From Halobacteriales archaeon QH_7_69_31 (lineage in GTDB: Archaea > Halobacteriota > Halobacteria > Halobacteriales > Haloarculaceae), in contig PXQY01000109.1 of the NCBI GenBank assembly GCA_003021745.1, positions 1 to 40,981 of the forward strand: DNA of 40,981 bases, in the 5' to 3' direction. Each line of letters opens with the position of its first letter. Position 1 is the first letter of the stretch. The notes under the pieces are model-generated. The model was not told the origin of the DNA and did no database searches. It was given only the letters and a program-made list of their open reading frames with translations. A program made the position numbers and the translations under genes. This document shows, piece by piece, positions 1 to 40,981 of this stretch.

Positions 1-384
1 CCGACGGCCTCGAGGAGCCCTACCGTGCGGGCGCGGTACCGCTCGCGGAGGTCGGTGACATGGTCCGACCGGAGGTCGTAGTCGAGGGCCTGCGAGTCGG
101 CAGTCCGGGCGCCGTCCGCCAGCAGTTCGTTCGCCTCGTCGGCCCACAGCCGGTCGTCGGCCGCCATCACGGCGTCCCCTCTCCGACTCGACGGGCGGCT
201 CCAGGTCGAACGCCGTCCAGACGGCCCGCCGGATGCGGGCCTCGGCCTGCTCGACGGCCTCGGACTCCGCCTCGACCGGGCGGGCCAGGTCGCCGATGTA
301 CGCCTCGCCGGCATCGTGCAGCTGGCCGAGCAACTCAAAGGGTGCCCCGCGATCGCAACCGCCCTGGGCGAACCGGAAGGACCA
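1..384 (-). pseudogene. HD-domain phosphohydrolase remnant, 5'-truncated and frameshifted, runs off the window
   Basis: Read on the minus strand, the segment below 384 encodes a stretch with LHDAGEAYIGD (His-Asp metal pair at 313-318) and then an AEARIRRAVWTAFDLEPP helix, as in HD-family phosphohydrolases. Near the G4 run at 176-179 the similarity jumps to another frame, which continues DAVMAADDRLWADEANELL to the window edge; one base too many in the run would explain it. The upstream part that should hold the first HD histidine (usually written SVAxHS) is absent: the frame is closed by a TAG at 385-387, and the HAD gene starts divergently at 415. It therefore looks like a dead gene, or an intact gene damaged by sequence errors. 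Alternatively the ATG at 167 starts a separate short protein, but its sequence reads as the natural continuation of the HD domain. Confidence 0.6.
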
Positions 385-414
385 CTACGACCGCCGTGGT
401 ACAGTCGTCACCCC

Positions 415-1095
415 GTGCCCTCCTACGATGCGGTGCTGTACGACAACGACGGGGTCCTCGTCGAGCCGCCCGCGCCGGACACCCAGCGGGCGGCCGTCCG
501 GGACGCGTTCCGGGCGGTCGGCGTCGACGACCCGGACCGGGCGGACGTCGACGAACTGACCGCGGGTGTCACCGTCGACGCGTTGCGGACCATCGGCGAG
601 CGGTACGGCGTCGACCCGGAGGCGCTGTGGCTGGCCCGCGAGCGGCACGACGAGCGGTCCCAAATCGCCGCCTTCCGGGACGGCCGGCGGGGCCACTACG
701 ACGACGTGGCGGCCGTCCTCGACCAACGCCGGCCCAGCGGCGTGGTGAGCAACAACCACCACAGCACCGTGGCGTTCCTCCTCGAGCACTTCGGCTGGAC
801 GGGGACGTTCGACACCTACTACGGGCGGGAGATGTCCGTCGAGAGCCTCCAGCGCAAGAAGCCGAACACCCACTACCTCGAGCGGGCGCTCGGGGACCTC
901 GGGACGGACTCGGCGCTCTACGTCGGCGACAGCGGTAGTGACGTCCTCGCGGCCCACCGGGCCAGGCTCGACTCGGCGTTCGTTGGACTGATGCGGTCGA
1001 GACCCGACGCGAGTTCGGGTGTTACAGCCAGTTATCGACGAAAACGACGCTGCGGAGCGAATCGCGGTCGCCGATGGCGTCCACCGCGCGGATGA
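415..1095 (+). CDS. HAD-family hydrolase (phosphoglycolate-phosphatase-like), C-terminus replaced
   Basis: This is a cytosolic HAD phosphohydrolase; the substrate is unknown. A GTG start at 415 puts the nucleophile motif (LYDNDGVL, DxD) at residues 8-15. SNNHH, around residue 111, is motif II, KKPNTHYLERAL supplies the motif III lysine, and YVGDSGSDVLAA is the motif IV acidic pair. After DSAFV the family normally continues with a short cap-closing C-terminus. Here the frame instead reads basic, low-quality sequence (YRRKRRCGANRGRRWRPPRG) that is antisense to the 3' end of the DUF5615 gene. The native tail was therefore probably lost where the toxin-antitoxin-like pair abuts, near 985-1022. 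The catalytic core is complete, so activity may remain. An upstream ATG at 316 is in frame but lies antisense to the HD remnant and is unlikely. Confidence 0.7.
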   Translation: MPSYDAVLYDNDGVLVEPPAPDTQRAAVRDAFRAVGVDDPDRADVDELTAGVTVDALRTIGERYGVDPEALWLARERHDERSQIAAFRDGRRGHYDDVAAVLDQRRPSGVVSNNHHSTVAFLLEHFGWTGTFDTYYGREMSVESLQRKKPNTHYLERALGDLGTDSALYVGDSGSDVLAAHRARLDSAFVGLMRSRPDASSGVTASYRRKRRCGANRGRRWRPPRG

Positions 1096-1375
1096 TCGCC
1101 GTCGCAATCTCGTACGCCGTCAGAGTGTGGTCGTCGATGAAGAAGACCCCCGCGTGGTTCCTCTCGTCCATCGCCAGGAAATCGGTGTCCTTGGTGACGA
1201 CGACGTGGTCGCGCTTGCGGGCGTACGGTGCGATGTCACCGCGGTCCTCGACGCCGGTATCGAGCGCGTCGACGACGTGTTCGCCCTCGTGGCCCTCCGC
1301 GCGTAGATACGCGAGCACCTGTCTGTCGACGTTTTCGTCGAGGAGGACCGAAATCGGGTTCTCGCGTCCGGTCAC
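1022..1375 (-). CDS. DUF5615 PIN-like protein (putative toxin), copy 1
   Basis: A 117-residue PIN-like (Mut7-C-type) protein, predicted to be the nuclease-fold toxin partner of the DUF433 protein encoded just upstream. Acidic residues typical of the fold are visible: VLLDENVD near the N-terminus and VVTKDTDFLAMDE in the middle, followed by an IATAIIRAVDAI helix. Its ATG overlaps the DUF433 stop by 4 bp, which fits translational coupling in an antitoxin-then-toxin order. The 3' end overlaps the spurious extension of the HAD gene. RNase activity is inferred from the fold family; no target can be read from the sequence. Confidence 0.8.
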   Translation of the reverse strand: MTGRENPISVLLDENVDRQVLAYLRAEGHEGEHVVDALDTGVEDRGDIAPYARKRDHVVVTKDTDFLAMDERNHAGVFFIDDHTLTAYEIATAIIRAVDAIGDRDSLRSVVFVDNWL

Positions 1376-1659
1376 TCCACGTCCTCGGGGGCAAGGGCGT
1401 CATCCCGAGCGTCCTCGATGCGTTCGCGCCGGCGCTCCCGGACCGCCCTCATCTCCGCAGGATGCTCGTGGTAGTACGCCAGTGCCCGGTAGACGGCTGC
1501 GAGGTCCAGGCCGTACCGGTTGGCGAACGCCCGCGGCGAGACGTTTCCGTCCTCGACCTCCTCGTGGACCTGCAGGACGCCGATTCGATGTCCTTCGATC
1601 CGTGGCTCGCCGTCCAGCACCCCATCGTCGGAGACGATTCCGGCCGCGCGCTGTGCCAT
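1372..1659 (-). CDS. DUF433 helix-turn-helix protein (putative antitoxin), copy 1
   Basis: A 95-residue DUF433 (VapB-like) protein. It shows the family core GEPRIEGHRIGVLQV, then a helix-turn-helix region reading FANRYGLDLAAVYRALAYYHEHP and a charged arginine-rich tail (RERRRERIEDARDD). Such proteins usually pair with DUF5615 toxins, bind their own promoter and neutralise the partner; that role is inferred here from family and order. A TATA-like element lies 27 nt upstream, so the mRNA is probably leaderless. It is only distantly similar to the second copy at 16.6-16.9 kb, so this is not a recent duplication. Confidence 0.82.
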   Translation of the reverse strand: MAQRAAGIVSDDGVLDGEPRIEGHRIGVLQVHEEVEDGNVSPRAFANRYGLDLAAVYRALAYYHEHPAEMRAVRERRRERIEDARDDALAPEDVE

Positions 1660-1680
1660 ACCGGTACGTACCCGCTCGAC

Positions 1681-1690
1681 AGTACAAAAA
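1681..1690 (-). promoter_or_regulatory. TATA-like element of the first DUF433/DUF5615 pair
   Basis: TTTTTGTACT on the minus strand, centred about 27 nt before the ATG at 1659, the spacing of a haloarchaeal leaderless promoter. Confidence 0.5.
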
Positions 1691-1811
1691 CCATCGCACG
1701 GACCACCTCGTCACGCGTTCGATGAACTCCCGGTCACGGGGAACCTCCAGCGGCGAGCGGCGGTCCCGGTCGACGATCGGGGGGCGGTCTCGCCCCGGAA
1801 GTTCGCACCAG

Positions 1812-2552
1812 TCAGGCTTGCTCCGCCTTCACCTCGTCGGCGTACCGGTCGGCCAGCCGGATCGGTCGCGGGAGCTTGTACTCGCCGCCGGCGGCCGCGA
1901 CGATCTCGACCGCCGTCTCGACGGACACCCGGTGGCCGGGCGAGACGTACAGCGGGTTCACCGTGGTCGAGTCGGGGTACTGGCGGCGCTGGTAGGCGTA
2001 TCCGACGACGTCGCCGTCGGGCGCCGTCATCTCGCCGTCGGCCTCGATGGGGACCCGCTCGCCTTCCTGGAGGGCGTCGATCGGTGCCGACGGGGTGCCA
2101 CACAGCAGGCTCTTGGCGACGCCGACGGTCGGGGCGTCGAGACAGACGCCGACGTGGGTCGCGAGCCCGGCCTCGCGGTAGTGGATGCGGCCGCTCCCGT
2201 CGAGGAGGACCACGTCGGGGGCGACGTCGAGCCGCTCCAGCGCCGCGAGGACCGGTTCGCCCTCCCGGAACGCGAGCAAGCCCGGGACGTACGGGATCGA
2301 CAGCGGGGTGGTGGCGTGCTCCCGGGCGACCACCGTCTCGCCCTCGCAGACGACGACCGCCGAGACGGCGCGGTCCTCCAGGAACGCCTGGTCGACGCCG
2401 GCGACGAGCGCGTCGCCGTCGCGGACGTCGGTAGCGTCGACCTCGAGGACGTCCTCGAGGACGGCGGCCTCGGCGATGTCGCGCTGGAGCGCTTCCATCG
2501 CCTCGGTGGACAGCGAACCGTCGGGTCGGAACCGCTCGCGGACGACGCCCAT
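1812..2552 (-). CDS. nfi: endonuclease V (deoxyinosine 3'-endonuclease)
   Basis: A DNA-repair nuclease that cuts one phosphodiester bond 3' of deoxyinosine. At 246 residues the protein is full length. Visible motifs are AGVDQAF at 51-57 (first metal-binding Asp54), PYVPGLLAFREG at 87-98 (the wedge motif that reads the lesion), LLDGSGRIHYREAGLATHVG at 116-135 (second metal-binding Asp118), GVAKSLLCG, and NPLYVSPGHRVS near the C-terminus. The start overlaps the rhomboid stop by 1 base (TGATG), so the two genes are co-translated; a functional link between them is not obvious. Confidence 0.93.
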   Translation of the reverse strand: MGVVRERFRPDGSLSTEAMEALQRDIAEAAVLEDVLEVDATDVRDGDALVAGVDQAFLEDRAVSAVVVCEGETVVAREHATTPLSIPYVPGLLAFREGEPVLAALERLDVAPDVVLLDGSGRIHYREAGLATHVGVCLDAPTVGVAKSLLCGTPSAPIDALQEGERVPIEADGEMTAPDGDVVGYAYQRRQYPDSTTVNPLYVSPGHRVSVETAVEIVAAAGGEYKLPRPIRLADRYADEVKAEQA

Positions 2553-3481
2553 CAGGGTCGGCGGCCGGGGCCGCCGGGGCCGCCACCGCCGCGGCCGGGG
2601 CCGAGGTTCAACTGCCTGGGGCCGCGGCCGACCTCGTGCTTGATGCGGTTACCGTACCCCAGTCCGATGAACAGCCCGACGAGGTGGGCGAAGTGAGCGA
2701 CGCCGCTGAGGATGCCGCCGGAGGCGACGAAGAACAGCGAGAACACCGCGACGAGGATGGTCAGCGTCCGGACGGACATCGGGATGACGAAAAAGAGCAG
2801 GACCTTGAGGTCCGGGGCGGTGATCGATAGCACGCCCATGATGGCCATGATGGCGCCGGAGGCACCGAGGACGGCGGCCTGCTCGCCCGTGGCGAGCGCG
2901 AGGCCGACCTGGCCCAGGCCCGCCGCGATGCCGCTCGCGAAAAACAGGGCGGTGAACTTCTTCGAGCCCACCTGTCGCTCGACGATGGGACCGAAGAAGT
3001 ACAGCGCGATGCCGTTGAACAGCAGGTGCGTGATGCCGCCGTGGGCGAAGATGGAGACGACCCAGGTCCAGACGTACTCGGGGTGTTCGGTGGTGAGGGT
3101 GAAGATCTGGCCCCACGTCGTCGTGGCGGGCCGCTGGCCGGTCGGCATCTCGATCACCAGGGGGGCGATGATGTACTGGAGGGCGAAGACGACCACGGAG
3201 ACTCCGAGAAAGACATACGCCATGTTCCCCCGGAAGTACCCGAGGGGACCGCCGGCGCCGGTGTCGATGCCCAACGTCGACCCGAGGCCGCCCGCCTCGC
3301 CGCGGCCGGCGACCGAATCGTCGAAGCCGCTGTCGAAGACGCCGTCGGGGTCGTTCCACTGGTCGAGGCCGGGACAGCTGTGGTTCTCCGGGAGGCGGTG
3401 GTCGCTACAGTAGGTGCCGCCGCAGTTGCCGCAGTTGTACGGCATGTTCACGTGTTCGCCGCACACGTCACACGTCGCCAT
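2552..3481 (-). CDS. rhomboid-family intramembrane serine protease with N-terminal AN1-type zinc finger
   Basis: A 309-residue membrane protein. Residues 1-37 form an AN1-like zinc finger (C4, C7, C17, C20, C25, H28, H34, C36) followed by an acidic, Gly-rich linker to about residue 85. Six hydrophobic segments follow, with the rhomboid signatures: HGGITHLLFN (His152, Asn156), GASGA (catalytic Ser209) and HFAHLVG (catalytic His266). The tail is Gly/Pro/Arg rich. The protein should cleave transmembrane helices; the zinc finger probably recruits a cytosolic partner, which is inference. The ATG at 3481 was preferred over in-frame starts upstream because the zinc finger begins directly there. Confidence 0.88.
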   Translation of the reverse strand: MATCDVCGEHVNMPYNCGNCGGTYCSDHRLPENHSCPGLDQWNDPDGVFDSGFDDSVAGRGEAGGLGSTLGIDTGAGGPLGYFRGNMAYVFLGVSVVVFALQYIIAPLVIEMPTGQRPATTTWGQIFTLTTEHPEYVWTWVVSIFAHGGITHLLFNGIALYFFGPIVERQVGSKKFTALFFASGIAAGLGQVGLALATGEQAAVLGASGAIMAIMGVLSITAPDLKVLLFFVIPMSVRTLTILVAVFSLFFVASGGILSGVAHFAHLVGLFIGLGYGNRIKHEVGRGPRQLNLGPGRGGGGPGGPGRRP

Positions 3482-3569
3482 TACCCCGGCGTAGCCGGCC
3501 GGCGTGGAAAGTCGTTGGGATGTACGGCAGCGATGCCGAATATCAGCCGGATGCAAGACGGACCCCCGG

Positions 3570-3579
3570 TTCTTATTTG
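3570..3579 (+). promoter_or_regulatory. TATA-like element of the DUF5788-polX operon
   Basis: TTCTTATTTG, centred about 29 nt upstream of the GTG at 3604; spacing supports a leaderless transcript and this start. Confidence 0.5.
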
Positions 3580-3603
3580 CCGCTCGACCCCGTAGACCAG
3601 GGC

Positions 3604-3962
3604 GTGCAGGCCTACGAGCGAAAGCAGCTCCTCGAGCGCATCGGGCGCGAGAGCGCGACGGTGGGCGTGGACATCCCCGAGCGGATCGAGGTCCAGGGCT
3701 CGACCGTCGAGCTCCGGGCGTTCGTCTTCGAGATCAAGCGACGCGACGCCGTCCCGCCGGGCGAACGCGAGCGGGTCGAGGCGGCAAAGCGGAACCTCCG
3801 CCGGGAGCGGCCCGGGCGCTGGAGGCGCTTGTGAATCTCGAGACCGGGTCCGTCGAGGCGGAGGCCGAGCGACGGGCGACGGCGGACAAAAAGCGGTGGA
3901 TGAACTTCCTCAAGCAGGCGCTCGGCCGGGACGACGACGGGCCGCAAGTGCGGGGGCCATGA
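3604..3962 (+). pseudogene. DUF5788 family protein, broken by an internal deletion
   Basis: The first frame (GTG at 3604) reads QAYERKQLLERIGRESATVG ... RRDAVPPGERERVEAAKRNL, the N-terminal half of the haloarchaeal DUF5788 family. It then runs into a stop at 3832-3834. The C-terminal half resumes in the next frame (ALEALVNLETGSVEAEAE ... KKRWMNFLKQALGRDDD) and ends in a TGA that overlaps the polX ATG by 4 bp, as an intact first gene of the operon would. Around 3812-3818 roughly 25 residues of the usual helix-turn-helix middle are missing along with the frame. The family's function is unknown. Either a deletion killed the gene or the assembly lost a segment. Confidence 0.7.
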
Positions 3963-5638
3963 GCCGGAACGCCGAGGTCGCGCGCCGGCTCGAGGAGATG
4001 GCCGACCACCTCGAGGCCCGCGACGTCGACTACAAGCCGCGCGCCTACCGGCGGGCGGCCGAGAGCATCCGCGCCCACGCCGTCGCCGTCGAGACGCTTC
4101 TCGAGGCCGAGGGCGAGGACGCCCTCGCCGGGATCGACGACGTGGGCGAGGCCATCGCCGGCAAGACCGCCGACTACCTCGAGACCGGCGAGATCGAGGA
4201 ACTGGCGGCGCTCCGCGAGGAGCTGCCCGTCGACATGGACGCGCTGACGGCCGTCGACGGCGTCGGCCCCAAGACCGTCGCGGCGCTCTACGAAGCCCTC
4301 CGGATCGAGGACCTCGACGACCTGGAGGCGGCCGCCGAGGCCGGCGACATCCGGGACGTGTCGGGGTTCGGCCCGAAGACCGAGTCGAACGTCCTCGAGA
4401 ACATCCCGTTCGCCCGGGAGTCCCGCGAGCGGAGCCGCCTCGGGACGGCACGGCCCGTGGCCGACCGCGTGCTCGCGTTCTTCGAGGACGTCGACGCCGT
4501 CGAGCGCGTCGACGTCGCCGGGTCGATCCGGCGGTGGCGCGCCACCATCGGCGACGTGGACGTCCTCGCCGCCAGCGACGACGGCGCGGCCGTCGTCGAG
4601 GCCTTCGAGACCTGGGAGGACGCCGACGACGTCATCGAGGCGGGCACCAACAAGGCCAGCGTCCGGGCGAACGGCACCCGCGTCGACCTCCGCGTCGTCG
4701 GCCCCGGGGAGTTCGGCGCGGCGCTGCAGTATTTCACCGGCAGCAAGGCCCACAACGTCACCGTGCGGAACCGCGCCATCGAGCGGGACCTGAAGGTCAA
4801 CGAGTACGGCGTCTTCGATACATCCGCCGTCGAGGACCCCGACGACGGTGAGGGCACCGAGAGTGCGCGAACGCTGTCGGACGGACGGTCCGACGGAAGC
4901 CAGCGCGTCGGCGACCGCGTCGCCGGCGAGACAGAGGCGGGCGTCTACGATGCCCTCGGGATGGCGTGGGTGCCGCCGGAACTCCGGGAGGACCGAGGGG
5001 AGGTGGCGGCCGCCGCGGCCGACGACCTCCCGGACCTCGTGGAGACGGCCGACGTCCGCGGCGACCTCCACTGCCACACCGCGTGGTCGGACGGCGACCA
5101 CACGGTCGCGGAGATGGTGGCTGGCGCGGCCGACGTCGGCCACGACTTCCTCGCCATCACCGACCACGCCACGGGCCCGGGCATGGTCGGCGGCGTCGGG
5201 CTCGACGACGGCGAACTCCGCGAGCAGATCGAGGCGGTTCGGGCGGTCGCCGACGACGCCGACGTCTCCGTCTTCGCCGGCGTCGAGGCCAACGTCGGGC
5301 CCGACGGCGAGGTGTCGGTCGGCGACGACGTGCTGGCGGCGCTTGACTGCGTCGTCGCCTCGCCGCACAGCGACCTGGATGGCGACGGCACCGATCGGCT
5401 CCTCGCGGCCATCGAGCACCCCGAGGTGGACGTCGTCGGCCACCCGACCGGCCGGAAGCTCAACCAGCGGCCCGGCATCGACGTCGACGTCCGGCAGGTC
5501 GCCGAGGCCGCCGCCGACCACGGGAGCTACGAGTACCTCCGGTACGGCGTCCACACCGCCCGCCGCGGCTGGTGCGAACCGGCGGACGTCCTGAACTGCC
5601 GGGACGCCGACGGCGTCCGGGCGTTCCTTGAGGACTGA
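3959..5638 (+). CDS. polX: family X DNA polymerase with C-terminal PHP domain, PHP end deleted
   Basis: A repair/gap-filling DNA polymerase of 559 residues. N-terminal helix-hairpin-helix units include IDDVGEAIA and VDGVGPKTVAALYEAL. The palm carries AGSIRRWRATIGDVDVL (about 187-203, two catalytic Asp) and RVDLRVV (third Asp, about 243). The PHP domain starts at DLHCHTAWSDG (about 369) and continues with ITDHATGPGM, GVEANVGPDGEV, VASPHSDLDG and VGHPTGRKL. Right after AAADHG (about residue 522) the sequence jumps to YEYLRYGVHTARRGWCEP. The block that should hold the LEINANP strand and the TDAH metal ligands, about 38-42 residues, is gone in frame. Polymerase activity should remain; PHP nuclease activity is doubtful. 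A small Ser/Gly/Asp-rich insertion lies near residues 300-320. Confidence 0.9.
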   Translation: MSRNAEVARRLEEMADHLEARDVDYKPRAYRRAAESIRAHAVAVETLLEAEGEDALAGIDDVGEAIAGKTADYLETGEIEELAALREELPVDMDALTAVDGVGPKTVAALYEALRIEDLDDLEAAAEAGDIRDVSGFGPKTESNVLENIPFARESRERSRLGTARPVADRVLAFFEDVDAVERVDVAGSIRRWRATIGDVDVLAASDDGAAVVEAFETWEDADDVIEAGTNKASVRANGTRVDLRVVGPGEFGAALQYFTGSKAHNVTVRNRAIERDLKVNEYGVFDTSAVEDPDDGEGTESARTLSDGRSDGSQRVGDRVAGETEAGVYDALGMAWVPPELREDRGEVAAAAADDLPDLVETADVRGDLHCHTAWSDGDHTVAEMVAGAADVGHDFLAITDHATGPGMVGGVGLDDGELREQIEAVRAVADDADVSVFAGVEANVGPDGEVSVGDDVLAALDCVVASPHSDLDGDGTDRLLAAIEHPEVDVVGHPTGRKLNQRPGIDVDVRQVAEAAADHGSYEYLRYGVHTARRGWCEPADVLNCRDADGVRAFLED

Positions 5639-5671
5639 CGGCGGTCGAGGAGCGGACGACAGCGACCGACG

Positions 5672-5844
5672 ATGCACCCCCGTTCACCCCGGTGCGGTTT
5701 GTGCAACGGCCGCCTCCGGCCGGTCCCGGCCGGGGCCGCGACGCCCGGGTACGCCCTGGACCCTAGCGAGTCCGATTGCTGGCGCTGTCGGGACTGCGAA
5801 CGGGTATTCGGACGGGAAACCAGGGGGACCACGCGACGGTTTGA
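5672..5844 (+). pseudogene. Mut7-C RNase-domain protein, C-terminal zinc-knuckle remnant
   Basis: The sequence CGLCNGRLRPV ... DCWRCRDCERVF has the paired CxxC spacing and wording of the C-terminal treble-clef of Mut7-C RNase-domain proteins, which normally ends FWKGSHWD plus a short helix. Here one base appears lost after the Phe codon: adding a T in TTC-GG would give FWTGNQGDHATV followed by TGA at 5842-5844. The N-terminal PIN-like catalytic domain is wholly absent, because polX ends only 34 bp upstream. A stand-alone small zinc-binding protein starting at ATG 5672 is possible but less likely. Confidence 0.5.
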
Positions 5845-5867
5845 CCGGGCACCGGACCGGGCGGGCC

Positions 5868-6722
5868 TCAGGCGCTCCGGTTCGGCGTCCACTCCTCGCA
5901 GGCGTCCATGTCGTCCATCAGGACGCCGTGGTAGCCGCAGTACGGCTCGATGTCGCCGTCGGTGCGGACGTACTGGAACTGCGAGCAGTTCCCGCAGTAG
6001 ACGTCGCCCAGCGGCTCCGACGGGTCGTCGGTGAGGACCTCGGCCTGGTCGGTGGCCGCGCCGCCGTCGGTGCGGCCCCGGCCGCCGGCGCCGGCGCCGC
6101 CGCTCCCCCGGCGGCCGCCGCGGTTGGTCTGGGTCTCGACGTCACCGTCCGGCGTGCCGCCGAGCAGGCCGATGCCGCTCAGCCGGCCGCGGAGTTCGTC
6201 GTTCGACACCTCGACGACGCGGGCCTCGCCCTCCCCGGTGATCTCGAGCGTGACGGTGCCGCCGGGGTCGTTCCGGGCCTTGAAGTTGGCGACGGCCGCG
6301 AACAGACACCAGGTCGCGACCAGCGCCCCGGCGAAGTAGACGGCCGACACGACGATGGGCATCGAGGTGCCGGCGTCGCCCACGACCCACTCGCCCGGGT
6401 AGGCGCGGTCGAACAGGACGACGCCGACGAGGCTGACCGCCGCGCCGACGACGGCGCCGGCCCGGAGCGTGGTCGCGGTCCTGGGGATGACGGTCACGGT
6501 GCCGAGCAGGACGGCCGGAAGCCCGACGCCTCCGAGGATGCCGGCGACCCCGCGGGCCTCGTAAATGCCGAGACCGAACCGGCTCCCGACGCCGGTCGCG
6601 GCGACGACGATGCCGGCGACCAAAAGGACCGCACCGACGGCGAACAGCGCGACGCCCGCGTAGAGCTGGCGACGGCCGGCCCCGTTGTTGGCTCCCTCGT
6701 AGACCTCCGTGAGGCTAGCCAT
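5868..6722 (-). CDS. four-TM membrane protein with C-terminal zinc ribbon (DUF7139-like)
   Basis: A 284-residue membrane protein. Residues about 18-48, 58-80, 86-104 and 122-145 are strongly hydrophobic helices. A cytosolic region follows (VTLEITGEGEARVVEVSNDELRGRL), then a Gly/Arg-rich disordered linker, and a C-terminal YCGNCSQFQYV ... PYCGYH ... MDACEEW segment that looks like a four-cysteine metal site. Proteins of this arrangement are widespread in haloarchaea and have been called permeases without proof; I assign no function. A TATA-like element lies about 26 nt before the ATG, so translation is probably leaderless. Confidence 0.72.
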   Translation of the reverse strand: MASLTEVYEGANNGAGRRQLYAGVALFAVGAVLLVAGIVVAATGVGSRFGLGIYEARGVAGILGGVGLPAVLLGTVTVIPRTATTLRAGAVVGAAVSLVGVVLFDRAYPGEWVVGDAGTSMPIVVSAVYFAGALVATWCLFAAVANFKARNDPGGTVTLEITGEGEARVVEVSNDELRGRLSGIGLLGGTPDGDVETQTNRGGRRGSGGAGAGGRGRTDGGAATDQAEVLTDDPSEPLGDVYCGNCSQFQYVRTDGDIEPYCGYHGVLMDDMDACEEWTPNRSA

Positions 6723-6743
6723 ACGTGAAGTTCCGTCTCGTCA

Positions 6744-6751
6744 CGTAAAAC
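6744..6751 (-). promoter_or_regulatory. TATA-like element of the zinc-ribbon membrane protein gene
   Basis: TTTTACGT-type element about 26 nt upstream of the ATG at 6722. Confidence 0.4.
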
Positions 6752-6973
6752 ATTACGTCAGACGCGCGCAAGACGGGCTGATCGAGTCACGAGCATGACG
6801 GGGTGGGCGAGTCACGACTTCGACCCGCGCGTACCGACGGTGGCTCCGTCGGAGGACGACCAGCGACGCCCAGGAACGCCGCCGCTGAGATTCGGCCGCC
6901 GCGGCGTTCACAGCGTTCGGGAGCACCCGGATCCTCGCGTGGGCAGACAGTGCCGATCGGTACGACCCTGCGG

Positions 6974-7720
6974 TCACTCGTCGCCGGAGCGGATGGCGGC
7001 CTCGGCGGCGTCGAGGGCGTCTCGGGCGTCGAAGTCCTCGACGATGCCGTCCAGCTCCGCGTCGCTGGCCTCGCCCAGTTCCCGGGCGTGTGCGGTCACG
7101 TTCGGGAGCGCCCGGACGAGGTTGTCGACGATGGGGACCGCCGCCGCCCGGGCGGACCGCGAGAGGGGATTCAGGTCGACCACGAGCGGGGTCGTGCCCA
7201 TCTCGGCCAGCGCCTCGGCGCGGTCGCCGTCCTCGAGCGGGACCAGGACCACGTCGGCGCTGCCGATGCCGTCGGCGTCGACCGTCGCCCGCTCGTGATC
7301 GATGCCGGGCACGCGGTCGTCGGCGCCGGCCCCCAGCACCGCCTCGGCCCCGTGATCTCTGAGGTGGTCGGCGATGTGGGCGACCCGCTCGTCGGTGCGG
7401 TCGAACAGGTTGACCTCCAGCGCGGCGCCGGTGGCGTCGGCGAGTTCGACCGTCTCCGCGGGCGCCAGGGCGGCCACGTTGCCGTTGACCGAGAGCACGG
7501 CGTGGTCGGCCCGGAGGAGGTGGGCGGCGGCGGCGCGCTCGGCGGCGTCGGCGCTGGGGATGGTGCGCTCGCCGAGCAGGTAGTCGAACGCCTCGCCGCG
7601 GCCCTGGGCGATGAGGCCCTGCCGGGAGGTGATGCCCGCCTCGACGCCGGCCTCGATGCGGTGTCTGCGGCGGAGCGACTCGGAGCGGGGATGGGACGCC
7701 GGGACGTCGACCTCGGTCAT
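6974..7720 (-). CDS. 4-phosphopantoate--beta-alanine ligase (archaeal phosphopantothenate synthetase)
   Basis: This enzyme of the archaeal coenzyme A pathway joins 4-phosphopantoate and beta-alanine with ATP to give 4'-phosphopantothenate. The 248-residue protein shows family wording throughout: HPRSESLRRRHRIEAGVEAG, GLIAQGRGEAFDYLLGE, LLRADHAVLSVNGNVAALA, EVNLFDRTDERV, ADVVLVPLEDGDRAEAL and VVDLNPLSRSARAA. The ATG at 7720 is preferred to an in-frame start 27 nt upstream because a TATA-like element sits 27 nt before it. Pantoate kinase, the preceding step, is encoded 0.8 kb upstream on the same strand, though each gene seems to have its own promoter. Confidence 0.92.
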   Translation of the reverse strand: MTEVDVPASHPRSESLRRRHRIEAGVEAGITSRQGLIAQGRGEAFDYLLGERTIPSADAAERAAAAHLLRADHAVLSVNGNVAALAPAETVELADATGAALEVNLFDRTDERVAHIADHLRDHGAEAVLGAGADDRVPGIDHERATVDADGIGSADVVLVPLEDGDRAEALAEMGTTPLVVDLNPLSRSARAAAVPIVDNLVRALPNVTAHARELGEASDAELDGIVEDFDARDALDAAEAAIRSGDE

Positions 7721-7743
7721 GGCGCTCGGTCCGCGACCGGCGG

Positions 7744-7751
7744 ACAAAAGC
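7744..7751 (-). promoter_or_regulatory. TATA-like element of the phosphopantothenate synthetase gene
   Basis: GCTTTTGT on the minus strand, about 27 nt upstream of the ATG at 7720. Confidence 0.45.
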
Positions 7752-7798
7752 GACCCGGTTGCTGCAGGGCCGGAGTCGGCAGGGTCGACGGCCGGACG

Positions 7799-8398
7799 TT
7801 ACAACAGCACGCCGCGCTGGAACAGCCAGACGGCGACGCGGCCGGCGGGTACGAGCCCAAGCCCAAGCACGATGGTACCGATGGTCGTGCGAGCGTCAGC
7901 ACCGCGGGCCGTGGCCCCATGCCGCCACAATTGGAGGCCGACGAAACAGGCTCCGACGACGCCCCCGGCTAATAGCGTGAACGAGGGCAGGACGCCGGTC
8001 GGGACGGCGGGCTCGTTCGCGGTAGCGAAGTCGGCCCCGAGCCCCACCGCGCCAACGACGCCGGCGGCGAGGACGTACCCGACGCCGGCGAGTGAGTGCC
8101 GGACGACGGACGAGGGGCTCGCCGAGTCGTGGGCCCCGGGAAGCAGGCTTGGTGCAGCGTACGTCGCGGTGCCGGTGTAGACGAGCGGGAGCGTCACGAG
8201 CCCGACCGTCAGGGCGTACGGCAGCGCGGCCCAGACCGCCAGAATGACCCACGCAGCCGTTAGGGCGTAGGTCCGGCCGGAGGGGTCGCCGAGCAGGACC
8301 GGCGGCACTACGACGACAGCCAGGGCGACGAGCGCGAAGATGCTGATCGGTACCGAGTACGGCCGGAACCGGTCGACAGTGGAGGGCGGCGTCGACAT
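7799..8398 (-). CDS. conserved-looking haloarchaeal membrane protein of unknown function
   Basis: A 199-residue protein with five or six hydrophobic helices (for example VPISIFALVALAVVVVPPVL, LTAAWVILAVWAALPYALTV, LAGVGYVLAAGVVGAVGLGA and IGTIVLGLGLVPAGRVAVWL). I do not recognise the family. The ATG at 8398 is chosen because a TATA-like element (CACTTTTCCC) is centred 26 nt upstream. An alternative ATG at 8482, only 3 nt after the pantoate kinase stop, would add 28 residues with no hydrophobic content. It lies between two CoA-pathway genes, but nothing in the sequence shows a role in that pathway. Confidence 0.65.
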   Translation of the reverse strand: MSTPPSTVDRFRPYSVPISIFALVALAVVVVPPVLLGDPSGRTYALTAAWVILAVWAALPYALTVGLVTLPLVYTGTATYAAPSLLPGAHDSASPSSVVRHSLAGVGYVLAAGVVGAVGLGADFATANEPAVPTGVLPSFTLLAGGVVGACFVGLQLWRHGATARGADARTTIGTIVLGLGLVPAGRVAVWLFQRGVLL

Positions 8399-8419
8399 CG
8401 TAACGTATTCCGACGCCAG

Positions 8420-8429
8420 GGAAAAGTGT
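8420..8429 (-). promoter_or_regulatory. TATA-like element deciding the start of the interposed membrane protein
   Basis: ACACTTTTCC on the minus strand, inside the short upstream extension of the frame, 26 nt from the ATG at 8398. Confidence 0.45.
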
Positions 8430-8485
8430 CTTCGGTCGCCCGGTGAGACCGTCGCCGAGCCCGGGTCGGTATCGGGAGCCATTCG

Positions 8486-9304
8486 CTACCGGAGGTGCGC
8501 CCCGGCCAGCGACACCGCACACCGCTCGGCGTCGTAGCCCGCATCCGACAGCCCCGTGTCCAGAGCGAAGACGGACTCGCCGAGCATCGCCATCGAAGCC
8601 TCCCCGCCGGCCTCCGCGACGGCCTGGACCGTCTCGCGGACCTCGGGCGTGAGCAGTCCGGTCTCGCGGGCGAACTCGCGGGAGGCGTGCATGAACGTCT
8701 CCAGGGTGGGTTCGGCGACCAGCGCCGACAGCGCCTGGCGGCCGGCCTCGGTGATCGCGTCTGTGTCGCCCGAGATGACTTCCTCGGTCCCGAGTTGGCC
8801 CCGAGCGAGGTACTCGACCTCGCGGGTGGCCGGGATGCCGTCCAAAACACCGTGGGCCGGCGCACCCGGCTCGAGGCGGACGGGGAAGCCGCCGCGGGCC
8901 TGTGCGACCACGTCGCCGAGCCCGGTTTCGGCCTGGATGTCGGCGCCGTGGGCGACGGTGACGAGTTCGTTCTCCGAGAGGCCGTGGTCGAACACCGCGT
9001 CGGCGGCCAGCGCCGTCCCGAGGGCGGCCGCGCCGGAGACGCCGAAGCCGGCCGACAGCGGGAGGTCGGTCTCGACGACCACGTGGGCGGTCGACCGGAG
9101 CGCGTCGAGGACCCGGGCGACCGCCTCGAGGTCGCAGGTCTCGCCGTTCAGTTCGACGCCGTCGCCGGGCTCGAGCCGGACGGTGACGCCGTCGGCGAGG
9201 GTGACGCCGGCGCCCCGCGAGCCCGCCTTTGTCGGGTCTTCGTCTCGGTTGACGGTGAAGAAGCCGGTCACGTGGCCCGGGACGAACGCGGTCGCGTCGG
9301 TCAC
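8486..9304 (-). CDS. pantoate kinase (archaeal GHMP kinase)
   Basis: It phosphorylates pantoate with ATP, the archaeal route into coenzyme A. The protein is a 272-residue GHMP-superfamily enzyme: AFVPGHVTGFF at the N-terminus, the ATP-binding loop PLSAGFGVSGAAALGTALAA near residue 80, HGADIQAETGLGDVVAQARGG (typical of pantoate kinases), and a C-terminal GGEASMAMLGESVFAL strand-helix. The GTG at 9304 overlaps the TGA of a 16-codon open frame that starts exactly where leaderless transcription is expected, suggesting translational coupling to a mini-ORF. Together with the synthetase at 6974-7720 it makes the two-step archaeal replacement for bacterial PanC/PanK. Confidence 0.9.
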   Translation of the reverse strand: MTDATAFVPGHVTGFFTVNRDEDPTKAGSRGAGVTLADGVTVRLEPGDGVELNGETCDLEAVARVLDALRSTAHVVVETDLPLSAGFGVSGAAALGTALAADAVFDHGLSENELVTVAHGADIQAETGLGDVVAQARGGFPVRLEPGAPAHGVLDGIPATREVEYLARGQLGTEEVISGDTDAITEAGRQALSALVAEPTLETFMHASREFARETGLLTPEVRETVQAVAEAGGEASMAMLGESVFALDTGLSDAGYDAERCAVSLAGAHLR

Positions 9305-9351
9305 CGGGCCCCTCCCGGAGCCGCGCCGTCTCGCGTCGGTGGTGGGGTCAT
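9301..9351 (-). CDS. 16-codon leader ORF overlapping the pantoate kinase start
   Basis: The ATG at 9351 lies 27-28 nt downstream of a clear TATA-like element, so it should be the 5' end of a leaderless mRNA. It encodes MTPPPTRDGAAPGGAR and ends in a TGA that shares bases with the GTG of the kinase gene. Nothing in the peptide is recognisable. It may exist only to load ribosomes, or it may be a remnant of a longer N-terminal frame. Confidence 0.4.
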   Translation of the reverse strand: MTPPPTRDGAAPGGAR

Positions 9352-9373
9352 GGCGGGGCCTGCGGGTGGCGGT

Positions 9374-9382
9374 GGGTTAAGG
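9374..9382 (-). promoter_or_regulatory. TATA-like element upstream of the leader ORF and pantoate kinase
   Basis: CCTTAACCC on the minus strand, 27-28 nt before the leader ATG at 9351 and about 75 nt before the kinase GTG. Confidence 0.5.
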
Positions 9383-9406
9383 CTTCCTCGACGCGGTCGC
9401 TGTGTA

Positions 9407-9443
9407 CCGGTACGACCGCACGCCTTCGTGCGGTCGCTACCGG
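9407..9443 (-). terminator. strong hairpin between mrpG and the pantoate kinase promoter
   Basis: Arms CGACCGCACG (9413-9422) and CGTGCGGTCG (9427-9436) pair perfectly around a CCTT loop and extend through CCGGTA/TACCGG with a single bulged C. It starts 22 nt after the mrpG stop, so it probably ends the mrp transcript or stabilises its 3' end. No T-run follows, so simple oligo-T termination is not shown. Confidence 0.45.
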
Positions 9444-9464
9444 AATGATGGACAGTAGTCACTA

Positions 9465-9824
9465 TCAGTCGTCCGTCGGGTCGTCGACCCGGTCGCTCGC
9501 GGTCGGCCAGGTCACGTCGCCCGCGAACCCGATGTCCATGCGCTGGGCGGCCCGCGAGATCATGTGGACGCCGGTCGGGGCGGTGGCGAACAGAAAGAGG
9601 ATGCCGACGAGCGAGACCAGGCCGGCGCCCGCCGGCCCGAAGTGGACGAACCCGGCGAGGAAGATGCTCGCGGCGCCGAGCGTGGTGGCCTTGCTGGTCG
9701 CGTGCATCCGGTTGTAGACGTCGGGGAGCCGCAGGAGCCCGATCGTGCCGACGAGCAGGAAGAAGGCGCCGATGCCGACGAGCAGCGTGACGACGGCCGG
9801 CCGAAAGGCGGCGTGGGCGGTCAT
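9465..9824 (-). CDS. mrpG: Mrp-type Na+/H+ antiporter subunit G
   Basis: A small membrane subunit of the Mrp (Mnh) cation/proton antiporter, 119 residues, three hydrophobic helices. Family wording includes GTIGLLRLPDVYNRMHATSKATTLG and ILFLFATAPTGVHMISRAA. It is the last gene of the operon, overlaps mrpF by 4 bp, and is followed by a strong hairpin. The C-terminal 25 residues are polar and acidic and should face the cytosol or the complex edge. Confidence 0.9.
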   Translation of the reverse strand: MTAHAAFRPAVVTLLVGIGAFFLLVGTIGLLRLPDVYNRMHATSKATTLGAASIFLAGFVHFGPAGAGLVSLVGILFLFATAPTGVHMISRAAQRMDIGFAGDVTWPTASDRVDDPTDD

Positions 9825-10111
9825 TCGATGATGTCCCCCTCCGTGACGTACCGGGCGACGGCGATGGTGCTGATGAACCCGATGATCGCGAGCACGAGCG
9901 CCACGTCGACGAACAGCCCGCGGCCGGTCTCGATGGCGAACAGCACGGCGATGGCGACGACGTTCGTGCCGATGGTGTCGAGGCCGACGACCCGGTCGGG
10001 CGTCGTGGGCCCGCGGATGACGCGGTAGCTCGCGAACAGCGTGACGCCGGCCGACAGCAGGATGCCGGCGGTGAGCGCGGCCTGGAGTAGCGGCGGGAGT
10101 TCACTCGCCAT
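9821..10111 (-). CDS. mrpF: Mrp-type Na+/H+ antiporter subunit F
   Basis: A 96-residue three-helix membrane subunit. It contains RVIRGPTTPDRVVGLDTIGTN, the conserved MrpF loop, and ALVLAIIGFISTIAVARYV in the last helix. The ATG at 10111 lies inside the mrpE 3' end (11 bp overlap), and its own stop overlaps mrpG by 4 bp, so synthesis of the subunits is coupled. Confidence 0.9.
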   Translation of the reverse strand: MASELPPLLQAALTAGILLSAGVTLFASYRVIRGPTTPDRVVGLDTIGTNVVAIAVLFAIETGRGLFVDVALVLAIIGFISTIAVARYVTEGDIIE

Positions 10112-10901
10112 CGGTGCTCCCTCCGGTGTCCTCGCGGTGCGACTCGGCGCCGTCCTCGCCCGCCGAGGCGTCGCATTCGGGGTGAGCATCGTCGACCACC
10201 GATGCGTCGTGGTCGGGGTCGGTGGCATCGCCGCTCGCCGAGTCTCCGCGTTCGGGGTGGGCATCATCGTCCGCCGAGGTGTCGCCGTCGGGGTCGGCGC
10301 CATCGTCGCCCACCGAGTGGTCGTGTGCCGGATCGTCCGGGGGCCCGCCACCCGGCGGGCCGGAGCGGCCGGGAGGCCGGTCGCCGGGGTCGGCCGGTTC
10401 GTCGAAGATGCGGAGGGCGTAATCCTCCAATCGCCGGATGGGGGCGACGACGGCACGGCGGTCGGATGCGGCGATGGCGTGGACGTACAAGGTGTTGGTC
10501 GCGGGTTCGTGGTCCATTGTGAGCGTCCCCGGGGTGAGGGTGATGCTGTTGGCGATGGTCGCGACGGCGGCATCGGTCTCGACGCGGAGCGGGATGGCGA
10601 CGACGTCTGGGTCGATTGGCATCGAGGGCGCGAGGACGCGGTAGGCGACCTCGACGTTCGCGGTGGAAAGCTCGACGAGGAACACCGCGACGTACCGGAG
10701 CACCCACGGGACGGCGCCGACCGCCCGGCGGAGGCGGACGTCGGTCGTGTAGAACCCCCGGGTGACGTAGGCGATGGGGAGGCCGACGAGGAGGCCGACG
10801 AGGAACTCGCCGGCGACGGTCGCGGGCTCGGGGCTGACGCCGCGGACGAACAGCCACAGCACGGCGAGGGCGACCCCGATGGTCGGCCACCGCCGCGTCA
10901 C
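10101..10901 (-). CDS. mrpE: Mrp-type Na+/H+ antiporter subunit E with long acidic repeat tail
   Basis: Residues 1-165 are a normal MrpE subunit: two hydrophobic segments near the N-terminus, then VAYRVLAPSMPIDPDVVAIPL, ANSITLTPGTLTMDHEPATNTLYVHAI (conserved MrpE core) and a RRLEDYALRIF helix. From about residue 172 a tail of nearly 95 residues is added. It is Pro/Gly-rich at first and then strongly acidic, with about 2.3 copies of a 25-residue repeat (DDAHPER/DDAHPEC blocks). Typical subunits lack this tail. The start overlaps the mrpD stop by 4 bp. Confidence 0.9.
   Translation of the reverse strand: MTRRWPTIGVALAVLWLFVRGVSPEPATVAGEFLVGLLVGLPIAYVTRGFYTTDVRLRRAVGAVPWVLRYVAVFLVELSTANVEVAYRVLAPSMPIDPDVVAIPLRVETDAAVATIANSITLTPGTLTMDHEPATNTLYVHAIAASDRRAVVAPIRRLEDYALRIFDEPADPGDRPPGRSGPPGGGPPDDPAHDHSVGDDGADPDGDTSADDDAHPERGDSASGDATDPDHDASVVDDAHPECDASAGEDGAESHREDTGGSTDGE
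10150..10315 (-). repeat. 75-bp in-frame tandem repeat inside the mrpE tail
   Basis: Two adjacent units with a 75-bp period, starting near 10164 and 10239, plus a partial third, encode the 25-residue acidic repeats. Conserved blocks are TTCGGGGTG-AGCATC type and GGTCGGGGTCGG type words on the plus strand. Confidence 0.6.
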
Positions 10902-12466
10902 GAGCCGTCACCTCCCTCCAGGACCGCCTCGACGTAGCCCTGGCGGTCGAGCGCCGCCGTCGCGGCGGCTTCGCTGGCGCGCACGAGCGGGTCGAACCCG
11001 ACGCCGACGGCGACCAGGAGCCCGGCGAGCACGGCGGCGCCGGCGACCAGGGCCGGCCGTCGCTCGTAGGGGACCGGGTCGCCCCAGAACGCCGCGTTCC
11101 AGGCGCGCGTGACGTAGGCGACGGTGAGCGCGGCGCCGGCGATGGCGACCGCCACGGCGAGGGCCGACCCGTCGCGGGCGGCGACGTCGAACACGAGGAG
11201 CTTCCCGAAGAACCCGACCAGCGGCGGGATGCCGACCAAGGCGAGGCTGCCGACGAGGAAGGCGCCGGCCAGCACGGGGTCGCGGTCGGCGATGCCGCCG
11301 AGGTCGGCGAACCGGGAGCTACCGCCGCCGGCGCGGAGCGCGCCGCTGACGAGAAAGAGGCTGCTCTTGGCGAGGCCGTGGCCCACGGCGTACACGACGG
11401 CGGCCGCGATGCCGAGCGACCGAACGGCCTGGGAGCCGGCCGTCGCCGCGATGGCGAGCGGGAGGAGGACGTACCCGATCTGGCCGATGCTGGAGTACGC
11501 GAGCAGCCCGTCGAGGTCCGGTTGCACGACCGCGCCGACGCCGCCGAACAGGATGCTCCCGGCCGCCATCAGGAAGAGGACGGGACCGACGAACGCCAGC
11601 ATCGAGTCCCCGGCGCCACCAAAGGGAAGTCCGACGGGGAGCGGGGCGGCGGCGAACACGCCGAAGTACAGCCGGATGATGGCGTATATGCCGACCTTCT
11701 TGACGACGCCGGCCAGCACCGCCGTGACCGGCGCGGGCGCCGCCCGGTAGGCCTCCGGCACCCAGAACTGGAAGGGGACGACGCCGGCCTTGAGCGCGAA
11801 GACGACCAGAAGGAGCGTCGAGATCCCGAGGACGGGCGCGGGGTCGATGCCGTAGGCCTGGTGGGCGGCGAGCCGGCGGGACATGTCGGCCATGTTCAGC
11901 GTGCCGGTCGTGGCGTACAGGCCCCCGACCGCGAGCAGCATGAGGGCGCCGCCGACCAGGTTGAGGACGGCGTACTGGAAGCCGGCGCGGGTGTGCCGGG
12001 GGCCGCTGTAGAACGCCACGAGGACGTACGACGCCACCAGCATCACCTCGAACCAGACGAAGAGGTTGAAGAGGTCGCCGGTGAGCAGCGACCCGGTGAC
12101 GCCGACGAGCATGAAGTGGTACAGGGGGTGGTAGGCCAGCCGCTGGTCCTCGGCACGGAGGTACGCAAGCGAGTACGCCACGGCGACGAGCGAGACGACG
12201 GCCGTCAGCCCGAGCAGCACCACGGCCAGCGCGTCGGCCACCATGGAGATGCCGAACGGCGCCGGCCAGCCGGAGACCTGGTAGGTGAGGATGCCGCCGT
12301 CCGCCACGCGGGCGGCGAGGGCGGCCACCCCAGCGAGGTACGCGAGGCTCCCCAGGAGGCTCAGTCCGCGCTGGAGCCGTGGGGCGGGGCGGGCAAGCAG
12401 CGTGCCGACGGCGGTCGACAGTGCCGCCAGCATCGGCGCGACCACGACGTGACTCGGGTCAACCAC
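10898..12466 (-). CDS. mrpD: Mrp-type Na+/H+ antiporter subunit D
   Basis: A proton-conducting membrane subunit related to NADH dehydrogenase NuoM/NuoN, 522 residues, about 14 hydrophobic helices. Visible signatures are LLTGDLFNLFVWFEVMLVASYVL, KAGVVPFQFWVPEAYRAAPAPVTAVLAGVVKKVG (channel lysines) and YSSIGQIGYVLLPLAIA. The GTG at 12466, overlapping the mrpC stop by 8 bp, was chosen over a longer frame that runs into mrpC. Confidence 0.92.
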   Translation of the reverse strand: MVDPSHVVVAPMLAALSTAVGTLLARPAPRLQRGLSLLGSLAYLAGVAALAARVADGGILTYQVSGWPAPFGISMVADALAVVLLGLTAVVSLVAVAYSLAYLRAEDQRLAYHPLYHFMLVGVTGSLLTGDLFNLFVWFEVMLVASYVLVAFYSGPRHTRAGFQYAVLNLVGGALMLLAVGGLYATTGTLNMADMSRRLAAHQAYGIDPAPVLGISTLLLVVFALKAGVVPFQFWVPEAYRAAPAPVTAVLAGVVKKVGIYAIIRLYFGVFAAAPLPVGLPFGGAGDSMLAFVGPVLFLMAAGSILFGGVGAVVQPDLDGLLAYSSIGQIGYVLLPLAIAATAGSQAVRSLGIAAAVVYAVGHGLAKSSLFLVSGALRAGGGSSRFADLGGIADRDPVLAGAFLVGSLALVGIPPLVGFFGKLLVFDVAARDGSALAVAVAIAGAALTVAYVTRAWNAAFWGDPVPYERRPALVAGAAVLAGLLVAVGVGFDPLVRASEAAATAALDRQGYVEAVLEGGDGS

Positions 12467-13064
12467 CGTCGGCACCTCCCGCGTCCGGGTCGCCGTCGCC
12501 GTCACGCTTCGTCTGTCCGCCACTGTCACGCTCGTCGGGCATCACGCCGTCGCGGGCTCCGCCCCGGCCTGTCGCGGGCGTGTGGACCTCGCCGTCACCT
12601 GCGGGCGTGTCGACGACCCCGCCGTCGGTCGCGGGCTCGTCGCCCTCCCTTCCTGCGTCGCCCTCGACGTTGGCCGTCCCCGCGGCGACGTCGGCCTGGA
12701 CGCCGGCGGGGACGGCCCCGGCCGGGTGGCCGCCTCCGGCGAGTTCGCGGAGGTCCAGCGTGCCGTGCTCCTGGTAGAGCCGGTAGGTCAACACCAATGC
12801 GAAGGCGGTGGTGCCGAATCCGATGACGATGGCCGTGAGCACGAGCGCCTGGACTAAGGGGTCGGTGACGCCGGCCGTCTCGCCGCCGTGGTCCACGATC
12901 GGGGCGGTCCCGGTGAGGCCGCCCATCGTCACGAGGTAGACGTTCGCGGTCTGGCCGAGGATGACGACGCCCCAGACGACCCGGACGACGTCACGGCGGA
13001 GCAGGAGGAAGGTGCCGACGGTGGCGAGGGCGCCGAGCGCCAGCGCGAGGACGACCTGGGTCAC
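12459..13064 (-). CDS. mrpC: Mrp-type Na+/H+ antiporter subunit C with hydrophilic C-terminal extension
   Basis: A NuoK-like three-helix subunit: residues 1-112 contain LLRRDVVRVVWGVVILGQTANVYLVTMGG and ALVLTAIVIGFGTTAFALVLTYRLY. A further 85-90 residues, rich in Gly, Asp, Thr and Pro with no predicted structure, follow (GDEPATDGGVVDTPAGDGEV). Family members are usually about 115-150 residues, so the tail is an addition comparable to the one on MrpE. The start overlaps the mrpB stop by 4 bp. Confidence 0.9.
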   Translation of the reverse strand: MTQVVLALALGALATVGTFLLLRRDVVRVVWGVVILGQTANVYLVTMGGLTGTAPIVDHGGETAGVTDPLVQALVLTAIVIGFGTTAFALVLTYRLYQEHGTLDLRELAGGGHPAGAVPAGVQADVAAGTANVEGDAGREGDEPATDGGVVDTPAGDGEVHTPATGRGGARDGVMPDERDSGGQTKRDGDGDPDAGGADGG

Positions 13065-13567
13065 TCCCGGCCCACCACCTTGAGGATCGTGAGGAGGGCG
13101 CCGACGACCACGAGATACACCCCGAGGTCGAAAACGAGGGCGCTGGCGAGTTCGATTTCGTGGTACAGCGGGACGCCCTCGACGAACACGACGGCCTGCG
13201 AGAGGAAGGGGTAGCCGGCGAGCATGGCGGCGACGCCGCCGGCCGCCGCGAGGGCGAGCCCGGCGGCGAACGTCCCGGCGAAGGTCTCGGTCACCCCCGA
13301 GAGGACGCCGCGGCCGGGCACCGTCACGCCGAGGAGCGTCTCCTCGAGTTCGTCGAGGCCGTAGATGATGGCGGTGAGGGCGAAGGCCGTGACCGTGAGG
13401 ACGCCGGCGATGAAGCCGCCGCCGGGGAGGTTGTGGCCCCGCACCAGGAGCGCGACCGCGGTCACGAGGATGAGCGGGACGACCGTCCGGGTGACGAGCC
13501 GGGCGATGACGGTCGTCTCCCGGCGCGGGTCGCGACGGCCGGCGGGCCGACCTCGCCCGTCGCTCAC
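13061..13567 (-). CDS. mrpB: Mrp-type Na+/H+ antiporter subunit B
   Basis: A 168-residue membrane subunit with four hydrophobic helices. It carries the conserved RGHNLPGGGFIAGVLTVTAFAL loop and FVEGVPLYHEIELASALVFDLGVYLVVVG. The GTG at 13567 overlaps the mrpA TGA by 2 bases. The first 20 residues are Arg/Gly rich. Confidence 0.92.
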   Translation of the reverse strand: MSDGRGRPAGRRDPRRETTVIARLVTRTVVPLILVTAVALLVRGHNLPGGGFIAGVLTVTAFALTAIIYGLDELEETLLGVTVPGRGVLSGVTETFAGTFAAGLALAAAGGVAAMLAGYPFLSQAVVFVEGVPLYHEIELASALVFDLGVYLVVVGALLTILKVVGRE

Positions 13568-16020
13568 GGCGCTTCCCCCGTGCCGCGCATGGCGATGAGC
13601 GTCAGCACCGACAGCGCCGCGATGGCGAGGACGGTGATCTCGCCCAGGGTGTCGAACGCCCGGAAGTCGACCAGGATGACGTTCACGAGGTTGCCGCCGC
13701 CGGCGGCGTCGAGGAGGACGGGGCCGTGTTCGGCGGGGACGCCGCCGTTCTCGACGAAGAACTCGGCGATGCGGTCGTCCGGCCGGCCGGCGGTGGCCAC
13801 GAGCACCGTGACGAGGACGGTCGCGCCGACGAGTGCGGCGACGAAGCCGTCCGTGATCGAGCGCAGGCGGGTGGCCTCGCCGTAGAACGCGGGGAGTTCG
13901 TCCAGCACGAGCAGGAGGATGACGAGCACGAGCGTCTCGACGACGAGCTGGGTCAGCGCGAGGTCCGGCGCCGACGCCAGGACGTAGAAGACCGCGACCA
14001 TGAACCCGAGGATCGAGAGGGTGAGCACGCCGGCGACGTGCGACGGGGCGGTGCCGACCGCGGCGGCGCCCACGACCGCCACCAGGAGGACGAGTGCGAT
14101 CGGCAGGCCGACGACGAAGCCGTCGAACGCCGGGAGGTCGACGCCGGTGGCGGTGTAGCCGCCGAGGACGAGGAGGCTCGTCGAGGCGAGAAGCACCGCG
14201 GCGTAGGTCCGCACCACGCCGGTCTGGACGTACCGCGGGACGAGCGCGCCGAGCCGGTCCAGCCCCTCGATACCGGCGTCGTAGTAGGCGTCCGGGCTGG
14301 TGTGGGGGACCGCCCGGAGCCGCCGGACGCCGCGGTGGATCCGGTCGTAGGAGGGGTAGAGCACCGCCCCGAGTCCGATGGCGAGCAGGCTCATGCCGGC
14401 GTACGGAGAGGGCGATGTCGGGAGGTGGTACTCGAAGCCGTGGCCCCCGGCCACGGCGCTGCTCGCGACGACGCTCGCGAGGAACGACTCGAAGGCCTCG
14501 ACGTGGACGCCGACCGTCGCGAGGACGCCGGCCAGCCCGACGAGGCCGGCCAGGCCGCCCAGGAGGACCGTCGGCGCCAGCATCGACCACGGCGGGGCCT
14601 GGATCTCGGGGTCGGCGAGGCCGTCGGGCGGCTCGCCGAAGAACAGCATCAGAAACCGGATCGAGTAGAGGACCGTGAACACGCTGCCGAAGACGGCGAT
14701 GGCGGGGAACAGGAGGTACAGGCCGCCCTCGTGGGCGGCGACCTCCCAGGTCGCCTCGAACAGAAGCTCCTTCGAGTAGAAGCCGTTGAACGGCGGGACG
14801 CCGGCCATCCCGAGGGCGGCGACGACGGTGACGGCGGCCGTGACGGGGAGGTGCTCGGCGAGCCCGCCGAGGTCGTGGATGGCGCGGGTGCCGGCCTCGT
14901 GGGCGACGATGCCGGCGACGAGGAACAGCGCGGCCTTGAACAGCGCGTGGTTGACGATGTGGAAGGCGCCCGCCTCGACGCCGGCCTCGGTCGCGAGCCC
15001 GTAGCCGGCGATGATGAGCCCGAGGTGGGAGGCTGTCGAATACGCCAGAAGCTCCTTCACGTCCGTCGCGCCGACCGCCAGGACGGCGGTGACCGCCATC
15101 GAGACCAGCCCCAGCGTGGCGACGAGAAGCGTCCAGTCGGGGACCGCGACGTCCGGCGGCAGAAAGAGGGGGCGGAGCCGCCCGACGAGGTAGACGCCTG
15201 CCTTGACCATCGTGGCGGAGTGCAGGAACGCCGAGACGGGCGTGGGCGCCTCCATCGCGTCGGGCAGCCAGATCTGCAGCGGCACCTGGGCCGACTTGGC
15301 GGCGGCGCCGACGACGAAGAGTGCGACGACCGGGACGAACAGTCCTCGGGTCTCGAGGGCGCCGCGGACGCCCTCGGGGTTCGCCAGCATCGAGCCATCG
15401 GTGCCGACGAGCGTGAACGTGCGGGCCAGCCCCGGCGCCTCTCCGGTGACGTGGGCAAGAAGTACGACGCCGACCAGGAGGAACAGGCCGCCTACGACGG
15501 TGACCAACATCGACTTCCGGGCGGCGTACCGGCCGGCGTCGGTCGTCCGGTAGTGGCCGATGAGCAGAAAGGAGGTGACGGAGGTGAGTTCCCAGAAGAC
15601 GAACAGCGCGATCAGGTCGGCGGCGAGCGCGACGCCGAGCATCGAGCCCATGAACGCGAGCAGCGTCGCGTAGTACCGCTGGGTTCCGGGTTCGTCACGC
15701 ATGTAGCCGGCCGAGTAGATGAACACGAGGACACCGACGCCGGTGGCGAGGACGCCGACGAGGAGCGCGAGCCCGTCGAGGTACAGCGCGAGTTCGACGC
15801 CCAGTGCGGGGATCCAGGGAACGACGACGGCGCCGGCGTCCGGTGTGGCGTGGAGGGCGGCGTCGGCCTGGGTCGCCAAGAGTGCGAGACAGACCGCCGC
15901 GACCCCGGCGGCGAAGTACGCCGTCCGCTCGCCGAGGACCCGGTGGACGACCGGGACGAGGGCGGCACCGAGGAACGGCAACCCGAGGACGGCGAGGAGG
16001 ACGGCGGCGTCCGGTGACAC
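13564..16020 (-). CDS. mrpA: Mrp-type Na+/H+ antiporter subunit A (with MrpB-like C-terminal domain)
   Basis: The large NuoL-like membrane subunit, 818 residues, about 20 hydrophobic helices. Markers are YSAGYMRDEPGTQRYYATLL, LIALFVFWELTSVTSFLLIG, KSAQVPLQIWLPDAMEAPTPVSAFLHSATMVKAG (proton-channel region), AYSTASHLGLIIAGYG and GVPPFNGFYSKELL. The C-terminal third adds the MrpB-like domain seen in full-length MrpA. The GTG at 16020 is supported by a TATA-like element 28 nt upstream. It leads the seven-gene operon, whose complex exports Na+ in exchange for H+ across the cell membrane. Confidence 0.93.
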   Translation of the reverse strand: MSPDAAVLLAVLGLPFLGAALVPVVHRVLGERTAYFAAGVAAVCLALLATQADAALHATPDAGAVVVPWIPALGVELALYLDGLALLVGVLATGVGVLVFIYSAGYMRDEPGTQRYYATLLAFMGSMLGVALAADLIALFVFWELTSVTSFLLIGHYRTTDAGRYAARKSMLVTVVGGLFLLVGVVLLAHVTGEAPGLARTFTLVGTDGSMLANPEGVRGALETRGLFVPVVALFVVGAAAKSAQVPLQIWLPDAMEAPTPVSAFLHSATMVKAGVYLVGRLRPLFLPPDVAVPDWTLLVATLGLVSMAVTAVLAVGATDVKELLAYSTASHLGLIIAGYGLATEAGVEAGAFHIVNHALFKAALFLVAGIVAHEAGTRAIHDLGGLAEHLPVTAAVTVVAALGMAGVPPFNGFYSKELLFEATWEVAAHEGGLYLLFPAIAVFGSVFTVLYSIRFLMLFFGEPPDGLADPEIQAPPWSMLAPTVLLGGLAGLVGLAGVLATVGVHVEAFESFLASVVASSAVAGGHGFEYHLPTSPSPYAGMSLLAIGLGAVLYPSYDRIHRGVRRLRAVPHTSPDAYYDAGIEGLDRLGALVPRYVQTGVVRTYAAVLLASTSLLVLGGYTATGVDLPAFDGFVVGLPIALVLLVAVVGAAAVGTAPSHVAGVLTLSILGFMVAVFYVLASAPDLALTQLVVETLVLVILLLVLDELPAFYGEATRLRSITDGFVAALVGATVLVTVLVATAGRPDDRIAEFFVENGGVPAEHGPVLLDAAGGGNLVNVILVDFRAFDTLGEITVLAIAALSVLTLIAMRGTGEAP

Positions 16021-16043
16021 GGCCGAACGCCGGCCCGCGCCGG

Positions 16044-16052
16044 ACTTAAGGA
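16044..16052 (-). promoter_or_regulatory. TATA-like element of the mrp operon
   Basis: TCCTTAAGT on the minus strand, centred 28 nt before the mrpA GTG. All seven downstream genes overlap, so this is probably the only operon promoter. Confidence 0.55.
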
Positions 16053-16070
16053 TTCCCAAACCGCCCCGGA

Positions 16071-16260
16071 CGGCTTTCGACACTCCCGGCGCTGTGCCGG
16101 TTCGGCGGCGACCCGCACGCCGACGACCCGCCGGCGGACGACGAGTTCTCGCCTGAGCGGTACCTCACGAAGCCGGGCAACTTCCACTGGGTCCAGTTAT
16201 AGACGGACGGCGACCACGTGTACGTCGGCGCCGAGCTGTACCCTCGCCACGACGGTGTAC
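16071..16260 (+). pseudogene. remnant of an unidentified protein's C-terminal part
   Basis: One plus-strand frame reads like real haloarchaeal protein: CRFGGDPHADDPPADDEFSP, then ERYLTKPGNFHWVQL, a TAG at 16200-16202, and in the same frame TDGDHVYVGAELYPRHDG. Composition and third-position GC match coding DNA, but no start or upstream domain is left because the mrpA promoter lies immediately before it. I do not recognise the family. It abuts the second DUF433/DUF5615 pair. Confidence 0.4.
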
Positions 16261-16270
16261 CGGACCGTCG

Positions 16271-16603
16271 TCACCACTCGCCAATGTTTACGACCGGCGG
16301 AAGCGCATCCGCGTCAGGAACCCACTCGGCGAGTGTGTCGACGCGCTCTGCGATGTCGCCGGTATCCATCGTGTCGTCCCCGTAGTAGAGAACTGTGACA
16401 CCGGCCGCCGTCTCCGGATCGAGGAAGTCCGGGTCGTGACTGAGAAGGAGGTACTCCTGGCGCCGCGCGAACTCCAGGATAGTACGGTCATCAGCGCCTT
16501 CGTTCAATATGGCAGGGACGTGAGTGGCCGAGTGACCCTTCACACGCAGGATTTCCGCGACACGAGGGCTGGTATTTTCGTCAACGAGAATCCTGTAACC
16601 CAT
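16271..16603 (-). CDS. DUF5615 PIN-like protein (putative toxin), copy 2
   Basis: A 110-residue PIN-like protein with YRILVDENTSPRVAEIL at the N-terminus and LLLSHDPDFLDPE in the middle, the family's conserved acidic residues. The gene overlaps the upstream DUF433 gene by 23 bp, an antitoxin-then-toxin order. It shares the fold with the copy at 1022-1375 but little sequence, so the two pairs are of separate origin. Confidence 0.8.
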   Translation of the reverse strand: MGYRILVDENTSPRVAEILRVKGHSATHVPAILNEGADDRTILEFARRQEYLLLSHDPDFLDPETAAGVTVLYYGDDTMDTGDIAERVDTLAEWVPDADALPPVVNIGEW

Positions 16604-16904
16604 CCGTCTCCTCGTCTCGTCCTCTCAGGAGTTCCGACAGCGAGGCCGCACCGGCATCTTTGGCCCGTTGCTCCCGCGCGCGACGCCGGCGCTCCACCGC
16701 TGCCATCTCCACGTCGTGCGTGTGGTAATACTGGAGGGCACCGTAGACGTCCGCGATATCGAGATTCAACTCCTCGGCGACCGCTGCTGCCGGTTTGCCG
16801 GCCTCCTCGACGAGGCCATGGATTCGGCTGACGGTCACCCGTCGCCCATCGATGTGGGGCTCGTCGTGAAGCTCCGTCACTATCTCGACTGACGACTGCG
16901 CCAT
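16581..16904 (-). CDS. DUF433 helix-turn-helix protein (putative antitoxin), copy 2
   Basis: A 107-residue protein with the DUF433 core DEPHIDGRRVTVSRIHGLVE and helix-turn-helix AVAEELNLDIADVYGALQYY, then a basic helix (ERRRRAREQRAKDAG). The ATG at 16904 is preferred to one at 16931 because a TATA-like element is centred 27-28 nt upstream of it and the longer start would lie within the promoter. It should neutralise the adjacent DUF5615 protein; this is inferred from family pairing. Confidence 0.8.
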   Translation of the reverse strand: MAQSSVEIVTELHDEPHIDGRRVTVSRIHGLVEEAGKPAAAVAEELNLDIADVYGALQYYHTHDVEMAAVERRRRAREQRAKDAGAASLSELLRGRDEETDGLQDSR

Positions 16905-16926
16905 GTCGAACCGTATCGCGTGACCG

Positions 16927-16936
16927 TACATAAACT
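16927..16936 (-). promoter_or_regulatory. TATA-like element of the second DUF433/DUF5615 pair
   Basis: AGTTTATGTA on the minus strand, about 27-28 nt before the ATG at 16904. Confidence 0.5.
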
Positions 16937-16973
16937 CGGGGCCGAATCAGCGATTCGGTCATCTCTATGAAGA

Positions 16974-17378
16974 CAGTCGCTGCCGGCCCTGCGAGACTCG
17001 CTCCGCTCGCGGTTCCCTCCCGCCCACCACGAGGCGCTCCCTGCGGTCGGTCCTCGCGGCTCGCGTGTCGTCGTTCCCGCTGGTCACTCCTCCCGCTCGC
17101 TCATCCGGCGGCGCTCCCTGTCGGTCGCACCCTCGGACTCGCTTCGCTCGCCCGACGAGCTCCCGCTCGACGCGTGCGACCGTCGCCTCAGGGCGACAGT
17201 CGCTGCCGGTCTCGCGGGAACGCCGGACGACGGTCCTGCTCGCCTCGCTCCGCTCGGCTGTGCGGGCTGCGTCGCCCGAGCTCCCGCTCGACGGGCACCG
17301 GTTTAGCCTACGGGCTCAACCGCTGCCGGTCCTGCGAGACTCGCTCCGCTCGTCTCGCGGGCTCCCAACGTCCTCGCC
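16974..17378. repeat. non-coding tract of short GC-rich direct repeats downstream of aspS
   Basis: No gene is seen in these 400 bases. CGCTGCCGG followed by CCTGCGAGACTCGCTCCGCTCG occurs near 16978-17009 and again at 17321-17352, with a diverged copy at 17201-17255. GAGCTCCCGCTCGACG occurs near 17157 and 17278. CTACGGGCTCA occurs near 17308 and 17380. The CTCGCTCCGCTCG words are themselves near-palindromic. The tract forms the 3' flank of aspS (minus strand). Confidence 0.6.
17092..17118 (+). repeat. left arm of a 27-bp inverted repeat flanking aspS
   Basis: CCCGCTCGCTCATCCGG plus CGGCGCTCCC; the reverse complement of 18768-18794 matches it at 26 of 27 positions. Confidence 0.6.
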
Positions 17379-18683
17379 CTACGGGCTCAGACGTTGGCGA
17401 TCTCGCGGGAACAGCACCGCCTCCCGGATGTTGTCCAGCTCGAGCATCGTCATCAGCAGGCGCTCGCCGCCGAGCCCCCAGCCGGCGTGGGGCGGCATGC
17501 CGTACCTGAACATCTCGGTGTAGTACTCGAAGGCCTCGGGCTCTAACCCCTGCCGTTCGAAGCCCTCGATGAGCCTCTCGCGGCGGTGCTCGCGCTGGCC
17601 GCCGGAGACCAGTTCCATCCGGGGATGCATAAGGTCGAAGCCCGTCGACAGATCCGGGTCGTCGTCGTGGTCCATGATGTAGAACGGCTTGATCTCGGCG
17701 GGCCAGTCGGTGACGAAGTAGTGGCCGCCGACGTCCCGGCCGAGCGCCCGCTCGCCCTCCGTCGGGAGGTCGTCGCCCCACACGAGCTGCTCGTCTAGCG
17801 CGCCGGTGGCGTTGACGCGGTCGATGGCGTCCTCGTAGGTGAACCGCGGGAACGGCGGCTCCGGCGGCTCGAACTCCTCGGCGAGGTCCAGCGCCTCCAG
17901 CTGGTCCCGGCAGTTCTCCGCGACGGCCTCGTAGGCCGCCACGACCACGGCCTCGCAGACGTCCATCGCGTCGTGGTGGTCGCAGAAGGCGCCCTCGAAG
18001 TCGATGGAGGTGGCCTCATTGAGGTGCCGCGGGGTGTTGTGCTCCTCGGCGCGGAAGATCGGGCCGATCTCGAAGACGCGCTCGACGTTCGAGCCCGCGA
18101 CGAGCTGTTTGAACAGCTGCGGGCTCTGGTTCATGAACGCCTCGCGGCCGAAGTAGGTGATGGGGAACAGCTCGGTGCCGCCCTCGGTGCCGGTGGCGAC
18201 GATCTTCGGCGTGTTGATCTCGGTGGCGTCGTGGGCGCGGAACGCCGCCCGGACCGCCCGCAGCACCTCGGCGCGGACCTCGAAGACGGCCTGGCCCTCC
18301 GCCCGCCGGAGGTCCAGCGTCCGGTTGTCGAGCCGGGTCGACAGCTCCGCCTCGACCTTCCCGCTCGGGTCCAGCGGCAGCTCGGTGTCCGCCGGCGCGA
18401 GGACCTCGACGGACTCGGGGACGACCTCGACGCCGGTCGGGGCGCGCTCTTCGGCCTCGACGGCGCCCGTCACGGCGACGACGGACTCCCGGTGGGCGCC
18501 CAGGCCGGTCTCGACCAGGTCGTCGGCCATCGCCTCCTTCTCGAACTTCACCTGGATCCGGCCGCTCGTGTCCCGCAGGATGAGGAAGGCGATGCCGCCG
18601 AGGTCCCGCAGCTCGTGGACCCACCCGGCGACGGTGACCTCCTCGCCCGGGGCGGCCTCGGCCGCGTACGTGCGCTCGTCCAT
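17379..18683 (-). CDS. aspS: aspartyl-tRNA synthetase (archaeal type)
   Basis: It charges tRNA-Asp (in non-discriminating forms also tRNA-Asn) with aspartate. The 434-residue class II synthetase is complete: an N-terminal OB-fold anticodon-binding domain ([21 protein letters not shown]), motif 2 region [24 protein letters not shown], the motif 3 region [14 protein letters not shown], and the C-terminal [11 protein letters not shown]. No bacterial insertion domain is present. The specificity class cannot be decided from sequence alone. A TATA-like element lies 27 nt before the ATG. A 27-bp inverted repeat surrounds the gene. Confidence 0.95.
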
Positions 18684-18705
18684 AGCCCGGATTCAGGGGG
18701 CCGTC

Positions 18706-18714
18706 CCTTAAGTC
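18706..18714 (-). promoter_or_regulatory. TATA-like element of aspS
   Basis: GACTTAAGG on the minus strand, about 27 nt before the ATG at 18683. Confidence 0.5.
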
Positions 18715-18767
18715 ACACTTTCTCCCGTCGAGGGCGTCCGGGTCGTGGGCCGGGCGGCGCGACCATC

Positions 18768-18794
18768 GGGAGCGCCGCCGGATGGGCGAGCGGG
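18768..18794 (-). repeat. right arm of the 27-bp inverted repeat flanking aspS
   Basis: Inverted copy of 17092-17118 with a single mismatch; it lies in the 225-bp gap between aspS and the ZIP transporter gene, where no gene is visible. Confidence 0.6.
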
Positions 18795-18908
18795 AGGCGC
18801 GAGTGAGGCCTCGGAACGGGCGAGCGGCGAAGCCGCGCGCCGGCCCGCCAGCCGAGCCCGGGTTCGCGGAGCGGTTCACGGTCAGTCTCGAGAGGCCGGT
18901 ACCGCTGC

Positions 18909-20198
18909 TCAGACCACGACGAGGATGCCGGTGGCGTACATGACGGCGAAGCCGACGAGGAACGACAGCAGGTTCGTCGCGCTCGCCACGCGCCCGTCGG
19001 CGGCCCGGACCAGGCGGGCGAGTTCCCAGTCGACCTGGAGGATGGCCCCGACCCCCACGGCGAGGAACAAGGCACCGAGCGTCGGCGAGAACGCGACGCC
19101 GCCGATCCAGCCGCCCAGGATGACGGGCGCCCCGGCGAGCAGGCCCAGCGCCGCGAAGTGCCGGAGCGCGGGCCGCTCGCCGTCGGCGACCGGCGCGACC
19201 ACCGCCGGCCCCTCGGTCACGTTGTGGAGCATGAAGCCGACGACGAGGAACGTACCGAGCGAGACGCGGCCCAGCGCGAACGAACTCCCGATGGCAAGCC
19301 CCTCCGCGAGGTTGTGGAGACCGATGCCGAGCGCCACCAGGTAGGCGACCCAGAGCCCGCCGGCGGCGCGGTCGTCCCCGGCGGCGACCCGGCGCTCGCG
19401 CCAGGCGCTGACCGCCTGGACGGACAGCAGCGCGCCGACGACGCCGAGGACGACCAGGAGCGGGCCCTCGTAGACGCCGGGGATCCGGTCGGCGAGTTCG
19501 AACGCCTCGAACGCCGCATCGAACGCGAGAAAGGCGAGCACGCCGGCGGCGAAAAGCAACATGGCGTGCAGCGCGCGGTCACTCATCGACCGGATGAACG
19601 GGAACCACAGCATCCCGAGCACGACCGGGATGATCCCGACGAAGACCCCGACGAGCGCCAGCGTCACCAGCACCGTCGCGGTCATCCCGGGCGACGCCTG
19701 TGGGGCCACGATGGTGTGGCTCACCGTGGTGCCGTCGGCCAACAGCAGGTCGACGTGGAGGTCCCACCCGGGCGTCCAGTGGTAGGGAACGACGATGCGG
19801 GCGCTCTGTCGCGGCGCCAGGGTCCGGTCGCCGCCGGCGCCCTCGACGCGGAACTCCCAGTAGGCCTCGTCGACGAGCACCTGCGAGAATGTGACGGATT
19901 CGGGGCCGTTGTTGGTCACGTGGAGGACGACGGTGTCGTCGGACGGCATGGTGGCGTGGGTGACGGTCACGTCGGGGAGCGGCTCGCCGCTCTGGACACC
20001 GGAAAGCGGCGAGGCGAACAGGAACAGCCCGAGGACGGCGACGAGCAGGACGACGGGGACAAGTGCAGCGACCCATTGCGGGAGGCCGAGCGGCCGCGTC
20101 GGCTCCTCCCCGGGCTCGACGCCTCCGTCGGTCGTCCGGTCGGCGGTCGCGGCGGCGGCGTGGTCCTCGCCGCCGTCCTCGACATCGGTGTCGGCCAC
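18909..20198 (-). CDS. ZIP-family metal transporter with extracellular beta-domain
   Basis: A divalent metal permease of 429 residues. It has an acidic N-terminus, one hydrophobic helix (WVAALVPVVLLVAVLGLFLF), then about 110 residues resembling an immunoglobulin-like outer domain (VTVTHATMPSDDTVVLHVTN ... LLLADGTTVSHTIV). The ZIP core follows, with LGIGLHNLAEGLAIG and GFMLHNVTEGPAVVAP, the paired His/Asn/Glu metal-binding helices of ZIP proteins. The GTG at 20198 follows the multicopper oxidase TGA (20200-20202) by one base, so the two are translated together. The metal (Fe, Mn, Zn or Cu) cannot be read from sequence; direction is inward by family rule. Confidence 0.85.
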   Translation of the reverse strand: MADTDVEDGGEDHAAAATADRTTDGGVEPGEEPTRPLGLPQWVAALVPVVLLVAVLGLFLFASPLSGVQSGEPLPDVTVTHATMPSDDTVVLHVTNNGPESVTFSQVLVDEAYWEFRVEGAGGDRTLAPRQSARIVVPYHWTPGWDLHVDLLLADGTTVSHTIVAPQASPGMTATVLVTLALVGVFVGIIPVVLGMLWFPFIRSMSDRALHAMLLFAAGVLAFLAFDAAFEAFELADRIPGVYEGPLLVVLGVVGALLSVQAVSAWRERRVAAGDDRAAGGLWVAYLVALGIGLHNLAEGLAIGSSFALGRVSLGTFLVVGFMLHNVTEGPAVVAPVADGERPALRHFAALGLLAGAPVILGGWIGGVAFSPTLGALFLAVGVGAILQVDWELARLVRAADGRVASATNLLSFLVGFAVMYATGILVVV

Positions 20199-20199
20199 C

Positions 20200-21444
20200 T
20201 CAGACCACCTCGAAGAAGCTCATCCAGCCGAGTTCGACGAACTCCGACTGGTGGGCGTGGAACATGTACAGGCCGGGGTCGTGGTCGGCGTAGTCGAGTT
20301 CGACGATGCCGCGCTGGGCCTGGCACTGCATGACGGTGTCGACGGTCGCGTCCGTCGGGAGCAGTGTCGTCCCGTGGTCGTAGTAGTCGAAGAACTGCGA
20401 GTGGGTGTGAAAGGAGTTGATGGGGTCGAACTCGACGGCATTGACGAGGTAGACGCGCTGTCGGTCGGTGCGGTCGATCCGGATCGGCCGCCTGGTCTCG
20501 CCCGGCTGCCAGGTGCCCTCGCCGTCGGTGTCGCCGACGCCGTAGGCGAACGCGCGGGTGTTGGCGGCGTAGACCTCGTTCTCGCCGTCGAAGTCCGTGT
20601 CGAAGCCGTTCATCACCACCACCAACTCCGTGACGTCGTCGTTTGCGGGGTACTGGTGGTTCCGGGATTCGGCCTCGGCGACGAGCCGGGCGCGGAACTC
20701 GTCGGTGATGGGCCCGTGATAGTTGACGTACTCGCGGGGTCGTTCGGCGACCCGTTCCGGGTCGGGGTCGACGACGATGGTGCCGTAGAGGCCGCGGTGG
20801 ATGTGCGCCTTCAGGGGGAGCGAGTGGCAGTGATAGAGGTGGACGCCGGCAGGTTGGGCGACCCACTCGTAGGTGAACGACTCGCCGGACGAAACCACCC
20901 CGGGCCCGGTCTGCGGGACGCCGTCCATCCGCGGGTTGGTGTTCTTCAGGTGCGGATGGATGGTGTGGGCGTGCTCGCCGGCGTTGGTGAACTCGATCCG
21001 GACGAGGTCGCCCTCCTCGACCCGGAGCGTGGGGCCGGGGACCTGGCCGTTGTAGGCCCACGCCGAGAACTCGACGCCCGGGGCGATCGTGATCGTGGTG
21101 TCGACAGCGACCAGTTCGAACTCGCGGACGGTCCGGCCGTCCTCGTCGTAGACGGCCTGGGGGACGGTGTCCTGGCCGTCGCGGCCGGTGTTGAACGTCG
21201 AGAGGAACTCGTGTGGGTCGAAGTCGGTGTCGCGGTACTCGTCGACGGCGCCGAAGGTGCCGTGGTCCTCCTCCCCGTGGCCGCTCGTGGCGGTCGCCCC
21301 CGATCCGCCGAGGCCGACGGCGGCGCTGCCGGCGACGCCGAGGCCGCCGAGGACGGTTCGGCGGTTCACGCCGATCGACTCGACCAGCCGCGACTCGAGG
21401 CGGTCCGTGACTTCGGCCGCCCTTGCGTAGTTTATCGACGGCAT
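20200..21444 (-). CDS. two-domain multicopper oxidase, twin-arginine exported
   Basis: A 414-residue cupredoxin protein. A twin-arginine signal is visible (NRRTVLGGLGVAGSAAVGL, Arg pair about residue 28). Domain 1 carries HAHTIHPHLKN and HLYHCHSLPLKAHIHRGLYG, a type 1 copper Cys/His pattern with trinuclear-site HxH ligands. Domain 2 carries FHTHSQFFDYY and YMFHAHQSEFVELGWM. The arrangement, with type 1 copper in domain 1, fits two-domain oxidases rather than classic three-domain laccases; a nitrite-reductase-like role cannot be excluded. The ATG at 21444 has GGGAG six bases upstream; a GTG at 21495 would add 17 residues. It is coupled to the ZIP transporter, which suggests metal oxidation linked to uptake. 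Confidence 0.82.
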   Translation of the reverse strand: MPSINYARAAEVTDRLESRLVESIGVNRRTVLGGLGVAGSAAVGLGGSGATATSGHGEEDHGTFGAVDEYRDTDFDPHEFLSTFNTGRDGQDTVPQAVYDEDGRTVREFELVAVDTTITIAPGVEFSAWAYNGQVPGPTLRVEEGDLVRIEFTNAGEHAHTIHPHLKNTNPRMDGVPQTGPGVVSSGESFTYEWVAQPAGVHLYHCHSLPLKAHIHRGLYGTIVVDPDPERVAERPREYVNYHGPITDEFRARLVAEAESRNHQYPANDDVTELVVVMNGFDTDFDGENEVYAANTRAFAYGVGDTDGEGTWQPGETRRPIRIDRTDRQRVYLVNAVEFDPINSFHTHSQFFDYYDHGTTLLPTDATVDTVMQCQAQRGIVELDYADHDPGLYMFHAHQSEFVELGWMSFFEVV

Positions 21445-21510
21445 CCCTTCTCCCGGTGTCGCTGGATCATGGCTCGCCGTTCGGGGAGGCGACACTTGAA
21501 TTTGACGCGT

Positions 21511-21519
21511 CTAAACCTA
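21511..21519 (-). promoter_or_regulatory. possible TATA-like element before the oxidase-ZIP operon
   Basis: TAGGTTTAG on the minus strand within an AT-richer stretch (21496-21545). It would start transcription near 21489, giving a leader of about 45 nt before the ATG at 21444. Near-repeats GTCTAAAC and GACTAAC beside it could be an operator, but no known regulator motif is matched convincingly. Confidence 0.3.
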
Positions 21520-21669
21520 TCGTTCGAGTAGACTAACGAATAGTTTTGCACGACGCTCTCGGGGGCCGGGACGGGGCTGTCGGTTCCGCAGGTAGCCGTA
21601 TCGACGTCCCTACAGCGGGGCGATGTCGGTCCCGAGGTCCGCGGTGGGTCGCCCGGTGGGGGCCCGGCG

Positions 21670-23046
21670 TCAGGCGTCCTCGTCCGGCGGGCTTTCGGCC
21701 GTCCGGGGCTCGTAGGCCTCGGTCTTCACGAGCCGCGCCCGCAGGATCCGGGTGTTCTCGACGCGGTCGACGTAGATGTCCAGACCGTCGTACTCGATGG
21801 TCTCGCCCTCCTCGACGAGGCGGCCGGCGCGGTTGAAGATGAAGCCCGCGATGGTCTCGAACTCCTCGCCCTCGGGGATGTCGACCTCGAGGGTCTCGTT
21901 GACCTCGTCGATGTTCACCGCGCCCTTCAGGATGGCCGTCCGGTCGTCGACGACCTCGATCGGCTCCTCCTCGCCGGACTGGAGGATCTCGCCGACGATC
22001 TCCTCGGTGACGTCCTCCATCGTCACCATCCCCTCCGTGGTCCCGAACTCGTCGATGACGATCACCATGTGCATCCGGTTTTCGCGCATCTCGGCCAGCA
22101 GGTCGTCGACGTTCTTCGACTCGGGGACGTGGAGGGTTTCCTCGATGAGGTCCTCGAGTTCGACTGCGTCGTTCTCGCCGTAGGTGTAGTCCCGGACGAG
22201 ATCGGAGACGTCGACGACGCCCAGGACGTTATCGAGGCTGCCGTCGTACACCGGCAGCCGCGTGTGGCCGGACTGGACGCAGGCCTGGATGGCCTCGTCG
22301 ATGCTCGCGTCCTTCGGGACGGCCTCCATGTCGAGCCGCGGCGTCATGACCTCCTTGGCGATGGTGTTCGTAAAGCGGAAGATCCGCTGGAGCATCTCCC
22401 GTTCGTCCTCCTCGAGGACGCCGGCGCGCTCGCCGGTCTCGATGATGTCGCGGATCTCCTCGCGGGTGACGTACGTCGACTCGATCTCGCTGCGGCCGCC
22501 GGTCACCCGGTTGAGCTGGCGGGTGAGGTAGTCGAACGTGACGACGAGCGGGAAGAGCAGGTACTCCGAAAGCTCCAGCGGCTTCGAGATGCGGAGCGCC
22601 CACGACTCGGTGTTCTCGACGGCGTAGGACTTCGGGGCACTCTCGCCGAACAGGAGCACCAGGGCGGTGATGCCGAACGTGGCCACGAAGACCGCGACCG
22701 ACTGGGAGACGTAGATGGCGAGAAGCCCCGTGGCGATGGAGGACATCGCGATGTTGACGACGTTGTTGCCGACGAGGATGGTGACGAGCAGGCGGTGGGG
22801 GTCCTCTTTGAGAGCCTGCAGCGTCGACGCGCCACGGCGTCCGTCGTCCACCATCGCCTCGACGCGGTGGGGCGCGAGCGAGAACATCGCGATCTCCGAG
22901 GAGGAGAAGAAGGCCGACAATGCGAGCAGCACCACGATGGTGGTGCCCCCGACCGCCGCGACGACCCAGTCGCTGACCGGGGCGCCGGCCGCGCCGCCGC
23001 CCACCTGCAGCACTGCCAGCGGCAGGAACCACGCGACAGAGCCCAT
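21670..23046 (-). CDS. CNNM/CorC (HlyC/CorC) family membrane protein with CBS pair
   Basis: A 458-residue protein: a DUF21/CNNM membrane domain with three to four helices (LLALSAFFSSSEIAMFSLAPHRVE, LVGNNVVNIAMSSIATGLLA, LVLLFGESAPKSYAVEN), a pair of CBS domains (VMTPRLDMEAVPKD ... TRLPVYDGSLDNVLGVV; MVIVIDEFGTTEGMVTMEDVTEEIVGEI) and a C-terminal CorC/HlyC domain (FETIAGFIFNRAGRLVEEGE). It probably exports or senses Mg2+ or another cation, with CBS domains binding adenine nucleotides. It is complete. A TATA-like element lies 32 nt upstream. Confidence 0.9.
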   Translation of the reverse strand: MGSVAWFLPLAVLQVGGGAAGAPVSDWVVAAVGGTTIVVLLALSAFFSSSEIAMFSLAPHRVEAMVDDGRRGASTLQALKEDPHRLLVTILVGNNVVNIAMSSIATGLLAIYVSQSVAVFVATFGITALVLLFGESAPKSYAVENTESWALRISKPLELSEYLLFPLVVTFDYLTRQLNRVTGGRSEIESTYVTREEIRDIIETGERAGVLEEDEREMLQRIFRFTNTIAKEVMTPRLDMEAVPKDASIDEAIQACVQSGHTRLPVYDGSLDNVLGVVDVSDLVRDYTYGENDAVELEDLIEETLHVPESKNVDDLLAEMRENRMHMVIVIDEFGTTEGMVTMEDVTEEIVGEILQSGEEEPIEVVDDRTAILKGAVNIDEVNETLEVDIPEGEEFETIAGFIFNRAGRLVEEGETIEYDGLDIYVDRVENTRILRARLVKTEAYEPRTAESPPDEDA

Positions 23047-23074
23047 CCGGACGTGCGGGTTTCCGTGGGACCGG

Positions 23075-23082
23075 GATTAAGG
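23075..23082 (-). promoter_or_regulatory. TATA-like element of the CNNM/CorC gene
   Basis: CCTTAATC on the minus strand, about 32 nt before the ATG at 23046. Confidence 0.4.
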
Positions 23083-23332
23083 CTTGCCATCACCACGGCC
23101 GACGCGTCCCCGCCGTCCGTCCGCGATCGACTGCATGTTTGGCCCGGAATCTCCGGCGTCCTGAACGCCGGCGCCCCGCCGTCGGCGGCTGCACCTCGCG
23201 CCGGGGATTCGCGGCCGGGTGCGGCACGCCGGTGTCTTCCGCGCTGGCATCCGCCGGTCGGCCAGCCATCGCGTTCCACCGATATCTTCGCCCGGTCGCC
23301 CGGCCGCCTGCCGGTCGCACACGACGGCGACA
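23083..23332. other. intergenic stretch without recognisable gene
   Basis: The divergent region between the CNNM gene and the GST-like operon is GC-rich in all frames. No frame shows family wording, start context or coding-like composition. Confidence 0.5.
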
Positions 23333-23340
23333 CCCTTAGG
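23333..23340 (+). promoter_or_regulatory. TATA-like element of the GST-redoxin-YrdC operon
   Basis: CCCTTAGG, centred 28 nt before the ATG at 23365. Confidence 0.45.
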
Positions 23341-23364
23341 CGGCGGCCGGCCGTACCGACGGCC

Positions 23365-23724
23365 ATGTCAGACGAGGATACCGACCCGGCGATCACGCTC
23401 TACCGGCTCCAGGCCTGCCCGTTCTGCGAGCGCGTCGTGCGGACGCTCGACGAACTCGACGTGCCGTACCACTCGCGGTTCGTCGAGGCGCGACACTCCC
23501 GGCGGGACGGCGTCAAGCGCCGCTCCGGCGCCCGCACCGTCCCGGCGATCGTCGACGCCTCGACCGGCGTGACGATGAGCGAGAGCGCCAACATCGTCGA
23601 GTACCTCGAGACGACGTACGGCGGCGGCGAGGCTCCGGAGGAGCCCCGAACCGACGGTGGAGCCGTCGGTGGCGGCGCCGACCCCGGCCGGGCCACGGCT
23701 CGCGCCGCCGGGGAGGCCGAATGA
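23365..23724 (+). CDS. glutathione S-transferase N-terminal-like / glutaredoxin-fold protein
   Basis: A 119-residue thioredoxin-fold protein. ITLYRLQACPFCERVVRTLDELDVPY has a CPFC redox pair at the usual place. RTVPAIVDASTGVTMSESANIVEYLETTYG contains the cis-Pro and the SES glutathione-site signature of GST N-terminal domains. No GST helical domain follows; the last 30 residues are a Gly/Pro/Ala tail. It probably reduces disulfides with gamma-glutamylcysteine-type thiols (inference). The stop overlaps the redoxin ATG by 4 bp. Confidence 0.82.
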   Translation: MSDEDTDPAITLYRLQACPFCERVVRTLDELDVPYHSRFVEARHSRRDGVKRRSGARTVPAIVDASTGVTMSESANIVEYLETTYGGGEAPEEPRTDGGAVGGGADPGRATARAAGEAE

Positions 23725-24134
23725 ACCTCGAGTTCGACGTCATCGACCTCGAACCCGCCGACCCGCCCGGGCACACGATGGACGGCGACTTCCCCGCGAC
23801 GTACATCTGGCAGGAGGTCCGCGACCGCGGGTGGGACGAGTACGGGGCCGCGGTCGTCGGGTGCTCCATCTCGACGCCGTACGAGCACTCCCGGTTCCTC
23901 GAGGAGTGGGGCCTCGAGGCGTTCCGGCTGTTCGCCGACCCGGCCAACGACGTGGCCGAGGCCTACGGCGTCGGCCACGACCTCGACGGCATGCACGGCA
24001 TCCACGAGCCCCGGCCCGCCGTCTTCGTCATCGACGCCGACCGGACCGTCCGGCACGCCTGGGTCGCCACGGAGTGGCCAGAGTTCCCGCCGTACGCGGA
24101 ACTCGAAGACGCCGTCGAGTCGCTGGAGCCGTGA
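23721..24134 (+). CDS. redoxin (AhpC/TSA-like) protein missing its thioredoxin-fold front
   Basis: A 137-residue protein whose C-terminal two thirds read TMDGDFPATYIWQEVRDRGW, GAAVVGCSISTPYEHSRFLEEWGL, LFADPANDVAEAYGV and PRPAVFVIDADRTVRHAWVA, the wording of a haloarchaeal redoxin family. Between LEFDVIDLEPADPPG and HTMDGDF the block that normally supplies the first strands (APDFTLP-type region and the strand ahead of the active loop, about 40-45 residues) seems deleted in frame near 23765-23775. Peroxidase function is therefore doubtful. The stop overlaps the next GTG by 3 bp. Confidence 0.72.
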   Translation: MNLEFDVIDLEPADPPGHTMDGDFPATYIWQEVRDRGWDEYGAAVVGCSISTPYEHSRFLEEWGLEAFRLFADPANDVAEAYGVGHDLDGMHGIHEPRPAVFVIDADRTVRHAWVATEWPEFPPYAELEDAVESLEP

Positions 24135-24712
24135 CCGACCTCACCGCGGCCGTCGCGGCGCTGCGGCGCGGCGACCTGGTCGTCTACCCCACCGAGACCG
24201 TCTACGGGCTCGGTGCCGACGCCACGGACCCCGAGGCCGTCGCGCGGGTGTTCGACGCGAAAGAGCGGGCCCGAGAGAACCCGGTCTCGATGGCGCTGCC
24301 CGAGGTGGGCGCGGCCCCCGACTACGTCCGGTGGACCGACCGGGAGCGGGCGTTCTGCGAGGCGTTCCTCCCGGGCCCTGTTACCGTTCTCCTGGAGCGG
24401 ACAGACCGGGTGCCGGATGTGCTGGTCGCCGGCCGGGACCGCGTCGGCATCCGCGTCCCGGACCACGACGTCGCCCGGACGCTCGCGAGACGCGTCGGCC
24501 CCGTCACCGCGACGAGTGCGAACCTGAGCGGCCGCCCCAGCGCCCGCCGGCTCGCGGACCTCGACCCCGCGATCCGGGAGCGGGCGGTCGTCGTCGACGG
24601 CGGCGAGACGGCCGGCACGGAGAGCACGGTGGTCGACGTGGCCGGGGGCGAACTCCGTCGACGGGGGGCACGGGCGGCGGCGATAGAGGCGTGGCTCGAG
24701 GACACGGACTGA
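24131..24712 (+). CDS. threonylcarbamoyl-AMP synthase (YrdC/Sua5 family)
   Basis: It makes threonylcarbamoyl-AMP from threonine, bicarbonate and ATP for the universal t6A37 modification of ANN-decoding tRNAs. At 193 residues it is a single YrdC domain: GDLVVYPTETVYGLGADATD (substrate loop), FDAKERARENPVSMAL (KxR-type motif), FLPGPVTVLLERT, RVGIRVPDHD, ATSANLSGRPS and STVVDVAGGELRRRGA. The GTG overlaps the redoxin stop. No C-terminal Sua5 domain is present, as is common in haloarchaea. Confidence 0.9.
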   Translation: MTDLTAAVAALRRGDLVVYPTETVYGLGADATDPEAVARVFDAKERARENPVSMALPEVGAAPDYVRWTDRERAFCEAFLPGPVTVLLERTDRVPDVLVAGRDRVGIRVPDHDVARTLARRVGPVTATSANLSGRPSARRLADLDPAIRERAVVVDGGETAGTESTVVDVAGGELRRRGARAAAIEAWLEDTD

Positions 24713-24719
24713 CGGGGTC

Positions 24720-24845
24720 GGCCTGGCTCCTCGCGCCTCGATCCGCTTCCGGAGACCTCGCCGGGACGGACTCTGCGGTGTTGGCCTGGCTCCTCGCGCC
24801 TCAGTCCGCCCGCGGGGACGTCGCCGGGACGGACTCGGCGGCGTC
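24720..24845. repeat. two-copy 63-bp tandem repeat across the stop of the HMA membrane protein gene
   Basis: Units begin at 24720 and 24783 with identical first 20 bases (GGCCTGGCTCCTCGCGCCTC), and share TCGCCGGGACGGACTC later. Read on the minus strand, the inner copy encodes the last residues and the TGA of the HMA protein. The outer copy stays in frame but has CGA in place of the TGA. Confidence 0.75.
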
Positions 24846-25649
24846 GGCCGGCGGCTCCGCCGTCGATCCCGCGACGGCCTCGCGGTCCGCCGCGCGCCGG
24901 ACGGCCGCACCGACGACCACCACGATGACGATGTCGTAGTAGACGCCGCCGGGAATCAGGAACGCCGTCGCCGTACTGTAGAGGTACAGCCCCACGGCGA
25001 GCGCGGCGACGAGGAGGTTCCGGTTCGGGGACAGCGTCCGGAGTGAGGCCCCGGCGTCCTCGAGGAGCGGCTTGCCGGTCACCGCGAGGACGATGCCGGA
25101 CAGGAGCGCGAGGTTCAGGAAGAAGTGAGTCGCGAAGGCACTCTCCAGGGCGCGCTCCAGGAGTGCGACGACCCGGGGATGGGCGGGCCAGACGGCGAAT
25201 CGGGTCGGGTACACGACGGCGGCGTACGGCACGAGGGCCATCAGCCCGGCGAGGAGGCCGGTGACGAGCCGGGCCTCCCGAAACTGGGCGGCCCGGCGGT
25301 TGCCGAACGCCTCGTCGGTCGTCTCGACGGGGTAGCCGAGGTCGGCGAGCGCCGCCCGCAGCGACGCCGGCGACGCCGTCTCGGGGTCGTAGTCGACCCG
25401 AACCGTCCCGTGACCCGGCGTGGCCGTGACGTTGCTCACGCCGTCGCGGGCCGCCAGGATGCACTCGAGGAGACCGGCACACGTCCGGCAGTCCAGGCCG
25501 GTGACCTCGAAGACGCAGTGCTCGTGGGCCTCGCCGACGGTGGCCGTTTCGACACCCGGCGAGGCGGCTCGGTCGACGTCCGCCGGGGTCACGCCGTCGG
25601 CGTCGGCGACGATCCGGGCGACGTCGCGCCGGCAGTCACGGTCAGCCAT
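24801..25649 (-). CDS. copper-ATPase-like protein: HMA domain plus first membrane helices only
   Basis: A 282-residue protein. The N-terminus carries a heavy-metal-associated domain (FEVTGLDCRTCAGLLECILA with the metal-binding CxxC pair, TVRVDYDPE). Four hydrophobic segments follow whose wording (GIVLAVTGKPLLEDAGASLR, RNLLVAALAVGLYLYSTATA, GVYYDIVIVVVVGAAV) matches the entry helices of haloarchaeal P1B copper ATPases. The actuator, DKTG phosphorylation and nucleotide domains and the CPC helix are all absent. The protein ends in an Ala/Pro tail at a tandem repeat. It is either a truncated pump or a stand-alone metal-binding membrane protein. Confidence 0.75.
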   Translation of the reverse strand: MADRDCRRDVARIVADADGVTPADVDRAASPGVETATVGEAHEHCVFEVTGLDCRTCAGLLECILAARDGVSNVTATPGHGTVRVDYDPETASPASLRAALADLGYPVETTDEAFGNRRAAQFREARLVTGLLAGLMALVPYAAVVYPTRFAVWPAHPRVVALLERALESAFATHFFLNLALLSGIVLAVTGKPLLEDAGASLRTLSPNRNLLVAALAVGLYLYSTATAFLIPGGVYYDIVIVVVVGAAVRRAADREAVAGSTAEPPADAAESVPATSPRAD

Positions 25650-25778
25650 CGCTGTCTGGGTGTGGGTCCGTGCCCATCCGTGGTCCTCCGTGCTATGACT
25701 CGACGTGTGTCGCCACCCGCTTCAATGTGAGGTTCGGCGAACCGGCGGCTGCCGGGGGCCCCGACTCGGGCGGTGCGG

Positions 25779-26432
25779 TCACGACGGGAGCCGCGAACGG
25801 AGCGACCGCGTCCGGGTTCCACACTCCCCTCGGTACTCGCAGGCCCCACACCGGGCGTCGTCATCGAGCCGCAGCGGCGGGCCGTCGAGGGATTCGGCGG
25901 TCCGGAGCGCCCGCCGGTAGGCGGCCTTCCGCCGGGTCGTGAGCCGGAGCCGTCGAACGACGCCGTGGGCCGGGTACTCCACGAGGGCCGACTCGACGGC
26001 CACCTCCCGCTCCCAGGCCAGGGCCTTCGCGGCCGCGGTCGCCCGGACAGAGTGAGGCGACCAGACGCCGCGGTCGGGCGGACGTCCGGCCGAGACGACG
26101 ACGGGGCGAGGCGGCGCCTCGAGCACTTTGTGGGCGACGCCGCGGCAGTCCTTGCCGGACAGCCGGACGTGGCTGCCGGCGGGGTCGACCAGGCGGTGCC
26201 AGCAGTCCAGCCGGTCCCGCGTGGCACGGAGCGCGGCCCGGTAGGCCGGCGGTGCCAGCGCGACCGGTTCGTCGGTCAGGTCGGTGTCGGGGTCGAGCAG
26301 GGCCGGGTAGCGGTACGCCAGTTCGCGAACGGCCCGGGCGTCGTCGGGCGGGTCGCCGTCGTCGTGTTTTCGGCGGTAGTACAGCTTCCGTGGGCAGTAG
26401 GCGGCCGTCGCCAGCTCGGTGAACGTCGGCAC
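25779..26432 (-). CDS. stand-alone Cas4-like PD-(D/E)XK nuclease with Fe-S cysteines
   Basis: A 217-residue Cas4/Dna2-type protein. An N-terminal cysteine sits in FTELATAAYCPRKLYYRR and a C-terminal cluster in RCGACEYRGECGTRTRSLRS, together the four-cysteine iron-sulfur pattern. SALVEYPAHG and the following basic helix resemble the nuclease core. The GTG at 26432 is chosen because a TATA-like element lies 29 nt before it and the conserved N-terminus begins there. No CRISPR array or cas gene lies nearby, so a DNA-repair role is more likely than adaptation. Confidence 0.72.
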   Translation of the reverse strand: MPTFTELATAAYCPRKLYYRRKHDDGDPPDDARAVRELAYRYPALLDPDTDLTDEPVALAPPAYRAALRATRDRLDCWHRLVDPAGSHVRLSGKDCRGVAHKVLEAPPRPVVVSAGRPPDRGVWSPHSVRATAAAKALAWEREVAVESALVEYPAHGVVRRLRLTTRRKAAYRRALRTAESLDGPPLRLDDDARCGACEYRGECGTRTRSLRSRLPS

Positions 26433-26456
26433 GGGGCCGGTGGTGGCGGCTTGGGC

Positions 26457-26466
26457 CTTGAAACTT
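26457..26466 (-). promoter_or_regulatory. TATA-like element of the Cas4-like gene
   Basis: AGTTTCAAG on the minus strand, just past the geranylgeranyl reductase stop and 29 nt from the GTG at 26432. Confidence 0.45.
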
Positions 26467-26469
26467 CGG

Positions 26470-27702
26470 CTACGACCGGTAGTACTGGTTGACAAACCGC
26501 GCCAGAAGCGGGAGGTCCCGGAGGTGGAGCAGCTTCACGATGGCCCGCTTGTCGCCGGCGTTCGCCCGGGCGAGGGTGTCGTGGTCGAGGCGGTTGAGGT
26601 CCGAGACCAGCGTATCGTACCGGTCGTTCGGCGAGAGGTACAAAAGGTGGGTCATCACGAGGCGGGCGTCCATGTCCGGGGCGACATCCCCGTGCCAGAG
26701 GTCGTCGTAGACCGACATCGCCTCGGCGGACGTGTCCGGCTCCGACTGACTGAGACAGCGGTCGACGGTGGTCGCGGCGGCGCGGCCGGACTGCATCCCC
26801 TTGTGGATCCCTTCGCCCCACAGCGGGTCGATCGTCGGGACGGTGTCGCCGATCGCCATGAAGCTGTCCGTACTGAGCGACGCGGGGGGCTGGATGTGGG
26901 CTGACCCGCGGTGCTGGCGGCCCTCGAGCCGGGTCGCGGTCTCGAACCGCGGGTCCGTGTCGAGCCAGTGGTCCAGGTAGCCGTCGATGGTCCGGTCGAC
27001 CGCCGAGTACCGCTGGTAGCTGTCGTTCCGGATGTAGCACAAGCCCACCTTCGCGGTGTCGGCGCCGGTGTGGAAGATCCAGGCGTAGCCGCCCGGCGCG
27101 AACGCGTGGTCCAGGCGGAGCATCATCGACGCCCGTAGGTCGGCGTACTCCTCGTGGTCGAGGTCGACGCCCTCGAACTCGTACTCGATGCCGATGGCCT
27201 GGTTCTCCCGGTCGAGGTCACAGACCCCAAGCTCCGTCGCCAGCGGCGCGGCCGGTCCGGTCGCGTCGACGACGATGTCGGCGTACACCGCCTCGGAGCC
27301 GTTGTACCGGACGCCGACGGGTTCGCCGTCCTCGACGATGGGTTCGGAGACGCGGGCGTCGAACCGATACGCCGCGCCGCGGTCGCGGCCCTCGGCGACG
27401 AGGAACTCCTTGAACGCGCCGAAGTCCAGGACGGCACCGGGGCGGGGCTCGACGAAGTGGTCGTTCGGCGACTCGATGACGACGTCGTCGGTGAACTGCA
27501 TCACGACCTCGTCGGGGACGTTGAACGCGGTCAACATGGCGGGAAACGTGCCGCCGGTGGACTTGTTGCTCTGACGCGGGAACGACGACTCGGGTTCCGT
27601 CTCGAGGACGACGACGTCGTAGCCGCGGGCCGCGGCGTCGCGGGCGCACTGGGCGCCCGCCGGGCCCGCGCCGGCGACGATCACGTCAAAGCGCTCGCGC
27701 AT
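26470..27702 (-). CDS. geranylgeranyl reductase family flavoprotein
   Basis: An FAD-dependent reductase, 410 residues, full length. It has the dinucleotide-binding start FDVIVAGAGPAGAQCARDAAARGYDVVVLE, the PRQSNKSTGGTF active-site neighbourhood of the haloarchaeal group, IVVDATGPAAPLA, GGYAWIFHTGADTAKVGLCY and the FAD-closing AIGDTVPTIDPLWGEGIHKGMQSGRAAA. Family members saturate the isoprenoid chains of archaeal lipids or of quinones; the substrate of this paralogue is not shown. A TATA-like element lies about 25 nt upstream. Confidence 0.88.
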   Translation of the reverse strand: MRERFDVIVAGAGPAGAQCARDAAARGYDVVVLETEPESSFPRQSNKSTGGTFPAMLTAFNVPDEVVMQFTDDVVIESPNDHFVEPRPGAVLDFGAFKEFLVAEGRDRGAAYRFDARVSEPIVEDGEPVGVRYNGSEAVYADIVVDATGPAAPLATELGVCDLDRENQAIGIEYEFEGVDLDHEEYADLRASMMLRLDHAFAPGGYAWIFHTGADTAKVGLCYIRNDSYQRYSAVDRTIDGYLDHWLDTDPRFETATRLEGRQHRGSAHIQPPASLSTDSFMAIGDTVPTIDPLWGEGIHKGMQSGRAAATTVDRCLSQSEPDTSAEAMSVYDDLWHGDVAPDMDARLVMTHLLYLSPNDRYDTLVSDLNRLDHDTLARANAGDKRAIVKLLHLRDLPLLARFVNQYYRS

Positions 27703-27723
27703 ATCGGTGCCTCACACAGGGGC

Positions 27724-27731
27724 GTAAAGAG
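27724..27731 (-). promoter_or_regulatory. TATA-like element of the geranylgeranyl reductase gene
   Basis: CTCTTTAC on the minus strand, about 25 nt before the ATG at 27702. Confidence 0.45.
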
Positions 27732-27808
27732 TGTTCCTGACTCCATGAGGCGCCGACGCGGTGTCCCTTCGTGGGCATCGGTCCGCGGTGTTCCATGGTG
27801 GGCATCGG

Positions 27809-29890
27809 TCAGTCGTCGGCCGGCGCCGCGTCCGTGCCTGCGTCGCCGGCGGTCGCGACCGGCGCACCGTTGACCTCGAGTGCCTCGACGACGAGTTCGG
27901 CGACGTCGACGATCTCGATGTCCTCTTCGAACCCGCCGGTCTTCCGGCCGTCCTCGTACATCGTCATGCACATCGGGCAGGCGACGACGAACTTCTCGAC
28001 GGCGGCGCCGGCGTCGGTGTCCTCCAGCGCCTCTCGGAGCCGCTCCTCGCTCGGTTTCGGCTCCTCGTCGAAGTCCATCCAGAGGCCGCCGCCCCCGCCG
28101 CCACAGCAGAAGGAGTTCGCGCGGTTCCGCGGCATCTCCCGGAGGTCACACCCGGTCGCGCGGACGAGTTCCCGGGGCGCCTCGTACTCGTCGTTGAACC
28201 GGCCGAGGTGACACGGGTCGTGGTAGGTGACCGTGTAGTCCAGTTCGTCGCCGCCCAGGCCGAGGGCGTCGACGCCGACGAGTTCCTCGACGGCCTGGGT
28301 CCAGTGGTACACCTCGACGTCGCCGTCGCGGTTCCAGTAGCCCTCGACGGCGAACTCCATCATCGGGTCGTCGGCGAACGCCTCGAAGTCGACCTCCGGG
28401 TATTCGTTTTTGAACGTGTTGTACGAGTGGGGATCGGTACAGACGATCGTCCCGTAGTCACACTCCCGGAAGCTGTCGACGAGGGTGCCGGCCTGCTCGA
28501 CGAAGAGGAACTCCTCGCCGATGCGGCGGACGTCGTTGCCGTCGTAGACCTCGTCCTCGTAGAGGATGCCGACCGAGACCGATTCCTCGCGGGCGTCGGC
28601 GACCTCGAAGCCCAGTTCCTCGGTCCAGTCCCCGCGGTCCGACGGCGGGTCCCCGAACGTGTTGCCCTTCTGCATCACGTTCTGGAAGACGTCCTGGATC
28701 TCCGGGCGGACGTCGCCCTGGTCGACCTGCTGGCGGTTGAGCCGGGTGAAGCTCTTGAGGTGCTCGATCTCGACGGGGCAGGCGTCCATGCAGGCCATAC
28801 AGGCCATGCAGGACTCCATCGTCTCGGTGTCGATGACGCCGCCGCCGTCGGCGATGATCGGTTTCGTCTCGCCGCCCGCCTCCACCGATTGCCTGTAGGC
28901 CTTCAGGTCGAGGATGACGTCGCGGGGGTCCAGCGGCCGGCCGGACGCCTTTGCGGGGCAGACGGCCGAACAGCGGCCGCACTTGGTGCAGGCGTCCTGG
29001 TCGAGCAGTTCCCGCCAGCTGAAGTCGTCGATGGACTCGGCGTTCGTCGCGTCCAGGTCCGACGGCACGCCCGGCAGCCGGACGCCGGCCTGCTCGTCGC
29101 GCGTCACGACGTTGGCGAACGACGAGATCATGTGGAACGGCTTGGCGTACGGGATGGCCGCGATGAAGAGGAACGCGAGCAGCGCGTGGGACCACCACGC
29201 AAGCGGGTAGACGGCGGCCGCCGACGAGGCGTCCAGCCCCAGGCTGGCGAGGGCGAGCGCCACCGCGGTCCCGACGAAGCTGACCGACTCGGGGCCCTGG
29301 CCGAGGATGCGGAGGCCCTCCAGGAGGAACCCGCCCAGCCCGAGGAGGAACAGCGACCAGACGAGGAACGCGTCCTCCCAGTCGGTGTGTTTGCCCCACA
29401 GCCGGTCGCTGCGGCGGACGTACCGGCGCCACAGCGCGACGGCCAGGCCGACGACGAAGAGTAGACCGAGGGCGTCGGTGACCAGTTGGTAGGACAGATA
29501 GAAGTCGCCGACCCAGAACGAGTCGCCGGTGGCGACCTGGTAGAAGTCGATGTCGACGAAGAGGATGGTGGTCGCGATGAGCAGCGTCAGAAAGCCCCAC
29601 ATGATGAACGCGTGCATGAGGCCGCCGACCAGGTCGCGGTTGAACTGCGTCTCGTTCGTGGCGACGATCTTCGCGGCCGAGGCGATCCGGCCCGGGAGGT
29701 CGTCGAGTCGGTCGAACCAGTCGGCCGTCCCGCGCGTGTACCGGGCGAACCGTCGGTAGACCCCGATGGCGGCGACGAGGATCGTCAGTGTGGCGAGGAA
29801 GTAAAACAGCACCTTCTGGACCGGGCCGATCTGCCAGTAGGTCTCCCTGGCGAGGTCGCCGCCGGCTTGCAGGGCGAGCGCCGATGGCAT
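27809..29890 (-). CDS. membrane-bound Fe-S oxidoreductase (HdrD/GlpC-like with heme-b-type membrane domain)
   Basis: A 693-residue electron-transfer protein. Residues about 25-270 hold six hydrophobic helices of a NarI/HdrE-like membrane domain (LVGGLMHAFIMWGFLTLL, WWSHALLAFLFIAAIPYAKPFH, with candidate heme His). Two ferredoxin clusters follow, CTKCGRCSAVC (about 300) and CMACMACMDAC (about 363), then two CCG-type domains with TYHDPCHLGRF and ANSFCCGGGGGGLWMD. Between DAREE and SVGILYEDEVYDGNDVRR (near 28575-28590) the usual first strand-helix of the CCG region (WYVGD-type) seems missing, about 35-40 residues in frame. It probably links a cytosolic donor to the quinone pool. A TATA-like element lies 28 nt upstream. 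Confidence 0.85.
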   Translation of the reverse strand: MPSALALQAGGDLARETYWQIGPVQKVLFYFLATLTILVAAIGVYRRFARYTRGTADWFDRLDDLPGRIASAAKIVATNETQFNRDLVGGLMHAFIMWGFLTLLIATTILFVDIDFYQVATGDSFWVGDFYLSYQLVTDALGLLFVVGLAVALWRRYVRRSDRLWGKHTDWEDAFLVWSLFLLGLGGFLLEGLRILGQGPESVSFVGTAVALALASLGLDASSAAAVYPLAWWSHALLAFLFIAAIPYAKPFHMISSFANVVTRDEQAGVRLPGVPSDLDATNAESIDDFSWRELLDQDACTKCGRCSAVCPAKASGRPLDPRDVILDLKAYRQSVEAGGETKPIIADGGGVIDTETMESCMACMACMDACPVEIEHLKSFTRLNRQQVDQGDVRPEIQDVFQNVMQKGNTFGDPPSDRGDWTEELGFEVADAREESVSVGILYEDEVYDGNDVRRIGEEFLFVEQAGTLVDSFRECDYGTIVCTDPHSYNTFKNEYPEVDFEAFADDPMMEFAVEGYWNRDGDVEVYHWTQAVEELVGVDALGLGGDELDYTVTYHDPCHLGRFNDEYEAPRELVRATGCDLREMPRNRANSFCCGGGGGGLWMDFDEEPKPSEERLREALEDTDAGAAVEKFVVACPMCMTMYEDGRKTGGFEEDIEIVDVAELVVEALEVNGAPVATAGDAGTDAAPADD

Positions 29891-29913
29891 ACGCTGACAC
29901 GGCGTGACCGACG

Positions 29914-29922
29914 CGCTTAAGC
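29914..29922 (-). promoter_or_regulatory. TATA-like element of the Fe-S oxidoreductase gene
   Basis: GCTTAAGCG on the minus strand, 28 nt before the ATG at 29890. Confidence 0.5.
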
Positions 29923-29994
29923 TTTGTCACAGCGGGCGTCGAGGCCGCCGTCTGCGGGGGTTTCACGCCACTGGAGCGGTGATTGCCGACTCCC

Positions 29995-30711
29995 TCACGT
30001 CGCACCGACGACTGCGGCCACCGCCAGCGCGGCCGCCAGCGCGAGCGCCGGGAGGTCCCGGGCGCCGAGCCGCAACTCGGGCAGTGTCGGGTTCCAGGCG
30101 AAACAGCGCGCCTGCAGCGCCAGGGCAAAGGTGTCCGCCCGGTCGAATGCGCGGGCGAACGCAGCCACCGCCAGGAGCCGGACGCGTTCGGTAACCGGGC
30201 GTTCGGCGCCGAGGCGGACGCGCTGGGCGTTCCTGATGCGGGCGACGTCGTCCTGCAGGACCGGGAGGAACCGGAAGACGAAGGCTGCACCCATCCCGAG
30301 AAACTGGCCGGGCCGCCCCGGGACCGACCGCTGGATGACCGCGCGGGACTCCCGGACCGGCGTCGTCCTGACGTAGGCGGCCGTGACGAGCAACACGAGC
30401 AGCACCCGCACACTCGCCAGTGCCGGCCCGATGGCGTCGGCGAGGACGAACCACGGCGCGCCGAGGGTCAGCCCTTCGAGTATCGGCGCCGCGACCACGA
30501 CGGGCAGCACGACCCGGAACTCCCAGAGGCTCCGCAACGGCGACGTCCGGGCCACCGCCAGCATCCCGGCGACCAGTCCGGTGAGCGCGAGGAGGCCCGG
30601 TGGCGTCGTGTAGACGAACGCGGCCGCGACGAAGGTCGTCTGGACGAGGAGCTTCGAGCGGGGGTCGAGCCGGTGGGCAGGGGTCGACCCCGGTTCGTAC
30701 ACCAGCGTCAT
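29995..30711 (-). CDS. bioN: ECF transporter transmembrane subunit EcfT (biotin locus)
   Basis: A 238-residue CbiQ/EcfT protein with about five helices. It links the substrate-binding BioY to the ATPase. Visible are RLDPRSKLLVQTTFVAAAF at the N-terminus and the coupling-helix wording IRNAQRVRLGAERPVTERVR, with a second ALQARCF where most family members have ARG. The ATG overlaps the ecfA stop by 4 bp, and it is the last gene of the bioY-ecfA-ecfT operon. Confidence 0.87.
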   Translation of the reverse strand: MTLVYEPGSTPAHRLDPRSKLLVQTTFVAAAFVYTTPPGLLALTGLVAGMLAVARTSPLRSLWEFRVVLPVVVAAPILEGLTLGAPWFVLADAIGPALASVRVLLVLLVTAAYVRTTPVRESRAVIQRSVPGRPGQFLGMGAAFVFRFLPVLQDDVARIRNAQRVRLGAERPVTERVRLLAVAAFARAFDRADTFALALQARCFAWNPTLPELRLGARDLPALALAAALAVAAVVGAT

Positions 30712-31406
30712 GGCGGCCGGACGTCGAGGCCCTCGAGGTCCGCCCGGACCGCACCGAGCGGCCCGTCGGCGGCGATCGTTCCGTCCGAGAGGACCACGAC
30801 CCGGTCTACGACGTCGGCGACCGCACCCAGGTCGTGGGTGACGACCACGACGCTCGTCCCGGCGGCGTTGAGCGATTCGAGTCGTTCGCGGACCAGCTGC
30901 CGTGCCGGCCAGTCGAGCCCGGTGAACGGCTCGTCCAGCACCAGGTGGTCGGGCTCCATCGCCAGCGCCCCGGCGATCGCGACCCGGGCCGTCTCGCCGC
31001 CGGAGAGGCGGTCGATCCGCTCGTCCCGTCGGCCGTCCATCCCGACCGCCGACAGCGCCGACTCGACGCGTCTGTCGATCTCCTCGCGGGCCAGGCCCAG
31101 GTTCTCGGGGCCGAACGCGACGTCGGCGCCGACCGTTGCGGCGACGAAACAGTCGCGGGGGTTCTGGAAGACCATCCCGACCGCAGTCCTGGCGGCGACG
31201 AGGTCGGCACCGACCGGATCGCCGTCGACGAACACCTCGCCATCGTCCGGTTCCAGGAGGCCGTTGAAGTGTCTGACGAGCGTCGTCTTGCCCGACCCGT
31301 TCGCGCCGCAGATCGCGAGGAACGTCCCGTCGTCGACGGTCATCGAGATGCCGTCGACGGCTGTCACGTCGCCGTACCGGTGGACCAACCCCTCGGTCCG
31401 TATCAT
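30708..31406 (-). CDS. bioM: ECF transporter ATPase EcfA (biotin locus)
   Basis: A 232-residue ABC ATPase that powers the biotin ECF transporter. Walker A GANGSGKTTL (about 33), Q-loop VFQNPRDCF, signature LSGGETARVAIAGAL, Walker B HLVLDEPFTGLD and H-loop VVVTHDLG are all intact. Overlaps of 4 bp with bioY upstream and ecfT downstream make a dedicated three-gene module, and the BirA-type operator ahead of bioY supports biotin as the substrate. Confidence 0.92.
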   Translation of the reverse strand: MIRTEGLVHRYGDVTAVDGISMTVDDGTFLAICGANGSGKTTLVRHFNGLLEPDDGEVFVDGDPVGADLVAARTAVGMVFQNPRDCFVAATVGADVAFGPENLGLAREEIDRRVESALSAVGMDGRRDERIDRLSGGETARVAIAGALAMEPDHLVLDEPFTGLDWPARQLVRERLESLNAAGTSVVVVTHDLGAVADVVDRVVVLSDGTIAADGPLGAVRADLEGLDVRPP

Positions 31407-32017
31407 CCGGCCTGGAGGACGTCGCTCCGGACGATCCCGAGGGCCGCGACCAGCTTGAGTATCTCGGCCGGGACGAACGGGACGACACCCGCGAGGACCG
31501 CGGCCTCCGGCCCGACGTCCTGGACGTACATGAGTCCCAGGGCCCCGAACGCGTAGATGACGACCGTCCCGACCGCCATGGCCACCACGAGTCGGGCCGG
31601 CGACACCGACGACGGCCGCCGGACCTCCGTCGAGCCGTGGACCAGGTACCCGATGACGACCGCGGCCAGTGGGAAGGCCCACAGGTAGCCGAACGACGGA
31701 GCCCCGCCGAGGAGGATGCCGATACCCGCCGATCCGCCCTCGAAGACCGGCGCGCCGACGGCCCCGGCAGCGAGATACAGCACCATCGCGGCGCCGCCCC
31801 ACACCGGCCCGAGCAGGATGCCGGCTAGGAACACGCCCAGGACCTGCAGCGTGAACGGGATCGAGGTCACGGGCACCGTGACCGAAACGAGAGCGAACGC
31901 GCCCATGAGCGCCGCGAACAGCGCCGCCCGCGCGATGTTCAACGTCGTCTCCTCGTCCACGAGGTCGACCCCCGACGTGTTCGTGCGTGTCATGCCCGGC
32001 CCTCGCTCGTCAACCAT
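31403..32017 (-). CDS. bioY: biotin transporter substrate-binding protein BioY
   Basis: The S-component of a biotin ECF transporter, about 204 residues, six hydrophobic helices. It has the family wording SIPFTLQVLGVFLAGILLGPVWGGAAMVLYLAAGAVGAPVF, GGAPSFGYLWAFPLAAVVIGYL and VVPFVPAEILKLVAALGI. Transcription from the TATA element at 32049-32060 should begin near 32027, so the ATG at 32017 is the first available; ATG 31993 is an alternative eight codons in. The operator covers the start region, so biotin-loaded repressor would block the transcript. Confidence 0.9.
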   Translation of the reverse strand: MVDERGPGMTRTNTSGVDLVDEETTLNIARAALFAALMGAFALVSVTVPVTSIPFTLQVLGVFLAGILLGPVWGGAAMVLYLAAGAVGAPVFEGGSAGIGILLGGAPSFGYLWAFPLAAVVIGYLVHGSTEVRRPSSVSPARLVVAMAVGTVVIYAFGALGLMYVQDVGPEAAVLAGVVPFVPAEILKLVAALGIVRSDVLQAG

Positions 32018-32038
32018 CTTGACGGTACCGGTTGACAA
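32007..32038 (-). promoter_or_regulatory. BirA-type biotin operator at the bioY promoter
   Basis: On the plus strand: TCGTCAACC, 14 bases, GGTTGACAA. The known BirA consensus is TTGTAAACC-N14/16-GGTTTACAA, so spacing is exact and 15 of 18 arm bases match. It lies between the TATA element and the bioY start, the expected place for repression. BirA with an N-terminal winged helix is the expected binder; that gene is not in this window. Confidence 0.8.
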
Positions 32039-32048
32039 CGACCGCCAG

Positions 32049-32060
32049 GTTTAAATATGA
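32049..32060. promoter_or_regulatory. divergent TATA element shared by bioY and the HTH gene
   Basis: GGTTTAAATATG is AT-rich and near-symmetric. It sits about 30 nt upstream of the GTG at 32085 on the plus strand and about 27 nt upstream of the expected minus-strand start near 32027, just before the bioY ATG. One bidirectional box, or two overlapping ones, would serve both genes. Confidence 0.6.
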
Positions 32061-32084
32061 GATTGGGGGACATATCCGTCCAGT

Positions 32085-32681
32085 GTGACCGACAACACGG
32101 AGGAACTCCGGGATATATTCACGGAGGTCGCGGACGACGACACCGTGACCGAAACCCAACGTGAACCTAGGGGGTCGCTCGTGGACGACCGCGCGTCCGA
32201 GGACCGCCTGGTCGAGATCATCGAGCGGATGCGGGCCGACCATGGCTTCGACACCGACCTCGCCGACCCGGACCTCGCGACCGTCGTCGAGCGGTTCTAC
32301 GACGGGGCGGGCGACACCGCCATCGCCGAGGCCCTGGACGTCTCCCGCCGGGCGGTCTTCCGCGCCCGGATGGACCTCCACCTCGTCCGGGACCGCGACA
32401 CCGACGCGCCGTTCGACCTCGAGGCCCTCCGCGACCACCTCGAGGCCGACCGGACGACCGGCGAGATCGCCGACGACCTCGAGGTCTCGGAGTCGACCGT
32501 CCGCCGGTACCGCCGGGTCGTCCGCGCCCGAACCGAGGCCCGACGCGTGAGCCACCGGTACCGCAGCGAGTTCGAGGACGTCCTCCTCGAGGCCGAAATG
32601 GGCGAGCAGTTCACCGAGGACATGGCCGAGGACGGCCTCGAGGAAGCGACCGAGGGCACCGAGACGAACGTCTCCTTCTGA
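32085..32681 (+). CDS. helix-turn-helix regulator, conditioned-medium-induced protein 4-like
   Basis: A 198-residue acidic protein with two helix-turn-helix-like repeats: AIAEALDVSRRAVFRARMDLHL (about 84) and EIADDLEVSESTVRRYRRVVRARTEARR (about 128), separated by DRDTDAPFDLEALRDHL. Both resemble the DNA-binding half of sigma-like or transposase-type HTH domains. The wording matches a haloarchaeal protein named conditioned medium-induced protein 4, from memory; its role is unproven. The GTG at 32085 is set by the TATA box 30 nt upstream, giving a leaderless mRNA. Confidence 0.7.
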   Translation: MTDNTEELRDIFTEVADDDTVTETQREPRGSLVDDRASEDRLVEIIERMRADHGFDTDLADPDLATVVERFYDGAGDTAIAEALDVSRRAVFRARMDLHLVRDRDTDAPFDLEALRDHLEADRTTGEIADDLEVSESTVRRYRRVVRARTEARRVSHRYRSEFEDVLLEAEMGEQFTEDMAEDGLEEATEGTETNVSF

Positions 32682-33037
32682 CGGTCCGAACGTTGAAGTA
32701 CGGAGACACGGCCAGACCCCCCGTGCTGTGAGCAGGGCCGGCAGGACGCCGAGGCCGGTGTGCGGGACACGGCCTGCCCGCGACCTATCCGTCCCGCCTG
32801 CTCGCAACCCTCTGGGGGCTCGATAGACCGCCCGTCCGGGGCCGGGAACAGGCCCTCGCCCGCGTGGGAGCGGCCCGAGCCGGCTCTTTCGGGGTCCCGG
32901 AGCGTGGCGTAGCCGAACGCCTCGGGGCCCGAACCCAGGAGACGGGCCGGGGGGACCAACGGCGGTACGATCCACCGCGACGGGACCGGACGAGGCGACG
33001 TGGCGCCGGCACGCTCGAGCGCTGGAGGGTCGAAGCC
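32682..33037. other. gene-free, highly structured intergenic region
   Basis: No coding frame is convincing. Nested complementary arms are visible on the plus strand: CCCCC (about 32717-32721) with GGGGG (about 32814-32818); GTGAGCAGG (32728-32736) with CCTGCTCGC (32797-32805); GGCAGG (32740-32745) with CCTGCC (32773-32778); GTGT (32758-32761) with ACAC (32767-32770). It could be a 3' structure of the HTH mRNA or an independent small RNA. It lacks the marker motifs of RNase P RNA and SRP RNA. Confidence 0.35.
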
Positions 33038-33040
33038 CTT

Positions 33041-33048
33041 GAATATAG
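33041..33048 (+). promoter_or_regulatory. TATA-like element of the DUF502 gene
   Basis: GAATATAG, centred 26 nt before the ATG at 33070; supports a leaderless start. Confidence 0.5.
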
Positions 33049-33069
33049 GGTAGCCGAACAGGAGGACGA

Positions 33070-33711
33070 ATGCTGCCGTCCTCCTGGAAGCGCGACATCG
33101 CCAGCGGGCTCATCATCGTCGTGCCGCTGCTCGTCGTCGCGTACGTCATCGCCGTCGTCTACCGGGCCCTCGCCTCGATCCCGTACCTCGATACGGTGCT
33201 GAAGACGGAAGACCCGGTCCTCCAGGTCGGCATCGTCCTCGTGCTGTTCGCGCTACTGGTCATCTCGGTCGGTTACCTGATGCGGACCACCCTCGGGGAC
33301 CTCCTGGAGACCGCCCTCGACAAGCTCATGAACCAGGTCCCCGGGCTCAGGGTGGTGTACAACGCCTCGAAGATGGCGGTCGAGACGGCGCTGTCCGGTC
33401 CCGAGGAGCTGCAAACGCCCGTCAAGCTCGAGGTCTGGGACGGAATGCGGATGACCGCGTTCAAGACCGGGAAGACGACCCCGGACGGACGCGACGTCCT
33501 CTTTCTCCCGACGGCGCCGAACATCACGACCGGCTACGTGGTCGAGGTCCAGGCCGACCGGTACGTCGAGGTCGACGAGAGCGTCGAGGACGCCCTGACC
33601 CGGATCCTCAGCGCCGGCTTCGGGGAGAGCCGGGAGTCCGGGATCGCGATCGACGTCACGGAGGGCGGCCCGATGGTCCGGGAGGAGGACCGCGAGACCA
33701 CGGACGACTGA
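33070..33711 (+). CDS. DUF502 family membrane protein
   Basis: A 213-residue protein with two N-terminal helices (IASGLIIVVPLLVVAYVIAV; VGIVLVLFALLVISVGYLM), each followed by family-typical wording: IPGLR-like VPGLRVVYNASKMAVETAL, PVKLEVWDGMRMTAFKTGKT and DVLFLPTAPNITTGYVVEV. The C-terminal 100 residues should form a soluble cytosolic domain. Function is unknown; bacterial relatives have been linked to cell envelope processes without a defined reaction. Confidence 0.88.
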   Translation: MLPSSWKRDIASGLIIVVPLLVVAYVIAVVYRALASIPYLDTVLKTEDPVLQVGIVLVLFALLVISVGYLMRTTLGDLLETALDKLMNQVPGLRVVYNASKMAVETALSGPEELQTPVKLEVWDGMRMTAFKTGKTTPDGRDVLFLPTAPNITTGYVVEVQADRYVEVDESVEDALTRILSAGFGESRESGIAIDVTEGGPMVREEDRETTDD

Positions 33712-33818
33712 CTGCTGGTCGTGCGTGGGACGGCCGCAACTCGGCCCGGGCCGGGCCTGGTGCGGCGACAGGCCTTTTCGGCCGTTGACCGCCCGCAGGC
33801 CCTGGTGGGGCGACGGCC

Positions 33819-34655
33819 CTATCCGCTGATGATCGCCCGGAGGGCGAACAGCGCGTTCTCCTTCCGCTCCATCACCCGACGGTAGAAGTACGACAGCCAT
33901 CGCGTCCCGTAGGGGGCGTACTGGTAGACCGCCACGCCGTCGGCGGCGAGGGCCCGCTGGGCGTCCTCGCGGACGCCCATCAGCATCTGGACCTCGTAGT
34001 CGGTCCCGTACTCCCGGTGGAGATCGCGGGCCAGCTCGATCATCTCGGGGTCGTGGCTCCCGAGGGCGACGCCGCCGTCGAACTGCTCGAAGGCCCCCAC
34101 GAGGAGGTCCCGGAACGCCTCGTCGATCCTGGCCTTGTCGGTGTAGGCCGCGTCCGGCGGTTCGTCGTAGGCGCCCTTGACGAGTCGGACCTTGCCGGGC
34201 AGGTCGGCGAGCCGCGCCAGGTCCGCCGGCGTCCGCTTGAGGTTGGCCTGGAGACAGAGCCCCACGCCGTGGTACCGTCGGACCTGGGACTCGAAGGCGT
34301 CGATCGTCGCGTCGGTGGTCGTGTGGTCCTCCATGTCGATCCAGACGAACCCATCGTGGTCGGCGGCCGCCCCGACGACCCGCGTCAGGTTCTCCCGGAA
34401 GACGGCCGGGTCGACGTCGAAGCCGAGCTGGGAGGGCTTCACGGAGACGCAGGCGTCGAGGTCGGTGTCGCCGATGGTCGACAGGAGCTCGCAGTAGGCC
34501 TCGGCGTCGGCGTCGGCCGGCTCGCGGGCCTCGTAGTGTTCGCCGAGGCGGTTGAAGATCGTGCCGACGCCGGCGGCGTCGAGGTCGCGCGCGTGGTCCA
34601 TCGCGTCGCCGGCGGTCTCGCCAGCGACGAACCGCCGCGCGATAGGTGGGATCAC
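33819..34655 (-). CDS. proline dehydrogenase
   Basis: A flavoenzyme that oxidises proline to 1-pyrroline-5-carboxylate, the first step of proline catabolism. At 278 residues it is the short stand-alone type. The TIM-barrel motifs are [90 protein letters not shown] and [22 protein letters not shown]. The GTG at 34655 gives the usual [12 protein letters not shown] start; upstream in-frame sequence is not family-like. The divergent carS promoter is close by. Confidence 0.9.
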
Positions 34656-34702
34656 GCTGGCAAATACTGCCGCGCGACCCAAGAGCGTACCGGGAGCCGT
34701 CG

Positions 34703-34711
34703 CCCTTTTGG
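34703..34711 (+). promoter_or_regulatory. TATA-like element of carS
   Basis: CCCTTTTGG, about 27 nt before the ATG at 34734. Confidence 0.45.
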
Positions 34712-34733
34712 GCGGGCCGTGCGGAGCCGAGCC

Positions 34734-35279
34734 ATGGTCGTCGAGCCGGTCGTCGTCGCCGTGTGGGCGATGCTCCCGGCGTACGTCCCGAACAACGCCG
34801 CGGTGCTCGTCGGCGGCGGCCGCCCGATCGACGGCGGCCGGGCCCTCCCGGACGGGAACCGCCTGTTCGGTGACGGGAAGACCTGGCGGGGCACCGCCGC
34901 GGGGACCGCCGCCGGCGTCCTCCTCGCGCTCCTGTTGACCGCCGTGCGCCCGGCCGCCGTCGAGGCGACGGGGGTCGACGTCCCGGCGTTCCCGCTCGCG
35001 GCCGCTGTCGGGCTGGCGTTCGGCGCCATGCTCGGGGACGTCGTAGCGTCGTTCCTGAAACGCCGCACGGGCCGGGAACGAGGTGCCGCCTTCCCCGGAT
35101 TCGACCAGTACGACTTCGTCGCGGGGGCACTCGGCCTGACGGCGGTGGTCGCCACGGAATGGTTCCTGGCGACGTTCGCGCTCCCGGTGCTTCTCGCCGT
35201 CCTCGTCCTCACGCCGCTGTTGCACGTCTCGACGAACGCCGGCGCGTACGCGCTCGGACTGAAGGACGAACCGTGGTAG
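34734..35279 (+). CDS. carS: CDP-archaeol synthase
   Basis: An integral membrane cytidylyltransferase that activates unsaturated archaetidic acid with CTP to CDP-archaeol, the branch point of archaeal phospholipid synthesis. At 181 residues it is complete, with five hydrophobic helices. It shows [23 protein letters not shown] at the N-terminus, [41 protein letters not shown] (the CDP-alcohol synthase signature zone) and [19 protein letters not shown] at the end. A TATA-like element lies 27 nt upstream. Confidence 0.95.
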
Positions 35280-35710
35280 ACGAACGGCGCCGCGTCGGTC
35301 AGCGTAGTCCTAACCCGCCGGCCGCGGCCGACCACTCCGTCGATACGCCGGTCATCAGCCCGAGTCGACTGAGCCACCCTCGGCACGGCTCACGGCGGCT
35401 AACTCGACGGCGGATCCGTTCCCCCGACGTTTGTTGAAGAATCGACGCGGGGAGACGCCGCCGTCCCGGACGCTCGAGGCATACGTGTCCGATGGGAGTC
35501 CGATACGACACGTACTCGTCGAGCGGGACGTCCCGCTACCCGACGGCGACGGAGCCAACGGACCGAGACATCGTTATCATGTGGATACGCGGAGAATCGT
35601 GCGACGAGTGGTGCGAGCGGGCGGGGCTGGAGTACGAGCATCCGCGCCCCAAGTTTTTGCGAGCGAGCGGCTCCCGCAGCGAGCGAAGCGAGCGAGGAAG
35701 CCCGAGCGAG
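35280..35710. other. intergenic region with GC-skewed repeats and no clear gene
   Basis: No frame has family wording. A possible plus-strand frame from ATG 35491-35493 lacks coding-like composition after 60 codons. The end holds GAGCGAGCGGCTCCCGCAGC and GAGCGAAGCGAGCGAGG words like those beside aspS, here forming the 3' flank of the thermosome gene. Confidence 0.45.
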
Positions 35711-35717
35711 TAAAAAG
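35711..35717 (-). terminator. oligo-T terminator after the thermosome gene
   Basis: CTTTTTA on the minus strand, 9-15 nt after the thermosome stop and preceded by CCCCCA; fits archaeal T-run termination. Confidence 0.5.
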
Positions 35718-35725
35718 TGGGGGCG

Positions 35726-37432
35726 TTACATCATGCCGCCCATGCCGCCGCCCATCCCGCCCATGCCGCCACCCATGCCGCCCATGCCGCCGCCGGGACC
35801 GCCGCCGGGGCCGCCGGGCATGTCCTCGCCATCGTCGTCGTCGGAGCCGCCGCCCTTCAGGTCGCCGGCGGCGATGACGTCGTCGATGCGGAGGATCATG
35901 ACGGCCGCCTCGGTGGCGGACTCGATGGCCTGGGTCTTCACGCGGAGCGGCTCGACGACGCCCTCGGACTCCATGTCGAGGACGTCGCCGGTGTAGGCGT
36001 CGAGCCCGGAGACGGAGCCGTCGTCGGCGTGCCGGCTCCGGAGGTCGACCAGCGAGTCGATGGGGTCGAGGCCGGCGTTCTCCGCGAGCGTGCGCGGGAT
36101 GACGTCGACGGCGTCGGCGAATGCCTCGACGGCGAGCTGCTCGCGGCCGCCGACGGAGTCGGCGTAGTCGCGCAGGCCGAGCGCCAGCGCCGTCTCCGGC
36201 GCGCCGCCGCCGGGCAGGACCTCGCCCTCGTTGAGGGCCGTGCGGACCACGCCGAGGCTGTCCTCGACGGCCCGCTCGACCTCGTCGACGACGTGCTCGG
36301 TACCCCCGCGGAGGATGAGCGTGACCGCGCGGGCCTCCTCGACCTCCTCGACGAAGATCTTCTCGTCGCCGGCGATGTCCTTCTGGGCGACGGAGCCGGC
36401 GAAGCCGAGGTCCTCGGCGGCGACGTCGTCGACGTTTGAGACGACGCGGCCGCCGGTCGCCCGGGCCAGCGCCTTCATGTCGGACTTCTTCGCCCGGCGG
36501 ACGGCGATGATGCCCTCCTGGGCGAGGTAGTGCTGGGCCATGTCGTCGATGCCCTTCTGGCAGAAAACGACGTCGGCGCCGACCTCGACGAGCCGGTCGA
36601 CCATCTCGCGGAGCTGCCGTTCCTCCTGCTCTAGGAACTGCTCGAGCTGGTCGGGGTCGGTGACGTTGACCTCGGCGTCGATCTCGGTCTCCTTGACCTC
36701 GATCGGGGTGTCCAGGAGTGCGACGTCTGCGTCCTCGGCGAAGTACGGCATGTTGTCGTGGACGCGCTCCTTGCCGACGAGGACGCCCTCGACGAGTTCG
36801 GAGTCGTCGACGGCACCGCCGACGACCTTCTCGACCTTGACGTTGTCCACGTCGACGTCGTCGACGTCATCGGCGACCGCGCGGATCGCACGGACGCTGA
36901 GTTCGGCCAGGTGGTCCTTCGATGCCTCGGCGCCCTTGCCGGTCATCGCCGTGGCGGCGATGGACTCGAGGATCTCGGTGTCCTCGACGTCGACCTCGAT
37001 GGCGACGTCGTCGAGGATCTCCTTGGCCTCGGCGGCGGCCTGCCGGTAGCCCTGCGCGAGGATGGTGGCGTGGATGTCCTGCTCTAGGAGGTCCTCGGCC
37101 TTCGAGAGGAGCTCGCCGGCGATGACGACGGAGGTCGTCGTGCCGTCCCCGACCTCGTCCTCCTGGGTTTCGGCGACCTCGACGATCATGTTGGCCGCCG
37201 GGTGCTCGATGTCCATCTCGCCGAGGATGGTGACGCCGTCGTTCGTGACGACGACGTTGCCCGTCGAGTCGACGAGCATCTTGTCCATACCTTTCGGGCC
37301 GAGCGTCGTCCGTACGGACTCGGCGACCGCCTTGCCGGCGGTGATGTTCATCGACTGGGCGTCGCGCCCGGACGTGCGCTGGCTGTCCTCCGAGAGAACG
37401 ATGAGGGGCTGGTTACCCATCTGTTGTGCCAT
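35726..37432 (-). CDS. thermosome subunit (group II chaperonin, CCT family)
   Basis: An ATP-dependent protein-folding chaperonin subunit, 568 residues. Signatures are [55 protein letters not shown] (nucleotide site, GDGTTT), [26 protein letters not shown] (helical lid region), [22 protein letters not shown] and LPGGGAPE. The tail is a run of GGMGGM repeats, typical of this family. The ATG at 37432 follows a near-ideal BRE/TATA promoter and starts [20 protein letters not shown], the normal N-terminus. It cannot be placed as alpha or beta subunit by eye. Confidence 0.95.
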
Positions 37433-37457
37433 GGTCGTCCGATGATTGTCTGTGGTT

Positions 37458-37468
37458 CTATATAAAGA
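37458..37468 (-). promoter_or_regulatory. strong TATA box of the thermosome gene
   Basis: TCTTTATATAG on the minus strand, about 31 nt before the ATG, with a purine-rich BRE-like AGCAA upstream. Strong boxes of this kind are known at haloarchaeal heat-shock chaperonin genes. Confidence 0.7.
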
Positions 37469-37537
37469 TTGCTGAACTGGCTTCCACAAAACCGCCGGAC
37501 GGACCTGCCGCGAGGCTGTGAAGGCGTTACACACAAG

Positions 37538-37547
37538 CTTTATATAC
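37538..37547 (+). promoter_or_regulatory. orphan strong TATA box upstream of the glutaredoxin gene
   Basis: GCTTTATATA on the plus strand, far better than the element serving the glutaredoxin start 150 nt downstream. It would start transcription near 37570, close to the ATG at 37575, but no intact gene follows. Confidence 0.55.
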
Positions 37548-37574
37548 GTTGATGAGACGCTTCCGGGGCACGCC

Positions 37575-37692
37575 ATGTCGGGTGGGCGGCCCTGCGAGCA
37601 CCCGAACCGGCCTGTCCACGCGTCGCGCCGCGAGGCGTTCGCCGACGCCTTGGGCACAACGCCTATTCGTCGGCGCCACCTACCCGGAGGCG
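37575..37692 (+). other. promoter-linked open frame without intact gene
   Basis: The ATG lies 32 nt after the orphan TATA box, the leaderless distance. The frame reads [20 protein letters not shown] then [10 protein letters not shown], and then runs antagonistically through the glutaredoxin gene in another frame. It may be the 5' end of a gene whose body was deleted, or a leader for the glutaredoxin transcript. Confidence 0.35.
37662..37669 (+). promoter_or_regulatory. TATA-like element of the glutaredoxin gene
   Basis: CCTATTCG, about 28 nt before the ATG at 37693; weak by sequence but correctly spaced. Confidence 0.4.
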
Positions 37693-38091
37693 ATGACTTT
37701 CGATCCCACCGAACCCGAACTGGAGGCCGAGGCGGCCGGCGCTCGCGTCGACGAGGCCATCGACGAGTCCGAGGTGGTCCTGTTCATGAAGGGCGACGAG
37801 CTGATGCCGCAGTGCGGGTACTCCGAGCGGGCCCTCGGACTGATCCGGCAGTACCGGGAGGACGTCGAGGTGGTCGACGCCCTCCAGAACCTCGAGGCGT
37901 TCCGCGATGCACTGGAGGCCCACAGCGGCTGGGAGACCATCCCCCAGACGTACGTCGACGCCGAGTTCGTCGGCGGCAGCGACGTCCTGGCGGAACTGGA
38001 AGAGCGGGGGGAACTCGCCGAGACGCTGAACGCGCCCGACGCGGCCGGCGAGGAGCAGGTCGCCACCGACGACGCCGAAGCCCCGTTCTGA
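37693..38091 (+). CDS. monothiol glutaredoxin (Grx4-like)
   Basis: A 132-residue thioredoxin-fold protein with [21 protein letters not shown], the single-cysteine active site. Most homologues have CGFS, so Phe is replaced by Tyr here. [21 protein letters not shown] carries the cis-Pro and the GG(S/C)D glutathione-binding turn. Monothiol glutaredoxins of this type ligate and hand over [2Fe-2S] clusters. The N-terminal 20 residues and the C-terminal 22 are acidic extensions. Confidence 0.88.
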
Positions 38092-38139
38092 AGCGTCGGG
38101 CTGACCGGCGGTTCACGACGGGGGCGTCGCCGGGCAGCC

Positions 38140-38688
38140 TCACCCGGTGAACTGGTGGTACTCGATGTCGTTGGACTGCATCTCGTCGTGCCGGCGCTCC
38201 AGGAAGGAGTACACCGCGCCGTGGGGTGCGCCGTCGAGGATCATCTCGGCGGCGCTGCGGACGGCGTCGACCTGCTCCGGCTTGCCGATCATGCCGAGCG
38301 TCGTCCCGTAGATGACGACGTCCGCGCCGCTGAGTTCCTCCATCAGCTCACGGGTCCGGCCGTCCTCGCCGATGAGACGCCCCTTCTGTCGGCGGAGGTC
38401 GTTCTTGTTCCGCGTGGCGGCCTCGATGTCCACCACGTCGAACAGCTGCATGTCGTCCTCGAGCAGCCGCATGGCCGCCGCGGGGGCGAACCCCCGGCCG
38501 ATGGCCTCGACGACGTCCGGGCCCGCCAGTCCGCGGATGGGGTCGCCCGTGGGCTCGATCCTGACCGACCCGGTCTCGCTGTCCACGTCCAGCCGGACCT
38601 CGGCGCGCTCCTCGATCTCGCGCATGGTCTCACCCCCTTCGCCGATGAGCACGCCGATGCGGTCGTCAGGAACAGTCACGTGGTGCAT
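38140..38688 (-). CDS. KH-domain RNA-processing protein (Pno1/Krr1-like)
   Basis: A 182-residue protein with two KH modules. The first is HHVTVPDDRIGVLIGEGGETMREIEERAEV (GxxG loop GEGG). The second is split by DDMQLFDVVDIEAATRNKNDLRRQKGRLIGEDGRTRELMEELSGADVVIYG (GEDG). The eukaryotic relatives Pno1/Dim2 and Krr1 act in small-subunit rRNA maturation; an equivalent archaeal role is likely. A TATA-like element lies 26 nt upstream. Confidence 0.9.
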   Translation of the reverse strand: MHHVTVPDDRIGVLIGEGGETMREIEERAEVRLDVDSETGSVRIEPTGDPIRGLAGPDVVEAIGRGFAPAAAMRLLEDDMQLFDVVDIEAATRNKNDLRRQKGRLIGEDGRTRELMEELSGADVVIYGTTLGMIGKPEQVDAVRSAAEMILDGAPHGAVYSFLERRHDEMQSNDIEYHQFTG

Positions 38689-38708
38689 ACGCCCGCTTGG
38701 GCAGGCCG

Positions 38709-38718
38709 CCTTTTAAGC
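38709..38718 (-). promoter_or_regulatory. TATA-like element of the KH-protein gene
   Basis: GCTTAAAAGG on the minus strand, 26 nt before the ATG at 38688. Confidence 0.5.
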
Positions 38719-38783
38719 GTTCGCCGACCGCTCCGGCGGCGTTTCGCGCCGGAGACGGGGCCGCGCCGCGACCGATCCGTCAC

Positions 38784-39278
38784 TCACAGCGACCGCTCGT
38801 ACTCGTACTCGTCGTGCAGTTCCCCGGCGACTTCGGCGTTCGCCGCCTGGCCCTCCTCGAACCCCCGCGCCTCGAGGAACCCGCGGCCGACGGCGTTGTC
38901 GGCGAAGACGCCGGCGACGACCCGGTCGACGTCCTGCTCGGTCGCCCACGCCTCGACCACCTCGAGCAACGCCGAGCCGACCCCCTCGCCCCAGCGGTCG
39001 GGGTTGACGTACAGCGTGTGGAGTTCCACCTCGTCGGTCCACGTCCGCTCGGCGCTGGCGAACCCGACCACCTCGCCATCAAGTTCGGCGACCTGGAACT
39101 CGATGGCGTCGTGCTCGACCGCCGTCGCCAGGACGTCCTCGTCGTAGGCCTGCGCGAGACCGGCCTCGACGCTCTGTGGGTCGAGGAACCCGCCGTAGGC
39201 GGCGTACCACGCGTCCCGCGCCACCGCCTCGACGGCCGCGAGGTCCTCCGCCGTCGCCGCCCGGACGTCCACGTTCAT
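38784..39278 (-). CDS. GNAT-family N-acetyltransferase
   Basis: A 164-residue acetyl-CoA-dependent transferase. It has VRAATAEDLAAVEAVARDAW at the N-terminus, VELHTLYVNPDRWGEGVGSALLEVVEAWA (motif A, acetyl-CoA loop RWGEGVGSALL) and FADNAVGRGFLEARGFEEG (motif B). The acceptor substrate is unknown. The ATG overlaps the phosphoesterase stop by 4 bp, so the genes form a two-gene operon with shared expression. Confidence 0.88.
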   Translation of the reverse strand: MNVDVRAATAEDLAAVEAVARDAWYAAYGGFLDPQSVEAGLAQAYDEDVLATAVEHDAIEFQVAELDGEVVGFASAERTWTDEVELHTLYVNPDRWGEGVGSALLEVVEAWATEQDVDRVVAGVFADNAVGRGFLEARGFEEGQAANAEVAGELHDEYEYERSL

Positions 39279-39787
39279 ACCGACTCGTCGACGTTCAGGA
39301 ACTCCACGTCGTTACGGCGGGTGTCCACGATGGCGACCGTGCGGTGGGCCTCGCCGACGGTCGGGAAGTGGGCGCCGGGGTTGAGCACCGTCGCGTCGCC
39401 GACCGACCGCTCTTCGCGGACGTGCCAGTGGCCGTGACATACGTAGTCGTACTCGTCCGAGGCGGCGAGCGCCTCGATGACCGGCCGCTGTTCGCCGTGC
39501 AGGACTGCGACGTCGACGCCGTCGAATTCGAGTTCGGCGAACCGGCCGTGCAGCGTCCCGCCGTCGAGCGAGTCGAAGGCGTCCCGGAGGCCTTCGCGTT
39601 CGCCGTCGTTGTTCCCGCGGACCGCGTGGACGGGCACCCCCTCCAGGTCGAGGTGGGGGATGACCGGCGGCGCGACGAAGTCGCCGCAATGGACGATGGC
39701 GTCCACGTCGGCCGACGCGAAGCGGTTCATCGCGGCCTCGACCGCCGGGACGTTGTCGTGGGTGTCCGAGATGACGCCGACCTGCAT
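39275..39787 (-). CDS. YfcE-type metallophosphoesterase
   Basis: A 170-residue calcineurin-like phosphoesterase with MQVGVISDTHDN (first metal motif), AIVHCGDFVAP (GD), VRGNNDGE (GNND), VAVLHGEQ and VCHGHWHV (GHxH), and LNPGAH. The fold and motif spacing are complete, so a two-metal phosphodiesterase is expected; the substrate is unknown. The first ATG at 39787 has a TATA-like element 26 nt upstream. Confidence 0.92.
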   Translation of the reverse strand: MQVGVISDTHDNVPAVEAAMNRFASADVDAIVHCGDFVAPPVIPHLDLEGVPVHAVRGNNDGEREGLRDAFDSLDGGTLHGRFAELEFDGVDVAVLHGEQRPVIEALAASDEYDYVCHGHWHVREERSVGDATVLNPGAHFPTVGEAHRTVAIVDTRRNDVEFLNVDESV

Positions 39788-39808
39788 GCGTGGCCGTTCT
39801 CGGTGCTC

Positions 39809-39818
39809 GGAAAAGAAG
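39809..39818 (-). promoter_or_regulatory. TATA-like element of the phosphoesterase-acetyltransferase operon
   Basis: CTTCTTTTCC on the minus strand, about 26 nt before the ATG at 39787. Confidence 0.45.
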
Positions 39819-39880
39819 CCTCGGTCGGCGCCCGGGGCACTCGGGGCGACCGTCGGGGACGTTTCCGTCCGCCGCCCTTG

Positions 39881-40276
39881 ATGTCTACTTGGCCCAGCAG
39901 AACGTCTTCGGCGACCCCCTTGGAACCGTGCAGTACCGACCCGATGACCGGCTTCGAGCGGGACGGCCGCTATGGGTGTCACGAGCGCGACCCCGGCCGC
40001 CACGAACTGTGTGTCGTGGTGACCGAGGTGTTTCTCGCCTTCGGAACGGAACGCGTCAACGACCTCCCAACGGCACGGTCGGAGCCGAACTTCCCCGGAC
40101 TCGACTCCGGCGACCGTTGGTCGCTTTGCGTCCAGCGGTGGGTGGAGGCCGTGGAGGCCGTCGAGAACGGATAGGCACCGGAGTCGACCGTCCCGCCGGG
40201 GGTGTTGGCGGCGACCAGCGGGGCGGTGTTGGAAACCGGCTCAATGGAGACGCTGCGCCGGCACGCCCACGAGTAG
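39881..40276 (+). pseudogene. DUF2237 family protein, frameshifted and with in-frame stop
   Basis: AQQNVFGDPL (frame opening at TTG 39889) and then, in the next frame, LEPCSTDPMTGFERDGRYGC, DPGRHELCVVVTEVFLAF, NDLPTARSEPNFPGLDSGDRWSLCVQRWVEA follow the DUF2237 family in order. The frame change falls in CCCCCTTGG near 39917-39925 and would be cured by removing one T. A TAG at 40172-40174 interrupts the C-terminus. The frame then continues APESTVPPGVLAATSGAVLE and METLRRHAHE to the true stop at 40274-40276. Two independent lesions point to a genuine pseudogene. The family function is unknown. Confidence 0.75.
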
Positions 40277-40371
40277 CGAGCCCTCGACTCCCGCAGGTGC
40301 GGCCGGTTGCCCCCAACCGGACGGGTCGCCGCGGCGACGGACCCGGCGTGCGACCACGGCCCGGCGGACCG

Positions 40372-40653
40372 TCACTGCCAGGTCACGTAGGCGAGAACCC
40401 CGATGCCGGCCGTCTCCAGCACCTGGAGCACCATCATCACCTCGACGGCGGCGCTCGGCATCGGCGGCGGGGACAGGTAGAACCACAGCGCAACGACGTT
40501 CTCGGCCAGAAGCAGGGTCGAAAAGACCATCGAGCCGAGCGTGAGCGGAGAGCGGATCTCGCGGTACGTCCGCCCCCACACGACCAGGAGGACGAACAGG
40601 AGACCGATGTTCAGTGCCGCCGCGACGCGGGCGGCGTCCAGTATCATGCTCAT
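40372..40653 (-). CDS. small three-helix membrane protein beside a winged-helix regulator
   Basis: A 93-residue protein with three hydrophobic helices (ALNIGLLFVLLVVWGRTY; LGSMVFSTLLLAENVVALWFYL; VMMVLQVLETAGIGVLAYVTW). No family is recognised with confidence, but haloarchaea often carry small membrane proteins of this size next to a winged-helix gene, as here. The ATG at 40653 overlaps the stop of a 19-codon open frame by 4 bp; ATG 40647 is an alternative. Confidence 0.6.
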   Translation of the reverse strand: MSMILDAARVAAALNIGLLFVLLVVWGRTYREIRSPLTLGSMVFSTLLLAENVVALWFYLSPPPMPSAAVEVMMVLQVLETAGIGVLAYVTWQ

Positions 40654-40709
40654 GCGGTGCCTCCGGTCGCGGGCGGCGACCGACGCCGTCCGTGCGGGTT
40701 GTAGCTCAT
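40650..40709 (-). CDS. 19-residue open frame between the winged-helix and membrane protein genes
   Basis: It starts one base after the regulator's TGA, encodes MSYNPHGRRRSPPATGGTA and overlaps the next ATG by 4 bp. It is basic and Pro-rich with no similarity I recognise. Tight spacing on both sides argues that ribosomes pass through it, perhaps purely to couple translation. Confidence 0.35.
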   Translation of the reverse strand: MSYNPHGRRRSPPATGGTA

Positions 40710-40710
40710 G

Positions 40711-40981
40711 TCAGTCCTCCAGTTGCGAGATGATCTCCTCGACGGTCTCCCAGTGGGTCCGGGTCCGGTCGCTCGGCAGATAGACCGTCCCGTAGCTCTG
40801 GTCACCGCTCGTGATGATGCCGTTCCGTTCGAGCACGTCGAGGTGGTGACGAACCGTGTTGTACGCCAGGTCGAGGTCCTCCGCCAGGCGGTTCGCGTTC
40901 CTGGGACGTTCGTCCAGCGCGCGAAGGATACGGGCCCGGTTCGGGCCGCCGCGCGTGCCGGCGAGCGTCTGCCAGAGGACC
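40711..40981 (-). CDS. winged helix-turn-helix transcriptional regulator (ArsR-like), N-terminus outside window
   Basis: The 89 C-terminal residues inside the window read RGGPNRARILRALDERPRNA, NRLAEDLDLAYNTVRHHLDVLERNGII, then a wing SGDQSYGTVYLPSD and a final helix THWETVEEIISQLED. This is a winged-helix DNA-binding domain of the ArsR/MarR-like kind. It probably regulates its own operon with the small membrane protein; no ligand site is visible in this part. Confidence 0.8.
   Translation of the reverse strand, partial: VLWQTLAGTRGGPNRARILRALDERPRNANRLAEDLDLAYNTVRHHLDVLERNGIITSGDQSYGTVYLPSDRTRTHWETVEEIISQLED

Follow-up and report, generated by a model that had tools for sequence, protein, structure and literature searches.

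The stretches of coding sequence missing from the window analysed here, a complete contig of 40,981 bases (C100 of the draft genome G000), are very probably assembly holes left by under-estimated scaffold gaps and not DNA that the organism has lost. This reading, drawn from comparisons of sequence between drafts, is supported by the different positions of the holes in a sister draft, by their scarcity among genus mates, by the disruption of the glycyl-tRNA synthetase gene glyS, and by the bias in the lengths of explicit N-gaps. The G000 draft comprises 2.2 Mb in 135 contigs and is 72.9% complete, and its named close relatives are haloarchaea. The window has a GC content of 71%, and searches of it found no tRNA genes and no Rfam families at gathering score. 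Among the genomes compared, the nearest relative is a member of the same genus, Halobacteriales archaeon QS_1_69_70 (G013; contig G013:C43 is PXRI01000043.1), which is 94–95% identical.

Genes with and without a missing piece

The original prediction listed nine genes in the window that lack a defined part. Alignments and profiles uphold five of these, encoding a HAD hydrolase, a DUF5788 protein, PolX, a redoxin/peroxiredoxin and an Fe-S oxidoreductase, and remove the other four, named as Mut7-C, P1B ATPase, HD and DUF2237 (Table 1). Alignment to G013 reproduces the junctions proposed at 3.81, 5.52, 23.77 and 28.58 kb, and all five of the pieces absent from the window are present in G013. Further relatives confirm four of the five holes, carrying the missing pieces of polX, the Fe-S oxidoreductase, the redoxin and DUF5788; the HAD hole was compared with G013 only, whose own HAD copy carries stops. 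None of the five pieces was found elsewhere in the G000 bin, where only matches of 34–49 bases at 78–88% identity appear.

Table 1 Positions of the junctions, pieces and re-examined genes in the window
Feature	Position	Strand	Description
Gene named as HD	3..384	-	Decayed remnant at contig end; HD assignment by eye
HAD-hydrolase junction	983..984	+	83 bp absent, frame lost (G013 alignment)
Gene named as Mut7-C	1022..1375	-	Full-length DUF5615 protein, PF18480 positions 3–107 of 110
Endonuclease V piece	1847..2002	-	156 bp in window, absent from G013
DUF5788 junction	3812..3818	+	82 bp absent in gene 3520–3959, frame lost (G013 alignment)
polX piece	5030..5149	+	120 bp at start of PHP region in window, absent from G013
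polX junction	5521..5523	+	117 bp (39 codons) absent near end of gene 3947–5638, frame kept
Redoxin/peroxiredoxin junction	23771..23772	+	108 bp (36 codons) absent near N-terminus, gene 23721–24134, frame kept
Gene named as P1B ATPase	24801..25649	-	Natural short protein of HMA domain and membrane segments (segments by eye)
Fe-S oxidoreductase junction	28577..28579	-	96 bp (32 codons) absent in gene 27809–29890, frame kept
BioY-like ORF (by eye) 31403–32038	31966..32060	.	95 bp at start, absent from G013
DUF502-like ORF (by eye) 33070–33711	33353..33461	+	109 bp absent from G013, not a multiple of 3
Proline dehydrogenase ORF, front part (PF01619)	34564..34659	-	96 bp absent from G013
DUF2237 gene	39914..40267	+	Profile 6–115 of 115, one in-frame TAG, no hole

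At the HAD junction the window is contiguous in the alignment, G013 has the extra bases, and no repeat is found there. At the DUF5788 hole, which follows position 3818, the flanking alignment pieces share 7 bases; the protein of the window is split into residues 1–93 and 118–174, and it is unbroken in G013 and in all nine other genomes with a match among the fetched loci. Besides G000, 39 genomes were searched for polX; 38 of them matched, and in every one the alignment is interrupted at the window junction. The piece between the alignment blocks measures 96–105 bp in G002, G011, G013 and G016, the four worked out. For the redoxin, the match begins at residues 1–3 in 19 of 20 relatives (the remaining one has no match) and at residue 52 in the window, where the Pfam family AhpC-TSA is matched from profile position 55 onward only. 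Residues 438–467 of the Fe-S oxidoreductase are covered by all 20 relatives, and the G000 protein is split into residues 1–437 and 468–724.

The four remaining genes show no such hole. The near end-to-end match to the DUF5615 profile rules out the gene named as Mut7-C as a truncated one. Similarly, the loss of a piece from the gene named as P1B ATPase is ruled out by a full-length match, in which all 282 residues align in G013 with 93% identity, and by short HMA-membrane forms in G016 (68%), G012 (45%) and G026 (42%). No Pfam families were found in the frames of the HD remnant; its damage looks inherited, since G013 has both the short start and the change of frame. The DUF2237 gene scores 111 bits in the window; of 20 relatives, 15 have a match, at 160–172 bits.

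The losses are mutual. The window retains five pieces that are absent from G013, among them the endonuclease V piece, and its endonuclease V matches Endonuclease_5 up to the profile end. Both sister drafts are missing part of polX, but not the same part.

Clean indels in sister drafts and control pairs

We counted clean indels of 40–220 bp, excluding events above 220 bp and multi-part "complex" differences, in 479,068 fetched bases of G000 and 1,235,299 of G013, which overlap only partially. A first set yielded 52 indels in 160,119 aligned bases, and the addition of more G013 sequence brought this to 66 in 239,832 aligned bases. No two of the 66 share a position; they are spread over 17 contigs of G000 and have a median length of 96 bp (interquartile range 73–120); the size class of 40–60 bp (9 of the 66) may mix true indels with holes. 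Forty are missing in G000 and 26 in G013; outside the window, "missing" is defined by comparing these two drafts only, so that either may be the one that changed.

Under the same script, G010 versus G015 gave no event in 39,017 bases, G001 versus G010 none in 56,013 bases, and G001 versus G015 one (44 bp) in 60,434 bases. These three genus mates thus show a single event in 155,464 aligned bases at a mutual identity of 93–94%, in pairs that share genomes and are not independent (G010 and G015 are represented by 2 contigs each, G001 by 90). Two further QS drafts, G011 (QS_4_69_225) and G014 (QS_8_69_73), differ by 12 events in 56,789 bases, 10 of which are missing in G014, so that the holes between QS_8 and QS_4 are like those between QS_1 and G000. 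Short comparisons with G007, whose name points to another project, gave no event against G011 (15,546 bases) and two of 42 bp against G014 (16,039 bases). The fault seems to follow the data set, because the QS drafts are rich in holes and the comparisons among G001, G010 and G015 and with G007 are nearly free of them.

Holes of this kind also break genes outside the window, including some that a cell should be unable to do without. The glyS gene of G000 lacks 80 bp and loses its frame, in a region covered by 20 of 20 relatives. The archaeal lysyl-tRNA synthetase gene (lysS) of G000 lacks 165 bp in frame, and the phosphoribosyl-pyrophosphate synthetase gene (prs, named by eye) also carries a hole, both as seen in the comparison of the two sister drafts. 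In G013, holes fall in genes for a thermosome subunit, a proteasome-activating ATPase and a dCTP deaminase (names by eye). The earlier claim that housekeeping genes are whole consequently fails outside the window, at glyS, lysS and prs.

A rival reading is that these haloarchaea undergo an unusual form of mutation that repeatedly deletes about 100 bp of real sequence; it would be compatible with pieces that are clean and similar in size, and with two draft pairs that show holes beside three other genus mates that show hardly any. Set against such a process, which we consider very unlikely, is the out-of-frame disabling of glyS in G000: a search of the bin, 73% complete, found no other copy, only a partial match far below the family cut-off. 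In addition, G013 has none of the five window junctions, which speaks against real deletions other than one unique to G000. A more specific form of this idea takes frequent real deletions of about 100 bp to arise perhaps by desiccation breakage and microhomology end-joining, with the drafts sampling standing variation in which many genome copies have broken genes and others complement them, haloarchaea being polyploid. We give this form still less credence. Against real deletions in general, 66 events within about 6% divergence lie, to our knowledge, far above any known rate.

Reading frame, junction sequence and scaffold gaps

Within the window, polX, the redoxin and the Fe-S oxidoreductase keep their frame, as originally reported, and DUF5788 does not (117, 108 and 96 versus 82 bp). 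As a pattern this fits chance. The lengths of the 35 holes that lie wholly inside ORFs comprise 14 multiples of three, 9 that leave a remainder of 1 and 12 that leave a remainder of 2. Selection for frame is unsupported, since chance alone would keep the frame in one third of cases, which 14 of 35 does not clearly exceed, and the lack of a clear frame preference also counts against real deletions. The similar size of the losses, noted originally for the three in-frame ones, is better explained by scaffolding.

Exact microhomology at the 66 junctions amounts to 0–3 bases in 54, 4–7 bases in 10 and at least 8 bases in 2, compared to 96.7%, 3.2% and 0.2% of random positions. The mild excess at 4 or more bases (12 of 66 junctions versus 3.3% of random positions) would suit real deletions, although 54 of the 66 junctions have at most 3 bases. 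Plain butt joins do not predict this excess; it would be explained if a minority of the events were genuine indels driven by repeats, or if some joins had relied on short spurious overlaps.

Hairpin folding or excess GC could instead leave pieces unsequenced and open holes in coverage. The missing pieces of at least 70 bp (n = 40) do fold slightly better than random pieces (−0.238 versus −0.203 per base, DNA energy, p 0.0003), but the position profile around the holes has no local peak of GC or folding, and the difference looks regional. We regard this explanation as highly improbable. An effect of this kind would be at most part of why contigs broke, and it is compatible with under-estimated scaffold gaps.

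A chimeric consensus, in which the contig passes from one co-occurring strain to another at a junction and drops sequence in doing so, would fit one segment of the window: positions 984–1846 are 99.2% identical to G013, compared to about 95% around them, and the segment starts at a hole. Across the events, however, the median jump in identity is 0.020 (measurable for 40 of the 52) versus 0.017 at random positions (p 0.77), and we hold such switching to be exceedingly unlikely.

The scaffolds also contain explicit gaps. Of 23 N-runs, 9 could be placed in a sister draft and 14 were unplaceable; 8 of those placed have clean flanks. In all eight (six in G000 and one each in G013 and G014) the N-run is shorter than the true gap, the pairs of N-run and true length being 17/73, 37/115, 38/159, 43/181, 49/95, 128/235, 193/423 and 223/429. 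The shortfall ranges from 46 to 230 bases; its median, 114, is near both the median hole size (96) and the length of a single read. The ninth placed N-run goes the opposite way (171 Ns versus a measured 57) and was set aside, 249 bases of its left flank being unaligned. This matching size error in the N-gaps is a further point against real deletions. Removal of Ns from the scaffolds was rejected as a cause, as both drafts retain N-runs.

The preferred reading, under-estimated scaffold gaps, would operate as follows. Short-read contigs would be joined into scaffolds by a program that sets neighbouring contigs too close together. A larger true gap would then be written as an N-run, but one that is too short, while one of about 100 bases would yield an estimate near or below zero, so that the contig ends would be butted without any N. 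In whatever gene spans it, such a join would look as if about 100 bp had been cleanly deleted. We infer that the bias seen in the explicit gaps is also what closes the gaps that lack Ns, and closure of this kind would explain why the holes are of this size, show no frame preference and lack a local sequence signal. Between the two options first raised, a real mutational process and a systematic fault, the holes, the control pairs and the N-gaps all point to a fault of assembly, and the mutational process is left unsupported.

The source of the drafts is consistent with this picture. In a salt-crust study, the driest site, Qs, was sequenced with HiSeq2000 as 100-base pairs and assembled into IDBA_UD scaffolds, according to the portion of the article considered here (PMC5532433). 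QS_1_69_70, QS_4_69_225 and QS_8_69_73 probably derive from this Atacama salt-crust project; the link is the site name only, because the text of PMC5532433 contains no PXR accession. Judged by its name, G013 is probably a set of IDBA_UD scaffolds from 100-base reads. G000 would come from the same pipeline or project as the QS drafts, given its nearest relative, its like holes and its N-gaps, and the program responsible would be IDBA_UD working on 100-base reads.

Consequences for draft genomes

Local assembly errors and scaffolding gaps have been described for IDBA-UD metagenome drafts (Chen et al. 2020, PMC7111523). As here, the part of that paper considered describes faults within otherwise good scaffolds that lead to incomplete or incorrect protein-coding genes. 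The faults it describes are regions that reads do not support perfectly and Ns placed between flanks that in fact overlap, whereas in the present drafts the gap estimate appears too short and the gap vanishes without Ns; in the same part of the paper we found no description of a gap-size bias like the one seen here.

The missing pieces presumably exist in the living population, and the finding is biologically uninteresting in itself; what it offers is a warning about public drafts. In such drafts, silent holes of roughly 100 bp may be as frequent as about one per 6 kb (40 in G000 over 239,832 aligned bases), and because many of the holes are in frame, the resulting protein mimics a natural deletion variant. 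Such holes can be flagged simply, and without reads, by checking N-run lengths against the true gaps measured in a sister draft. Drafts of this kind would give wrong numbers of lost genes and pseudogenes, wrong indel rates and wrong protein models.

Broken and probably decayed genes

At the start of the window lies the remnant of a gene read as HD-type, which begins short and changes frame. Because both features recur in G013, the sister draft of the same genus, the remnant likely reflects true gene decay, in contrast to the holes, the clean missing pieces of ~100 bp within genes that we read as assembly artefacts. The DUF2237 gene contains an in-frame TAG and its family score is below that of relatives, possibly marking a true pseudogene or a sequencing error. 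The glycyl-tRNA synthetase gene of a further relative, G011, also displays an irregularity, at a position different from that of the hole in the G000 gene.

Features discussed, with their locations (G000, genome of the window)
Feature	Location	State
Gene read as HD-type	window 3-384	remnant
Stretch nearly identical to G013	window 984-1846	
Length difference from G013	window 8492-8649	
Multicopper oxidase and metal transporter genes	window 18748-21668	pair
Short heavy-metal-associated protein	window 24801-25649	stand-alone
DUF2237 gene	window 39914-40267	
Glycyl-tRNA synthetase gene	G013:C5 (L089) 13275-15008	intact
Glycyl-tRNA synthetase gene	G000:C134:12886-14536	broken by 80-bp hole

Departures from the sister draft

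In the alignment with G013, one stretch reaches 99.2% identity against ~95% in the flanking sequence, consistent with either a recent exchange or an assembly that mixes strains. Elsewhere G013 is longer by ~1.7 kb, and the extra DNA is flanked by a direct repeat of ~158 bp; the difference may represent an insertion or duplication in G013, or a loss from the window.

Metal-related genes

The short protein combines a heavy-metal-associated domain with apparent membrane segments. In this it resembles the leading portion of a copper ATPase, minus the catalytic part, and short forms are also found in G013 and in three other relatives (G016, G012, and G026).

The multicopper oxidase/metal transporter pair is missing from G013, which has 48 bp at the corresponding site. 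Of the 20 plasmid records among the matches listed, 14 carry a similar pair, with a DNA identity of 73-77%, a distribution that gives the pair the appearance of an acquired cassette.
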